From IMG/VR virus record IMGVR_UViG_3300045747_000093, positions 1-43,465 of that record: a stretch of 43,465 nucleotides of DNA, one strand, 5' to 3'. Source of the DNA: a virus. This document shows positions 1-43,465 of the stretch, piece after piece; positions within the stretch are counted from its first letter, which is position 1, and the number at the start of each line of letters is the position of its first letter. A program made the translations under genes and the position numbers. The notes beneath the pieces were generated by a model. The model saw only the letters and a program-made list of their open reading frames with translations. It was not told where the DNA came from and did no database searches.

Positions 1-1045
1 CATCATGTTGTTTTGGTAGCTGCTGAATATTACTTGAGAACCTACCAGTACGAGTACCATAGTCATCTTCTGATCTGGTCTGATTATAGTATGGATAGAA
101 CTTGTTGTTATACTTTAATCCTGATTCATACAATGGTTTTAGATATGTGCCTACCAACTTCTGAAGTTTAGATCGCTGTCTTAATAGACTTGATAGGTTC
201 TTATCTGCTATAAGGCCTTCAATAAACTCTTTACCATAGCGGGGATTACCTTTGTCGGTGTACTGTATCTTAGATTCGTCAATATAACCCTTCTTACGAA
301 AGGTATCAAACATAGCTTTAGAGCCAGGTTTGGCACCATTACCATATGCTAGTAGTTGCAGGTCTAACAGTTCAAATGCCTTCTTCTCTCTGTGGTATAT
401 ATCACCTAGATCTGGTGATAGGTTAATGCCACGTTGTTCCATGTCTATAACTATGGGAAGTATCTGCATCTCTCGATTAAAGGCATCTAAGATGTTCTGT
501 TGGCCCTCTATGATTGGTGTCTCAAATATCCTTGGTGCAAGAGTATGGTACAGAGCATAAGTTCTGTCTGTATCTGATTCAGCATAGATACCAACAATAT
601 CACCAGGTGCTTTATAGATGTCTTGACCTGGCTTAAAACCTCTGGAAGATAGCCACTTGTTAAGGTTGTCTTGCTCTTCTGGTGGCATACCACAATACTT
701 CTCAGTGAGTGGCTTTAAGCTGAGTGAGGCTTCACGAGGGTCTATAAGGTACATCATTATCATTGTATCAATGATGCGGTTTGGGTTGGGTACTGGTAAA
801 CCAAAGTGTTCTAATGCAACACGAAGGTCGAACTTAGAATTATGGCATATTATCTTATCATTGGTGTCCCATATTTGGCTCAATGTATCTGCGGCTCTAT
901 CTCGTGAACAATTATTATTAGTAGGATGCCCCCAAGCATAATAATATGATGGTTCATTATCGTGTTTAATAGAAACACCAACAGGTATGGGTGAGTATGG
1001 AGAGCCATCTATTATTGGATGTGTTTCAAAATCAACTGTAATCAT
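1..1045 (-). CDS. polA: DNA polymerase I (family A), N-terminal part, cut by the window edge
   Basis: This is the exonuclease half of a phage family A replicative DNA polymerase. The ATG at 1045-1043 overlaps the upstream stop (ATGA). The start of the protein shows the proofreading exonuclease signature: Exo I DFETH near residue 5, Exo II HNSKFD, and an Exo III-like YAESDTD. The frame then runs to the window edge through GTRTGRFSSNIQQLP, the conserved stretch just before polymerase motif A. The remainder is at the other end of the window (42793-43465) on the same strand. Together they give about 570 residues plus a missing linker, a normal size for a phage PolA without a 5' nuclease domain. 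The gene is coupled to the small upstream gene and lies in the leftward replication operon. Confidence 0.93.
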   Translation of the reverse strand, partial: MITVDFETHPIIDGSPYSPIPVGVSIKHDNEPSYYYAWGHPTNNNCSRDRAADTLSQIWDTNDKIICHNSKFDLRVALEHFGLPVPNPNRIIDTMIMMYLIDPREASLSLKPLTEKYCGMPPEEQDNLNKWLSSRGFKPGQDIYKAPGDIVGIYAESDTDRTYALYHTLAPRIFETPIIEGQQNILDAFNREMQILPIVIDMEQRGINLSPDLGDIYHREKKAFELLDLQLLAYGNGAKPGSKAMFDTFRKKGYIDESKIQYTDKGNPRYGKEFIEGLIADKNLSSLLRQRSKLQKLVGTYLKPLYESGLKYNNKFYPYYNQTRSEDDYGTRTGRFSSNIQQLPKQHD

Positions 1046-1359
1046 TCTATCTCGACAGATTCTAAAGAGTTTAGAGCGGCTCTTGCTTCTGCAATAGCTT
1101 TAAATCTATTTTTAAGTTTAGCATTTTCTATTTTTAATGCTATGTTTTCTTCTTGTACCTCATCATTATGATTTAGTATATAACTCATTTCTTCACGGTG
1201 CTTATGGTGCATAAGCCATGGCCTGCGACAATGCATCTCTACACGTATCAAGTCTAAAGTATTTGATCTTTCTTTTACTTTTCTACAAAATTCATCATAA
1301 TTAGTTTGTGATGGGTTTGCATCTAGTTCTAATTGTATTGCTTCACTTGTAATTGTCAT
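1042..1359 (-). CDS. Hypothetical protein with C-terminal coiled coil, upstream of polA
   Basis: A protein of about 105 residues that I do not recognise. The N-terminal half has mixed composition with several His, Arg and Trp residues (HCRRPWLMHHKHREE). From about residue 65 it is a strongly heptad-like, Glu/Lys/Asn-rich helix, so a short coiled coil is likely. I chose the ATG at 1359 because AGGTGA sits a few bases upstream; a GTG at 1368 is possible. Its TGA overlaps the polA ATG, and the preceding gene ends just upstream, so it is translationally coupled on both sides. A role with the polymerase is suggested only by position. Confidence 0.7.
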   Translation of the reverse strand: MTITSEAIQLELDANPSQTNYDEFCRKVKERSNTLDLIRVEMHCRRPWLMHHKHREEMSYILNHNDEVQEENIALKIENAKLKNRFKAIAEARAALNSLESVEIE

Positions 1360-1360
1360 A

Positions 1361-2257
1361 TCATTCACCTATTACGTTTAATATTAATGTTAAATAATTT
1401 TGCTCTTGCTCATCTATTGGGTTTAATTCTTTTAACTTACCTATCATCTGTTGCTTTATAGATGATAATGTTGTAGGTTGTTTCATTTTTTGTATAGACT
1501 TTTCTAATTCTTCTTTTTCTTTTCTAGCAGCAGATATTTGGTTTTCTAATCTGGTCATGTCTATTTTAGCACTTTTAATATCTACGCCATTAGTTATACT
1601 TATAGATGCATATTGCTTATCTGAAAGTTCACCACTTAACTTTATCAATTCCATGTCTACTTTATGTTTTTCACTCCTTAGTTTGTTAAATTCTGCTTGA
1701 ATTTTATCTCTTTGTTCTACCAGAGAATCATGTCCTGCCTTCCATACATCACCTGTGGCTTTCTTCTGTGCTATTAGCTTCTTATCAATAGAATTTTGAA
1801 GTTCTCTGATCTGTTGTTTTAACTTAATATCAGCTTCGGCCTCTTTTACTATAGTTCTTACTACCTCTATTTCTTTAGTTTCTACTACAGATATTTGTGG
1901 TGGTGCCAATAGGCCCATCTTGAAATTCACCACATCCATTCTAGTGGTGGATGGTGTTGGAGATAATGCCTTGAACTGTTCTTCGGATAGTGTAGCAAGC
2001 TCAGCAAGAGTAGATACAGATGTAGGTAATGAGGTTATAAGATCAAATTTGATCTTATGACCTATCTTTAACCACTCAGATGCTCTAATAGAACTTAATC
2101 CCCATTCTTCTTTAGCTAATTTAGTAAAATCTGTTCTTGTAGAATCACCACATCTATCTCTTAACTCTTTTACACATTGAGCAAATTCTAATATACCTTC
2201 AATGGTCTTACGTTGTGCTTGTCTGCCTCTATCGAATAGGCTATCTAACTCATTCAT
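1361..2257 (-). CDS. Probable DNA-binding protein with long coiled coil
   Basis: About 298 residues. The N-terminal ~90 residues (GRQAQRKTIEGILEFAQ, then KEEWGLSSIRASEWLKIG) look like a helix-turn-helix type domain of the kind seen in phage and plasmid proteins related to DUF3102 or KfrA. From about residue 150 a long Glu/Lys/Gln-rich coiled coil follows (REKDKIQAEFNKLRSEKHK type), suggesting a dimer or filament. The ATG at 2257 is preceded by AAGGTG at good spacing; upstream in-frame ATGs would start inside a terminator hairpin and are unlikely. An intrinsic terminator and an AT-rich promoter-like stretch lie directly upstream, so it may head its own unit. The function is inferred from architecture only. 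Confidence 0.75.
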   Translation of the reverse strand: MNELDSLFDRGRQAQRKTIEGILEFAQCVKELRDRCGDSTRTDFTKLAKEEWGLSSIRASEWLKIGHKIKFDLITSLPTSVSTLAELATLSEEQFKALSPTPSTTRMDVVNFKMGLLAPPQISVVETKEIEVVRTIVKEAEADIKLKQQIRELQNSIDKKLIAQKKATGDVWKAGHDSLVEQRDKIQAEFNKLRSEKHKVDMELIKLSGELSDKQYASISITNGVDIKSAKIDMTRLENQISAARKEKEELEKSIQKMKQPTTLSSIKQQMIGKLKELNPIDEQEQNYLTLILNVIGE

Positions 2258-2272
2258 ATTATACACCTTATT

Positions 2273-2312
2273 AAATAAAAAATCCATCATAAGATTTTCT
2301 CTCATGATGGAT
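2273..2312 (-). terminator. Intrinsic terminator between 2355-3107 and 1361-2257
   Basis: Read on the minus strand, a 9-bp perfect stem ATCCATCAT/ATGATGGAT (2312-2304 and 2290-2282) encloses a 13-base loop and is followed directly by TTTTTTATTT. This is a standard rho-independent terminator for the transcript of 2355-3107. Just upstream (2325-2315) is TGATATATAAT, a possible -10 box, so termination and re-initiation may be packed together here. Confidence 0.75.
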
Positions 2313-2354
2313 ATATTATATATCAAATAGACTGATGAATATACTTTTATTTTT

Positions 2355-3107
2355 CTAGCTACTCATTTTGCTCTTCTTGGTGGTTGCTTCAGTATCATTT
2401 GGGATGTAGTTGGTAGTGTCATATGCCTGAGACACGATGCCGTTGTAAGATGTTAGCATCGTGGTTATCGTACCAATAGACTGTGGGTCCACCACGGATA
2501 GGTACAGTGGCAGGATAGACGGCCATGCAGAGTCATCATCGAACGTTAGCTTAGTTACCACAGCCCATGTTGGTAACTTGTGTATCGAGGTGATGTTCTT
2601 GGTATATCTAGCATACGCCTTCAGTGATGTAGGTGGTATGTTGATAATAGCCAGATCACCCAGGTTCACTATACCACTGGTCACAGATGCTACCAAGAGC
2701 CGGCGACCATTACGACATGCTTTACCCTTACCGTTCTTGGCTGAGCCGAACTCGTTTTGAGGGCATGTGTTACAAGTCTCTGATTGGCGTACTGGTACCG
2801 AATCGGGAGGTGCTAGTTCCTGTTCACGAGGACCAACGGCCCAACATGCTGGTGGTGAGATAACATCTGGGTCATAGTCCTTATCGTAGAAGGCATGGTC
2901 AAATGCATCTGCGAGTATGACCACATCTAATGTTGGCCCTAGTTTCTCGTCACCAACTGAGAACTTCTTGCCTTTAATAGACATGTATGGTACTGAAGAG
3001 GTCTCAGCATCACCCTGATCTTTGGCGGCCTGAGCTAATAGTTGCTTGACATCATCTGCTAGTTGTAGTGATGTTGTTACTGTCTGTTCTTGTAATTCGT
3101 TTGACAT
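2355..3107 (-). CDS. Zinc-binding replication protein, possible ssDNA-binding protein
   Basis: 250 residues. The centre carries a compact cysteine cluster: C88 in PPACWAV, then C112 and C115 (CNTC), then C131 in GKGKACRNGRRLL. Proteins with this Cys pattern and the GKACRNGRRL stretch are common in phage replication modules, and I recall some being annotated as ssDNA-binding. The C-terminus is Thr/Ser/Lys rich (TKKSKMSS), unlike the acidic tail of T7 gp2.5, so the SSB role is uncertain. It lies between an acidic partner gene (3174-3989) and a terminator. Seen: the cysteine cluster and position. Inferred: single-strand binding. Confidence 0.72.
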   Translation of the reverse strand: MSNELQEQTVTTSLQLADDVKQLLAQAAKDQGDAETSSVPYMSIKGKKFSVGDEKLGPTLDVVILADAFDHAFYDKDYDPDVISPPACWAVGPREQELAPPDSVPVRQSETCNTCPQNEFGSAKNGKGKACRNGRRLLVASVTSGIVNLGDLAIINIPPTSLKAYARYTKNITSIHKLPTWAVVTKLTFDDDSAWPSILPLYLSVVDPQSIGTITTMLTSYNGIVSQAYDTTNYIPNDTEATTKKSKMSS

Positions 3108-3128
3108 AATTATCTCTTATAAATTAGT

Positions 3129-3150
3129 GCCACAGTATACTCACTGTGGC
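3129..3150 (-). other. Intergenic hairpin
   Basis: GCCACAGT and ACTGTGGC form an 8-bp perfect stem with a 6-base loop in the 66-bp gap between two early genes. No T-run follows on the minus strand (ACTAATTTATAAG), so it is more likely an mRNA-processing or attenuating hairpin than a full terminator. The following gene starts 22 bases downstream. Confidence 0.45.
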
Positions 3151-3173
3151 TAGGAGTGGTTTGGTGTTACGTT

Positions 3174-3989
3174 TTACTCTTGGTCTTCTGCTTCATCTTC
3201 GTCGATATCTGCTTCTTCAGCATCGAGGAAGTGTTGAACGAAGGTGTACTCGACACCAGTTTCGGGAAGAGTGTATGCACCAGACTGTTGTTTCTTAATC
3301 TGGTTCATAACACGACTCCAGGCATGAGCCCAGATTACTTTACCATCAGCATCCATGGTGGTTTGGGTAAAACCTGCTGCACGAAGAGCAGCTGATAGTG
3401 TTGGGTAACGAGCTTCATCACCAACGACTTCGATCTCGTATGCGGGTTGGAACTGCATAGCCTTACGATCACCAGTGGCTGTTTTGCGTTTACCACCGAA
3501 GGCATTGAGTGTATCGAATGCATAATTATGTACTGCATCTGGCAAAGAATCATTATTGTATATGGTACGGTACGATACCAATGCAGTTAGCAATTCTGGT
3601 GAGATACGTTCATCTTCTTCTAAGGTAAACAAGGCAGTATGCATATCAGAGATAATGGCACCATCCTCATCCTCGATAACTTCGGCTGAGAGGGCCTTGC
3701 GAAGTTCCTTGATTTCGTTGAACACCTTTTCTTTAGGTGGTTTCTTTTCTTTAGTGGGTTTGACTTTAGCGCTCTCGAACGTAGTGAGGTTGTTGAGTGC
3801 TGCTACGGTAGCAGGAGCGTCATCACCAAGTGCGGATTGTAATGAGAGGTATACAGTGATCAGGATGGCCAGTTGTTCTGAACATTCTGCTGATTCCTTG
3901 AACTCTGCTAATGTACCTTCTTCAATGGCTACTGCCAGTTGTTGTTCTTCTTCGGTTTTGATTGGTTGTTCTTGTTCGTGGTCTGACAT
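3174..3989 (-). CDS. Conserved-looking acidic early protein of unknown function
   Basis: 271 residues. The N-terminal ~35 and C-terminal ~20 residues are very acidic (DIDEDEAEDQE at the end). The middle has a Lys-rich linker (KPTKEKKPPKEKVF), and residues ~185-255 look folded (RYPTLSAALRAAGF, then HAWSRVMNQIKKQQ). A terminal acidic tail is typical of phage single-strand binding and partner-recruiting proteins, so this gene is an alternative SSB candidate to its neighbour at 2355-3107. The start has AGGAAC upstream. A promoter-like sequence and a small hairpin lie upstream at 4024-4055. I do not recognise a family. Confidence 0.7.
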   Translation of the reverse strand: MSDHEQEQPIKTEEEQQLAVAIEEGTLAEFKESAECSEQLAILITVYLSLQSALGDDAPATVAALNNLTTFESAKVKPTKEKKPPKEKVFNEIKELRKALSAEVIEDEDGAIISDMHTALFTLEEDERISPELLTALVSYRTIYNNDSLPDAVHNYAFDTLNAFGGKRKTATGDRKAMQFQPAYEIEVVGDEARYPTLSAALRAAGFTQTTMDADGKVIWAHAWSRVMNQIKKQQSGAYTLPETGVEYTFVQHFLDAEEADIDEDEAEDQE

Positions 3990-4023
3990 AATGTGTTCCT
4001 ATTGTTGTTGTGAGGTATAATTA

Positions 4024-4055
4024 TTCTATCTTTCGATAGAAAATATATCGTATCA
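4024..4055 (-). promoter_or_regulatory. Possible extended -10 promoter followed by a small hairpin
   Basis: On the minus strand TGATACGAT (4055-4047) is a variant of the TGATATAAT element found elsewhere. It is followed by a 7-bp stem TTCTATC/GATAGAA with a 4-base loop (4041-4024), which would be near the start of the transcript for 3174-3989. The -10 hexamer matches only 4/6, so the call is tentative. Confidence 0.35.
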
Positions 4056-4093
4056 TAATATGACTAAAATATCACCATTTATTTTATATTTTA

Positions 4094-4306
4094 TCATTTA
4101 TTCTTTATATAATGCCTATCTCTTTCATTATTTATTGTAAGTGAATAAGCTTTATGCCATGCATTATCATCTACATCATCAAGGTTTTCATTTAGTATAG
4201 GTAAATCAAGGTAATGACTTAGACTTTTACCATTTGATTTTCTTATGTCCTCTATAGGTGTATTTAACCAGAATGATAGCACAGTATCACTTAATGTAGC
4301 AAACAT
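4094..4306 (-). CDS. Small hypothetical early protein
   Basis: 70 residues, mostly polar, without a motif I recognise (SFWLNTPIEDIRKSNGK, then NAWHKAYSLTINNERDR). The ATG is preceded by AGAAAGG at short spacing. It sits between the tiny ORF 4315-4389 and the acidic protein gene, in the same direction and with small gaps, so it fits the leftward early operon. Base composition is AT-rich like its neighbours. Coding is supported by ribosome-binding site and context only. Confidence 0.55.
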   Translation of the reverse strand: MFATLSDTVLSFWLNTPIEDIRKSNGKSLSHYLDLPILNENLDDVDDNAWHKAYSLTINNERDRHYIKNK

Positions 4307-4314
4307 AAGCCTTT

Positions 4315-4389
4315 CTAAGTAGTGTGGTATATCATTACTTCTTTGCGGATAAAATCTTTATTACTGTATGGCCTATCTCTTTTTCTCAT
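4315..4389 (-). CDS. Tiny basic ORF (24 aa)
   Basis: An ATG at 4389 preceded by AAGGTG at good spacing opens a 24-residue frame (MRKRDRPYSNKDFIRKEV and six more residues) ending at TAG 4317-4315. It is very basic and fills the gap between the primase-helicase gene (stop at 4400) and 4094-4306. It could be a real micro-protein or simply a translation relay; only the ribosome-binding site supports it. Confidence 0.35.
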   Translation of the reverse strand: MRKRDRPYSNKDFIRKEVMIYHTT

Positions 4390-4399
4390 CTTATTCACC

Positions 4400-6505
4400 T
4401 TAATATTTTTTAGTTATGTTTTCACTTAATTTGTTTAATATTGTTTCTACTCTATGCACCTCTCTACACATAACACTTGGTTGAGACTTATAAAAACTAC
4501 CCTTCTTCTTTACGTACCACGTACGATCCTTCACCACTTGTTTACCGTCTATGTTACCCTTAATGCGATCAAGCTTATTATCAGCATCCCAACGAACCCA
4601 CCCGTTGTTTTCTAACCAGAGTGTTATTTCGTTGATAGAGTACTTGTTGCCAGTTGGTAATACTGTAGCTAATAGTTTGGGCCGTGCTACTTCATAGTCT
4701 GCTAATAAATCTTCCAATGCTATCTCTTCGTCTGAGCGGGTCATTGCGAACATATCTTCAAAGTATGTAGTTCTGAATGGGCGAGTGTTTGGTGAAAACT
4801 TAGAGAGGTCATATTTTAAGAGGTAGTCAAACAGGAAGTTAGGTCCACCACACTTGCGCCACCCCTCGTGGTAGTCTGCTTTCTGTTGAACAGTCATAAC
4901 ATTAGGGGCCCTCACCACAAATGCTCTACGGTCATTAGCTGATAGTGACATTGCATTAAGGTTGTTTGTTATCACCAATACATTACATATATTACGTTGA
5001 AATACCTTCTTACCACCCTTAATGTTGAGCATCTGCATATCAGATGACTCGGTTGCTGTTATACGTTTATAATACTCTAATGCTTCTCCATATAATCCAG
5101 CAGCTTCAGAGATGTGTAATAATTTAGTCTCATATATGCCGTCATCAAACTTATCCTTAATGTCCTTGTTGCCTATAGGTTTAAATGCCGATCCTAGTAT
5201 GGTTGCTATTGGCTGAAACAGCGAGTCTTTACCAGCATCCTCTATACCCAAGATTATCGGTTGCCAGTTACACTTAAGCTGGGGCTGTTGTATGGTGAAT
5301 GCAACCCACCAGAGTAGTGCCTCGGCGTAGTCTGGCTCGGGCACCACATGGTGTAATAAGTCTAGCCATGGGTCTATGGGGCCAGGTTCTGGGGTGATGT
5401 TAAAACCACGCCATGTGTTGAGTAAGAGGCGGTTACCGTCCTGTATAGTACGTAGTTGTTGACCATGTGGCATAGGGAACCAGGTGTAGTCTGCCGCTTC
5501 ATTAAAGCCCTCTTGCATAGATAACCATTTTGTTATTAATGGTTTACCTTTCGTACCAGGAAATTGCCTTAGATAAGATGTGTTAATAGAGTTAGTTGAT
5601 GCAGGAATACTGATATTAAAGTCATACCATTCGTTTGTTCTTATCACATGGTATATGTTATGTATATGCTCATCGTACTTCTCTGACTCTTTGTTAGATA
5701 TAGAGTCTATTATTCCCTGTAGCTCTCTGGTCTCTAATGGCGGATGGGTATGTAGTTGGTTGAACACTACCAGTTTTGCTATAGCCTCGGCTTTAGACTG
5801 GGTAGTTGCCAAATAATGACCGAGTAGTTGTGTCAACTCAGTATTACGGGAACCATCGTGTATATCATCTGGTGGAGTATAATTGTCTGGTTTGGGTGTT
5901 TTGTCTGGCTTTAATAATGTTATAAGTTGGTCGTAAGAATACTTTAATTCTGGATTCCAAGTTGTGAGTTTTACTTTAGGCTTACCAGTTTCGGTTTGGT
6001 GTTCTGGCTTCTCATTAATACCAAAGGGTAGGCGTACCAGACGTACCATGCCGTTAAGGCCTGTGTCTGAATAAGGAGACTTTGATAATAGCTTGATTAT
6101 TGTTTTTGCTCTGGATGGGTTTTCTTCTGGGGTTTGTAGGATGTACCCCCATTGATAGTTGTTAGGGCTGGTCTCTATTACGTACGATGGGGTGAGGGGT
6201 GGTGGTGTTGCTTTTGTATTAACATCATCACATACCAAAACGTTGAGAGATTTAAAGTTCTCATTCTTACGGCCATCACCAATGATAGCACATATTGTAT
6301 AATAGGCTGGGAGATTAGGTGATAAGTCTGATATATGGTTTGATATAGTCTCGTACTTTGACTTACCAATGAATGGTTGTGAGTTTGGATCGGGGAATAT
6401 TGCTTGCAGGAATTCTTCTACGCTTACATGTTCGCTTGACATTGTATGTACCGGTAATATTAGATGACTACCGCTAGCCACCACCAGACGAGGATCGCCT
6501 GACAC
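4400..6505 (-). CDS. Primase-helicase (RepB-type AEP primase plus SF3-like ATPase)
   Basis: A replication-initiation enzyme of about 701 residues. Residues ~20-190 match the RepB-like archaeo-eukaryotic primase plan: a metal-binding acidic pair in LVCDDVN (~93-94), then ETSPNNYQWGYIL, then VRLVRLPFGINEKP. After a PriCT-like linker, residues ~370-620 form a helicase of the DUF5906/SF3 type with Walker A GIEDAGKDSLF (~420-429) and Walker B-like LLHISEAAG. The C-terminal ~80 residues (WLENNGWVRWDADNK) resemble a winged-helix DNA-binding module. I chose the GTG at 6505 because GAGGG lies 8 bases upstream; TTG 6565, ATG 6535 and ATG 6442 are alternatives without a Shine-Dalgarno site. It is first in the leftward operon, next to the repeat-rich region, as expected for an initiator at its origin. 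Confidence 0.88.
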   Translation of the reverse strand: MSGDPRLVVASGSHLILPVHTMSSEHVSVEEFLQAIFPDPNSQPFIGKSKYETISNHISDLSPNLPAYYTICAIIGDGRKNENFKSLNVLVCDDVNTKATPPPLTPSYVIETSPNNYQWGYILQTPEENPSRAKTIIKLLSKSPYSDTGLNGMVRLVRLPFGINEKPEHQTETGKPKVKLTTWNPELKYSYDQLITLLKPDKTPKPDNYTPPDDIHDGSRNTELTQLLGHYLATTQSKAEAIAKLVVFNQLHTHPPLETRELQGIIDSISNKESEKYDEHIHNIYHVIRTNEWYDFNISIPASTNSINTSYLRQFPGTKGKPLITKWLSMQEGFNEAADYTWFPMPHGQQLRTIQDGNRLLLNTWRGFNITPEPGPIDPWLDLLHHVVPEPDYAEALLWWVAFTIQQPQLKCNWQPIILGIEDAGKDSLFQPIATILGSAFKPIGNKDIKDKFDDGIYETKLLHISEAAGLYGEALEYYKRITATESSDMQMLNIKGGKKVFQRNICNVLVITNNLNAMSLSANDRRAFVVRAPNVMTVQQKADYHEGWRKCGGPNFLFDYLLKYDLSKFSPNTRPFRTTYFEDMFAMTRSDEEIALEDLLADYEVARPKLLATVLPTGNKYSINEITLWLENNGWVRWDADNKLDRIKGNIDGKQVVKDRTWYVKKKGSFYKSQPSVMCREVHRVETILNKLSENITKKY

Positions 6506-6577
6506 TAATGCGCCCTCAGAGGCTGGTACAGGCATGAGGGCTAATATAGAGTGCGGTGGTCTCAAATATCGTGAATT

Positions 6578-6586
6578 ATTATATCA
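6578..6586 (-). promoter_or_regulatory. Leftward early promoter, extended -10
   Basis: On the minus strand this is TGATATAAT, a perfect TGnTATAAT element. There is no good -35 at 17 bp (TATCAT), as is usual for extended -10 promoters. The predicted start near 6571 leaves a leader of about 65 nt before the GTG of the primase-helicase gene. It forms one arm of an 11-bp inverted repeat with the rightward copy at 6600-6610. Confidence 0.7.
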
Positions 6587-6601
6587 TAGAATTTTAAAAT
6601 A

Positions 6602-6610
6602 TGATATAAT
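6602..6610 (+). promoter_or_regulatory. Rightward promoter, extended -10
   Basis: TGATATAAT on the plus strand mirrors the leftward promoter. ATTATATCATA (6578-6588) and TATGATATAAT (6600-6610) are exact inverted arms around an 11-bp AT-only spacer apart from one G. A transcript from here would run through the hairpin array into the small terminase candidate at 7131, or could prime replication. Confidence 0.6.
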
Positions 6611-6656
6611 TTTATGAAAATAAATTGTTTTTATAGTTATAGTTAAAACTGAATAG

Positions 6657-6807
6657 AATGAAACTTGAGTTTCATTTGAAATATATCTTTGAGGATATAT
6701 TTGAAAGTAATAACTACTCAAATGAATCCCGGGGATTCATTTTAAATATATCTTTGAGGATATATTTAAAGTAATAACCACCAAATATGAACCCGGATTC
6801 ATATTTG
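6657..6807. repeat. Array of five hairpins in repeated units
   Basis: Five perfect stems in 150 bp: AATGAAACT/AGTTTCATT (6657-6676); AAATATATC-TTTGAG-GATATATTT (6679-6702); AAATGAATCCC/GGGATTCATTT (6720-6742); the same TTTGAG-loop hairpin with arms extended to 12 bp (6741-6770); and CAAATATGAA/TTCATATTTG (6782-6807). The TTTGAG hairpin core of 24 bases is repeated exactly. Related spacers (GTAATAACTACT, GTAATAACCACC, GTGATAATGTACCACC) follow the second, fourth and fifth hairpins, so the region is built from about 65-bp units. Confidence 0.8.
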
Positions 6808-6820
6808 AAAGTGATAATGT

Positions 6821-6859
6821 ACCACCAAAATACCACCAAAATACCACCAAAATACCACC
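6821..6859. repeat. 11-bp direct repeat, 3.5 copies
   Basis: ACCACCAAAAT occurs at 6821-6831, 6832-6842 and 6843-6853, then ACCACC at 6854-6859. A period of 11 puts each copy on nearly the same face of the helix, as in iterons or an operator array. The sequence immediately to the right carries GTGGT motifs complementary to ACCAC, so the two could also fold together. Confidence 0.75.
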
Positions 6860-6867
6860 TTATCAGT

Positions 6868-7097
6868 GGTACCGAGTGGTACCGGCGGTGGTACCAAGAG
6901 TGGTCCCAGAGAATTGGTTCGTAAGTTATTGATTTTCTTATATTTATTATATACTAGTACCAATAGTACCAGTTATATTGAAAAATCTGAGAAGAAGAAA
7001 AAAAATTGTATATCGGTTAGAGAAAAAAAACTGGTACCATGGTACTAGTTTTCTAAGATATTGATTTATAACGAGAATTTCAGTTAGGTCTGGTACC
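6868..7097. repeat. Cluster of GGTACC palindromes
   Basis: GGTACC occurs at 6868, 6878, 6890, 7033 and 7092, with variants GGTCCC (6902), AGTACC (6956, 6965) and GGTACT (7041). Five exact copies in 230 bp is a local excess; I noticed only about fifteen elsewhere. The first three are spaced 10 and 12 bp. They could be operator sites for a dimeric regulator. Confidence 0.5.
7027..7052. promoter_or_regulatory. 26-bp operator-like palindrome
   Basis: AAAACTGGTACCATGGTACTAGTTTT is read as two half-sites, AAAACTGGTACCA and TGGTACTAGTTTT, which are reverse complements apart from one base pair. It lies about 80 bp before the small terminase candidate, in line with other GGTACC sites. Perfect dyads of this size are usually bound by dimeric repressors. 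Confidence 0.5.
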
Positions 7098-7130
7098 AGT
7101 CTATTTTCGATCAACCTAGAGAAGCGGCGG

Positions 7131-7445
7131 ATGAACATAGAACATGCAATTAGGCAGTATGAAGCACAAATACTGTCTGAAAAAAAGGTAAAAGCAGGCC
7201 TGCGAGCTGAAGAATTAAGAGAAAAGCTAGACCCAGAATCAGCTATTGTAGGGCTATTGCAGCTTGGTGAGGAGGCAAAAACATGCGATTTGGTAGACCT
7301 GCCAAGACTGCAATTTAGAGCTACAATACTGACTACTATACTGAAGAAGTGTATGCCAGACCTTAAGGCGCTAGAGATTAGCTCCGAAAGGTCTAAGGTA
7401 AACACCCTCATTATTGACATGAGTGAAACAGATATGCTACAATAA
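7131..7445 (+). CDS. Putative terminase small subunit
   Basis: 104 residues, mainly helical. Residues ~50-85 (LPRLQFRATILTTILKKCMP then DLKALEIS) recall the stretch in small terminase-like phage proteins where a helical bundle ends in a PDLK(A/S)hEhS motif. The N-terminal half is charged coiled coil-like (YEAQILSEKKVKAGLRAEEL). A weak GAGAAG ribosome-binding site precedes the ATG. It is the first rightward gene after the control region and lies 0.9 kb before the large terminase, separated by an inverted gene. The small subunit binds the packaging site, which would fit the adjacent repeats. The assignment rests on one motif plus position. Confidence 0.5.
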   Translation: MNIEHAIRQYEAQILSEKKVKAGLRAEELREKLDPESAIVGLLQLGEEAKTCDLVDLPRLQFRATILTTILKKCMPDLKALEISSERSKVNTLIIDMSETDMLQ

Positions 7446-7583
7446 AGTCATATTGAGTCGCTAACCAGGCCATAGTAGTTGGGAAGTTGTCGTTTATAGT
7501 AAGGTACCATAAAGCAAGTATAATGAATATGCGAAACATGGGCGTACCTCTGGTGATGTGGTGGCCATCCCTGGCCAAGTTGG

Positions 7584-7940
7584 TTATTGTGTGATGGTTA
7601 TGGAGTGATTTTTTGAGAAGTTCCAGGTACAGGCCCCAGTTTTCTTCAAACTGTTTCTGATCTTAGACCAGTTGTTATCCAACCCCTCTTTGGCTCTATC
7701 TTGAATACCCTCTCCCTTCATCATGGCACAGATTGATTGGTATGATTTGTCACCAACCTTGACTGGTACCTTGGCTTGAACCGGAGTCTTCCTGGCCTTA
7801 ACCTCAGTTGGTTGGGTAGTCTTTGGTGGAACCAGATATAAACCTCTGGCAGTCTGTGGTATTGCTGGTAACCTAACTACCTCTGAAGCAGTCCAGGGTA
7901 GTAATGGGTAGATTGATTTCATTGCTTTTATAGTTTTCAT
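7584..7940 (-). CDS. Inverted accessory gene (moron-like) between the terminase genes
   Basis: 118 residues, basic. Residues 1-65 are Pro/Thr/Lys rich and probably flexible. Residues ~62-108 look like a small DNA-binding fold: VKVGDKSYQSICAMMKGEG, then NNWSKIRNSLKKTG. That pattern resembles helix-turn-helix modules of some phage accessory proteins, but I cannot name the family. The gene is transcribed against its neighbours from its own strong promoter (8012-8039), the classic sign of a moron. It may regulate the divergent terminase promoter through the 9-bp repeat array at 8078-8143; this is inference. It converges with the gene ending at 7445, with only a weak TGGCCA-TCCC-TGGCCA hairpin (7562-7577) between them. 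Confidence 0.65.
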   Translation of the reverse strand: MKTIKAMKSIYPLLPWTASEVVRLPAIPQTARGLYLVPPKTTQPTEVKARKTPVQAKVPVKVGDKSYQSICAMMKGEGIQDRAKEGLDNNWSKIRNSLKKTGACTWNFSKNHSITITQ

Positions 7941-8011
7941 TTTAGTATCTCAATTAGTAAATTATGCTCATATTATATGAGGTCTTATATGATTTGCCAG
8001 ATCATGTGTAT

Positions 8012-8039
8012 ATTGTATCATGATTTTACCACTTGTCAA
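8012..8039 (-). promoter_or_regulatory. Sigma-70 promoter for the inverted gene
   Basis: On the minus strand the sequence is TTGACA, 16 bp, then TACAAT, with TGA directly before the -10 so the element is also extended. It is the strongest-looking promoter in the window and reads only the gene 7584-7940, with a leader of about 65 nt. Confidence 0.8.
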
Positions 8040-8077
8040 CTATTTATTTTCGCCTATAACAATCAATAAGTTACAAC

Positions 8078-8143
8078 TGTATATACAGTTTATACAGTTT
8101 ATACAGTTTATACAGTATATACAGTATATACAGTATATACAGT
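8078..8143. repeat. 9-bp tandem array (TATACAG units)
   Basis: TACAGT occurs seven times at exact 9-bp steps (8084, 8093, 8102, 8111, 8120, 8129, 8138), with linkers changing from TTA to ATA half-way. The first unit pairs with ACTGT at 8076-8080, giving ACTGTATATACAGT palindromes. The array sits between two divergent promoters. It could bind a multimerising regulator or be a slippage-prone microsatellite; a 9-bp period is not helically phased. Confidence 0.8.
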
Positions 8144-8303
8144 TAAAGTCATACAGCTGATGGGAGGGGGCACTGGTGGTCGAGGCAATGACAAGGCCAA
8201 GTCCCTTGTATTTTTAGGATATATAAAAAAAAAAAAAAAAAAAGGAATGTAGTTAAATAGTTAGGTAGTACCTAGATATATGAAAAAATAAATAAAATAT
8301 ATC

Positions 8304-8333
8304 TTGACGTTTAGATATATTCTATGATATAAT
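8304..8333 (+). promoter_or_regulatory. Late promoter for terL
   Basis: TTGACG (8304-8309), an 18-bp spacer, and TATAAT (8328-8333) preceded by TGA, so it has both a near-consensus -35 and the extended -10 TGATATAAT. The predicted start near 8340 leaves about 16 nt before the terL ATG with only a weak ribosome-binding site. It probably drives the first part of the late operon. Confidence 0.78.
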
Positions 8334-8355
8334 TCCGATATCTACTGGGGACTAT

Positions 8356-9762
8356 ATGATATATAAGCCAACCATCACTGGTCGTAAATTCCATCTATCT
8401 AGGGATATCGATAGCGGCTTCGTACGTACTATTGTTGGACCATTTGGTAGCGGGAAAAGCGTGACATGCGTCATGGAACTTCTGCTGATAGCCTCCTCGC
8501 AAGAACCAGGTGAAGATGGTATAAGACGCACCAAGTTCGCTATTATTAGGAATACGTATCGCGAACTGTTAGATACAACTATGGCTACTTTCTTCACATG
8601 GATACCTAAAGAGTCTGGTACGTATTCTGCTCTAAATATGACATTCGTATTAGATCAACAGTTGCCTGATGGTACCACGCTACAAGCTGAATTCTTATTC
8701 AGGGCTTTAGATAAGCCTGATGATATTAAGAAACTACTCTCATTAGACATAACAGCTGCCTGGATAAACGAGGTAAGAGAAATATCTAAAACTGTGTTTG
8801 ATGCCGTTCAAGGCCGTGTAGGCAGATACCCTCCTCGTATCCTTGGTACCACCCCTACCTTTTTCGGCCTCATCGCAGATACAAACGCTCCAGACTCTGA
8901 CCATTGGTACTACACGCTATTCGAGGAGCAAAAACCACCTAACCATATAATATTCCACCAACCCAGTGGTCTCTCAGCAAACGCAGAGAATATACAGAAT
9001 CTGCCTAAAAACTACTACCAGAATATGTCTCATGGTAAGACTAAAAACTGGGTTAATGTCTACGTACATGGTCTCTACGGGTTCATCGCCGATGGTAGAC
9101 CAGTCTGGCCAGAGTATAAGGATGATGTACACTTCTCTCCTGTCCCCTATACTCCAGATCCGCGTCTACCACTGTACGTTGGTATTGACTTTGGTTTAAC
9201 ACCAGCTGCTGTCATAGGCCAGAAACTAACATCTGGTCAATTTGTAATATTCGACGAACTAGCCACCTGGGACATGGGTGCCGTTTCTTTTGGTAAACTC
9301 TTAAAAGAAAAACTGAACCACGACTATCGCGACTTCAAGCAAATAGAAGTCTATGGTGATCCAGCTGGTACGGGCAGATCACAGTCTGACGAGTCAACAC
9401 CTTTCCAGATGTTGTCCAACCAAGGTATAGACGCCTATCCGACGTACACCAACGACTTCGAGATCAGAAGGGAGGTTCCAGCCGACTATATGCTGCGCCT
9501 CAGTTTCGATGGTAACCCAGCCTTTCAGATACGCCCCAATGCTCCTACCGTGAGGAAGGCATGTGGTGGCGGGTATAAGTATAAGCGACTACAGGTGACG
9601 GGAGAAGACCGCTTCCATGACACGCCGGATAAGTCAAAGTACTCTCACGCTGGTGATGCCCTACAGTATCTGATGCTGGGTGCTGTTGGTGGGGATCGTG
9701 TGGTTGGTGGTTATGGCACACAGCCAATAGATTACAGCAGAACCAACCAGATGATAGTGTAG
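8356..9762 (+). CDS. terL: Terminase large subunit
   Basis: The ATPase/nuclease motor that packages DNA into the prohead at the portal. 468 residues, a usual size. Walker A is GPFGSGKS at residues 28-35, the Walker B-like stretch is TAAWINEVREI, and the RNase H-fold nuclease starts with YVGIDFGLTPAAVIG and ends with SHAGDALQYLML, where the last acidic ligand is expected. The ATG at 8356 follows the promoter closely. It is the first gene of the continuous rightward operon. The early P-loop without an N-terminal extension fits podovirus terminases of the P22/BPP-1 style more than T4 types. Confidence 0.95.
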   Translation: MIYKPTITGRKFHLSRDIDSGFVRTIVGPFGSGKSVTCVMELLLIASSQEPGEDGIRRTKFAIIRNTYRELLDTTMATFFTWIPKESGTYSALNMTFVLDQQLPDGTTLQAEFLFRALDKPDDIKKLLSLDITAAWINEVREISKTVFDAVQGRVGRYPPRILGTTPTFFGLIADTNAPDSDHWYYTLFEEQKPPNHIIFHQPSGLSANAENIQNLPKNYYQNMSHGKTKNWVNVYVHGLYGFIADGRPVWPEYKDDVHFSPVPYTPDPRLPLYVGIDFGLTPAAVIGQKLTSGQFVIFDELATWDMGAVSFGKLLKEKLNHDYRDFKQIEVYGDPAGTGRSQSDESTPFQMLSNQGIDAYPTYTNDFEIRREVPADYMLRLSFDGNPAFQIRPNAPTVRKACGGGYKYKRLQVTGEDRFHDTPDKSKYSHAGDALQYLMLGAVGGDRVVGGYGTQPIDYSRTNQMIV

Positions 9763-9766
9763 TCTA

Positions 9767-9967
9767 GTGCTACACACAGATAAGTATGAGTTGGACACAA
9801 AGATACATAGTTTAGAATACATGGTGCACCAAGAGACATTTAAACTTTATTCAGCTCACCGTAGGTCTATACTACTAGACCAGTTGTACGCAATGAAGCA
9901 ATATTCAGAATGCCTTAGAAAACTTATAGACCTTACACAAGCAGAGAATAGAGCAAATGGCCATTAA
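9767..9967 (+). CDS. Small helical protein after terL
   Basis: 66 residues starting at a GTG four bases after the terL stop. It is almost entirely helical and charged (SLEYMVHQETFKLYSAHRRS, then KLIDLTQAENRANGH), so a short coiled coil is likely. Its end overlaps the next gene by 11 bases, which supports it being translated. Similar short helical genes are common between terminase and portal, but I cannot assign a role. Confidence 0.6.
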   Translation: MLHTDKYELDTKIHSLEYMVHQETFKLYSAHRRSILLDQLYAMKQYSECLRKLIDLTQAENRANGH

Positions 9968-10289
9968 CTTAGACACCCTTTTATTAGAACTGAATACAGC
10001 CGCAGATTTGGAGAAGACTAACATCAAAGGCTACACTGACATACTGTCATTTCCGTCTGTAACCAGCTTGTCTAAGGGTATTATAACCACAGCTAAGAAT
10101 GAGTCAGATACTCGCTTGGATGTGCTAATTAAAACCATCACAGCAATACACAACTTGGTGAACTCTGGTTACCCAGCGGTAACCTACCCAACAATAGATA
10201 CTGCCAGTATAACTCAGATTAACACTGAAATTGATACTGAGGTTGCTGGTATTCGTAAAGTAATGAAGAAATTAGGGAGTACAGTATAA
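9957..10289 (+). CDS. Hypothetical late protein
   Basis: 110 residues, mixed helical (NLDTLLLELNTAADLEK, TRLDVLIKTITAIHNLV) with a Pro/Thr-rich middle (YPAVTYPTIDTASITQ). There is no signal peptide or clear motif. The ATG overlaps the preceding frame, and its TAA overlaps the ATG of the next micro-gene (TAATG). Low-complexity helical proteins at this place in podovirus genomes are often minor virion or assembly factors; here that is only inference from location. Confidence 0.65.
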   Translation: MAINLDTLLLELNTAADLEKTNIKGYTDILSFPSVTSLSKGIITTAKNESDTRLDVLIKTITAIHNLVNSGYPAVTYPTIDTASITQINTEIDTEVAGIRKVMKKLGSTV

Positions 10290-10369
10290 TGGCAAAAACT
10301 AAAAAGAAAGAGCCTCCAATGCCAGGTAAGCCAGGTAAGCCAGGTAAGCCAGGTAAGAAAGGTTGCTAG
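10289..10369 (+). CDS. 26-residue basic peptide with PGK repeats
   Basis: An ATG overlapping the preceding stop (TAATG) opens a 26-residue frame: Lys-rich start, then PMPGKPGKPGKPGKKGC. The PGK repeat comes from four exact copies of the 9-base unit CCAGGTAAG (10321-10356). It ends in a single cysteine. Very short Lys/Gly/Pro peptides near the portal gene are seen in other podoviruses and may bind DNA or coat proteins. It fits snugly between two real genes, which is the main reason to believe it. Confidence 0.55.
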   Translation: MAKTKKKEPPMPGKPGKPGKPGKKGC

Positions 10370-10370
10370 A

Positions 10371-10706
10371 ATGCACAACAGGCACCAAGAGCATGACGAT
10401 GACGATGACGATGAACGCCGTCGTCATAAATTTACACATTTTGAAGAGGCTATTATAATGAAATTGAATGAATTGCTGGCTATTAACGTATCTGTTAAAG
10501 ACCAATTGAACAAAGCGGAACAAGAAATTATTGCAAAGGTCACCACCTTGCAAGAAAAGATCCAAGAGCTGATCGACGCAGCATCCAATGCAGACCTGCC
10601 GCAAGATGTGGTCGATTCATTGGTAGAAGTACAAACCGCTGCGCAATCTCTAGATGACTTGAATCCAGATGTTGTTGAAGAACCACCTGTAGAACCATTA
10701 ACTTGA
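10371..10706 (+). CDS. Acidic coiled-coil protein
   Basis: 111 residues. It starts with an unusual charged stretch (HQEHDDDDDDERRRHKF, six Asp in a row from repeated GACGAT codons). A helical region of about 60 residues follows (KDQLNKAEQEIIAKVTTLQE, then KIQELIDAASNADL) and a Pro/Glu/Val tail. The second half resembles small coiled-coil proteins of many phages with a LDDLNPD-like ending. An internal ATG (MKLNELLAINV) near residue 30 is also a possible start. No function is recognised; the position next to portal suggests a minor virion or assembly role. Confidence 0.65.
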   Translation: MHNRHQEHDDDDDDERRRHKFTHFEEAIIMKLNELLAINVSVKDQLNKAEQEIIAKVTTLQEKIQELIDAASNADLPQDVVDSLVEVQTAAQSLDDLNPDVVEEPPVEPLT

Positions 10707-10734
10707 ATTGATGCTGTAGGTAACTGGGAATAGA

Positions 10735-11787
10735 ATGTCTAGTTTTACTGACTGGTTACGTAGCCACTTACAAGACTATGGCCAGTTAGTAGAACCTGGT
10801 ACGCCACTGAACAATCAGTACCAGCAGTTAAAGAGTAACGTATCACAAAATGTGCCGCCATCGCAAGCCTTTAGAGACCCATCTCAACTATCGGAATGGT
10901 CACAGGCGGCAGCATTGAACGCACCCAGCTTGGGTACAATTAAAAAGTTAAACCCTAATGTTAGGAAAGCTGCATTAGAAGCTATTGATAAAGGGGCAAC
11001 TTATAAGCAGTTATGGCGAGATTTTCAAGCTTACCCATGGATGACAAAGAACGGTAAAAGAACGGTGTTAGGTGAGATACCTGATACATTAGAAAGTGAT
11101 GTATATTGGAGGCAACAGCATCCTTTAGAGCCAGGATTTGTAGATCCATTGCCCATGCACCTTAAGCACGACCAACTGTATGCGGAACAACCTGAGATGG
11201 CTAATTTGTATCTTACGCACGAACCTAATTATGAAGGTGGCACTGCTGGGTTTTTCCAAGCTCCTAACCTTATAAATTTGTTGGGGCCAGATGGTGGTAA
11301 AACGGTTGGTGGTAAAAAGACTACATTGCATGAAATAGGGCATGCTCAACAGTATAATATGAATTTGCCTGGTGGTGCTAATAGTAACCAATATACACCA
11401 AAAGAAGTGCTCAGGTGGCAAACGCAGTCCACTAAAGGGCTGCAAGATATGGTTGATAGAATAGCCAAAAGATTTGATATAAAAGACTTAGCTCAAAAAC
11501 AGTATGGTGATCCCGGGGTTATTGGTAAAATTAATGACGCTCTTTACTATAATACTAAAGGTATTGAGAATCAATACTTAAGGAATAAGCTTGGTAATTT
11601 AAGCAGGAGCACGCGTAATCCAGCTTTTGGTAAGTACTACAATGACCCTGGTGAAGCGCAGGCAAGAATGATTGATGCTAGGTCAGATTATTCACCAAGG
11701 CAGCTAATAAAAGAATCACCTATAGAAACAATGCTGAAAGATGGCTATTCATTGCAAGATATATTTAAACCACATCGTAAACCATAA
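10735..11787 (+). CDS. Polyvalent protein with zincin-like metallopeptidase domain
   Basis: 350 residues. Residues ~13-67 form a domain shared, at 39 of 54 positions, with the protein at 33457-34527. The C-terminal part carries a zinc metallopeptidase motif H199-E-I-G-H203 followed by AQQYNMNLPGG, and YYNDPGEAQARMIDAR (E307) as the likely third ligand. The HExxH...GExxAR arrangement is that of zincin-like domains of phage polyvalent proteins, which are thought to be packaged and injected with the DNA to act on host targets. It lies directly before portal, with its stop overlapping the portal ATG. Seen: motif and shared domain. Inferred: virion delivery and host protein cleavage. Confidence 0.75.
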   Translation: MSSFTDWLRSHLQDYGQLVEPGTPLNNQYQQLKSNVSQNVPPSQAFRDPSQLSEWSQAAALNAPSLGTIKKLNPNVRKAALEAIDKGATYKQLWRDFQAYPWMTKNGKRTVLGEIPDTLESDVYWRQQHPLEPGFVDPLPMHLKHDQLYAEQPEMANLYLTHEPNYEGGTAGFFQAPNLINLLGPDGGKTVGGKKTTLHEIGHAQQYNMNLPGGANSNQYTPKEVLRWQTQSTKGLQDMVDRIAKRFDIKDLAQKQYGDPGVIGKINDALYYNTKGIENQYLRNKLGNLSRSTRNPAFGKYYNDPGEAQARMIDARSDYSPRQLIKESPIETMLKDGYSLQDIFKPHRKP

Positions 11788-13982
11788 TGGCCAAACAAAA
11801 GAAACTCACTGACGACGATATACTAGCTATCATAGCCAATGAGCTATCTATGGCCGAAGCAACGTCCCAGACTAGCCAAGACTTAAGTGTTCCTCTTGAT
11901 TATTACCTTGGTAATGCTGTTGGTAATGAGCAAGAGGGCCGAAGCGCCCTAGTCTCTACCGATGTGGCAGATGCAATTGAGTGGATTATCCCACAGGTCA
12001 TGAAGTCGTTCACTCAGAATAATGAGGTGGTAATATTCGACCCCACCTCCCCAGATGATGAGAAGCAAGCGGAACTGGAATCAGAATTCGTTTACGACAT
12101 ATTAATGAAGCAAAATGATGGTTTTATATTAATCCATCAGTTTGTAAAAGACGCTCTTATGCAGCGCAATGGTATACTTAAGGTATATTATGAAAATAAT
12201 GAAGAAGTTACAACAGAGTCATATAGTGGCCTATCTGAGGAGCAATTACAGATGTTGGTGGCCGATAAGACTGTTGAGATTTTAAACTTATCTGTGACAG
12301 AACAATTTACACCAGATGGACAGCCTATTTCATTCTATGATGTCAAAATTAAAGTCACTAACAGTAACCCAAAAATATGTATTGATGCTGTCCCTCCTGA
12401 ACAGTTCCGCTTTAGTGCTCAGCATAATTCTATAAATCTTGATACTGCGCGGTTCACCAGTCATATTGTGACCAAAAGTGTATCAGACCTTATAGAAGAA
12501 GGTTATGACAAAGAGGTGGTACAAGATTTAGGTGAAGCTGATATGCAGAGGTCAGCCTATCGCTTCGGTGCGCAGAACGAAAATACCATTATACCCGCCA
12601 CATTTGTAGATGACCTATCCAGCAAACTGGTTGACGTATGTGAGTGTTTCCTTAAGCTCGATGTGAATGGTGACGGTATTGCCACGCCTATGAAGATAAC
12701 TGTTGGAAACTCCAGCCCTCCATCAGTAGTCCTCAGTAAAGAAGAAGTAGATTACAGCCCATGGGTAGCGTGTACAGCTATCATAATGTCCCATAAGTTT
12801 AAAGGCCTCAGTATTTATGACAGACTTAAACAAATTCAGGACAACAAAACCGCTCTCCTTCGTAACATTATGGACAATCTCTATTTGCAAAACAATCAGA
12901 GAAACATCATTGTTGAGGGACAGGTTAATATTGATGATATGCTTGTTTCAAGGCCTGGTGGTATTATTCGTGCTAAACGCATTGACGCTATTACTCCACT
13001 CCAGACTCCTATGATTGGTGATACTGGCTTCACAATGATGAAGTATCTAGATGAAGTCAAAGCGGGACGCGTGGGTGTATCATCCGAAGGAACTGCTACG
13101 CCACAGAACATTGGTGATCGTGTTGGCTCAGAAGGTGTTGAGCGCATGATGACAGCAAAGGAAGAACTTGTTGGTCTTATTATAAGGGTAATTTGTGAAA
13201 CCGGAATCAAACCACTTTGTACGAAAATACGTGATCTTGCAGTCAAACACCTGGACACTGTTCAGGATTTTAAGTTCAGAGGGGAATGGGTACAGGTCAA
13301 TCCTTCATCATGGAAACCAAGACTCAAAAGTACCGTACGCGTCGGCACTGGTACAGGAGATCATCAAAAACAATTAGCGGCTGTAACGCAAGTTACGCAG
13401 ATGCAATCTGCTCTAGCTCAAACTCCATTGGGTTATATGGTAGCCCCAGGCAAGGTATATAGTGCTCTTGATGACTTGTGTAAGTTTTCTGGTCTTAATG
13501 GTGCTGCTCGGTATTTTGTTGATCCTTCTAGCCCAGAGGGGCAGCAACTGGCACAGCAGGCGCAGAAGTCGTCTCAAGAAGCTAGTCAAAAGCAGGAGCA
13601 AGCCCAGATGGAGACTATCCGCCAGCAAGCCGAATTGGCGAAGTCTGCAACGACAACAGCAGAATCCATGATGCAGAATGTTCAACTCAAAGGACAGGTA
13701 GAATTAGGAAAACACCAACGTGAGATGGACAAGGCAACCTCCCAAGCTCAAATTGAAGCTCTCAAAATGGAAGTTCAAAAACAAACGTTGCTTCTTGAAG
13801 CTATTAAGACTAAGCACAAAGATGAGTTGGACAAAGAGAAAATGTTGTTGGATGCCGCGATCAAATTAACTGATATAGAAGCAAAAGCCAAAGCTGATCA
13901 GGATGCAAATTTCATAGTTAATCAGCAACTGATCCAGTCAGCGGAAGAATCAAGTGATAAGGCAGAGGGTGAAACAGAGTAA
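11787..13982 (+). CDS. Portal protein
   Basis: The dodecameric portal at the packaging vertex, docking site for terminase and adaptor. 731 residues, close to the P22-type portal length. The N-terminal region (EGRSALVSTDVADAIEWI, then YDILMKQNDGFILIHQFVK) and residues ~325-400 (WVACTAIIMSHKFKGLSIYD, then RNIMDNLYLQNNQR) match the conserved wing and stem segments of this family. From about residue 590 the protein is a long Gln/Ala/Lys-rich coiled coil (the barrel-like helix) ending in an acidic tail. Its ATG overlaps the upstream stop, and a 32-residue membrane peptide follows with the same kind of overlap. Confidence 0.92.
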   Translation: MAKQKKLTDDDILAIIANELSMAEATSQTSQDLSVPLDYYLGNAVGNEQEGRSALVSTDVADAIEWIIPQVMKSFTQNNEVVIFDPTSPDDEKQAELESEFVYDILMKQNDGFILIHQFVKDALMQRNGILKVYYENNEEVTTESYSGLSEEQLQMLVADKTVEILNLSVTEQFTPDGQPISFYDVKIKVTNSNPKICIDAVPPEQFRFSAQHNSINLDTARFTSHIVTKSVSDLIEEGYDKEVVQDLGEADMQRSAYRFGAQNENTIIPATFVDDLSSKLVDVCECFLKLDVNGDGIATPMKITVGNSSPPSVVLSKEEVDYSPWVACTAIIMSHKFKGLSIYDRLKQIQDNKTALLRNIMDNLYLQNNQRNIIVEGQVNIDDMLVSRPGGIIRAKRIDAITPLQTPMIGDTGFTMMKYLDEVKAGRVGVSSEGTATPQNIGDRVGSEGVERMMTAKEELVGLIIRVICETGIKPLCTKIRDLAVKHLDTVQDFKFRGEWVQVNPSSWKPRLKSTVRVGTGTGDHQKQLAAVTQVTQMQSALAQTPLGYMVAPGKVYSALDDLCKFSGLNGAARYFVDPSSPEGQQLAQQAQKSSQEASQKQEQAQMETIRQQAELAKSATTTAESMMQNVQLKGQVELGKHQREMDKATSQAQIEALKMEVQKQTLLLEAIKTKHKDELDKEKMLLDAAIKLTDIEAKAKADQDANFIVNQQLIQSAEESSDKAEGETE

Positions 13983-14080
13983 TGAAATGGGCAGTTCTCT
14001 ATGTGATATTTATTTTTGTGGTGGCATGGGCTGGTTTCCATTTAGGTGATGATATTTTTAACATGATATACAAAAGGTGA
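13982..14080 (+). CDS. 32-residue single-span membrane peptide
   Basis: An ATG overlapping the portal stop (TAATG) encodes MKWAVLYVIFIFVVAWAGFH followed by LGDDIFNMIYKR. Residues ~3-19 are one hydrophobic helix with aromatic residues at both ends and a basic C-terminus, so an inner-membrane peptide is likely. It could be a small pinholin-like or lysis-modulating peptide, or an entry peptide; nothing in the sequence decides. The next gene follows after four bases, with GGTGA in the overlap. Confidence 0.55.
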   Translation: MKWAVLYVIFIFVVAWAGFHLGDDIFNMIYKR

Positions 14081-14084
14081 AGCA

Positions 14085-14267
14085 ATGAATGATTATGTCG
14101 TAATAGAAAGCGTGGACTTAGGTTCTCTGTGTAAACGCGTTAACGAAGGCATGGATGATGGTTATTACCCGCTGGGCAATATTACAGTTCATGAGCACTA
14201 TGAGGAAGATGAAGAATCCAAGGTTGACCGTATCTTTTACCAAGCGATGGCGAAGTACAAACAATGA
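14085..14267 (+). CDS. Small DUF1737-like protein
   Basis: 60 residues. The pattern YVVIESVDLGSLCKRVNEGM followed by DDGYYPLGNITV is the DUF1737 signature: a short strand, then a helix beginning L..hV...h, then GaxPhGgh. DUF1737 proteins are small alpha/beta domains of unknown function found in phages and bacteria. GGTGA lies at good spacing before the ATG, and its stop overlaps the next start (ATGA). It belongs to the portal-to-scaffold gene run. Confidence 0.7.
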   Translation: MNDYVVIESVDLGSLCKRVNEGMDDGYYPLGNITVHEHYEEDEESKVDRIFYQAMAKYKQ

Positions 14268-14509
14268 ATGAATTGCAACTTGAAAATGAAATAGTTATTG
14301 GTGAAAAGGCTAGTAAAGCATGGAACCTTTGGGTTGCTGGTTACGTAGCTGTTCAACAAAATGCTTTATTTGAAGAATTCAAGCAGGCTAATTTTGGCTC
14401 CTATAATAATATTCAAGCACGTATCAATGCCATTAATGAGCTTGAACGCGCTATCAAACAAGATATAGAAACTGGCAAGTTAGCCAGTAAACAGCTAAAA
14501 GGTGAGTGA
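14264..14509 (+). CDS. Small helical protein of the head region
   Basis: 81 residues, helical, with AWNLWVAGYVAVQQNALFEE near the centre and ARINAINELERAIKQDIETG near the end. It resembles small helical genes found just before phage scaffold genes, but no function is known to me. It overlaps the previous gene by 4 bases and the next by one (TGATG), so it is clearly part of the co-translated cluster. Confidence 0.68.
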   Translation: MNELQLENEIVIGEKASKAWNLWVAGYVAVQQNALFEEFKQANFGSYNNIQARINAINELERAIKQDIETGKLASKQLKGE

Positions 14510-14703
14510 TGGTAACTCCTGTATTAGAAAGAGATGACAAGTCACGCCAGATGCTGAAAGATTATCAGGATGCAGTATCAGGCAAGACTAAAGTGAGCCA
14601 GAAGAAGCAAATGGAAATGTTGCAGGAAAGACTTGCATACGACCATCAGTTAAGAGCGGCTCAACATGGGCCTGCTAATGATATACAACCAAAAGGTGAG
14701 TAA
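14509..14703 (+). CDS. Small charged protein before scaffold
   Basis: 64 residues, charged and helical (RQMLKDYQDAVSGKTKVSQK, then QMEMLQERLAYDHQLRAAQH). The ATG at 14509 overlaps the TGA of the preceding gene; a GTG three bases earlier is also in frame. It ends one codon before the scaffold gene, with GGTGAGTAA supplying the next ribosome-binding site. No domain is recognised. Confidence 0.62.
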   Translation: MVTPVLERDDKSRQMLKDYQDAVSGKTKVSQKKQMEMLQERLAYDHQLRAAQHGPANDIQPKGE

Positions 14704-15828
14704 ATGAGTAACGAAATTAATGTCACAACCGATTCTACCCCAGTGGCGACCGGAAGTGTAACAGACCAAATATCAGCGTTGTTGATGGAAGAACAAAATC
14801 CACAACCTGTAAAGAAAGAACCTAAAGCAGCAAAGCCCAAAGCTCCAGAATCTGAGCCGGAATTACCCCCAAGCGAAGATTCAATGGACAGTGACGAAGA
14901 TGTAGAAGGTTATGATGAACCTGGTGACCCCGATGAAGTTGAGGAACCAGACTTACCTGATAATGAAGATGATGATGGTGAAACCACATGGTCTAAAGTA
15001 TTAGGCGTACCAGAAGATAAAGTTGTCCTTGATGACGATGGTGAGTTCGCAGGCTTTAAAATTAAAGTCGATGGTAAAGTTGAGGTTATTCCCACTGCTG
15101 ATCTAATAGCAGGGTTTCAGAATAACAAATCAAATACTCAAAAGAGCAAAGCTATAGCGGAAGAAAAGAAACAGCTTGAAGCACATAAAACCCAACTCTT
15201 ACAAGAGTATGGTAACAAGATTAAAGATGCTGAGGCATTAACCACTTACCTTGAGAACTCACTGGTTAAAGAGTATCAAGGTGTAGACTGGAATAACCTA
15301 CGCTACAGTAATCCTGGTGAGTATGCTGCACTGGTACAAGATTACAACATTCGTGTTGATGAAATACAAAAGATTAAAACGGCTACTGACACTGTAAAAC
15401 AGCAAGAGATAGAAAATTACCAACAAGAGTTTGGGCAAAGAACGCAAGCATATATACAAGGTCAAGTTCAACAAGCGATAGAGAAACACCCAGAATGGCA
15501 AGATACAAAGAAGTTTAAAGCAGCCCTTGGGGATATGCAAAACTTTGTAACTGAAACTTATGGATTCTCCGCTCAAGAATTTGCAGATGTAAAAGATGCC
15601 CGTATATTGGACTTAATTTTGGATGCTAAAAGGTATCGTGCTGGTAAGACAGTCGCAGAGCAAAAACTCGCTAAACCTGTTGGTAAGTTTCAAAAACCTA
15701 CTGGAAAGGTTAAGCCATCCAAAACCAAATTAGAGCAACTGACTAGCAAAGCTAAGGCTTCAAGCGGTTATGCAAAACACGCAGCGGAAACGGATGCGGT
15801 GGCAGAGTTGCTCAAAAACATTTACTAG
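14704..15828 (+). CDS. Scaffolding protein
   Basis: The internal scaffold that guides procapsid assembly. 374 residues with the usual composition: the first ~95 residues are Pro/Glu/Asp-rich and disordered (PESEPELPPSEDSMDSDEDV), then a short beta segment (DDDGEFAGFKIKVDGKVEVI), then long Gln/Lys/Glu coiled coils (KAIAEEKKQLEAHKTQLLQE). The C-terminus is basic (KPVGKFQKPTGKVKPSKTKL), as expected for the part that binds coat protein. It lies immediately before the capsid gene, which fixes the call. Confidence 0.88.
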   Translation: MSNEINVTTDSTPVATGSVTDQISALLMEEQNPQPVKKEPKAAKPKAPESEPELPPSEDSMDSDEDVEGYDEPGDPDEVEEPDLPDNEDDDGETTWSKVLGVPEDKVVLDDDGEFAGFKIKVDGKVEVIPTADLIAGFQNNKSNTQKSKAIAEEKKQLEAHKTQLLQEYGNKIKDAEALTTYLENSLVKEYQGVDWNNLRYSNPGEYAALVQDYNIRVDEIQKIKTATDTVKQQEIENYQQEFGQRTQAYIQGQVQQAIEKHPEWQDTKKFKAALGDMQNFVTETYGFSAQEFADVKDARILDLILDAKRYRAGKTVAEQKLAKPVGKFQKPTGKVKPSKTKLEQLTSKAKASSGYAKHAAETDAVAELLKNIY

Positions 15829-15840
15829 GGGTAAATTAAA

Positions 15841-16872
15841 ATGAGTTCCGCAAATCTGGACAGTGCCGATCTGAAAGCGGCTACATACAAAGGCTTGATC
15901 CGCGAAGATGTAATGAATCGCATCTTTGATATAAGCCGAATTCCACTGCCATTTACCGATTTGATTGGTAGTGATACGCACAAAAATGAATACTGTGAAT
16001 GGACGCTTGATGCATTAGCATCACCAAACATTGCCAATGCTGTAGTTGACGGCTCAGATGCTGGATCAACTAACACTGTTATTGGTACACGTGTTGGTAA
16101 CCATTCACAAATCTCAACCAAGGTTGTCCGCGTCTCTTTCCGTGCTGATGCATCTGATGTTATTGGTCGTACTAAAGAAACTTCTTATCAGGTAATGAGA
16201 CGCCAACAGGAGTTACGTCGTGATGTTGATGCAATCGCTCTTGTTAACCAAGCTTCAGTTGCAGACGATGGCGGCTCTACAGCAGGTAAAGTCGGTGGTT
16301 TGCCTAGTTGGTTGGCTTCTCATAACTATGGTGGTACCGCTGGTGGGTTCTCTACTTCTACTGGTCTTACTGTGGCCCGTACTCCTACTGCAGCTCGTGC
16401 ACTTACAGAAACTCTTGTTCGAGATGCAGTACAAGCTGTTTACCAAGACGGTGGCGATCCTACTGTTATGATGTCAATTCCTGGCGTCATCCGTAAATTC
16501 TCTGAATACCTGTTCACATCATCTGCCAGAGTGGCAACATTGATGGCTGACCAAGGTAAGTCCACGGAAGCGGCTACTGCTCTTGGTTCTGTTAACGTGT
16601 TTGTGACTGACTTTGGTACTTTGAAATTAGTTCCAAACCGTCTTCAGCAAACCCATACTGACTCTGGCTCAACCCAGGTTGCTGATGTGTTTATTCTTGA
16701 TCCTTCCTATCTGTCCCTTTCTTATATTAAAGGCTACAGAACAGAAGACTTGGCTAGAACAGGTTTGGCTGAAAACAAACACATGTCAGTTGACTGGTCT
16801 TTAAAAGTATTGACTGAAAAAGCGCATGCAATCATTGGTGATATTAGCACCACGGCTGCTGTAACCCTTTAA
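15841..16872 (+). CDS. Major capsid protein (SU10-like, DUF5309 type)
   Basis: 343 residues, HK97-fold coat protein. The features fit the SU10/DUF5309 family: FDISRIPLPFTDLIGSDTHK near residue 25, TRVGNHSQISTKVVRVSFRA near 80, RRQQELRRDVDAIALVNQAS near 115, and a C-terminal SVDWSLKVLTEKAHAIIGDI. GGGG precedes the ATG at good spacing. It is followed at once by a strong terminator, as is common for the most abundant late product. Neighbouring scaffold and portal genes confirm the head module. Confidence 0.92.
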   Translation: MSSANLDSADLKAATYKGLIREDVMNRIFDISRIPLPFTDLIGSDTHKNEYCEWTLDALASPNIANAVVDGSDAGSTNTVIGTRVGNHSQISTKVVRVSFRADASDVIGRTKETSYQVMRRQQELRRDVDAIALVNQASVADDGGSTAGKVGGLPSWLASHNYGGTAGGFSTSTGLTVARTPTAARALTETLVRDAVQAVYQDGGDPTVMMSIPGVIRKFSEYLFTSSARVATLMADQGKSTEAATALGSVNVFVTDFGTLKLVPNRLQQTHTDSGSTQVADVFILDPSYLSLSYIKGYRTEDLARTGLAENKHMSVDWSLKVLTEKAHAIIGDISTTAAVTL

Positions 16873-16904
16873 ATAAACAAACAGAATAATACCTGTATAG
16901 TTTT

Positions 16905-16946
16905 CCTACTGTGGTTATTCACCTTTCCACAGTAGGTTTTAATTTT
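16905..16946 (+). terminator. Intrinsic terminator after the major capsid gene
   Basis: CCTACTGTGG (16905-16914) and CCACAGTAGG (16927-16936) form a 10-bp perfect stem with a 12-base loop, followed by TTTTAATTTT. It is a textbook rho-independent terminator. It probably limits read-through from the capsid gene into the tail genes. Its T-run reaches the ribosome-binding site of the next gene. Confidence 0.88.
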
Positions 16947-16956
16947 GGAGAATGAA

Positions 16957-17328
16957 ATGGTAAGTACAACGACAACACCTGTAGCACCTAAGAAAGTTGC
17001 TCCACACCAAGAAGCTATTGAAAAAACACCTGTGGAAAATACATCCAACATACACAATGATGACCGTATTATCAGCACGCAAGAGCAAGCTGAGCGTGAC
17101 TGGTTAGCAGAGCCCAAAGACCTGTTAGCTGAAAGAGCTTATGCAAGAGCAGAGGGTAAAACTGTTGCTCCAAGAGCACCTTTGGCACATGTTGAAACTG
17201 TCCGTGTAAGAAACGTTTTTACACAGAATGTTGCACTTGAAAGTGGTATATTACTTCCAGGTGAAGAAGGCATTGCAACTATAGCTGAGTCCAGTAATCT
17301 TGTTGGAAAATATTTAGAGGTTCTGTAA
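16957..17328 (+). CDS. Small structural-region protein
   Basis: 123 residues. The first ~45 are Thr/Pro/Lys-rich and likely disordered (STTTTPVAPKKVAPHQEA). The last ~45 (VETVRVRNVFTQNVALESGI, then LLPGEEGIATI, ending KYLEVL) form a small beta domain like those of short phage proteins after the capsid gene. I chose ATG 16957 because GGAG lies 6 bases upstream; the longer TTG frame starts inside the terminator. The exact role (connector or decoration) is unknown. Confidence 0.7.
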   Translation: MVSTTTTPVAPKKVAPHQEAIEKTPVENTSNIHNDDRIISTQEQAERDWLAEPKDLLAERAYARAEGKTVAPRAPLAHVETVRVRNVFTQNVALESGILLPGEEGIATIAESSNLVGKYLEVL

Positions 17329-17660
17329 TGAGTGAGTCTGCTTTTGATGGCGTTATTAAATCTGAGTTTCTATCTCACATTGATGAAGTCTGTCATAGGC
17401 AGACTCAACCATCAGAGAATTTAATACTTGCAAGGAACGCCGAATTAAGAAAGAATCCTGGTGTTATATACGACCTTGGTGAACAAGGCGGTGACACGTG
17501 GGGAAGAATGGTGGCATCAATACCAATGAATATGTTTGAAAAAGCTATTCGTGATGGTTATGCGCTTAATCATAAAGATACAGATATAGCAGCTACCGCA
17601 ATGATGAATTATTTATTAACGCCAGATGGCAAAGCCTGTCTGGTTCAGGGGAAACGTTAA
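17328..17660 (+). CDS. Conserved phage structural-region protein
   Basis: 110 residues. The core NLILARNAELRKNPGVIYDL followed by GRMVASIPMNMFEKAIRDGY resembles a protein family found after the capsid gene in several podoviruses. In those, an RNAELRKNPG stretch is followed by a Leu/Ala-SIP motif. No enzyme motif is visible. It overlaps both neighbours by one base (TAATG). It is probably a minor head or head-tail component, from location only. Confidence 0.68.
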   Translation: MSESAFDGVIKSEFLSHIDEVCHRQTQPSENLILARNAELRKNPGVIYDLGEQGGDTWGRMVASIPMNMFEKAIRDGYALNHKDTDIAATAMMNYLLTPDGKACLVQGKR

Positions 17661-18223
17661 TGGGCCAGTTACGCTATACCGCAGCAGAAGATCAAACCAC
17701 TTTAAAAACAGCAGACGTAAGATTAGCTGAATCTTTTCAAGATGGTCGCAGAGGTTTAATTGCTGGAGCTAATACTAATCCTCACGTATCTGGCTCAGAG
17801 ACTTATGCAGCCTATGAAGCTGGATATGCACTAGTTACACCTGAAGGCCATTTTGATGGTGGTGCCTTAGCAATCCCAATCACCATGCCGGATTTGGCGG
17901 ATGAAACGATTGAGGATGCCAGTGCTCTCATTGTTGCCGCTGGCTTAGTCGTCGGCAAGATTACCGGCGCTTTTGGCGTAGTTACCAGTCAATTACCCGC
18001 TGCCGCAGCCAAGACGCAACCGGGCGATGTAGTGACGTTTACGGCGAAAGTAGAAGTCCCTGACCTGGAAGGCAAGACCGCCGCCGAAGCCGATGAAGCC
18101 TTGATTACAGCACATTTGGTATCTGGCGTAGTCACCGGCACAACTGGCGTGGTGACCGTTCAACTACCGCTTGCCGCAGCACTCGCTGTTAGCGGTTCAG
18201 CCGTTGCTTATACCATTGCTTAA
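17660..18223 (+). CDS. Rmf/CrpP-like N-terminus fused to two PASTA-like domains
   Basis: 187 residues. Residues ~20-60 (FQDGRRGLIAGANTNPHVSG, then YAAYEAGYA) follow the short helical G..G...G..xNPh....W..G pattern of Rmf/CrpP-like proteins. Two PASTA-like repeats follow: MPDLADETIEDASALIVAAG to about residue 127, then VPDLEGKTAAEADEALITAH to the end, each closing on a ThTSQLPAAAA/VTVQLPLAAA strand and a GD/GSxVxh strand. PASTA domains usually bind peptidoglycan fragments or act as spacers. G+C rises sharply where the PASTA part begins (35 of 60 bases at 18001-18060), which suggests a recombination joint at the domain border. A cell-wall-binding virion protein is inferred. Confidence 0.7.
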   Translation: MGQLRYTAAEDQTTLKTADVRLAESFQDGRRGLIAGANTNPHVSGSETYAAYEAGYALVTPEGHFDGGALAIPITMPDLADETIEDASALIVAAGLVVGKITGAFGVVTSQLPAAAAKTQPGDVVTFTAKVEVPDLEGKTAAEADEALITAHLVSGVVTGTTGVVTVQLPLAAALAVSGSAVAYTIA

Positions 18224-18331
18224 GTCATGACCGCTTTATACCTTAAACGAAGCGTTAACGTACTGACACGGGGCAACCCAGACATCCGTTCGCACGTATT
18301 GAAAACTAAAAGTATTTTGGAGAATAATAAC

Positions 18332-18817
18332 GTGGCAACTATACCCGTAACAATCACAACAACACGTCCTAATGACACAAATGCTTATGCGGTAGGTGAT
18401 GTTATTGGCTCCGCAACAGGCTCGACCGCAGCCGTTAAATTGCCTTCTATTGGCCCAACAGGTGGCGTTATACGTGTCACGGGTTCACGCCATGAAATTG
18501 ATGTTGCAGCAATACCTACGGTAACATCAGGACAATGGGGATTCGTCTTACACGTTTATAGTGCTGCACCTCCCTCCGCTTATGGTGATAATGCTGCATG
18601 GGACTTACCGGCGGGCGACCGGCCTTATTATTTGGGTTTTGTGGAATTGGGCGCACCTTTAGATACTGGCTCAACACTCTATATTCAGCAAACCGGCCTT
18701 GATTATGATTTTGAATTAACAACCGCCGATTTATGGTGTTATCACGTTACCAAAGGGGCTTATACGCCGACCGCATCAGCCGTTAAGACGACAAAACTTT
18801 ACGCAATGGCGATGTAG
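18332..18817 (+). CDS. Virion decoration-like protein
   Basis: About 161 residues, beta-rich, beginning MATIPVTITTTRPNDTNAYA and containing FVLHVYSAAPPSAYGDNAAW. Proteins of this type follow the capsid gene in many phages and are thought to be structural (decoration or head fibre). I prefer the GTG at 18332, preceded by TTTTGGAGAAT with good spacing, because the sequence then starts like its relatives. An in-frame ATG at 18227, without a Shine-Dalgarno site, would add 35 residues. The extra stretch may be a remnant of another joint, since it lies in the mosaic region. Confidence 0.7.
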   Translation: MATIPVTITTTRPNDTNAYAVGDVIGSATGSTAAVKLPSIGPTGGVIRVTGSRHEIDVAAIPTVTSGQWGFVLHVYSAAPPSAYGDNAAWDLPAGDRPYYLGFVELGAPLDTGSTLYIQQTGLDYDFELTTADLWCYHVTKGAYTPTASAVKTTKLYAMAM

Positions 18818-18819
18818 TC

Positions 18820-20391
18820 ATGCAGACTCAAAAGAAAGTTGTCTTGTTAACCAGTAACCCCAAGCCGGCGCTTGACCTGGATTTCTCGAAAACGCCACAG
18901 ATAGACTCACGGCTGACGTTTGCGCGCAGTACGACAGGCACAGTGGTTGACTTTGAAGGACTGGTTAAGACCGCTAAGGTTAATGAGGTGCGGTTTACTG
19001 GCGCTCGGCGGGTTGAGAATTTACTGCCCAATACAAGTTTTACAACAGGCTGGACAGCGACGAATTTAACAGTAGCCACAGGAATTGCTGACCCTTTAGG
19101 GGGTACAACAGGGGCAAGGCTTACAGCAACCGCTGGAAATGCAGAACTATATAAAACAATTCCTGCATTTGGTGTGGCGAGTTCTGCACTTTCCACAGTC
19201 TATATTCGCAGAGTTTCAGGCACGGGTGCAATACGGTTTTATAACCCAGCAACAACAGGATTCGTTGATGTTGCAGCGCAACTAACGTCTAGTTATAAAA
19301 GATTTACTTATGGGCAAGTATCGCTTTCGGGTGTATCGGTTCCCTATTTTGATTTGGTTATTGTTACCAATGGCGATGTGATAGAGGTGGCTTTCCCAAC
19401 GATGGAAAACGTCACCGGCCAAGCCAACCAGAACCCATCAGAATACGTGTCAGTTGGCGTTCTCTCAGCCCCTTGGCAAGGTGCGGGTAAAGATGGGGTG
19501 CAATACTTTACAACGACCAATGGCAACACCGTCAGCTCGAATGTTGTCACCGAAGCCGCAGGCACACCACTCACTAATGCCATCACCCTACTGGCCGAAG
19601 GAGCGCGGACGAATCTGTGTTTGCAGTCTGAAGGATTCTCAAGTGCAACATGGGTTAAAGATAATGTCACCGTTACCGCCAATTCAATCGCCGGGCCTGA
19701 TGGCGTCGCAACAGCCGACACATTAACGGCAAGTTCAGTGAATGGAACGGTTTTACAAACGATTACATCAGCAAGTTCTGAGCGTACCTTTTCTGTTTAC
19801 CTGAAGCGTAAAACAGGGACAGGTACCATTCAGCTTACGGTTGACGAAGGAACTACATGGGTAACTGTTGCAATTACGTCATCATGGGTCAGGTATTCAA
19901 TGTATAAGGCTGGGATAACTAATCCCAGGATTGGCATACGTATTGTGACTAATGGGGATGCCATTTACGCTGATGCGACGCAATTAGAAAATAATCCTAA
20001 TTACTCAAGCTACATTCCAACAACCACTGTAGCCCTCACCCGCGCTGCCGATGTAGCCAGTTTTACCGGCGCAGGCTTGTCTTGGTACAACAGTCAGCAA
20101 GGCACGTTTGCCATCACCGCGTCAGGTTCAGCATTTAAAGCCCCTTCCGACTTCGGCGCATTTGCTTTGACGTATGCCAGTCAAACGAAATACACGCTAA
20201 GTTATAACAACAGCGTAAAGAATGGCAGCACGTATCTTTATACCGCAGCCACTCTATCAAACCCCACCGAATACACTAGCGTTGCAGTACCGACAACGAT
20301 TTATGTTAATGCCGCTGGAATAGCCAATATAAGCCGTTTTACCTATTACCCGAAAGCTCTGAAGCTCAACAAGATGGCGGCTCTATTATGA
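18820..20391 (+). CDS. Fibre or spike protein with repeated jelly-roll domains
   Basis: 523 residues, Thr/Ser/Gly-rich, all beta. The start DLDFSKTPQIDSRLTFARST is typical of phage appendage proteins. Two related carbohydrate-binding-like domains follow: ENLLPNTSFTTGWTATNLTV (from ~residue 65) and RTNLCLQSEGFSSATWVKDN (from ~265), each with the GPDGVATA/PLGGTTGARLTA strand and a closing NGD(V/A)I strand. The C-terminus contains FTYYPKALKLNKMAALL, a common ending of such proteins. It probably recognises surface glycans. It lies in the higher-G+C segment and is followed, overlapping by 4 bases, by a zinc-ribbon gene. Confidence 0.72.
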   Translation: MQTQKKVVLLTSNPKPALDLDFSKTPQIDSRLTFARSTTGTVVDFEGLVKTAKVNEVRFTGARRVENLLPNTSFTTGWTATNLTVATGIADPLGGTTGARLTATAGNAELYKTIPAFGVASSALSTVYIRRVSGTGAIRFYNPATTGFVDVAAQLTSSYKRFTYGQVSLSGVSVPYFDLVIVTNGDVIEVAFPTMENVTGQANQNPSEYVSVGVLSAPWQGAGKDGVQYFTTTNGNTVSSNVVTEAAGTPLTNAITLLAEGARTNLCLQSEGFSSATWVKDNVTVTANSIAGPDGVATADTLTASSVNGTVLQTITSASSERTFSVYLKRKTGTGTIQLTVDEGTTWVTVAITSSWVRYSMYKAGITNPRIGIRIVTNGDAIYADATQLENNPNYSSYIPTTTVALTRAADVASFTGAGLSWYNSQQGTFAITASGSAFKAPSDFGAFALTYASQTKYTLSYNNSVKNGSTYLYTAATLSNPTEYTSVAVPTTIYVNAAGIANISRFTYYPKALKLNKMAALL

Positions 20392-20543
20392 AATATAAAT
20401 GCGCTATTTGTGGCTGGACAGGCGAAGAAAATGAGCTATACGACGATTATGCTATAGACGCTGATGGTGGTGAGATAGGGTCTAACACTGTATGCCCTGA
20501 ATGCTCAGGCTGGTCTTGTGAGAAAGTTGCAGATGATGATTAA
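20388..20543 (+). CDS. 51-residue zinc-ribbon (rubredoxin-like) protein
   Basis: The ATG overlaps the upstream stop (ATGA) and encodes MKYKCAICGWTGEENELYDD followed by an acidic segment, then CPECSGWSCEKVADDD. Two CxxC knuckles (C5-C8 and C36-C39) make a rubredoxin-like zinc ribbon; an extra cysteine sits at C44. Such small ribbons occur in phages without a known job and may bind nucleic acid or metal. It overlaps the start of the next gene. Confidence 0.68.
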   Translation: MKYKCAICGWTGEENELYDDYAIDADGGEIGSNTVCPECSGWSCEKVADDD

Positions 20544-20970
20544 GTTATTAATACTATTTCTTTTAGCAGGCTGCTCGGCTCAATATGACAGTTATCAACC
20601 TGCATCCAAGCTACCCGCTGGCTTTGACAAGGAAGCCATTAACCGCTATTTGTTAACCCAGTATAAGAACGTCCCGAATGAGCAAGTGCGTGTCATCTAT
20701 TACCGTGATGACAAGTATCTTAGCGATGAAATTGTTGCCAATGGGAGCTACACGGGTGCAGTTGCTAATGGGTTACAGATTGTTACTAATTGCGCGGCTA
20801 TACAATGCAATCAGGTGGTTTTAGCGCATAACCATCCTGGTGAATACTTTGCTTCAGCCAGCGGTATCGACTATGACAATGCCGATAAATTTGATGACAT
20901 GATGGCACAGGCGAAGATAACAGCGGCGTATGTAGTCGTGGGAACGTCAGAGGTTAATTGGATATATTAA
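20533..20970 (+). CDS. Lipoprotein with RadC-like JAB/MPN domain
   Basis: 145 residues. The N-terminus MMIKLLILFLLAGCS is a lipoprotein signal with lipobox LAGC, lipid-anchored at C14. The rest is a JAB/MPN metalloprotease-like fold related to RadC: QVVLAHNHPGEYFASASGID supplies H99, H101, S110 and D113, the zinc-binding HxH...S..D pattern, though with one extra residue before the Ser. I chose ATG 20533 (GTG 20518 and ATG 20536 are alternatives). Such domains normally cleave isopeptide bonds in the cytoplasm; an outer-membrane-anchored version in a phage is odd. The next lipoprotein gene overlaps it by one base. Periplasmic action is inferred from the signal. Confidence 0.72.
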   Translation: MMIKLLILFLLAGCSAQYDSYQPASKLPAGFDKEAINRYLLTQYKNVPNEQVRVIYYRDDKYLSDEIVANGSYTGAVANGLQIVTNCAAIQCNQVVLAHNHPGEYFASASGIDYDNADKFDDMMAQAKITAAYVVVGTSEVNWIY

Positions 20971-21323
20971 TGAAAACATTTGAACTAATATCAGATTCTA
21001 TAAAGGCCACCTTTCTGGTTATCTTTGTGTTGCCTTTCATCCTGCTAGTGCTTGTCACGGGTTGCTCAACCACACCTAAAAACTGCCAACAAGCTGCCTG
21101 GGAAGATGCTGGCCAAGCGATGGCAAATGTGCAATACCAGCTTAAAGAACAATTAGAGTGGGACAAATACGTAAACTGCACCATAACCAACGGGTGCGCA
21201 AATGCTCCGCTTTTATATTCAGTCAATTCGGGCTTAACGTCAGGCCCGTACAGTGATACCCATTACCGTGGTTTAAGTCCACGGCAAGCCTATGATAAGG
21301 CCATGTTGCTATGTGGAAAGTAA
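20970..21323 (+). CDS. Second small lipoprotein
   Basis: 117 residues. The first ~30 residues (SIKATFLVIFVLPFILLVLV) form a long hydrophobic signal ending in lipobox LVTGC, giving lipidation at C32. The mature part is polar, with five more cysteines (CQQAAWEDAG, NCTITNGCANAPL, final LCGK) that may form disulfides in the periplasm. ATG 20970 overlaps the preceding TAA, and its last 13 bases overlap the pectate-lyase gene. An o-spanin or superinfection-exclusion lipoprotein is possible, but no partner i-spanin is obvious. Confidence 0.65.
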   Translation: MKTFELISDSIKATFLVIFVLPFILLVLVTGCSTTPKNCQQAAWEDAGQAMANVQYQLKEQLEWDKYVNCTITNGCANAPLLYSVNSGLTSGPYSDTHYRGLSPRQAYDKAMLLCGK

Positions 21324-22654
21324 TCGTCTTACTGTTAATTTCATGCCAAGCATTAGGCGCGGCATTTCCTGGCGCGGAAGGCGGCGGGGCGTTGTCTATC
21401 GGTGGCCGTAATGGGGCAGTTGTTGAAGTTACTAATCTTAATAATTCTGGTGCTGGTAGTCTTAGAGCTTGCGCTGAAGTGCAGAGAAACCCCAGAACTT
21501 GCGTTTTCAGGGTGGGCGGATCAATCCACTTATTAACCCCCATTGCTATCAGAAACCCTTATATCACCATTGCCGGACAAACGGCGCCGGGGGGTGGCAT
21601 ACAACTTGAGTCAAAAGGCGTTGCTTCCGTAATACTAAACATCAGCACCCATGATGTGATTATCCAGTACGTTAAACTCAGAAAAGGCTATGCAGCCAGT
21701 TGTACGTATGCAAGCCAAGGTTGTGGCACTAATCTTGGCATTTGGGGCGGCTATAACATCATCGTTGACCACTTGTCGTTAGCCTGGTCTATGGATGACT
21801 CGGTGAATTACTGGGGTGTTATGCGTGATACCACTATCCAGAACAGTATTGTTGCTGAAGGTTTAAAAGTTCAGTCCACGGCGTTTAACATCGGTAATGG
21901 TGCCGGTGGTAATATTGATATCCACCATAATTTATTAATGACGTTTCACTTACGAATCCCAGAATATCAGGGCGTTGCCAGTTCTCGACTGGTAAATAAC
22001 ATTTTCTACAATAACGAAGTGTTGAACGTGCAGTTGTTAACCGGCACCACGGGCAAAGTTGATTCTATTGGTAATGTATTTAAGATGGGGCCACTTAGCC
22101 AAACCGCAGCGAATAAAAGCCCTGAGTTGGTCGGTGGGGGGAAAACGTCTTTGTATATGCTAAGTAATAGGGGTCGTCATCAAGCTAATCCAGCGGGAAA
22201 CCAGTGGGGCATGGCTTTTGTGGGAAAGTATAATGATGTGACAACCGGGCCTTGGCCGACTTCAGGCAGACGCGCTACACCACTGACTAAGACATTTATC
22301 CCGATTGTCCCCACCTCAACGGCGGGCTTGATTGACAGCTTATTGCCGACGGTAGGCGCATCCAGACGGCTCGATTGTGCAGGTGGCTGGGTGATGAATA
22401 GGGATAGTGTGGACACTCGCTTAGTCAAACAAGTCCAGACTAACACCGGCAATAAGACGATTATCGCCAAAGAATCAGACGTGGGCGGTTATCCAACATT
22501 GGATAAAGGCACACCCTGTCCTGACAACGATAAGGACGGAATGCCGAACGCTTGGGAGCTTGGGCATAAACTCAACCCTAATAACGCAGCAGACCGCAAC
22601 TACACGGCGGCTAATGGTTATAGGAACCTCGAAAACTACCTGGCGGGCTTATGA
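21311..22654 (+). CDS. Secreted pectate-lyase-like beta-helix protein
   Basis: 447 residues. A Sec signal peptide (MWKVIVLLLISCQALGA) is followed by AFPGAEGGGALSIGGRNGAV, the typical start of bacterial pectate lyase family proteins. Then come VVEVTNLNNSGAGSLRACAE, ITIAGQTAPGGGI, and beta-helix coils with IVDHLSLAWSMDDSVN, the region of the calcium-binding Asp residues. The C-terminus (CPDNDKDGMPNAWELGHKLN) is a calcium-binding DxDxDG motif as in secreted plant-wall enzymes. The target may be an acidic exopolysaccharide rather than pectin. Phage spikes do not need signal peptides, so this looks like a captured bacterial secreted enzyme. Composition is G+C-rich compared with the early genes. 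Confidence 0.82.
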   Translation: MWKVIVLLLISCQALGAAFPGAEGGGALSIGGRNGAVVEVTNLNNSGAGSLRACAEVQRNPRTCVFRVGGSIHLLTPIAIRNPYITIAGQTAPGGGIQLESKGVASVILNISTHDVIIQYVKLRKGYAASCTYASQGCGTNLGIWGGYNIIVDHLSLAWSMDDSVNYWGVMRDTTIQNSIVAEGLKVQSTAFNIGNGAGGNIDIHHNLLMTFHLRIPEYQGVASSRLVNNIFYNNEVLNVQLLTGTTGKVDSIGNVFKMGPLSQTAANKSPELVGGGKTSLYMLSNRGRHQANPAGNQWGMAFVGKYNDVTTGPWPTSGRRATPLTKTFIPIVPTSTAGLIDSLLPTVGASRRLDCAGGWVMNRDSVDTRLVKQVQTNTGNKTIIAKESDVGGYPTLDKGTPCPDNDKDGMPNAWELGHKLNPNNAADRNYTAANGYRNLENYLAGL

Positions 22655-23058
22655 GTAACCCGGACGACTACCCACAACGACGGGCAGATGACCGGGCGGC
22701 AATGGGTTTGGTTTATACGCTGACTGAACGGGTAAGTGCCATTATTCAGCGTTTTGATGATTACGCAGAAAAGCAGGAAGCGGTACAACGAGACATCCGC
22801 ACCAAGCTGGATAATCATGAAACGATGGTGATTAAAGCCCTGAACTCGTGGCAATGGTTCGCGATGATTGTCAGTGTACTGAGTGGTTGTATTGCTGGCT
22901 TATTTGTCTGGGGTTACACAGAATACTCAATGCTCCGTGATTCGGTATTAATACATCATTCCGAATCTGAACAAGTTTGGGAAAAGCAAAAAGATATCAA
23001 CGAAACCGTTGAAGAACAAATAAAAATGTTACTGGGAGGTAATAGAGGTGGACATTAG
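22651..23058 (+). CDS. Membrane-anchored coiled-coil protein (holin or spanin candidate)
   Basis: 135 residues. The N-terminus is charged (YPQRRADDRAAMGLVYTLTE) and helical to about residue 65. One transmembrane helix follows (FAMIVSVLSGCIAGLFVWGY, ~68-90), then a polar helical tail (QKDINETVEEQIKMLLGGNR). The topology does not match classical two- or three-span holins. It could be an i-spanin-like or membrane-anchoring lysis protein. Its ATG overlaps the upstream stop (ATGA), and its end overlaps the holin-like gene that follows, which supports a lysis pair. Confidence 0.62.
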   Translation: MSNPDDYPQRRADDRAAMGLVYTLTERVSAIIQRFDDYAEKQEAVQRDIRTKLDNHETMVIKALNSWQWFAMIVSVLSGCIAGLFVWGYTEYSMLRDSVLIHHSESEQVWEKQKDINETVEEQIKMLLGGNRGGH

Positions 23059-23245
23059 GTGGAATGAGCCAAGTACAAAAAGGGGTCTGGTCTGGATTCT
23101 AACCAGCATTGTAAGCATCTTCGCGCCGTCGATGGGAACTAACCCTGAAACAGTCTGGGCAATTGGCGGTGCGGTTGCAGGTGCGCTAGGCGTGACTTTG
23201 CCGGATAGGCAAATTGATAAAATATTTTCACGTAAAGGTGACTAA
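23048..23245 (+). CDS. Small holin-like protein
   Basis: 65 residues starting at a GTG with GGGAGGT upstream. It has two hydrophobic segments, GLVWILTSIVSIFAPSMG and ETVWAIGGAVAGALGVTL, and a charged C-terminus (DRQIDKIFSRKGD). That is the layout of small class II holins. It overlaps the preceding membrane protein by 11 bases. No endolysin gene is adjacent, which is unusual. Confidence 0.6.
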   Translation: MDIRWNEPSTKRGLVWILTSIVSIFAPSMGTNPETVWAIGGAVAGALGVTLPDRQIDKIFSRKGD

Positions 23246-23248
23246 CAA

Positions 23249-23911
23249 ATGACATACGATGAAATTGTAAACATTTCACTATCCTATGCTGATAGAACCG
23301 ATACGGCTGTTACCAGTCGCATAGATTTATTCATGCGGATGGTGGAATCAAGGATTAACCGCTTGCTAGTCATCGAAGATATGTCAGTTCGGTATGTGTT
23401 TCCTGAGCCTAATCCGGCCAATGGACGCTACGATTTACCCGTGGATTTCTCTGCCATTCAGGACATTGCCATCGTGGGCTTGGTTGATACTACAGACCGT
23501 AAAACACTGGCGTTGATTAACCCCGAACAGATGAACACAGCGACCAGTAACGTCAATATTGACAGCAGCCTGAAACATTTTTATCAAATACTCGGTAGCC
23601 AGTTGATTATTCAGCCGCCTGTTGTTGATGGCACTAGTGCGCTTGAGATTGTTTATTATGGCAACATCATTCCTTTAGGGGGCGCGGTGGTAAATGGTGA
23701 AGTCGCGACCGTTGTTGATAGCAACTGGATTTCAACTAACCATCCCGATTTATACATCAACGGCATACTGACCGAGATTAACGCCTTTGTTAAAGATGCG
23801 GAAACATCAGCCCTGTGGGATGGTAGATTTAGGCAAGTTATCGGTGAACTGACCGAAGCAGATAATGTGCTGGTGTATTCCGGGACGCCTTTAATGACTA
23901 GAATAGGATAA
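23249..23911 (+). CDS. Head-tail adaptor protein (SU10/P22 gp4-like)
   Basis: 220 residues. MTYDEIVNISLSYADRTDTA followed by FMRMVESRINRLL is the start of the phage adaptor family that attaches below the portal. YDLPVDFSAIQDIAI and LEIVYYGNIIPLG are further conserved spots. The protein seals the packaged head and connects the tail. It is followed by the collar-domain protein and tail hub. It lies downstream of the exported genes, which therefore interrupt what is usually a continuous head-tail set. Confidence 0.8.
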   Translation: MTYDEIVNISLSYADRTDTAVTSRIDLFMRMVESRINRLLVIEDMSVRYVFPEPNPANGRYDLPVDFSAIQDIAIVGLVDTTDRKTLALINPEQMNTATSNVNIDSSLKHFYQILGSQLIIQPPVVDGTSALEIVYYGNIIPLGGAVVNGEVATVVDSNWISTNHPDLYINGILTEINAFVKDAETSALWDGRFRQVIGELTEADNVLVYSGTPLMTRIG

Positions 23912-23915
23912 GACA

Positions 23916-24578
23916 GTGAGTAAAGAAACAACCACTACAATAGCTGGCTTAGTAGCCGCAAACCCAACTGCTGGTGACCCATTCAGTGAGGGTGACGATC
24001 ATTTGAGGACGATTAAAACGGTTTTAAAAACCATCTTCCCTGGCTCTGGTGGCGGTGGCTTTAGCACACCCCTTACCGCATCAGAAGCAGAGCTTAATTA
24101 TGTAAATGGCGTCACCTCGCCAATTCAAACGCAGCTTAATACCTTGACAGCCGGAGTTACTGCGTTAGTCCCACGCGGCGTAATTTGTCTGTGGGTGGGT
24201 ACGGTTGCAAATATCCCCGATGGTTGGGTTTTATGCGATGGTGATAATGGTACCGTAGATTTATCAGGTCGGTTTGTCTTAGGTTATGGCGGGGCTTATA
24301 CGTCGATGTACGCGGCGGGCGGTTATACCGATGGGCAGATTTTAACCCATACGCACGTAGCTACGGCGGCAGCTCATGCCCACACCTACGCAGAAGTTGT
24401 CAGTGCTGTGGGCGCTGGGGTTATAGCACATCAAACGAATGGAGATTACGCTATTGTTAGCGCATCAACTGGCAACACCACGGTAACGGTAACTAACGCG
24501 GCACCATCGGGTGCTGTTGCTGTGACGGGACGAAACATGCCTCCGTACTTTGTCTTAGCGTACATCATGAAGTCATAA
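23916..24578 (+). CDS. Tail-collar domain fibre protein
   Basis: 220 residues from a GTG start. The N-terminus is a short attachment domain (DPFSEGDDHLRTIKTVLKTI). After a helical repeat (TASEAELNYVNGVTSPIQTQ), a tail-collar domain begins with VPRGVICLWVGTVANIPDGW and VLCDGDNGTVDLSGRFVLGY and ends with NMPPYFVLAYIMKS. These motifs define receptor-binding or collar proteins of many tailed phages. It is short for a fibre, so it probably forms a trimeric tip or base. Histidines in THTHVATAAAHAHTYA may bind metal along the trimer axis. Confidence 0.78.
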   Translation: MSKETTTTIAGLVAANPTAGDPFSEGDDHLRTIKTVLKTIFPGSGGGGFSTPLTASEAELNYVNGVTSPIQTQLNTLTAGVTALVPRGVICLWVGTVANIPDGWVLCDGDNGTVDLSGRFVLGYGGAYTSMYAAGGYTDGQILTHTHVATAAAHAHTYAEVVSAVGAGVIAHQTNGDYAIVSASTGNTTVTVTNAAPSGAVAVTGRNMPPYFVLAYIMKS

Positions 24579-24582
24579 GACC

Positions 24583-26226
24583 ATGCAGCCGTTACTCAAC
24601 TTAAAACTGACCGGCAATTACGGGGTTAATTATGACCTGGAGCCCTGTGACCTGGACTTAAACACCCTGACCAGTGGTAAGAATTTCTTACTTCGCAATG
24701 GTAAGGTGCAGTCGTTTTATGGTTCGACCTTTGTCACCGCTGATGTGGTGTCTCATAACCTTGCCCAGATTATGTTCGCGTCATCACCGCCAAATAACTT
24801 TTATCTATGCATGGGAAACAAGGCTGTTTGGGTGTTTGATGGCTCTGTGTGGGCGTCGATAGGCTCTGGTGGTTATTCATTGATGACTGCTGATGATGAA
24901 TACTTTTGGACGTATTGCAGCATGGGCTTAATCCCGGTGATTAATAACCCCCAAGGCTATCCACAATACTGGAGTCCACAGTCCACCAGTCAGGTAGTCA
25001 CCAATTTACCTTATAGTTCTACACAAACCTGGACAGCAAAAGGTTTCCGTTGTGATGTGATTCGTTCTCATAAGAACTTTTTGTTTGCTCTTGGTATGTA
25101 CGAAGGTGGGACGCATTATCCTAATAACTATCGTTGGTCAACCGCTGCGGATAATAATGGCATCCCCTACACATGGGAACCGACAGACCTTTCCGGCATA
25201 GCGGGACAAGCATCAATATTAGGTGATAATGGCCCGATTGTTGACGGGTTATCATTAAGAGACTCATTCTGCATCTATACAACCGATGGCATTACTATTC
25301 TTGAGCCATCTGGTGATAGCTATATCTGGCGGGCACGGTCGTTATCCAACACAGTGGGTTTGCTGACTACAAATTGCATTGCCAGTATTAACGGGGTGCA
25401 TATCTTCCTGTCACGCGGCGATATACTGTTGAATGACGGTAATTCACTTCGGAGTGTGGTTGATAAAAAAGTAAGAACTCGACTGAAGGGTTTGGCAAAC
25501 AGTACCTATTTCCACAGAAGTTATTGTGTCTGTGATGAACGAACCAAGGAAGTCTGGTTCTGCATACCCACAGAAGCCAACGCCTATCCGAATTTTTGCA
25601 TCATCTATAATGTTATTGATGACACCATTTCCATACGTTACATCGACAGGCCAATAACAGCTATGGCTTACGGGTTGCCAGCTATTGGCCCAACGTCATG
25701 GAGTGGGTTGATTGACCTTTATACGACTTGGAGTACTGTGACTTATACCTGGGCGAAGATGCCTGGCCAATGGGGCACGGGTATTGAATCTAAAGAGACG
25801 TGGGCGACCAAGAAAGGTAACTGGAACACGGATAATTCAAGTCCTTTTAGTTATCAAGTGATTGGTATTGAACCCGCTGGAAGCGGTATTTACGACCTGG
25901 CGACCAATGACGGCACATCAGGCGATAGCGTAGTTCTGGAAAGAACCGGCGCAGTGTTTGGCGACCAGCGAGCGGTGACGAGTATCGTACGGGCTTACCC
26001 GCACATGCAAGGCACCTCGCCGGTTAATATCCAGTTGGGTTCTCAAGAGTTTGTGGGCGGTGGCGTTGAGTGGTCTGAGCCGGTTTCATTTACGCCTAAC
26101 CTGGACAGGAAGGTTGATATACGGACAACCGGCATGTTGCATGGCTGGCGGCTTGAGTCTACTGATGAGATAGATTTTTCCTTCTTTGGTATGGACATTG
26201 AATATACAAATAACGGAGTGCGGTGA
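24583..26226 (+). CDS. Tail hub / DNA stabilisation protein (P22 gp10-like)
   Basis: 547 residues, beta-propeller-like. The opening DLNTLTSGKNFLLRNGKVQS and repeated blades such as DDEYFWTYCSMGLIPVIN and SLRDSFCIYTTDGITILEPS match the hub/stabilisation family that closes the portal channel in short-tailed phages. VHIFLSRGDILLNDGNSLRS is another typical blade. The protein plugs the tail and carries fibres. Its place after adaptor and collar protein is as expected. Confidence 0.78.
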   Translation: MQPLLNLKLTGNYGVNYDLEPCDLDLNTLTSGKNFLLRNGKVQSFYGSTFVTADVVSHNLAQIMFASSPPNNFYLCMGNKAVWVFDGSVWASIGSGGYSLMTADDEYFWTYCSMGLIPVINNPQGYPQYWSPQSTSQVVTNLPYSSTQTWTAKGFRCDVIRSHKNFLFALGMYEGGTHYPNNYRWSTAADNNGIPYTWEPTDLSGIAGQASILGDNGPIVDGLSLRDSFCIYTTDGITILEPSGDSYIWRARSLSNTVGLLTTNCIASINGVHIFLSRGDILLNDGNSLRSVVDKKVRTRLKGLANSTYFHRSYCVCDERTKEVWFCIPTEANAYPNFCIIYNVIDDTISIRYIDRPITAMAYGLPAIGPTSWSGLIDLYTTWSTVTYTWAKMPGQWGTGIESKETWATKKGNWNTDNSSPFSYQVIGIEPAGSGIYDLATNDGTSGDSVVLERTGAVFGDQRAVTSIVRAYPHMQGTSPVNIQLGSQEFVGGGVEWSEPVSFTPNLDRKVDIRTTGMLHGWRLESTDEIDFSFFGMDIEYTNNGVR

Positions 26227-26234
26227 GGTAAATT

Positions 26235-26792
26235 ATGGAACAACCACCAGAAGGTACCCCAGACCGACTTTCAGAGTATCTGACTAGGCACTTGAATAGC
26301 CTGATTCTGTCGGTTAATTCGCTAAAAGATACCGTTAGAATCTGGAAAACGTCTGGTTTTACGGGCAGTTTTATAGGCAATTTACAGGGCAATGTAACCG
26401 GGAATGTAACAGGTAATACGTTTAAGTTTCCAGCCACTCAGGTTGCCAGCACTGATGTTAATACCCTGGATGATTATGAAGAAGGCACGTGGGCGCCCAC
26501 GCTGACAAATTTTACTTTTGTGGGGGCTAATACCTCTACATATACTTATGTGAAGGTTGGCAAGTTAGTCACCGTGGTTGTTCAGTTAGTTGGCGCAACG
26601 TCTGTGGCATCAGCCGCGTTTGGACTGATACCATTACCCTTTGCAGGACACGGAGGCAGTGTTTTGGTGAGTACGCCCTATTCCGCAAGTTTTTATGGTG
26701 CAACTATACTAAGTAACAACATTCGTATTCAACCCGCATTACCGGCGCTTGATGCGTATTTTATAACCGCTTCTTATATCGCATCATCATGA
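26235..26792 (+). CDS. Tail-fibre-like protein
   Basis: 185 residues. The N-terminal half is helical (LSEYLTRHLNSLILSVNSLK) then glycine/asparagine repeats (GNLQGNVTGNVTGNTFKFPA), then TQVASTDVNTLDDYEEGTWA, a sequence widespread at the start of phage fibre tip domains, followed by YTYVKVGKLVTVVVQLVGAT. It is probably a trimeric fibre tip or knob. GAGGT lies upstream of the ATG. Its stop overlaps the GNAT gene. Confidence 0.72.
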   Translation: MEQPPEGTPDRLSEYLTRHLNSLILSVNSLKDTVRIWKTSGFTGSFIGNLQGNVTGNVTGNTFKFPATQVASTDVNTLDDYEEGTWAPTLTNFTFVGANTSTYTYVKVGKLVTVVVQLVGATSVASAAFGLIPLPFAGHGGSVLVSTPYSASFYGATILSNNIRIQPALPALDAYFITASYIASS

Positions 26793-27223
26793 GTAAATAC
26801 AGATTTGAAGTACTACATCCCTATACCATTATCTCAAAGTGGGAAGAACTGCTTCCTCATATTGAGCGGATAGTTAAAAAGAACAACGAGGAATTTACAA
26901 CCGAGTCTATCAAAGGACGTGCAGTTTCTGGTAATGGACTAATGATTGCTATTTATGATGGAGATAGCATTGTTGCAGTTGCTACTGTAGAGGTGGTCGT
27001 CTATGACAGTGGTTTAAGGTCACTACTTATCCCCGTATTGGTTGGTGCAGAAGTGGTTGGATGGGGTGAAGAACTTTTGGGACTATGTAAAGATATTGCT
27101 GTGCAGCTTAGTTGTACAGAATTACGAGCAATGTCTATCCGCAATGGTTGGATGAAGTTATTAAAAGATTTTGGCTGGCAAGAAAAACACGCAGTGATCG
27201 TTATGTCACTGGAGGATAAATGA
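26789..27223 (+). CDS. GNAT-like acetyltransferase
   Basis: 144 residues. The order of elements fits the GNAT fold: GLMIAIYDGDSIVAVATVEV (central strands), LLIPVLVGAEVVGWGEELLG (replacing the acetyl-CoA loop region), then LSCTELRAMSIRNGWMKLLK and FGWQEKHAVIVMSLED, the typical helix-strand ending. Similar proteins are encoded next to podovirus tail genes, perhaps modifying virion or host proteins. The classic Q/RxxGxG/A loop is not clear. Low-G+C composition resumes here. Confidence 0.65.
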   Translation: MSKYRFEVLHPYTIISKWEELLPHIERIVKKNNEEFTTESIKGRAVSGNGLMIAIYDGDSIVAVATVEVVVYDSGLRSLLIPVLVGAEVVGWGEELLGLCKDIAVQLSCTELRAMSIRNGWMKLLKDFGWQEKHAVIVMSLEDK

Positions 27224-27750
27224 AAGAACGTAAATTAACGCATAAGCAACTACTTGAAGTGGTGCACTATATTCCATCCAATGGGCTATTTATACGCATA
27301 CAATCTTCAACTAGGCATAGAGCTGGTGAAGTAATGGGTACATTACGTAATGGCTATATATGCATAGGAGTAGGTGGAAAACAATATTACGCTCATAGGT
27401 TAGCTATTTTCTATATGACTGGTATGTGGCCAAAAGAAGGGGTTGATCATATTAACCATATAAAAACTGATAATACATGGGCCAATTTACGTGAAGCTAC
27501 TGGATATGACAACGCTCAAAATATTACATTAAGTAGCAGAAATACGTCAGGTTTTAATGGCGTTACATTCTGCAAAGAACGTAATAAATGGCAAGCGCAG
27601 ATAAAAGCTAATGGAAAATCCATGATATTAGGCCAATTCCATAATATTGCAGATGCTATTAAGTGTAGAAAGCAAGCAAATATTAAGTATGGGTTTCATG
27701 AAAATCATGGGTATCTAGTAGAAACAATGAAAATTGATGGAGAAGGGTAA
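27220..27750 (+). CDS. HNH homing endonuclease with AP2-type DNA-binding domain
   Basis: 176 residues. Residues ~55-100 carry the HNH_3 nuclease: YAHRLAIFYMTG then GVDHINHIKTDN (D76, H77, N79), NLREATGYDNAQN. Residues ~108-160 are an AP2-like DNA-binding domain (SGFNGVTFCKERNKWQAQIK, then GQFHNIADAI). Free-standing enzymes of this kind spread by cutting unoccupied sites. It overlaps the upstream gene by 4 bases and the next by one, so it is now tightly fitted into the late operon. Confidence 0.88.
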   Translation: MKERKLTHKQLLEVVHYIPSNGLFIRIQSSTRHRAGEVMGTLRNGYICIGVGGKQYYAHRLAIFYMTGMWPKEGVDHINHIKTDNTWANLREATGYDNAQNITLSSRNTSGFNGVTFCKERNKWQAQIKANGKSMILGQFHNIADAIKCRKQANIKYGFHENHGYLVETMKIDGEG

Positions 27751-28637
27751 TGGGCGGTTCAAGCGGTAGCGGTCAACAGTGGCAAGGTGGTACAAGCCAG
27801 TCACAAAACTCTAACAGCGGTGGCAGTCAGTTTGGCCAGAACGTATCAAACCAGCCGTGGTTAGAGAATTTATATAATCAAGCACAGACACAATTTGGTA
27901 ATCAAATGGGCATTACGGGCGGCTTGATGCCTAATGCTGTCAACTTTCAGAACCAGCAAGCCCAAGGCGCAGCTAATGCCAATGCCGGTATGCAGCAGGG
28001 CGGCGTCTATGGTGGTTTAGGCATAGGCAATCAACTGATGGATTCGTTGAAACAGTCGCAAAATACCCCCTCAAACATGCAGCAAGTTAATAGCATGATT
28101 ATGGGCGGTAACGGCAATACATCGCTGGATGCACTAAAGGGAAGTTTAGAAGCAAACGCAGCTCGTTCAAACCAACTCAACTCGGCAACTAATTCCGCAC
28201 AAGCTGCCGCAAGTGGCATGTCTGGAGGTAGCCGCCAGGGTGTGATGGACGCATTAAATCAAGATAATACTAACCGTAACCTTCAGAATACTGAAGCACA
28301 ACTCGGTTATGATAGCTTTAACAGTGACTTACAGCGGAAATTGGATATTGCTGGCGCTGCCGATACCAACACCTTCAATCGTCAGAATTTAATGTCAGGT
28401 ATGTTAGGGCAGCAACAGAACACTGTTAACCAAGGCATTGGTAACACTACTGGCATACAACAACTTGGCATGGGACAGTTTAATGCGGCCAACCAACCAT
28501 GGCAGCAGATGCAAGGTTACCAACAGTCTATTGGTGGACCTAATGTATTGAACTCTGGTAACAGTTGGAACCAAGGACAAGGTTCTCAAAGCGGGTCTGG
28601 TTGGGGTTACGGCCAAAACTCTGGTGGTGGTAAATAG
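27750..28637 (+). CDS. Gln/Asn/Gly-rich virion (ejection-type) protein
   Basis: 295 residues, extremely rich in Gln, Asn, Gly and Ser. It begins GGSSGSGQQWQGGTSQSQNS and ends with SGNSWNQGQGSQSGSGWGYG. The middle has helical stretches (SLDALKGSLEANAARSNQLN, then GSRQGVMDALNQDNTNRNLQ). This layout is that of low-complexity proteins found before ejection proteins in BPP-1-like podoviruses, thought to be in the tail or internal virion. No enzymatic motif is seen. Confidence 0.66.
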   Translation: MGGSSGSGQQWQGGTSQSQNSNSGGSQFGQNVSNQPWLENLYNQAQTQFGNQMGITGGLMPNAVNFQNQQAQGAANANAGMQQGGVYGGLGIGNQLMDSLKQSQNTPSNMQQVNSMIMGGNGNTSLDALKGSLEANAARSNQLNSATNSAQAAASGMSGGSRQGVMDALNQDNTNRNLQNTEAQLGYDSFNSDLQRKLDIAGAADTNTFNRQNLMSGMLGQQQNTVNQGIGNTTGIQQLGMGQFNAANQPWQQMQGYQQSIGGPNVLNSGNSWNQGQGSQSGSGWGYGQNSGGGK

Positions 28638-28639
28638 TT

Positions 28640-29056
28640 GTGGAAGCTAACCTTATTAAATATGGCAATGTAATTCAACTTGAGAATTACATTAAAGAGC
28701 ACTTAGAGACTGTAGAGCTTGATGTAACGCACCATCAGATTCCTGGTGTGTATGTTAGAGCAATCTACATACCAAAGGATTTTGTTCTTACCAGTAAGAT
28801 ACACAAGCATGAGTGCATCAACATAATGGCTAAGGGATTGTTGGTAGTATCTGAGGGGGATGGTACATTTAAAAGACTATATCCTGGTGATATATTTGTA
28901 AGCCCTGCTGGAACTAAAAGAGCTGGCTATGCCGTTGAAGATACCGTTTATGTCACCGCCCACCACACATTTGAAACAGACATTGAGACTATTGAAGACT
29001 ATTTGGCCTGCGATAGCATTGAAGATTATACTAGGTATTTGGAGAATTTATCATGA
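28640..29056 (+). CDS. Cupin-like protein
   Basis: 138 residues, starting at a GTG. The core TSKIHKHECINIMAKGLLVV then GDGTFKRLYPGDIFVSPAGT and YVTAHHTFETDIETIEDYLA is a single-domain cupin barrel: His residues in HKHE and a later HH in TAHHT are candidate metal ligands. Similar proteins are found among tail/ejection genes of podoviruses. An enzymatic or purely structural role is unknown. It overlaps the following gene by 4 bases. Confidence 0.68.
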   Translation: MEANLIKYGNVIQLENYIKEHLETVELDVTHHQIPGVYVRAIYIPKDFVLTSKIHKHECINIMAKGLLVVSEGDGTFKRLYPGDIFVSPAGTKRAGYAVEDTVYVTAHHTFETDIETIEDYLACDSIEDYTRYLENLS

Positions 29057-29508
29057 CAATCGCAGCAGCCGCCGCTTCATTAGGAACTACAATGGGCCTC
29101 TCAGCTGGAGCCGCTGGAGCTATGGGTACTATGGCATCTGGGGCATTAGGCGCAGCAGGAACAGCTGGTATTTCAAGACTGATTGGTGGTGGGGGTGGTA
29201 GCCAGCAGGGTGTTGGTGGTAGTATGCTGCAAGGTATGCAGGACTACGTTAAGAATATTGATATGTCTAGGCCAGAGCCACCAAAAGAAGATATACAACC
29301 CAACTTCGCCCGTAACCCCATTCCAGCGCCTAATGACCAGGGTAATCAATCCCCAACACAACAGTTCAGCCCAATGCCTGGAGCAAACTTTAGTCCTGTG
29401 GCTCAAAGTCCTTCACAAGGATTTGGACAAATGCCACAGTTTGGCCAAGACTCAGGTGGGCAGATTTTAGGCATACAAGATTTTATACGGTCACTAACTA
29501 GGGGCTAA
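29053..29508 (+). CDS. Ala/Gly-rich ejection-type protein
   Basis: 151 residues. The first ~55 are Ala/Gly/Met-rich with glycine-zipper spacing (TMGLSAGAAGAMGTMASGAL), able to form membrane-inserting helices. The rest is Pro/Gln-rich and flexible (SPTQQFSPMPGANFSPVAQS). Such proteins are often DNA-ejection factors that line a channel through the envelope. Its neighbours (low-complexity virion proteins and the lysozyme-domain protein) support this. Confidence 0.66.
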   Translation: MTIAAAAASLGTTMGLSAGAAGAMGTMASGALGAAGTAGISRLIGGGGGSQQGVGGSMLQGMQDYVKNIDMSRPEPPKEDIQPNFARNPIPAPNDQGNQSPTQQFSPMPGANFSPVAQSPSQGFGQMPQFGQDSGGQILGIQDFIRSLTRG

Positions 29509-29510
29509 TC

Positions 29511-30788
29511 ATGGCACAAGATAACACAGCTGGCTTAGGCACTATGCTGGCATTTTTACAACAAGGTTCTCAGTCTGGCAGTGCCGCAATGCCTGCTATG
29601 CCGGATTACTCCCAAATTAACATGCCACAAATGCCACAATACCAATCACACAGTGGTGGTAGCATAGGTGGCCTACTTAAGGGCATTGTTGGTAATACAA
29701 CAAGTAGTTTACTAAGTGATTACCTTGGCTCTAAATTGCAGAAGCATATAGACAAAGGTACAGCTGAAGATACCCGTGAAGCATATGCTCCAGTACTTAA
29801 AAATATGCGCGATAATGCTACTAATGATTCAGATAAGCAATTTTATGGCAACCAATTAGAAGCGTTAAATACTGGCAATCCAACCATAGTTGGCAATACT
29901 ATGGAATCTATTAACAAACGTATACTTGAAGCTTCTAAGTTAACTAATGAGCAGCGTAACTGGGCCGATCCACAGCAACAACAACGTATGATCGCAGAAG
30001 ATGCCCATAAGAACCAGCCAACATTACGTACAATGGGTGTGCCTGGTAGAGAAGGTTACAAGGTTAATTTCTACCTTGATGGTAATGGCCAACCGGTACC
30101 AGTTGGTGAACCATTTAAAGAGGGCGGTGTTAATGTAAATGTTGGTGCACCAAAATCTTGGATTATGCCAACTGATGCCGAGAAGATGGTTAACCAACAA
30201 GGGCAGCACCCACCAGTTGGTACCGAATGGGGCTCACCAGAAGCTAAAGGTTACAGCGTAGCTACAGCTAAGAATCAGGATGATATAAAACAAAGTGGTA
30301 TAACAACTAACTTTACTAATGAACTTAATAACTTATTATTTAAACCAAAAACTGGATTATATGCTAATTACGGCTCTGAAACAGCTGAGAATAAAGTTCA
30401 ACAAACTGTTATACAGAACTGGCAAAAGTATGCTCAAACTGATCCTAGGTACAAGCAAGCAGATGACTACATACAATCTAATTTAGCACCAATGATACGC
30501 TCTCTTGGCACAGTTGGTAACTTATCTGATGCTGACTTAGAAAGAGCTAGTGGCTTATTGCCAGTTATTACAGGTGTTAATATAGATACACCAACTGTAG
30601 CTCGTGGTAAGATGGAGAGATTTAATAAAGTAATTGCAGCAGCTAATCAAGTTAATCCTGTAACTGGTAAGATAAATGGCATAACACCAGAAATATTGAA
30701 TGGCGCTATTGGTGAACCTAAACCACAAGGTTGGACTGACCAAGATGAGCAAGACTACCAGGCTTTACTTAAATCGAGGCAACAATAA
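29511..30788 (+). CDS. Internal virion / ejection protein candidate
   Basis: 425 residues. The first ~75 are Gln/Met/Ser-rich with a short hydrophobic glycine patch (GGSIGGLLKGIVGNTTSSLL), as in ejection proteins. The remainder is helical and polar (DDIKQSGITTNFTNELNNLL, then MIRSLGTVGNLSDADLERAS). No catalytic motif is visible. It ends one base into the start of the lysozyme-domain gene (TAATG), so the two are co-translated and likely work together during DNA entry. Confidence 0.66.
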   Translation: MAQDNTAGLGTMLAFLQQGSQSGSAAMPAMPDYSQINMPQMPQYQSHSGGSIGGLLKGIVGNTTSSLLSDYLGSKLQKHIDKGTAEDTREAYAPVLKNMRDNATNDSDKQFYGNQLEALNTGNPTIVGNTMESINKRILEASKLTNEQRNWADPQQQQRMIAEDAHKNQPTLRTMGVPGREGYKVNFYLDGNGQPVPVGEPFKEGGVNVNVGAPKSWIMPTDAEKMVNQQGQHPPVGTEWGSPEAKGYSVATAKNQDDIKQSGITTNFTNELNNLLFKPKTGLYANYGSETAENKVQQTVIQNWQKYAQTDPRYKQADDYIQSNLAPMIRSLGTVGNLSDADLERASGLLPVITGVNIDTPTVARGKMERFNKVIAAANQVNPVTGKINGITPEILNGAIGEPKPQGWTDQDEQDYQALLKSRQQ

Positions 30789-33454
30789 TGAAAGCAGATG
30801 AGCTTCTAACATTACTACAAGAGCAAGGTTTCCAACCTCACCATGCGGCCGGTATTGTTGGTAATGCTCAACAAGAGAGTAGCTTAAACCCAACTGCCGT
30901 TAATACTAAGTCTGGTGCATTTGGTCTAGGGCAGTGGCTAGGCTCAAGAAAAACTCAACTTTATAATTTTGCTAAGCAAAATAATATGAGCGCTTCTGAC
31001 CCACGGTTACAAGTTGCATTCATAAAGCATGAGGTGGATAACGATGAGGCATCAGCTGGTGCTGCACTAGCTAATACGAAAACACCTGCAGAGGCGGCTG
31101 TGGTGTTTTCTAATCGTTATGAACGAGCTGGTAAGGATGAACGTAATAATGCTAATAGAATTAACGTTGCTAATCAAGTTATGAATACAATCATAAAACC
31201 TGCAAATGCTAGTGAGAAGTCATACATACCAACTCGTGAAGAGTTTATGGCTATGCGTAGAAATCCAGCACCAAAAGCACCTGTAATACAAAATTCAGAT
31301 AAAGGCTACATACCAACTCGTGAAGAGTTTATGCAAATGAAGCAAGGCCTTGATGCTAACATAGAAAAAGGCGCTGATGCTGTGCTAAACCTTGACCCTA
31401 GTAAGTTGGTGGATAAAGCTAAACCAGTTGTAGACCAATTTGCTACACCAGTACATCAAGGTATGGAGCATGTGGTATCGTCTGTACCAGATCAAATGCT
31501 ATCTAATGAACTAGCTGCATATCGTAGAGGACCTGCTGCATATAAGCGTTGGCAAGAAGTACAGAAGATGTCTCCAATGCATAAGGCTATGATCTCTGCT
31601 GGGCATGAAACATCTAACTTAATTAAGGGTGTTAATACATTAGGTTATAACCTGGCTGGTATGTCTGCAGATAAGTGGAACCAAGAGCATCCAAGTCTTG
31701 TTGGTCCAGAGTTTGCACAATCCATGATGGCTAAGACTAACGCCATAGAGGATCAGCAGCCAGAAGATACTAAACTATACCAAGAATTTAAAGATAGTCA
31801 AGGTTGGCCGGGCGCATTTGGTGCGATGTTACCGTACATGGTGACGGGTGAATTACTTGGTAAACCATTTGCTAAAGCGGGTGGTAAGATAGTAGGTACT
31901 TTAGCTGAAGCGCCATCTGCGGCGATACGGACTGGCAAGGCAGCATCTGAGTCTATCGTAGATAAGTTGGCTGCATCTAATAGCACACCACTTAAAAACA
32001 TCTTTGGTAAAGTTCAGGCTGAAATAACCAACCCATGGAAAGAGAAGGCTATAGCAGAGTCTGCTAAGCCGACAGTTACCAATCCATATCTTGCTGGTCG
32101 TGGTGGTGAGTTAGTTGGTAATACATTATTAGGTGCTACAGAAGGCGGGCTTAATCCTGAGAATGATGTTAGGTCTGGCGCTATTAGTTCTGCATTTGGT
32201 ACTTTAGCTGGTCAGTGGTTAAAACCTGGGTTGGTAAGGCCACCTAACTTCAGGGAAAATAACCCTGTAGAACAGGCAGCTATTAAGTGGTACCAAAGTA
32301 AAGGTGGTAGAACTTTACCAGGCTTGGAACGTGGCTCAAAAGCTTTACAGACATTTGAAAGAACACTATCGTCAGATACTACTTATGCTGATCCACTTCA
32401 TCGTATAATGGAAGCTAACAATATTGTGAATAATAATATTGCGGCGGAATCTATGGGTATGAAACGAACTGCTTCACAGGCATTCACACCAGAACATCTA
32501 ATGGATCATAAGCAGGCTCTTGGTAAAGAGTATGATGCATTAGAGGCAGGTACTATAGCTAACTTTACACCACTGGATAAACGTAATCTGGTAACACATG
32601 CTAATAAGCTTACCATGGACCAAACACAAGCTGGTAAAGTATTAGCCTCTGATGTAAAAGATTATCTGCGACAAATAGACCAACTGACGCCACAACGTAA
32701 TCCATTGACTGGCCAGATACAGGCTATGAATATTACTGGGTCGGATTTTAAAGACTTACGTAGTAGGTTGCAGTCTGATATAACTGGTGCGTTCCAACAA
32801 GGTAATCGCCAACGGGCCGATGCGCTTAAGCCAATACTAAAAACAGTTGATGATGCTGTAGAACGTGGTGTAGAAAAGAAAGGCGGCACTGCTGGTGTAG
32901 CACAATGGAAAGACCTTAATGAACGGTATGCTATTACTAATCTGGTATTAGACAATGGCCTATCTGTAACTGGGCAACTTGATCCAGCTAAACTATACCA
33001 ACATTTAGAGAACAATGACATAAGACGTATTGTGCTTGGTGAAGGTGGTAGAGTTAAAGACTTGCATAAACTAGCTCAAGTTGAGTATATGACTAAGCAC
33101 CAGGCTGGACCTGACATATCTGGTTTGACTCAAAACAATATGTTCAATAGAACAGCTAGTTCACCAATGGAAAAAATGTTGATGAGCCAGTATGCTGGTC
33201 TACCAGGATTTAATCTTGCATCTAATGGATTGCTAAAAATATACGCATCGGATAGGTGGTCACCAGCGCGGCATGGTGCATTACATATGTCTGGCAAGAA
33301 CTTTGGTAATCCTGTGATGTATACTAGAGCAGATGAGCAAGCTAACAAACGACACGTAAAGTATGGTGAGGCAGCTATAAGTGCAGCAACATACATACCA
33401 AAGAAACTCAGAGGTATGTATGATTGGGTGGAAGAGAAGTTATCTGGAGAATAA
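30788..33454 (+). CDS. Large internal virion protein with N-terminal lysozyme domain
   Basis: 888 residues. Residues ~1-115 match the phage tail lysozyme family: ELLTLLQEQGFQPHHAAGIV, GNAQQESSLNPTAVN with the likely catalytic Glu, then GAFGLGQWLGSRKTQLYNFA. Two exact copies of YIPTREEFM follow (residues ~146 and ~174). The remainder is a long helical, Ala/Lys/Gln-rich ejection protein. A domain of this kind would locally cut peptidoglycan so the genome can pass. The C-terminus (DWVEEKLSGE) is duplicated downstream at 34537-34569. Confidence 0.82.
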   Translation: MKADELLTLLQEQGFQPHHAAGIVGNAQQESSLNPTAVNTKSGAFGLGQWLGSRKTQLYNFAKQNNMSASDPRLQVAFIKHEVDNDEASAGAALANTKTPAEAAVVFSNRYERAGKDERNNANRINVANQVMNTIIKPANASEKSYIPTREEFMAMRRNPAPKAPVIQNSDKGYIPTREEFMQMKQGLDANIEKGADAVLNLDPSKLVDKAKPVVDQFATPVHQGMEHVVSSVPDQMLSNELAAYRRGPAAYKRWQEVQKMSPMHKAMISAGHETSNLIKGVNTLGYNLAGMSADKWNQEHPSLVGPEFAQSMMAKTNAIEDQQPEDTKLYQEFKDSQGWPGAFGAMLPYMVTGELLGKPFAKAGGKIVGTLAEAPSAAIRTGKAASESIVDKLAASNSTPLKNIFGKVQAEITNPWKEKAIAESAKPTVTNPYLAGRGGELVGNTLLGATEGGLNPENDVRSGAISSAFGTLAGQWLKPGLVRPPNFRENNPVEQAAIKWYQSKGGRTLPGLERGSKALQTFERTLSSDTTYADPLHRIMEANNIVNNNIAAESMGMKRTASQAFTPEHLMDHKQALGKEYDALEAGTIANFTPLDKRNLVTHANKLTMDQTQAGKVLASDVKDYLRQIDQLTPQRNPLTGQIQAMNITGSDFKDLRSRLQSDITGAFQQGNRQRADALKPILKTVDDAVERGVEKKGGTAGVAQWKDLNERYAITNLVLDNGLSVTGQLDPAKLYQHLENNDIRRIVLGEGGRVKDLHKLAQVEYMTKHQAGPDISGLTQNNMFNRTASSPMEKMLMSQYAGLPGFNLASNGLLKIYASDRWSPARHGALHMSGKNFGNPVMYTRADEQANKRHVKYGEAAISAATYIPKKLRGMYDWVEEKLSGE
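31223..31249 (+). repeat. 27-base direct repeat, copy 1 (YIPTREEFM)
   Basis: The codons for YIPTREEFM are repeated without a base change at 31307-31333, 84 bases later. Identity at the third positions shows either a recent duplication or selection on the DNA. Confidence 0.8.
31307..31333 (+). repeat. 27-base direct repeat, copy 2 (YIPTREEFM)
   Basis: Second exact copy of the repeat, placed between the lysozyme domain and the long helical part. In the protein it reads KGYIPTREEFMQMKQG versus KSYIPTREEFMAMRRN in copy 1. Confidence 0.8.
33422..33454 (+). repeat. Direct repeat copy 1: 3' end of the lysozyme-domain gene
   Basis: The last 33 bases of the 888-aa gene (GATTGGGTGGAAGAGAAGTT and the end) recur with five or six changes at 34537-34569, after the next gene. 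The pair therefore flanks exactly one gene. Confidence 0.75.
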
Positions 33455-33456
33455 TT

Positions 33457-34527
33457 ATGGCTGGTATACTAGAATTTTTAAAAAAGGCTAAAGAGGACTA
33501 TTCTCAGCTAATAGAAAAGGGTGCGCCTTTAAACAATCAGTACCAACAACTAAAATCTAATATTAGTCAAAATGTACCACCAACATCTGCCTATCGTGAT
33601 CCTCGCCAGATGCAAGAGTGGGCTACAGCCGCTGCATTAAATGCACCAATAATTGGAGCTGTACGTAAACCTATGGATACCCTTGATGATTCACAAATTA
33701 TGAAGGAGTTCCATTCATATTTTAATACTAATTTACCACTAGAAGAGGCATATAAACTTCGTCAGACACCAGAATTTATTGATTTAAAACAAAAAGCATA
33801 CGCTATAATGGATAAAAATAAGAAATTAGGTAAATCTAAAATTTTAGCTGAAAATGAAGTGGACCCTAAATCAATAGAGTATGGAACTGGTCCTGGTTAT
33901 GATGCCAATAGAGTAACTCCTAAAGAGTTTAAGCATATGGCGCCAAATATGTCAGAAGAGGCTAAAGCTGCACATATAGTACGTAGTTATGGTATAATCC
34001 CTAATGATACTAATGAGGTATACTTTGGGCCTAATGGCCCTAGTTCTATACTAGATGCTTTCAATAACAATATGGCACTAGATAAAAGTAAGTTTAACAT
34101 TGGTAGTAAAGCATATCCAAAACTATTAGAGTCATCTAAAGTAAAATTAGCACGTCCTATGTATATTCGTAGAGACGAAGGGTTTTCAAACTTTAATTCT
34201 AATGCTAAAAATACTGAACCACCTAATTTTTTAGTATCTGGGTCAGTTATAGACCCAAGAGTAAAAAGTCAATATAATAATAATTATAGTCGTAGTGCAG
34301 ATACTAATGTACCTAGTTTTATTTATAAACTAGAGCCAGGTAGTGAGGTGTACCACCCTGGTAATCTAGCAGATCCAAATGAAGTTATAGCAACTAGAGA
34401 ACTATTAAATAAATCTAAGCACATGAGTAGACGAGAGTATTTAAAGCATGTAGCTAAAGGGGCAGCACCATTTGCTATAAGTGGATTGGGTATACAGCAA
34501 ATGGTAAACCAAAAAGATAAGAAGTAG
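33457..34527 (+). CDS. Polyvalent protein with possible ADP-ribosyltransferase domain
   Basis: 356 residues; ATG 33457 has GGAGA upstream. Residues ~14-67 (DYSQLIEKGAPLNNQYQQLK, then NAPIIG) match the zincin gene product at 10735-11787 in 39 of 54 positions. Residues ~225-315 could be an R-S-E type ADP-ribosyltransferase: RPMYIRRD (R238), FLVSGSVID (S261/S263) and FIYKLEPGSEVYHPG with DPNEVIATREL (E309). The C-terminus has SRREYLKHVAKGAAPFAISG, like a twin-arginine motif but at the wrong end. The gene is flanked by a duplicated end of the previous gene, suggesting a recent insertion. Enzymatic activity is inference. Confidence 0.68.
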   Translation: MAGILEFLKKAKEDYSQLIEKGAPLNNQYQQLKSNISQNVPPTSAYRDPRQMQEWATAAALNAPIIGAVRKPMDTLDDSQIMKEFHSYFNTNLPLEEAYKLRQTPEFIDLKQKAYAIMDKNKKLGKSKILAENEVDPKSIEYGTGPGYDANRVTPKEFKHMAPNMSEEAKAAHIVRSYGIIPNDTNEVYFGPNGPSSILDAFNNNMALDKSKFNIGSKAYPKLLESSKVKLARPMYIRRDEGFSNFNSNAKNTEPPNFLVSGSVIDPRVKSQYNNNYSRSADTNVPSFIYKLEPGSEVYHPGNLADPNEVIATRELLNKSKHMSRREYLKHVAKGAAPFAISGLGIQQMVNQKDKK

Positions 34528-34536
34528 TTGCTTGAT

Positions 34537-34569
34537 GATTGGGCAGAAGAGAAGTTATCAGGTGATTAG
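34537..34569 (+). pseudogene. Remnant: duplicated C-terminus of the lysozyme-domain gene
   Basis: A stranded reading DWAEEKLSGD-stop repeats the DWVEEKLSGE-stop of the 888-aa gene. There is no start or upstream frame, so it cannot be expressed alone. It marks one end of the duplicated segment and overlaps the stop of the GIY-YIG gene on the other strand by a few bases. Confidence 0.75.
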
Positions 34570-34940
34570 ATAAATGGTAGTACAGTGCTATAGCTACATT
34601 GAGCCATATTATCATCTATTTTACTTGTGTAGCCATTACTTTTTCCTGCGTGTACTATATTATATATGAAACTAGTAGCAGCAAAATGTTTTATATACAC
34701 TGCTTCTACTTCAAACATATCATCTATATCACATCTGTCAAGTTCTATTAATTCAAAACTTTCTGGACCATGCAGTGAATAATGTTCTTGCATTAATATT
34801 GAATTACAATTATTACTTTTAAGTTGTTTATGAGTGTTCATTCTAGCCTTTAAGTCTATAGTTACACCTATATAACTATGGCCAGTTACAATATTACGTA
34901 ACTGGTAAACTGTAGCAAATGTTCTTCTATAATTTTTCAT
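34566..34940 (-). CDS. GIY-YIG endonuclease
   Basis: 124 residues. The N-terminal ~60 show the GIY-YIG nuclease: VYQLRNIVTGHSYIGVTIDL with YIG at 23-25, R33 and H37 (KARMNTHKQLK), and later FELIELDRCDIDDMFEVEAV. The protein is short, without a clear separate DNA-binding domain, like free-standing phage homing nucleases. It is the last gene of the leftward block and meets the late block end to end. Its position beside a duplicated gene end suggests it took part in that rearrangement. The upstream 183 bp hold direct repeats and alternative hairpins. Confidence 0.82.
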   Translation of the reverse strand: MKNYRRTFATVYQLRNIVTGHSYIGVTIDLKARMNTHKQLKSNNCNSILMQEHYSLHGPESFELIELDRCDIDDMFEVEAVYIKHFAATSFIYNIVHAGKSNGYTSKIDDNMAQCSYSTVLPFI

Positions 34941-34969
34941 ATATAATCATTCTCTAATATTCGATTTAA
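34941..34969. repeat. 29-bp direct repeat, copy 1
   Basis: ATATAATCATTCTCTAATAT followed by TCGATTTAA is found here directly before the GIY-YIG start codon and again without change at 35099-35127. The pair brackets 129 bp containing hairpins and the 22-base shared motif. Confidence 0.85.
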
Positions 34970-35021
34970 TTTTATTAAAATTGATAGATGATGAATGATA
35001 TCCGGATCTAATTCTATCTAT

Positions 35022-35043
35022 CAAATCTCTCGCTGGTTCAATT
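35022..35043 (-). promoter_or_regulatory. 22-base element shared with 42071-42092
   Basis: On the minus strand it reads AATTGAACCAGCGAGAGATT then TG, differing at one base from the copy at 42071-42092. Both lie 60-85 bases upstream of a leftward nuclease gene, in otherwise dissimilar intergenic DNA, so it is probably a regulatory or RNA element. Confidence 0.55.
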
Positions 35044-35093
35044 ATTCTCAGAAATCTTCTCAGATATATCTCTCTGAGAATATCTCTCTCAGA
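35044..35093. repeat. CTCAGA arms forming alternative hairpins
   Basis: TTCTCAGA occurs at 35045-35052 and 35057-35064, TCTCAGA at 35087-35093, and the complementary TCTGAGAA at 35073-35080. The single complementary arm can pair with any of the three, up to 10 bp with the first, so the stems are mutually exclusive. This resembles an attenuator or a set of binding sites. Confidence 0.55.
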
Positions 35094-35098
35094 ATCGA

Positions 35099-35127
35099 AT
35101 ATAATCATTCTCTAATATTCGATTTAA
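35099..35127. repeat. 29-bp direct repeat, copy 2
   Basis: Exact second copy of the repeat at 34941-34969. Its last four bases overlap the stop codon of the ligase gene. A repeat reaching into one gene end and the other gene start suggests the GIY-YIG gene arrived by a repeat-mediated event. Confidence 0.85.
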
Positions 35128-36170
35128 ACTCTAAAATACTTTGCAACTGGATGGAATGGTATACCATCGTTGGTAAGATCAAAGTATTCTACATTAATAA
35201 ACTTACCGATGTAGTTCATTTTATTAGCTAATATCTCTGTTTTCTCTGGTACAGTACCTGGGGCGGTGACTCTGAACTTCTTACCAGTGAGAACATCCAT
35301 ACATTCTAATATACCCCATCCATCAGCAGACTCATGTACATTTAAAACTATGAATTCTGCATCTTGAAACTTCTTAACCTTTATTAGTGATGGGCTACGT
35401 TTACCAGTCTCGTAACCACGATCATTGGTGCGCAGCATAAGACCTTCGTAACCCTCGTCAATAGCCATGTGCAGTCTATTTTCTAAACTACTAACTTGAC
35501 TGCCGAATATTGTTGGTGCAACTACAATACCTGGTGCTAGTTTATTGGCGCATAGCATATCAATACGTTGCTCATAAGGCTTGTTTATCATAACATCGTA
35601 GCATATATACGATAACTTTTCATTACCACTCTGAACCTTACGAATTAGACTACCTGCATCTTGTAACTGCATATTATGTACATATAATTCACCATCAAGT
35701 ATAGTGCCTGGTGCTAAATCAAGATTTTTAAGTATGTGGTTAATGGTATTAATAGGTTTACCATTACGACTATATGCCATTGGCCCTTCTTCTGTACCAG
35801 CAATGATACAACGATGGCCGTTATATTTGTATTGGATAAAACACTTCTTGTAATCTAAGTCTGGTCTGTCTCTATATTTTTGTGCTAACATTGGTTTAGG
35901 CATTTTAAATGCATTTAACCCAACACTGTTTCTAGCCTCTTCGATGGTTCTGCAGTACCCCTTATCTAATTGTTTATTTATCCGGGAATCTGCTTGTAAC
36001 TCAACCTGCTCTGGCAACGATCTACCAGATTGGTTGATCGTAACATCTACATGTTGTTCTTGCATGGCACCATTCTGCTGGCCATATACTATGTAGAGTT
36101 TATCTTTTTGTTTCATTACTGACCATTGTTGAATGGCACCAGTTGCTGTTACTTTATATAGTGTCGTCAT
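35124..36170 (-). CDS. ATP-dependent DNA ligase
   Basis: 348 residues; AAGGAAAAAAG precedes the ATG. The N-terminal ~45 residues (LYKVTATGAIQQWSVMKQKD) form a small WGR-like accessory domain. The nucleotidyltransferase core has IQYKYNGHR (K115 as adenylated lysine, Asp of KxDG replaced by Asn117), LDGELYV, EGLMLRTN and SLIKVKKF (motif V). An OB-fold tail with YIGKFINVEYFDLTNDGI follows. It joins Okazaki fragments or repairs nicks. It lies at the distal end of the leftward block after four tiny genes. Confidence 0.9.
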   Translation of the reverse strand: MTTLYKVTATGAIQQWSVMKQKDKLYIVYGQQNGAMQEQHVDVTINQSGRSLPEQVELQADSRINKQLDKGYCRTIEEARNSVGLNAFKMPKPMLAQKYRDRPDLDYKKCFIQYKYNGHRCIIAGTEEGPMAYSRNGKPINTINHILKNLDLAPGTILDGELYVHNMQLQDAGSLIRKVQSGNEKLSYICYDVMINKPYEQRIDMLCANKLAPGIVVAPTIFGSQVSSLENRLHMAIDEGYEGLMLRTNDRGYETGKRSPSLIKVKKFQDAEFIVLNVHESADGWGILECMDVLTGKKFRVTAPGTVPEKTEILANKMNYIGKFINVEYFDLTNDGIPFHPVAKYFRV

Positions 36171-36333
36171 CTTTTTTCCTTTTCATCATTAAGTCTTGTA
36201 TTTTATGCTTAGCTACATCTCTTTGTATTCTTGCTGAAAGTATCTTCATGTCAATGTCATAAGTCATTGGATCATAATTTGTTTGGTTAAATCGTGCAAT
36301 TAGTTGTTTTTGATAATGGTTATTTGTTGTCAT
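36154..36333 (-). CDS. Small basic protein (59 aa)
   Basis: The ATG at 36333 overlaps the preceding stop (TAATG) and gives 59 residues, helical and basic (YDIDMKILSARIQRDVAKHK, then DLMMKRKKDDDTI). The end overlaps the ligase start by 17 bases. It is unrecognised; the exact fit in the gene chain is the evidence for coding. Confidence 0.55.
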   Translation of the reverse strand: MTTNNHYQKQLIARFNQTNYDPMTYDIDMKILSARIQRDVAKHKIQDLMMKRKKDDDTI

Positions 36334-36494
36334 TATCTACATTCATTACGTTGATACAAGAACCCACTTATCCATTCATTATGCTCATCGCTATGCGTAT
36401 CATATGGATTGTCCATTAAACCCTTACCTTCTTTCCACGCATTCATTCCATCTTCAAATGCGACTGTTATCTCTTGACCATCATAAGTTTTCAT
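36333..36494 (-). CDS. Rmf/CrpP-like small protein (53 aa)
   Basis: 53 residues: MKTYDGQEITVAFEDGMNAW then KEGKGLMDNPYDTHSDEHNE and WISGFLYQRNECR. The arrangement A.E.G..AW..GK...NPYD......W..GF is the two-helix Rmf/CrpP-like motif. Members include the ribosome modulation factor and the ciprofloxacin-modifying CrpP, and many phages carry copies of unknown use. GGGGA lies upstream. Both ends are coupled to neighbours by overlap. Confidence 0.62.
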   Translation of the reverse strand: MKTYDGQEITVAFEDGMNAWKEGKGLMDNPYDTHSDEHNEWISGFLYQRNECR

Positions 36495-36643
36495 TTACAA
36501 TCCCCATAGCTATATCGCCCATTCCTCAAGGCAGGTTGGCAGAATAATATGTGCATTAAAATCCTACCAGAATATACAAATGGTTTTCTTGTATTTTTAT
36601 TAATGCCCCAAATATCCTCTTTATACTGCTTTTCTTTGTTCAT
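36491..36643 (-). CDS. Small protein behind a terminator-containing leader (50 aa)
   Basis: 50 residues from ATG 36643 with GGAG at ideal distance: MNKEKQYKEDIWGINKNTRK, then PFVYSGRILMHILFC and NGRYSYGDCK. No family is recognised. The upstream in-frame extension to 36697 would run through a terminator hairpin and is rejected. A TGATATAAT promoter is 97 bp upstream and a terminator hairpin ends just before its Shine-Dalgarno site, so its expression may be attenuated. Confidence 0.55.
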   Translation of the reverse strand: MNKEKQYKEDIWGINKNTRKPFVYSGRILMHILFCQPALRNGRYSYGDCK

Positions 36644-36652
36644 ATAATCTCC

Positions 36653-36678
36653 AAAAATAAGGCGGTCATGACTCCGCC
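36653..36678 (-). terminator. Intrinsic terminator just before the 36491-36643 gene
   Basis: On the minus strand GGCGG-AGTCATGA-CCGCC (36678-36661) is followed by TTATTTTT and then, at once, GGAG of the next gene. It could end the upstream transcript or act as an attenuator for the promoter at 36748-36740. Confidence 0.65.
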
Positions 36679-36739
36679 TAATGAGTTGTACCGGCATTTG
36701 AGAGACACCTAGCCGGCTTAGGTTGATTATTGAATGTAT

Positions 36740-36748
36740 ATTATATCA
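36740..36748 (-). promoter_or_regulatory. Extended -10 promoter TGATATAAT
   Basis: Exact copy of the extended -10 element, in an AT-rich context (ATATATGATATAATATACA). It is followed within about 60 bases by a GCCGGC/GCCGG pairing and the terminator at 36653-36678, giving a possible short RNA of about 80 nt or an attenuated leader. Confidence 0.6.
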
Positions 36749-36772
36749 TATATTAACTGAAAAAGATACTAT

Positions 36773-36928
36773 TTATTTAGGTACTTTAAACCATGTGTAA
36801 CAGTTGGTACAAAATCTTAAATTTAATGTGTCCATTACACCTAAGTAGGTATTGCCACAGACAGAGCAACGTTTGTTATCTTTAGCCCATCGCCTACCGA
36901 ATATTAAACGTTTTATTTTGGTCCACAT
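36773..36928 (-). CDS. Zinc-ribbon micro-protein (51 aa)
   Basis: 51 residues from ATG 36928: a basic N-terminus MWTKIKRLIFGRRWAKDNKR followed by CSVCGNTYLGVMDTLNLRFC and TNCYTWFKVPK. Two CxxC pairs (C21-C24 and C40-C43) form a zinc ribbon. It overlaps the end of the dCMP deaminase gene by 16 bases. It may bind RNA or DNA; no family name can be given. Confidence 0.62.
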   Translation of the reverse strand: MWTKIKRLIFGRRWAKDNKRCSVCGNTYLGVMDTLNLRFCTNCYTWFKVPK

Positions 36929-37353
36929 ATACTTCTACCTGCTCTTGTCCATAATTCACGTACACTGTCAATGTCTGAGTATGGTTGGTCGTATACTATA
37001 CGCTCACAACTTGTATTAAGCAACATCTTGGTACAATGCATACATGGTGACGTAGTTACATAGCATATCCAAATCTCTTTTGGGTCTCTACACTTTATTA
37101 AGGCATTCTGTTCTGCATGAATAGCCTCACATACATGTAACCCTTCACCATGTGGTAGGTACGCACCAGCACACGGTGATTCTATGCAATGTGGTAGACC
37201 AGCGGCATTACCATTATAACCTTCACTTATTATATGGTTATGTCTATCTACTAATATACAACCAACTTGGCGCCTCACACATGTAGACTGTTTAGACAAT
37301 GTCATGGCCATTTGCATAAATGTATCGTCTTTAAGCGGCCTATTAGTATCCAT
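36913..37353 (-). CDS. dcd: dCMP deaminase
   Basis: 146 residues. Converts dCMP to dUMP, feeding thymidylate synthesis. The zinc site is complete: HAEQNAL with H79 and E81 as zinc ligand and proton shuttle, and SPCMHC (C104, C107). CVRRQVGCILVDRHNHIISE and GYNGNAAGLPHCIE are typical of the phage/ComEB-type enzyme. It acts together with the ThyX and dUTPase-like proteins encoded upstream in the same chain. The gene symbol is functional shorthand; I am sure of the family, less so of the name. Confidence 0.9.
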   Translation of the reverse strand: MDTNRPLKDDTFMQMAMTLSKQSTCVRRQVGCILVDRHNHIISEGYNGNAAGLPHCIESPCAGAYLPHGEGLHVCEAIHAEQNALIKCRDPKEIWICYVTTSPCMHCTKMLLNTSCERIVYDQPYSDIDSVRELWTRAGRSICGPK

Positions 37354-37735
37354 GCTCCTGCCTCTGTATGTTTTTGGTTAGGACTTTAATATACTCCTCA
37401 TTGATGTTACTTGGTGTTAACCCAACAGCAAGGCATATATTTAAACAGAAGCACAACATATCTATAGCTTCTGATTTAACAGCATCTGTGCTTTTAAATT
37501 CTCTGTCTACTATAGCATTATGTCTTGTAGACCATGGTTTTAATATAGCACGATCCTCTCCACCAATAGCTAACATTACTTCGGTTATCTCCTCATTAAG
37601 GAAAAATGCCTGGTCTTTTATATACTGTACTATATCACCATTAATCGTGTTTAATACTGATGGATTGTGCATTGCGCCATGGTTTTTAGCTATTTGCCTA
37701 AGCAATAACCGTTGGTGATTTAATATTGTGTTCAT
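37343..37735 (-). CDS. All-alpha NTP pyrophosphatase (dimeric dUTPase-like)
   Basis: 130 residues, all helical. FFLNEEITEVMLAIG supplies the ExxE-type metal site and SEAIDMLCFCLNICLAVGLT the second E...D pair. INEEYIKVLTKNIQRQEHGY is the typical C-terminal end of dimeric dUTPases (N..RQ..GY). It would hydrolyse dUTP (possibly dCTP) to the monophosphate, keeping uracil out of DNA and supplying dUMP. It overlaps dCMP deaminase and ThyX genes on either side. Confidence 0.8.
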   Translation of the reverse strand: MNTILNHQRLLLRQIAKNHGAMHNPSVLNTINGDIVQYIKDQAFFLNEEITEVMLAIGGEDRAILKPWSTRHNAIVDREFKSTDAVKSEAIDMLCFCLNICLAVGLTPSNINEEYIKVLTKNIQRQEHGY

Positions 37736-38631
37736 AAGGCATCAATCTCAGCATATAGCCGGTCACGTAACTCTAAATACTCTCTACCACCCAAGAACTC
37801 ATCGCGGTGCTTTGGGTGCAAGAACTGTTCTGGTGACCAATCAAACACATCATTCTTCGCATTTGGTGGGAACATAGTGGTTTTACCAACTTTACATTGG
37901 TTGATGTAGTAGGTAGATTTCTGTTTAACATCCACCATACCTTTCAAGATTGGTAGCTTCTTACATACTTCCAACCAGAGTTTCAAAGCGAAGATGTTGT
38001 CAGACTGTGGTTGTATTTGCTCATCAAGCCGTTGGTTACAAAACAATGCCAGGTCTTTCAAGCAGCACCTCGCCGAGTAGTGGTAACTACGAGACAGTGG
38101 CAATACCGTTCTAGCATCTAGTGTACTGATGGTGTCTGAGTCCATCATATCTTTGTACAGTTCATGAGACAAGTAACATATCTCGCGGTACCGCTCATAG
38201 AAGTCATCATCCTGCATTATGGCTGGTTTTACCAAGAACGTAGTGTCACGTAAATCCCGGTCACTACATTGAGCAGAGAATGTGAACATACGGTGCCGTA
38301 AGAAGTGAGTGGCATCTATTAGGTCAAGGCCTTCGATACAGAATACAATGTTGATTGATTCTAAACCAATTGGTAAGATATGGCCACTAAACAACTCATT
38401 CAATATTTTATGCTTTTCAGTTGCCGTAAACCCAGAGAACTTTGGTTTTTCAGCCCAAGAATTACCCATGAAAGCACACAATGTATCCAGCATCTCTTGC
38501 TCTGTTGGTGCAGAATATACGGTAACCTTCATGTGCTCTAGTTGGTTAACATATGTTATGCTGCCTTGTTCATCCCATTTGGTTTGGCAGTATAATGGTT
38601 CTGATGGTACTATGTTATTATTTTGTGGCAT
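37732..38631 (-). CDS. thyX: Flavin-dependent thymidylate synthase (ThyX-like)
   Basis: 299 residues. Methylates dUMP to dTMP using FAD. The signature is HFLRHRMFTFSAQCSDRDLR (R112-H-R114); the Ser follows eight rather than the usual seven residues later, so the loop is altered. ARTVLPLSRSYHYSARCCLK and LALFCNQRLDEQIQP match the second conserved block (VLP...; F...R....QP). The N-terminal ~55 residues are extra. With dCMP deaminase and dUTPase-like genes alongside, the dTMP route is complete. Confidence 0.8.
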   Translation of the reverse strand: MPQNNNIVPSEPLYCQTKWDEQGSITYVNQLEHMKVTVYSAPTEQEMLDTLCAFMGNSWAEKPKFSGFTATEKHKILNELFSGHILPIGLESINIVFCIEGLDLIDATHFLRHRMFTFSAQCSDRDLRDTTFLVKPAIMQDDDFYERYREICYLSHELYKDMMDSDTISTLDARTVLPLSRSYHYSARCCLKDLALFCNQRLDEQIQPQSDNIFALKLWLEVCKKLPILKGMVDVKQKSTYYINQCKVGKTTMFPPNAKNDVFDWSPEQFLHPKHRDEFLGGREYLELRDRLYAEIDAL

Positions 38632-38899
38632 TGTGTTTTCCTATTAAATATTGTTCGTACAGACTAGCATAACCGGCGATGTCATGTACTGTGTCTATGT
38701 GAGTTGGTGTTGTGGCTAGTCGTGATAACTTGCTAATGATGTCTAGCAGCATGACTTGGTATACTACTGGCATAGGTAGATCATTATGCTTTTCGTATAT
38801 CTCCATCATCATTTGTAGTACATCAGCACGGAAATTAGAACCATCACCATAGTCACCATAGATAGTGCCTCTATCTTTAAGTGTGTCGTTTATACTCAT
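38618..38899 (-). CDS. DUF6378-like phage protein
   Basis: 93 residues. RGTIYGDYGDGSNFRADVLQ near the N-terminus and QVMLLDIISKLSRLATTPTH followed by DTVHDIAGYASLYEQYL match the DUF6378 family, common in phage nucleotide/replication modules and of unknown function. The conserved RxxxYG and KLxR...HxDxxxDxAGY pattern suggests a helical metal or nucleotide binder, distantly MazG-like. Overlaps both neighbours. Confidence 0.75.
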   Translation of the reverse strand: MSINDTLKDRGTIYGDYGDGSNFRADVLQMMMEIYEKHNDLPMPVVYQVMLLDIISKLSRLATTPTHIDTVHDIAGYASLYEQYLIGKHNATK

Positions 38900-39392
38900 T
38901 TAATTGTCTCTCTAATTCAAAACAACGGTATGTAGCATCATTAACTACAGATTGCATGTATGTCTTATTGCCCATGTTAACCTCGGCTTGAGCATACTGT
39001 ATAACCTGTAGTGTATCTGCATACTTTACTATCAACGCCTCTGGTGATGTCATGGCTTTATACTCTTTCCATAATTCTAGCACCATAGGCGAAAATTCTT
39101 TCTTTGCTATTCTTTTTTCAGCTTTATCTACAGCTCTACCAATTTCGGGATATGCTCTTTTAGTTAATACAGTAATATCATCTGTATATGACTCACTCCA
39201 GTCATGTACAATGGCCAGACTAACAGCATGACCAACATTAAACTTATACTCATCAGCGAGTTTTAATACAATAGAGGCCACGAAGAATGAATGTTCTGCT
39301 ATCGACTCTTCGTGAATTCTAGGTATTACTGAATACCGTTTTATATGAGCAAGATTGTTCATCTGCATATAAAATTCATTTACAGTTTTCAC
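38877..39392 (-). CDS. HD-domain 5'-nucleotidase (YfbR-like)
   Basis: 171 residues from a GTG that overlaps the upstream stop (TAGTG). The HD phosphohydrolase motifs are HEESIAEHSFFVAS (H34), AIVHDWSESYTDDI (H63, D64, E67) and ALIVKYADTLQVIQYA (distal Asp). YfbR-like enzymes dephosphorylate deoxynucleoside monophosphates. In a phage it may adjust dNMP pools or degrade host nucleotides used as defence signals; both are inferences. Confidence 0.82.
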   Translation of the reverse strand: MKTVNEFYMQMNNLAHIKRYSVIPRIHEESIAEHSFFVASIVLKLADEYKFNVGHAVSLAIVHDWSESYTDDITVLTKRAYPEIGRAVDKAEKRIAKKEFSPMVLELWKEYKAMTSPEALIVKYADTLQVIQYAQAEVNMGNKTYMQSVVNDATYRCFELERQLNEYKRHT

Positions 39393-39799
39393 TACTCTAT
39401 CTCGCCTTCATAGGGGAAGTAGGTACTTGTCAATGCATCTGGTATATCAGTTATCTTATACACCACCTCACCGGATGCGGCGAGCATCAAATTAAAAGGT
39501 TGCCCCGGCTTATGACCTAACCAGACATATATGACTGGTATATTGTGAGCATAAGCATACCCACATTCGAACATAGTACCAACGTCTTTACCATCGGTAA
39601 CAGCAATAACTGCATCACAATTGATAATTGCATTACAGTTGAGGTCAATGATCTCTTTTGGGTCGTCCCCTTGTTTAAACATTGATTCATCTTTTGGCGA
39701 GAAGAACTCAACGTCGTTTTGGTTTAGTACAGTTTTAATGGCTTCTACAACTGCTAGTTGAGACTCATTAAAAAATGGCGCTGCAATATATACTCTCAT
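39392..39799 (-). CDS. Nucleoside 2-deoxyribosyltransferase-like enzyme
   Basis: 135 residues. VYIAAPFFNESQLAVVEAIK, FFSPKDESM, INCDAVIAVTDGKDVGTMFE (D72, E78 as nucleophile candidate) and CGYAYAHNIPVIYVWLG match the NDT/Rossmann-like family, which cleaves or exchanges the base on deoxynucleosides or their monophosphates. The promoter TGATATAAT at 39830-39822 and AGAGAGG before the ATG make it the first gene of the nucleotide cluster. Confidence 0.85.
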   Translation of the reverse strand: MRVYIAAPFFNESQLAVVEAIKTVLNQNDVEFFSPKDESMFKQGDDPKEIIDLNCNAIINCDAVIAVTDGKDVGTMFECGYAYAHNIPVIYVWLGHKPGQPFNLMLAASGEVVYKITDIPDALTSTYFPYEGEIE

Positions 39800-39821
39800 A
39801 ACTACCTCTCTTTATTGAATG

Positions 39822-39830
39822 ATTATATCA
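39822..39830 (-). promoter_or_regulatory. Extended -10 promoter for the nucleotide-metabolism cluster
   Basis: TGATATAAT on the minus strand (context TTTTGATATAATCATTC), with a predicted start about 15 bases before the NDT gene's ATG. No -35 matches. It stands in the 51-bp gap after the helicase gene. Confidence 0.65.
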
Positions 39831-39850
39831 AAATTTTACTTATAAATAAA

Positions 39851-41215
39851 CTATTTTTTAAAATAATCTAGTAAAAAAGTCTGGAATGTGTCTTTACCTT
39901 CCAGTATTTTTAGTACATGCTCATCTACAGTACCTTTGGCTATGGTATGATGTATCGTAACAGATTTTTTAATACCTTGTCTGTAGACTCTATCATTAGT
40001 TTGTATGTAGAGTTCCAGATCAAATGTTAAGCTGAACCATACTACATCTTCACAGCCACCATACTGTAGGTTTAACCCATGGCTGGCAGATTTTGGTTGT
40101 ATAAACATCACTGGTATTTCACCACGGTTCCACCTATCAGACACTTGCTGCAGATTGGTGTTTTTGTCTATCAGTTTTGGTGCTTGTGGGAATGCTAATT
40201 GTAGTTGAGCTAGATCATGCAAGAACTCATAGACTACCAATAATGGTCTACCATTGAGGTCCTCAACCAGAGTTTTTATAGCCTCTATCTTTTCTTCATG
40301 CAAGTGTAATACAGTTTTAGTTTCTGTACCATCTAAACTATCATAATACACATTACCATTAGCTATTTGTTTTAATTTAGTAGCTTTAGCGGCTGCATTA
40401 ACAGAGAATATAGGTGATTCCTCATCTAGTTCTGATTCTAAGTCATCTTTTACAGCTTTATATCTAGCTTTAACACCTAATGGTAATTCTACATATATGT
40501 TATTATATAGTATTGGTGGTAAGTCCAATTCATCCTTACTTTTATGCATAACAATATCATTAATTGCTGCATATATTTCTGATTCAGCATCAGTAAATAG
40601 TTTAAACTCGTATGGATTGTAAGAACTTGGTTGATAAAAATATTTAGTTCTGAAATGTGTAATATACTTTGATAAACGTTTGCCCATATCTAACAAGTAA
40701 ATCTGCGACCAAAGCTGCAACATGCCATTGGGTGCTGGTGTACCAGTCAGTATTAGCCGACGTTTGAATTTTGGTAGTATTGACTTAATAGCTTTGAATC
40801 GTAATGATGTATGGTTCTTAAATAAGGTAGACTCATCAAATACCGTCATTACAGTCTTCTTATCAAAGAAGTGAGGATGTTTGGTGAGCAACCAGTTAAG
40901 GCCTTCGGGGTTTATAACGTAAATGTCATGATGCTTTCTGATAGTGATATCTTTGTCTTTGCCATGTAATACACCAATGGTTAGATGTTTGGTATGCTCC
41001 CACTTCTTTACCTCATCGGGCCATACTAACGTAGCTACTTGCTTTGGCGCTATGACAAACAAAGTATCTACATCGCTATATTCTTTTAGCGTAACGAATG
41101 CAGATAATGTTATAACTGTCTTACCAAGGCCGGGTGGTAAGAATAGGCCGGCATGGTACCGGCCTAATATCCACCTTATACCATCAGTCTGGTAGTTGTG
41201 TGGAATGAACTCCAT
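39851..41215 (-). CDS. SNF2-type DEAD/DEAH helicase
   Basis: 454 residues. Superfamily 2, SNF2-like: Q-motif region HNYQTDGIRWILG, Walker A PPGLGKT (27-33), DEST box (127-130), LTGTP (156-160), and in the second lobe QPKSASHGLNLQYGG and NDRVYRQGIKKSVTIHHTIA with the Arg finger. GAGGAAG precedes the ATG. SNF2 helicases next to VRR-NUC genes recur in phages, probably for recombination or replication fork processing. Confidence 0.9.
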   Translation of the reverse strand: MEFIPHNYQTDGIRWILGRYHAGLFLPPGLGKTVITLSAFVTLKEYSDVDTLFVIAPKQVATLVWPDEVKKWEHTKHLTIGVLHGKDKDITIRKHHDIYVINPEGLNWLLTKHPHFFDKKTVMTVFDESTLFKNHTSLRFKAIKSILPKFKRRLILTGTPAPNGMLQLWSQIYLLDMGKRLSKYITHFRTKYFYQPSSYNPYEFKLFTDAESEIYAAINDIVMHKSKDELDLPPILYNNIYVELPLGVKARYKAVKDDLESELDEESPIFSVNAAAKATKLKQIANGNVYYDSLDGTETKTVLHLHEEKIEAIKTLVEDLNGRPLLVVYEFLHDLAQLQLAFPQAPKLIDKNTNLQQVSDRWNRGEIPVMFIQPKSASHGLNLQYGGCEDVVWFSLTFDLELYIQTNDRVYRQGIKKSVTIHHTIAKGTVDEHVLKILEGKDTFQTFLLDYFKK

Positions 41216-41477
41216 AATCTTCCTCTAGTAATTGTTTGAATATTGCTTCAAGGAATTCTTCTACATATTCCATGCCAACCTCTAGTTCATCAATACCATG
41301 CACAAAATTCATATAGGCATGATAGCACATAAAGACTAATAGTGAGTTACGTTCCTCAACACTATCAGTACATTCTAATACTAACATTTTAACATCATCT
41401 GGCATCTTATACATTGTCGTTATTTTGTTAGTTATCTCTGTTGAGAATAAAAAGTCTTTTATCTTTTTTGCGTTCAT
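41184..41477 (-). CDS. Hypothetical early protein
   Basis: 97 residues, helical and acidic (CTDSVEERNSLLVFMCYHAY, then YVEEFLEAIFKQLLEEDYGV). No family is recognised. It overlaps the helicase start by 32 bases and the next upstream gene by 4, so it is part of the chain. It might be a small partner of the helicase. Confidence 0.65.
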   Translation of the reverse strand: MNAKKIKDFLFSTEITNKITTMYKMPDDVKMLVLECTDSVEERNSLLVFMCYHAYMNFVHGIDELEVGMEYVEEFLEAIFKQLLEEDYGVHSTQLPD

Positions 41478-41695
41478 CGGTAGTCACTCATTCTAGTTAC
41501 GCTAGGCCCATGATTTTCTTCCTTTTCCTCTATTTGTTCTAACTTCTTAATAACTTTACCAACGAAGTCAATGGATAATATTGGTAATATATCACCGCCA
41601 TGTATCTCTACTTCCAATAAGTCTATGCTATTACCATAGTCATATATTACTGTTATTGGGTAGTTCTCTACGTCTATCAACCTTATTCGTTTCAT
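41474..41695 (-). CDS. Hypothetical early protein
   Basis: 73 residues. It begins MKRIRLIDVENYPITVIYDY and has a beta-like first half, then a charged helix and a disordered end (EEKEENHGPSVTRMSDYR). I chose the ATG at 41695, preceded by AAAGGTGA; a GTG at 41704 is too close to the Shine-Dalgarno. A TGATATAAT promoter is 27 bases upstream. Function unknown. Confidence 0.62.
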   Translation of the reverse strand: MKRIRLIDVENYPITVIYDYGNSIDLLEVEIHGGDILPILSIDFVGKVIKKLEQIEEKEENHGPSVTRMSDYR

Positions 41696-41721
41696 GTCTT
41701 TCACCTTTTATTTAAAAATAT

Positions 41722-41730
41722 ATTATATCA
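41722..41730 (-). promoter_or_regulatory. Extended -10 promoter upstream of 41474-41695
   Basis: TGATATAAT on the minus strand (context ATATTTGATATAATATATT), overlapping the last codons of the VRR-NUC gene. The predicted start near 41715 leaves a 20-base leader containing AAGGTGA. It would drive the helicase unit. Confidence 0.65.
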
Positions 41731-42009
41731 AATATTTACCATAATAGATACAATAAATAAGTCAATATTTTCTTTACTAGATATTACCAGGTAGTTAGGT
41801 GTGAACCTTTTTATTATTTTACCAACTACTACCTGTTGTATATCACGTTTACCGCCTGGTCGTTTTAGTTCTATAAACCATACTTGCTTATTGATAAAGA
41901 CAATACGGTCTGGTACACCACGATTACCAGGTGATGACCACTTAAATATCTCACCACCACAGTCATGAACCTGCTTTATTAGGTATTGTTCTATGTCTCT
42001 TTCTATCAT
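41728..42009 (-). CDS. VRR-NUC domain nuclease
   Basis: 93 residues, a stand-alone VRR-NUC (PD-(D/E)XK) domain: VHDCGGEIFKWSSPGNRGVP then D34, and WFIELKRPGGKRDIQQVVVG with E47, K49 and Q59. Such phage proteins are structure-specific nucleases or Holliday junction resolvases. It lies beside a helicase. The 152-bp upstream gap contains the 22-base element shared with the GIY-YIG leader. Confidence 0.88.
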   Translation of the reverse strand: MIERDIEQYLIKQVHDCGGEIFKWSSPGNRGVPDRIVFINKQVWFIELKRPGGKRDIQQVVVGKIIKRFTPNYLVISSKENIDLFIVSIMVNI

Positions 42010-42161
42010 AATTCGGATTTTTTATCGTTTTTCTATCTTATGAATGATTCAAATATCAAAACGTACCTCCCAAATCTCTCCCTGGTTCAATTTTCTTTTC
42101 AATCTGATAGAATCATATAAGATTGAAATTATCTCGTCTTAAATCGAAGATTTGAATAATG
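42010..42161. other. Early intergenic region upstream of VRR-NUC
   Basis: 152 bp, AT-rich, without a frame of more than a few codons. It holds the 22-base motif at 42071-42092 and short inverted stretches (ATTGAAA/TTTCAAT around 42093-42130 on opposite strands). I see no classical promoter. It probably carries a leader or regulatory element for the VRR-NUC gene. Confidence 0.5.
42071..42092 (-). promoter_or_regulatory. 22-base element shared with 35022-35043
   Basis: On the minus strand AATTGAACCAGGGAGAGATT then TG, 62 bases before the VRR-NUC start codon. It matches the copy upstream of the GIY-YIG gene in 21 of 22 bases, while the flanks differ. Confidence 0.55.
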
Positions 42162-42800
42162 TTAAAGTTCTTTACCGATAGGGCATAAGTGTTTTACGTA
42201 ACAGTATCGGCAGTAGTCATTCTGCCTTGGTTCAAATGTAGTGTCATGCATCAAGGTATCTACACGTTCTTGCCAGTGCTTTTTATCTTCCTCTAATGTA
42301 CTGTTATCAAACTCGTACGTATATACCTCACCGGATTTTAAATACCAGAACTCGACAGTAACTTCTGTATCATCGGTACGCATCATGTGGGTATTAGCAT
42401 ACAAACGAGCTTGGTGTTTATGCTCATCATAGTGTCTACCAGTCTTGAAGTCTACTATATAGTTATCAATCCTGGCATCTAGCTTCATACGTAGCCATGC
42501 TTCAGGGTGGTTCCAACCATCTGGGATAAACTCCCAGTCCTTGTTGAATGTTAATGCTTCTTCTGGTATAGCGCCCAACTTTTTGAGTTTGTTAAACTCG
42601 TTGGTGAACTTACTTAATACAGCTGGTAGTTCGGTTATCTTACCTAACAGATAGTTCTCTGCTACACTATGAGCCGCTAATCCCTTGATTAAGGCGTACG
42701 ACGTTTCTTCTGGTATCTTAGCGATCTTTTGGTACATGTACTTATGAGGGCATTGCTCATAAGAGCTAAGAGTTGAGTTGGACCAAGAACGTTTAATCAT
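42162..42800 (-). CDS. Cas4/RecB-like PD-(D/E)XK nuclease with Cys cluster
   Basis: 212 residues from ATG 42800, overlapping the polA stop by 8 bases. YEQCPHKYMYQKI (C17), H44 in LAAHSVAENY, D108 in KLDARID, VDFKTGRH (D117, K119) and Q130 in HKHQARLY make the nuclease site. C197, C200 and C206 (YCRYCYVKHLCPIG) with C17 form a probable iron-sulphur or zinc cluster as in Cas4/AddB nucleases. It is a likely 5'-3' exonuclease for recombination or host DNA turnover. The longer frame to 42860 adds a hydrophobic stretch from the polA coding sequence and is unlikely. Confidence 0.86.
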   Translation of the reverse strand: MIKRSWSNSTLSSYEQCPHKYMYQKIAKIPEETSYALIKGLAAHSVAENYLLGKITELPAVLSKFTNEFNKLKKLGAIPEEALTFNKDWEFIPDGWNHPEAWLRMKLDARIDNYIVDFKTGRHYDEHKHQARLYANTHMMRTDDTEVTVEFWYLKSGEVYTYEFDNSTLEEDKKHWQERVDTLMHDTTFEPRQNDYCRYCYVKHLCPIGKEL

Positions 42801-43465
42801 TGTAAGGCTCCATATCTGAAAAGTTATAGCCAATAGAGCCATCACTATGTAGTGGTACATCCCAACCCGGAATGCCCTCCATACACTCTTTTAATAGCTT
42901 CATTTCTGTCTCTACCTGATTAGGATAGCACTCTATAACCAGCTCGTCATGTACTGTCATGACCAGATCACCCTTACGATCTGGGTGGTACCAATAGCGT
43001 ACCATGCTTTCTTTGGTCATGTCGGCCGATGAGCCTTGTATCAATACATTACCAAGTTTATAGTAGAATTGCCGACCATTAACACTTGGCTCTACATCGT
43101 AGGAACGACCACCCCAGGTTCTGATCTTCTTACCAGATCGTGACAGCTTCTCTATGTCCTTCATTAATTGCTTAAACTCTGGTATGGCCTCGTCGTAGGC
43201 TTTAAAGAATGATTGAGCTGTCGATAAAGATATATTGTTGCGATCTGCCAGTTTCTGAGGCCCACCACCATATAGCTTGAGGAAGTTAATTTCTTTGACT
43301 GGTGCTCTACCCAATACTAGACCTGTCTTTTGGTAGATGATCTCATTTACGAAGCTGTGAATATCTACCTTAGGATTCTGCTGATATGCCTTGAGTATAG
43401 AACCCTCAGCATAATGTGCGGCAACACGGAGTTCTTGACCAGAGTAATCGCGTTTAGCTAAGACT
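42793..43465 (-). CDS. polA: DNA polymerase I (family A), C-terminal part, cut by the window edge
   Basis: The polymerase half of the gene at 1-1045. It enters at the window end with VLAKRDYSGQELRVAAHYAE (motif A, catalytic Asp), then LGRAPVKEINFLKLYGGGPQ (motif B; Lys and Phe at the positions of E. coli K758 and F762), and MTVHDELVIE (motif C, HD). The C-terminus GYNFSDMEPYND is usual. Seen on its own from ATG 43314 it would lack motif A, so that start is false. One unpaired base at each window end shows that 1 mod 3 bases are missing between the parts. Confidence 0.93.
   Translation of the reverse strand, partial: VLAKRDYSGQELRVAAHYAEGSILKAYQQNPKVDIHSFVNEIIYQKTGLVLGRAPVKEINFLKLYGGGPQKLADRNNISLSTAQSFFKAYDEAIPEFKQLMKDIEKLSRSGKKIRTWGGRSYDVEPSVNGRQFYYKLGNVLIQGSSADMTKESMVRYWYHPDRKGDLVMTVHDELVIECYPNQVETEMKLLKECMEGIPGWDVPLHSDGSIGYNFSDMEPYND

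Follow-up and report, generated by a model that had tools for sequence, protein, structure and literature searches.

The DNA analysed here, called the window, is a virus record of 43,465 b in which TerL and portal match podovirus-type families. Positions 1-1045 and 42793-43464, at the two ends of the record, each carry half of one DNA polymerase gene, the halves being translated separately, and the map is therefore probably circular and nearly complete, missing just a short piece. The features of the locus are given below with their coordinates, and with the strand where one is assigned; L numbers denote other contigs.

4400-6442, minus strand: primase-helicase gene, the proposed initiator, with RepB_primase, PriCT_1 and DUF5906 (SF3-type helicase) domains
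6578-6583, minus strand: candidate -10 element (TATAAT) of the primase promoter, which relatives also have at the aligned position
6657-6676: hairpin B0, perfect stem of 8 bp
6679-6702: hairpin A1, perfect stem of 9 bp, loop TTTGAG
6713-6723: iteron-like word ACTACTCAAAT in an array spacer
6720-6742: hairpin B1, perfect stem of 10 bp
6741-6770: hairpin A2, perfect stem of 12 bp, loop TTTGAG, overlapping B1 by 2 bases
6777-6786: iteron-like word ACCACCAAAT in an array spacer
6782-6807: hairpin B2, perfect stem of 10 bp
6821-6859, plus strand: 3.5 tandem 11-bp iterons ACCACCAAAAT, with ACCACC at 6821, 6832, 6843 and 6854
6866-6907, plus strand: four iterons, three of GTGGTACC and one of GTGGTCCC, at 6866, 6876, 6888 and 6900 (steps of 10, 12 and 12)
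6922-6934: IHF-consensus site 1, TAAGTTATTGATT
6935-7030: candidate unwinding region, an AT-rich segment with 72-78% A+T over 60-b windows and with iterons GTACCA at 6957 and 6966
7032-7045: palindromic iteron pair around GGTACC at 7033
7054-7066: IHF-consensus site 2, TAAGATATTGATT, 132 bp from site 1
7090-7099: iteron CTGGTACCAG
7131-7445, plus strand: 104-aa gene adjoining the module, with homologues in L014, L006 and L163
8061-8149: third IHF-consensus site (8061-8073) with about seven tandem 9-bp units (TTTATACAG/TATATACAG), upstream of TerL; candidate packaging or late-promoter site

The primase-helicase gene likely starts at the ATG at 6442 on the minus strand, and the RepB-type primase domain of its product was matched to PF16793 (E = 1.1e-6). 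The full-length protein model was poor (mean pLDDT 53.6) and was left out of the fold search; the model of the C-terminal 129 residues was confident over the core. Fold matches of this C-terminal domain were weak (best Z 3.9) and include several winged-helix DNA-binding proteins; Foldseek gave no match at E ≤ 0.001, and solved structures searched with profiles yielded no match either. The listed fold matches do not include the P4 alpha DNA-binding domain, an absence that excludes nothing. The primase mRNA leader (6440-6574, minus strand) folds better than shuffled versions of itself, and the same holds for those of L166, L167, L169 and L172 (5/5 including the window, z from -2.2 to -4.4); no sequence conservation was evident in these leaders downstream of the -10 element.

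The 104-aa product resembles a terminase small subunit by position only, and it matched nothing in Pfam or PHROG, including any terminase family. Its homologue in L014 (3777-4205) has C-terminal DVDFTSERR repeats; the DNA repeats that encode them are 27 bp long and form stems as well. Also in L014, at 5779-5853, very long perfect palindromes with stems of 18 and 30 bp lie in the AT-rich sequence preceding TerL; they could be biological or an assembly artefact.

Structure of the hairpin array

The first-pass annotation had described five perfect stems followed by 3.5 copies of an 11-bp iteron, between divergent gene blocks and beside the primase-helicase gene, as a candidate origin. The structural part of this description was reproduced in full. 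Stems of 8-12 bp lie at 6657-6807, exactly where they had been placed, the second and fourth share the core and loop AAATATATC-TTTGAG-GATATATTT, the iterons follow at 6821-6859, and the array is situated between the minus-strand start at 6442 and the plus-strand gene from 7131.

Five stems are far beyond chance. More than two stems were found in 0 of 5,000 dinucleotide shuffles of 6657-6807, the maximum was three in 2,000 shuffles of 6567-7130, and 20 shuffles of the whole window never gave more than one stem per 150-b stretch. Single-strand DNA folding of 6640-6870 gave z = -6.4 for the plus and -5.8 for the minus strand, and the same hairpins are formed by both strands.

The repeats of the array come as paired units, spaced by about 64 bp and with similarities of 94% and 72%, each consisting of two palindromes and a spacer that ends in an iteron-like word, and together they form a partial tandem duplication. 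Between the units the stem changes occur on both arms and pairing stays perfect; both arms thus change together, and stem pairing seems to have been kept. No dispersed copies of the hairpins were found in the window, and no Rfam matches in the window, L014 or L006. A dispersed mobile hairpin of the REP/MITE type found no support, no dispersed copies having been seen in the window or in related genomes. None of 12 other contigs with the stem-A palindrome has a similar array at that palindrome. A different, AT-rich hairpin cluster, with several overlapping or repeated AATATATCATAAATGATATATT palindromes, was seen around 783-806 of L178, a 101-kb contig.

The array and the iteron/IHF module among relatives

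Relatives were gathered using the primase-helicase (as a single sequence and as an alignment), TerL and the 104-aa gene as queries. Nine other contigs with a primase-helicase relative were obtained, namely L166 (the same as L014), L167-L171, L172 (the same as L006), L173 and L174; the module of L171 is the same as that of L169, which leaves eight distinct modules. None of the nine carries the array, and L166 has a single 9-bp stem at its position. Related phages with the genes and without the hairpins had been named in the first-pass annotation as evidence against its reading, and this is what was found; the hairpins were accordingly dropped as a conserved mark of the origin. The only other contig carrying the array (L005/L007/L013/L161/L165) was rejected as independent support, since its identity to the window is 100% over 12,614 b.

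The N-terminal primase domain of the window is kept in seven of the nine relatives (L166-L171 and L174), all of which lack the array, so the primase does not need the array in this family. L172 (2317-4470) and L173 (2329-4476) have the same helicase and C-terminal domain with a different N-terminal primase domain, a domain swap within the family. These counts bear on the proposal that the hairpins act like the ssi sites of RSF1010 in single-strand initiation; they would fold after the helicase has opened the duplex and let the RepB-type primase prime just 3' of each, the iterons being the duplex-binding part. The N-terminal domain does match RepB_primase, the family recognising a hairpin initiator in RSF1010 (PMC4434180, partial text), the stems vary in sequence with perfect pairing, two loops are identical and the two strands give the same hairpins. 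However, the hairpin is not kept wherever the primase is kept (7/7 without it), and RSF1010 has one site per strand as opposed to five near-palindromes here; we regard the proposal as unlikely.

The stretch that separates the module from the primase promoter varies among relatives and holds other lineage-specific repeats. This variability, together with the restriction of the array to one phage and the partial tandem duplication of ~64-bp units, would also fit a by-product, i.e. a slippage-prone or mobile repeat with no role. On the other side, perfect stems maintained through paired changes speak for selection, the window has no dispersed copies and the 12 contigs with the stem-A palindrome no similar array, and we hold a mere by-product to be rather improbable. 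Read from these comparisons, the array would be a tandemly duplicated addition private to this phage, inserted between the putative origin and the primase promoter.

The module at 6820-7100 shows the opposite distribution. Two IHF-consensus sites with phage-specific iterons were found in 9/9 relatives. They lie between the genes for the primase and the 104-aa protein except in L172 and L173, where the module is separated from the primase and is situated beyond the 104-aa gene or some distance upstream. IHF sites were defined as matches to the consensus WATCAANNNNTTR as given in PMC10380432 (partial text) and are predicted sites; the presence of IHF in the host is assumed. Strict pairs are spaced 132 bp apart in the window, 134 in L166 and L169, 147 in L174, 148 in L167, L168 and L173, and 149 in L172, while L170 has one strict site and a second that is one base off. 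Two strict sites 132-149 bp apart are therefore present in the window and in 7/8 distinct relatives tested. By chance such a pair arose in at most 1 of 200 shuffles per relative and in 0 of 100 shuffles of the window.

Iterons occur on the flanks of both IHF sites in the relatives, and an alignment of the eight modules has an invariant TAAGT.ATTGA.T box, then an iteron pair ending mostly in ACCA. In both the window and L014 the left iterons follow in steps of 10, 12 and 12, with the last iteron 22 bp from the IHF site; those of L014 (3510, 3520, 3532 and 3544) have the spacing of the window with a different word. Within the 11-bp iterons of the window, TACCAC (6820, 6831, 6842 and 6853) is the reverse complement of the GTGGTA half of the adjacent GTGGTACC sites, and because of this mirroring the 11-bp iterons seem to belong to the module as its left-most extension. 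Among 7-mers containing three or more G/C, just two reach five or more copies within 300 b in the window; both are in the module, and no other such 7-mer clusters as densely anywhere in the window.

The iteron word itself changes from phage to phage. It is GGTACC in the window, GGTTCC in L166, GGTTCCC in L169, GGTTCTC in L173 and GGTCCTC with two copies of GGTACC in L172, and GGTTCACC and GGTGAACA are the words of L167, L168, L170 and L174. Copies are largely concentrated in the module: GGTTCC in L166 occurs six times inside and once outside over 8.0 kb, GTTCCC in L169 11 times inside and once outside, and GGTTCACC in L167 three times inside and never outside. In the window, 5 of the 20 copies of GGTACC are inside the module, so the word is not confined there. 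The repeats annotated in phage P4 as 'ori type 1 repeat' have the sequence GGTGAACA or one close to it, and in L167, L168, L170 and L174 this octamer was found within the module and nowhere else in the locus examined.

Among more distant phages (L008-L012, from Vibrio and Manatee Spring, primase identity 26-29%), no GGTACC, GGTCC, GGACC or stem cluster was found near the primase. No prophage relatives were found among genome contigs, and no published description of the iteron/IHF module was among the matches listed in the literature searches.

Replication, packaging or transcription

The origin claim of the first-pass annotation held as to place and failed as to its marker: the best reading is still an origin here, but the array is present in 0/9 relatives and the iteron/IHF module in 9/9, and the iteron/IHF stretch is more likely to be the replication start than the hairpins, judging from this distribution. 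Cumulative GC skew, which had been suggested as a check, does turn in the area; because it follows the gene strand it is not independent evidence, and it was discarded as evidence for an origin. Short iterons cluster on both sides of the AT-rich segment, as P4/SaPI-type origins require, and the module is linked to an SF3-type primase-helicase gene in 9/9 relatives, at a distance in L172 and L173.

Other viral contigs were scanned for a near-ideal IHF box, TAAGTTATTGATTTT, which proved common, with at least 128 sites in at least 120 loci (L041-L160). The box alone was rejected as origin-specific, since most boxes are single and iteron-free, with 17 sites scoring ≥4 among the matches listed. DUF5906 is encoded by 6/17 viral records with an iteron-rich TAAGTTATTGATTTT and by 0/33 iteron-poor ones among the matches listed, an association outside the family with a hand-computed p of ~8e-4. 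For this comparison score-3 loci were dropped; the 33 controls were drawn from the loci that scored ≤2, of which L080 was omitted by oversight. The DUF5906 gene of L148 and L106 ends ~70 bp before the box, and several iteron-rich IHF sites outside the family are 1-2.5 kb from TerL.

The position of the module, beside the 104-aa gene and upstream of TerL, speaks against the origin reading in that it also fits a packaging site. The module would then be a packaging start (cos/pac) in the style of lambda cosB, with an IHF site between repeats bound by TerS and next to the cut site. This rival is serious because the module adjoins the 104-aa gene and TerL, as iteron-rich boxes of unrelated phages often do, and lambda cosB likewise combines IHF and repeats. 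Contig ends near the 104-aa gene or TerL in 4/10 contigs of at least 39 kb (L018/L169, L033, L170 and L173) point the same way and are only suggestive, but their distance from the module is at least ~1 kb. The presence of the P4 origin octamer in four family members, the DUF5906 association outside the family among the matches listed, the 104-aa protein without a terminase family match, and the stretch at 8061-8149 as an alternative packaging or promoter site all argue against it, and serious as it is we judge it quite unlikely.

The same elements could serve transcription control only, with the iterons, IHF sites and palindromes as operators for divergent early (primase) and late transcription. 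The region does lie between divergent blocks and upstream of the conserved primase -10 element, and TAAGTTATTGATTTT in the viral scan is often a single copy that, read by eye, precedes a promoter-like sequence. Iterons flanking an AT-rich segment together with two IHF sites 132-149 bp apart nevertheless exceed usual operators, the module lies away from the primase promoter in L172 and L173, and the half-sites of B0-B2 differ, unlike operators of one dimeric repressor. A purely transcriptional function thus appears improbable to us.

Comparison with known systems and proposed mechanism

Our favoured interpretation, which is probable on the conserved layout and on analogy, is that 6820-7100 is an iteron origin of the P4/SaPI type with predicted IHF sites, served by the primase-helicase, and that the hairpins are a private addition. 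The ori and crr of P4 are likewise made of short iteron clusters in both directions around AT-rich DNA, with the alpha primase-helicase adjacent or serving. The octamer GGTGAACA is common to P4 and to L167, L168, L170 and L174, and P4 also has a second class of ~10-bp tandem repeats. The P4 crr (cis-required region) lies just beyond the 3' end of the alpha gene. The two systems differ in that the alpha primase is of the bacterial Toprim type (PMC4234260, partial text) as against the RepB type here, in that the window has GGTACC as its own iteron, and in that no hairpin array is annotated in P4. A scan of P4 ori and crr for the strict IHF consensus found no match.

The nearest experimental parallel is SCCmec Cch2. 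In SaPI Rep and Cch2, direct repeats are bound by the C-terminal domain of the initiator helicase, and at the putative Cch2 origin deletion of the inverted repeats leaves binding intact and deletion of the direct repeats abolishes it (PMC7581432, partial text); in the window such binding is presumed. Those origins are located downstream of the helicase gene, whereas the module here is upstream, and IHF sites are not mentioned in the accessible portion of the same source.

For the hairpins, RSF1010 oriV with ssiA/ssiB offers a combination of iterons, hairpins and a RepB-type primase domain (PMC4434180, PMC4234260, partial texts), and it shows how a primase of the RepB type can work from a single-stranded hairpin (PMC4434180, partial text). 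It has three separate proteins and one hairpin per strand, compared with one fused protein and five hairpins in the window, and the window has relatives without hairpins. In pRN1 and phage BIP-1, where an archaeo-eukaryotic primase is combined with an SF3 helicase, a stem-loop is found at the replication gene, and in pRN1 it can be essential; it is one large stem-loop (~100 nt in pRN1) 3' of the gene and, in the available part of the source, without iterons (PMC4234260). The array is not of this type: its five stems measure 8-12 bp and lie 5' of the gene, and iterons accompany them. Because of the RSF1010 and pRN1 precedents, a direct role of the hairpins in initiation is possible.

Under the favoured interpretation, the primase-helicase or a partner would bind GGTACC-type iterons on both sides of the AT-rich segment, the initiator contacting them through its C-terminal domain by analogy with P4 and SaPI-type replicons. 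Bending by host IHF at two sites, 132 bp from each other, would fold the iteron clusters together; IHF helps origin opening in pSC101 and R6K (PMC5043065, partial text). The AT-rich segment would then open, the SF3-type helicase would be loaded and the RepB-type primase domain would make the first primer. We infer IHF binding, the identity of the iteron-binding protein, origin activity and any hairpin role from these likenesses. The hairpins most likely add to initiation, through iteron-like words and priming or cruciform stem-loops, or tune the primase promoter. A stronger version, which we find rather unlikely, is that two kinds of origin were fused: a P4/SaPI-like iteron module with bends at its two IHF sites, and ssi-like hairpins amplified into a cassette on which the RepB-type primase domain would start primers at many defined points; the relatives would then represent the same module without the cassette.

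The favoured interpretation points to an origin in a group of uncultured podovirus-like phages. Its layout is conserved while the iteron word changes, often at nearly all copies, which would provide a natural experiment on the co-evolution of initiator and site, and the link to the P4 octamer makes the iteron-binding protein directly testable. The private array, in turn, would make it possible to test cleanly whether an iteron origin gains anything from stem-loops.

Follow-up and report, generated by a model that had tools for sequence, protein, structure and literature searches.

Two proteins of a podophage-like virus begin with the same leader of about 70 residues, and continue into C-terminal regions that are unrelated to each other. 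The window analyzed here is the complete 43,465-base record of this virus. We call the two proteins effector 1 and effector 2, and consider it somewhat probable that their leader is a lineage-specific virion-loading signal, packaging both for delivery with the DNA. Five observations support this reading: the shared leader is under selection, the C-termini behind it are unrelated, one of these is homologous to zincins, both genes sit among virion genes, and the same arrangement recurs in other phages with another leader and swapped enzymes.

A leader shared by two proteins

Effector 1 (10735..11787, + strand, 350 aa) consists of the leader, an LPD23-like region and a zincin, and its gene lies between the terminase large subunit gene (terL) and the portal gene. 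Effector 2 (33457..34527, + strand, 356 aa) has the leader, a C-terminal region that matches no family, and a hydrophobic C-terminal segment. Both open reading frames were present at these coordinates. That of effector 2 has a second possible start, an in-frame TTG at 33424; the ATG at 33457 is the one that aligns with the effector 1 start, and it is preceded by TGGAG.

Residues 1–71 form leader copy A in effector 1 (10735..10947, + strand) and copy B in effector 2 (33457..33669, + strand), with 59% identity across the 71 aa. Comparing the whole proteins by blastp yielded one significant alignment, over residues 1–100 (46% identity, E=3e-28); the sole further match was trivial, 12 residues long (E=6.9). 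The leader similarity is beyond chance, scoring 244 Smith-Waterman points against a maximum of 53 among 200 shuffles. The first-pass annotation had counted agreement at 39 of 54 aligned positions (residues 14–67), and our count was identical.

Over residues 13–70 the two copies are 60% identical in DNA (60, 81 and 38% at the three codon positions), synonymous sites are saturated, and the amino acid is the same at 39 of 58 positions. Saturation at synonymous sites with retention of the protein sequence indicates an old duplication, with purifying selection on the protein at both sites. Origin of the leader by a recent copying event or gene conversion is ruled out by the same saturation.

The leader domain was absent from all other open reading frames of the window, its ejection proteins included, and from those of the related phages Ss1 and VA-RY-3. 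Our search for relatives in phages, viral contigs and genomes found none beyond this virus; the only hit was IMG/VR contig 3300045970_000176, which is 100% identical to the window across the 13 kb compared. The first-pass annotation had proposed searching with the domain alone and listing its C-terminal partners. Since that search returned this virus only, the partner variety of the exact domain stands at two. One match from a motif scan was rejected as a false positive, lying inside a large tail-sheath-like protein. The window leader matched no known domain in Pfam, PHROGs, NCBIfam or PDB, and at a Pfam E value of 10 the leaders gave nothing except a sub-threshold TfoX_N.

Genome setting

The + strand encodes the terminase, the portal and capsid (both of SU10 type), the scaffold and an ejection protein that carries a lysozyme domain, and both effector genes lie within this rightward virion gene block. 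On the left, terL (8356..9762, + strand; phrog_2, E=2.1e-24) precedes effector 1, whose last base is the first base of the SU10-type portal gene (11787..13982, + strand; PF23899, E=3.3e-171). Farther along are the scaffolding protein (14704..15828, + strand; phrog_3927, E=7.9e-36), which we propose as the leader's docking partner, and the SU10-type major capsid protein (15841..16872, + strand; PF17236, E=9.1e-65). On the right, a 425-aa protein (29511..30788, + strand) matched no family in profile searches; judging by its position, in a gene order paralleling that at Ss1 orf22, it is a probable ejection or internal protein. The 888-aa product of the adjoining gene (30788..33454, + strand) is a probable ejection protein, with an N-terminal phage lysozyme domain (PF18013, E=5.9e-34) and homology to Ss1 orf23 (SS1_23, E=5e-38). 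Effector 2 starts 2 bases past this gene.

By portal sequence, the named phages nearest to this virus are Cronobacter phage Ss1 (48% identity) and Vibrio phage VA-RY-3 (46%). In both of them the portal gene comes directly after terL, without an effector 1 gene, and in Ss1 other proteins follow the ejection gene. Relative to these two phages both effector genes are accessory.

Several other genes of the window deserve mention. Within the virion gene block, a RadC-like JAB domain protein (20518-20970; PF04002, E 7.5e-8) bears a lipoprotein-like signal (LLAGC); it is followed by a further small lipoprotein-like open reading frame (20958-21323) and by a pectate-lyase-like protein (21311-22654; phrog_27797, E 2e-49) whose N-terminus is signal-peptide-like. 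There is also a pair of endonuclease genes, HNH (27220-27750) and GIY-YIG (34566-34940), the latter on the opposite strand directly beyond effector 2.

The C-terminal regions

Effector 1 carries the zincin motifs HEIGHAQQ and, downstream, GEAQAR. It aligns with LPD23/zincin proteins of other phages over HExxH and the downstream GExxAR (E 2.7e-7; hhalign 96%, E 3e-9), and this homology upholds the original reading of the first protein as a zincin, even with no direct Pfam match. The region ahead of the zincin motifs shows a weak alignment to the LPD23 portion of locus L080. AlphaFold modeling of effector 1 from its single sequence reached a pLDDT of 38, too poor for a fold search.

Effector 2 had been taken for a possible ADP-ribosyltransferase (ART). 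An R-S-E order is indeed visible by eye (MYIRR, VSGS, PNEV). No match was found in Pfam, NCBIfam, PHROG, PDB or ART-group profiles, nor to the ART-like groups of the second leader family described below, so that the putative assignment comes down to motif resemblance and is not supported. The protein's end (34418-34524) reads HMSRREYLKHVAKGAAPFAISGLGI, a twin-arginine-like motif together with the most hydrophobic stretch of the protein. A protein of Sulfitobacter phage phiGT1, gp5, likewise ends in a hydrophobic segment (KKYGIAGAATVLGV).

An independent leader in other phages

A weak match between the effector 1 zincin and phage ctnlZ23 (MW202710) was the route to a different leader, termed leader II. 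The LPD23 and metallopeptidase proteins with which effector 1 aligns belong to this leader II family. MW202462, a sister of MW202710, has the same leader, 78% identical, ahead of a C-terminus that is ART-like by motif only. Leader II, of about 100 residues, was present in 68 environmental viral contigs from a viral-contig scan, and in the three phage records MW202462, MW202544 and MW202710; the genome collection searched yielded no copy. There is one copy per record (a second match in one record falls within the same open reading frame). Behind leader II, 13 of 54 proteins matched ART-PolyVal, 6 matched PBECR5 and 4 matched LPD23, with single matches to GNAT and metallopeptidase. C-terminal DNA is unrelated in 108 of 171 leader II pairs, and the leader is alignable at full length in every one of these 108. 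A constant leader with interchangeable effectors, as first suggested for the window, thus recurs with a different leader in about 70 other phage genomes and contigs.

Gene positions also recur. In 39 of 59 testable loci, terL lies 0.3–2.2 kb downstream of the leader II gene. In a leader II subfamily (L064:8001-9617) the effector gene is instead last in a rightward block, behind proteins of 412, 480 and 647 aa; it comes directly after the 647-aa protein and before convergent genes. These two positions, beside terminase and last in a rightward block, are common to leader II loci and the window. Homology of the upstream proteins at this locus to the ejection proteins of the window was rejected, as there was no meaningful match and only a similar gene order.

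Homology between the two leaders was also rejected, at an hhalign probability of 0.2% and with only a non-significant 18-column resemblance. In the absence of detectable homology, leader II bears on the window leader by analogy only. The leader II structure model, built from 30 sequences, had a pLDDT of 52, again too poor for a fold search.

A further hint comes from phage phiGT1. The C-terminus of its gp5, which is of the ART-PolyVal type (L083:4918-6081), matches the ART-PolyVal query, and its leader region matches the N-terminal part of gp19 (16421-17980 in the same locus), annotated as an injection protein. This match scored 81, against 67 for the best shuffle (0/1000). The shared segment is missing from the gp19 homolog of pCB2047-A; it looks like a mobile segment.

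Proposed loading function and alternatives

By the loading reading, the effectors would be made late, together with the head and ejection genes. Inside the procapsid, their leader would probably bind to the scaffolding protein, by analogy with phage P22 (PMC8402733), and once docked would package two different proteins, the zincin and the unclassified second one. Both would be released from the particle alongside the DNA, and would act on the host at an early stage of infection. Each of these steps, from scaffold binding and packaging to ejection and enzymatic action inside the host, is our inference. Gene position, the leader II family and the phiGT1 match make an injection or loading tag more likely. 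The lack of the leader in the window's own ejection proteins counts against it, and predicted structures are too weak for showing a docking fold.

Three alternatives were weighed. The leader could act after ejection, inserting in or crossing the envelope or binding a trans-periplasmic conduit, and so deliver the C-terminal part to the cytoplasm. The window leader is predicted, at low confidence, to be mostly helical and has an alanine-rich stretch, AAALNAP, ahead of the effector; the end of leader II is similar (EAAMTVAPVAG). These features fit such a role, as does the phiGT1 case, in which an annotated injection protein has the matching leader region. However, hydropathy falls short of that of a membrane helix throughout the window leader (the best 19-residue values are 0.16 and 0.66), and we regard a post-ejection role as improbable.

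A trifle less probable still is a leader without any packaging role, serving as a pro-domain or partner-binding domain that silences the enzymes in the producer cell or targets them to one host partner. The strong purifying selection on both copies would fit any common binding partner. Against this, a single family of leader II fronts zincin, ART, nuclease and GNAT, making a shared inhibitor or target unlikely, and the gene positions point to the virion.

That the shared region is a functionless leftover from domain duplication, or a seam at which recombination exchanges C-terminal cassettes, agrees with the sharp junction of leader II after about 100 residues, beyond which the DNA is unrelated, but is very unlikely given the 67% amino-acid identity kept at residues 13–70 of the window copies despite saturated synonymous sites, the leader II dN/dS of 0.04–0.16, and upstream DNA that often aligns less well than leader II itself.

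Comparison with known systems

Internal proteins of T-even phages are diverse, and only their capsid targeting sequence (CTS) is conserved; in T4 it recruits the internal proteins to the scaffolding core (PMC3012670). Like the T4 CTS, the window leader would be one short N-terminal signal, borne by otherwise dissimilar and presumably host-acting proteins of a single phage. It differs in length (about 70 aa, against about 10 aa for the CTS) and in sequence. T4-like cleavage at the leader motif QL[VI]E, where the next residue is P or K, is doubtful: no prohead protease was recognized among the window proteins searched, and it is a proline that follows in copy A.

In P22, gp7 and gp20 attach to procapsids through their N-terminal parts, and assembly of the ejection proteins needs scaffold (PMC8402733). 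The P22 ejection proteins gp7, gp16 and gp20 are thus a podophage case of scaffold-dependent loading via an N-terminal part (for gp7 and gp20), like the one proposed here. To our knowledge they have no single common leader.

Polyvalent proteins constitute a known effector repertoire, which includes small LPD23/zincin, ART-PolyVal and PBECR forms (Iyer et al. 2017, PMC5512222). Effector 1 resembles them in its LPD23-zincin homology, and leader II proteins in their matches to ART-PolyVal, PBECR5 and LPD23. Whereas many-effector polyvalent proteins are very large and multidomain, the proteins considered here have about 230–630 aa behind a constant leader, and the window effectors (350 and 356 aa) have one effector region each. 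The passages of that survey consulted here describe no such leader (PMC5512222).

MuF polymorphic toxins (PMC5576092) similarly join a constant, virion-linked N-terminal domain to variable C-terminal enzymes, metallopeptidase and ART among them. Unlike in those toxins, no MuF domain was matched in either leader by Pfam, and no small immunity-like open reading frame lies downstream of the window effectors: the portal gene abuts effector 1, and the convergent GIY-YIG gene meets effector 2. ARTs encoded near terminase and portal genes have been argued to be head-packaged (PMC9503650).

The effector repertoire (polyvalent proteins) and the principle of loading (CTS; MuF toxins) were therefore known already. 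We found no description of a private, non-MuF leader common to different small effectors in the literature searched, which was mostly outside subscription journals. Virion-delivered phage effectors are usually recognized via a large multidomain architecture or MuF/portal fusions. It is an evenly balanced question whether private loading leaders have arisen repeatedly among short-tailed phages with P22/SU10-type heads, each bringing interchangeable early effectors, be it a protease, an ADP-ribosyltransferase, a nuclease or an acetyltransferase, into the virion, as a form of polymorphic delivery based on neither MuF nor portal fusion. A conserved leader marking small cargo proteins would let phage cargo be listed from sequence, by finding the leader and reading the C-termini behind it. 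Such a leader would also offer a ready-made tag for getting proteins into podophage particles, and it makes directly testable how polyvalent-type enzymes enter the head, a question so far approached by inference.
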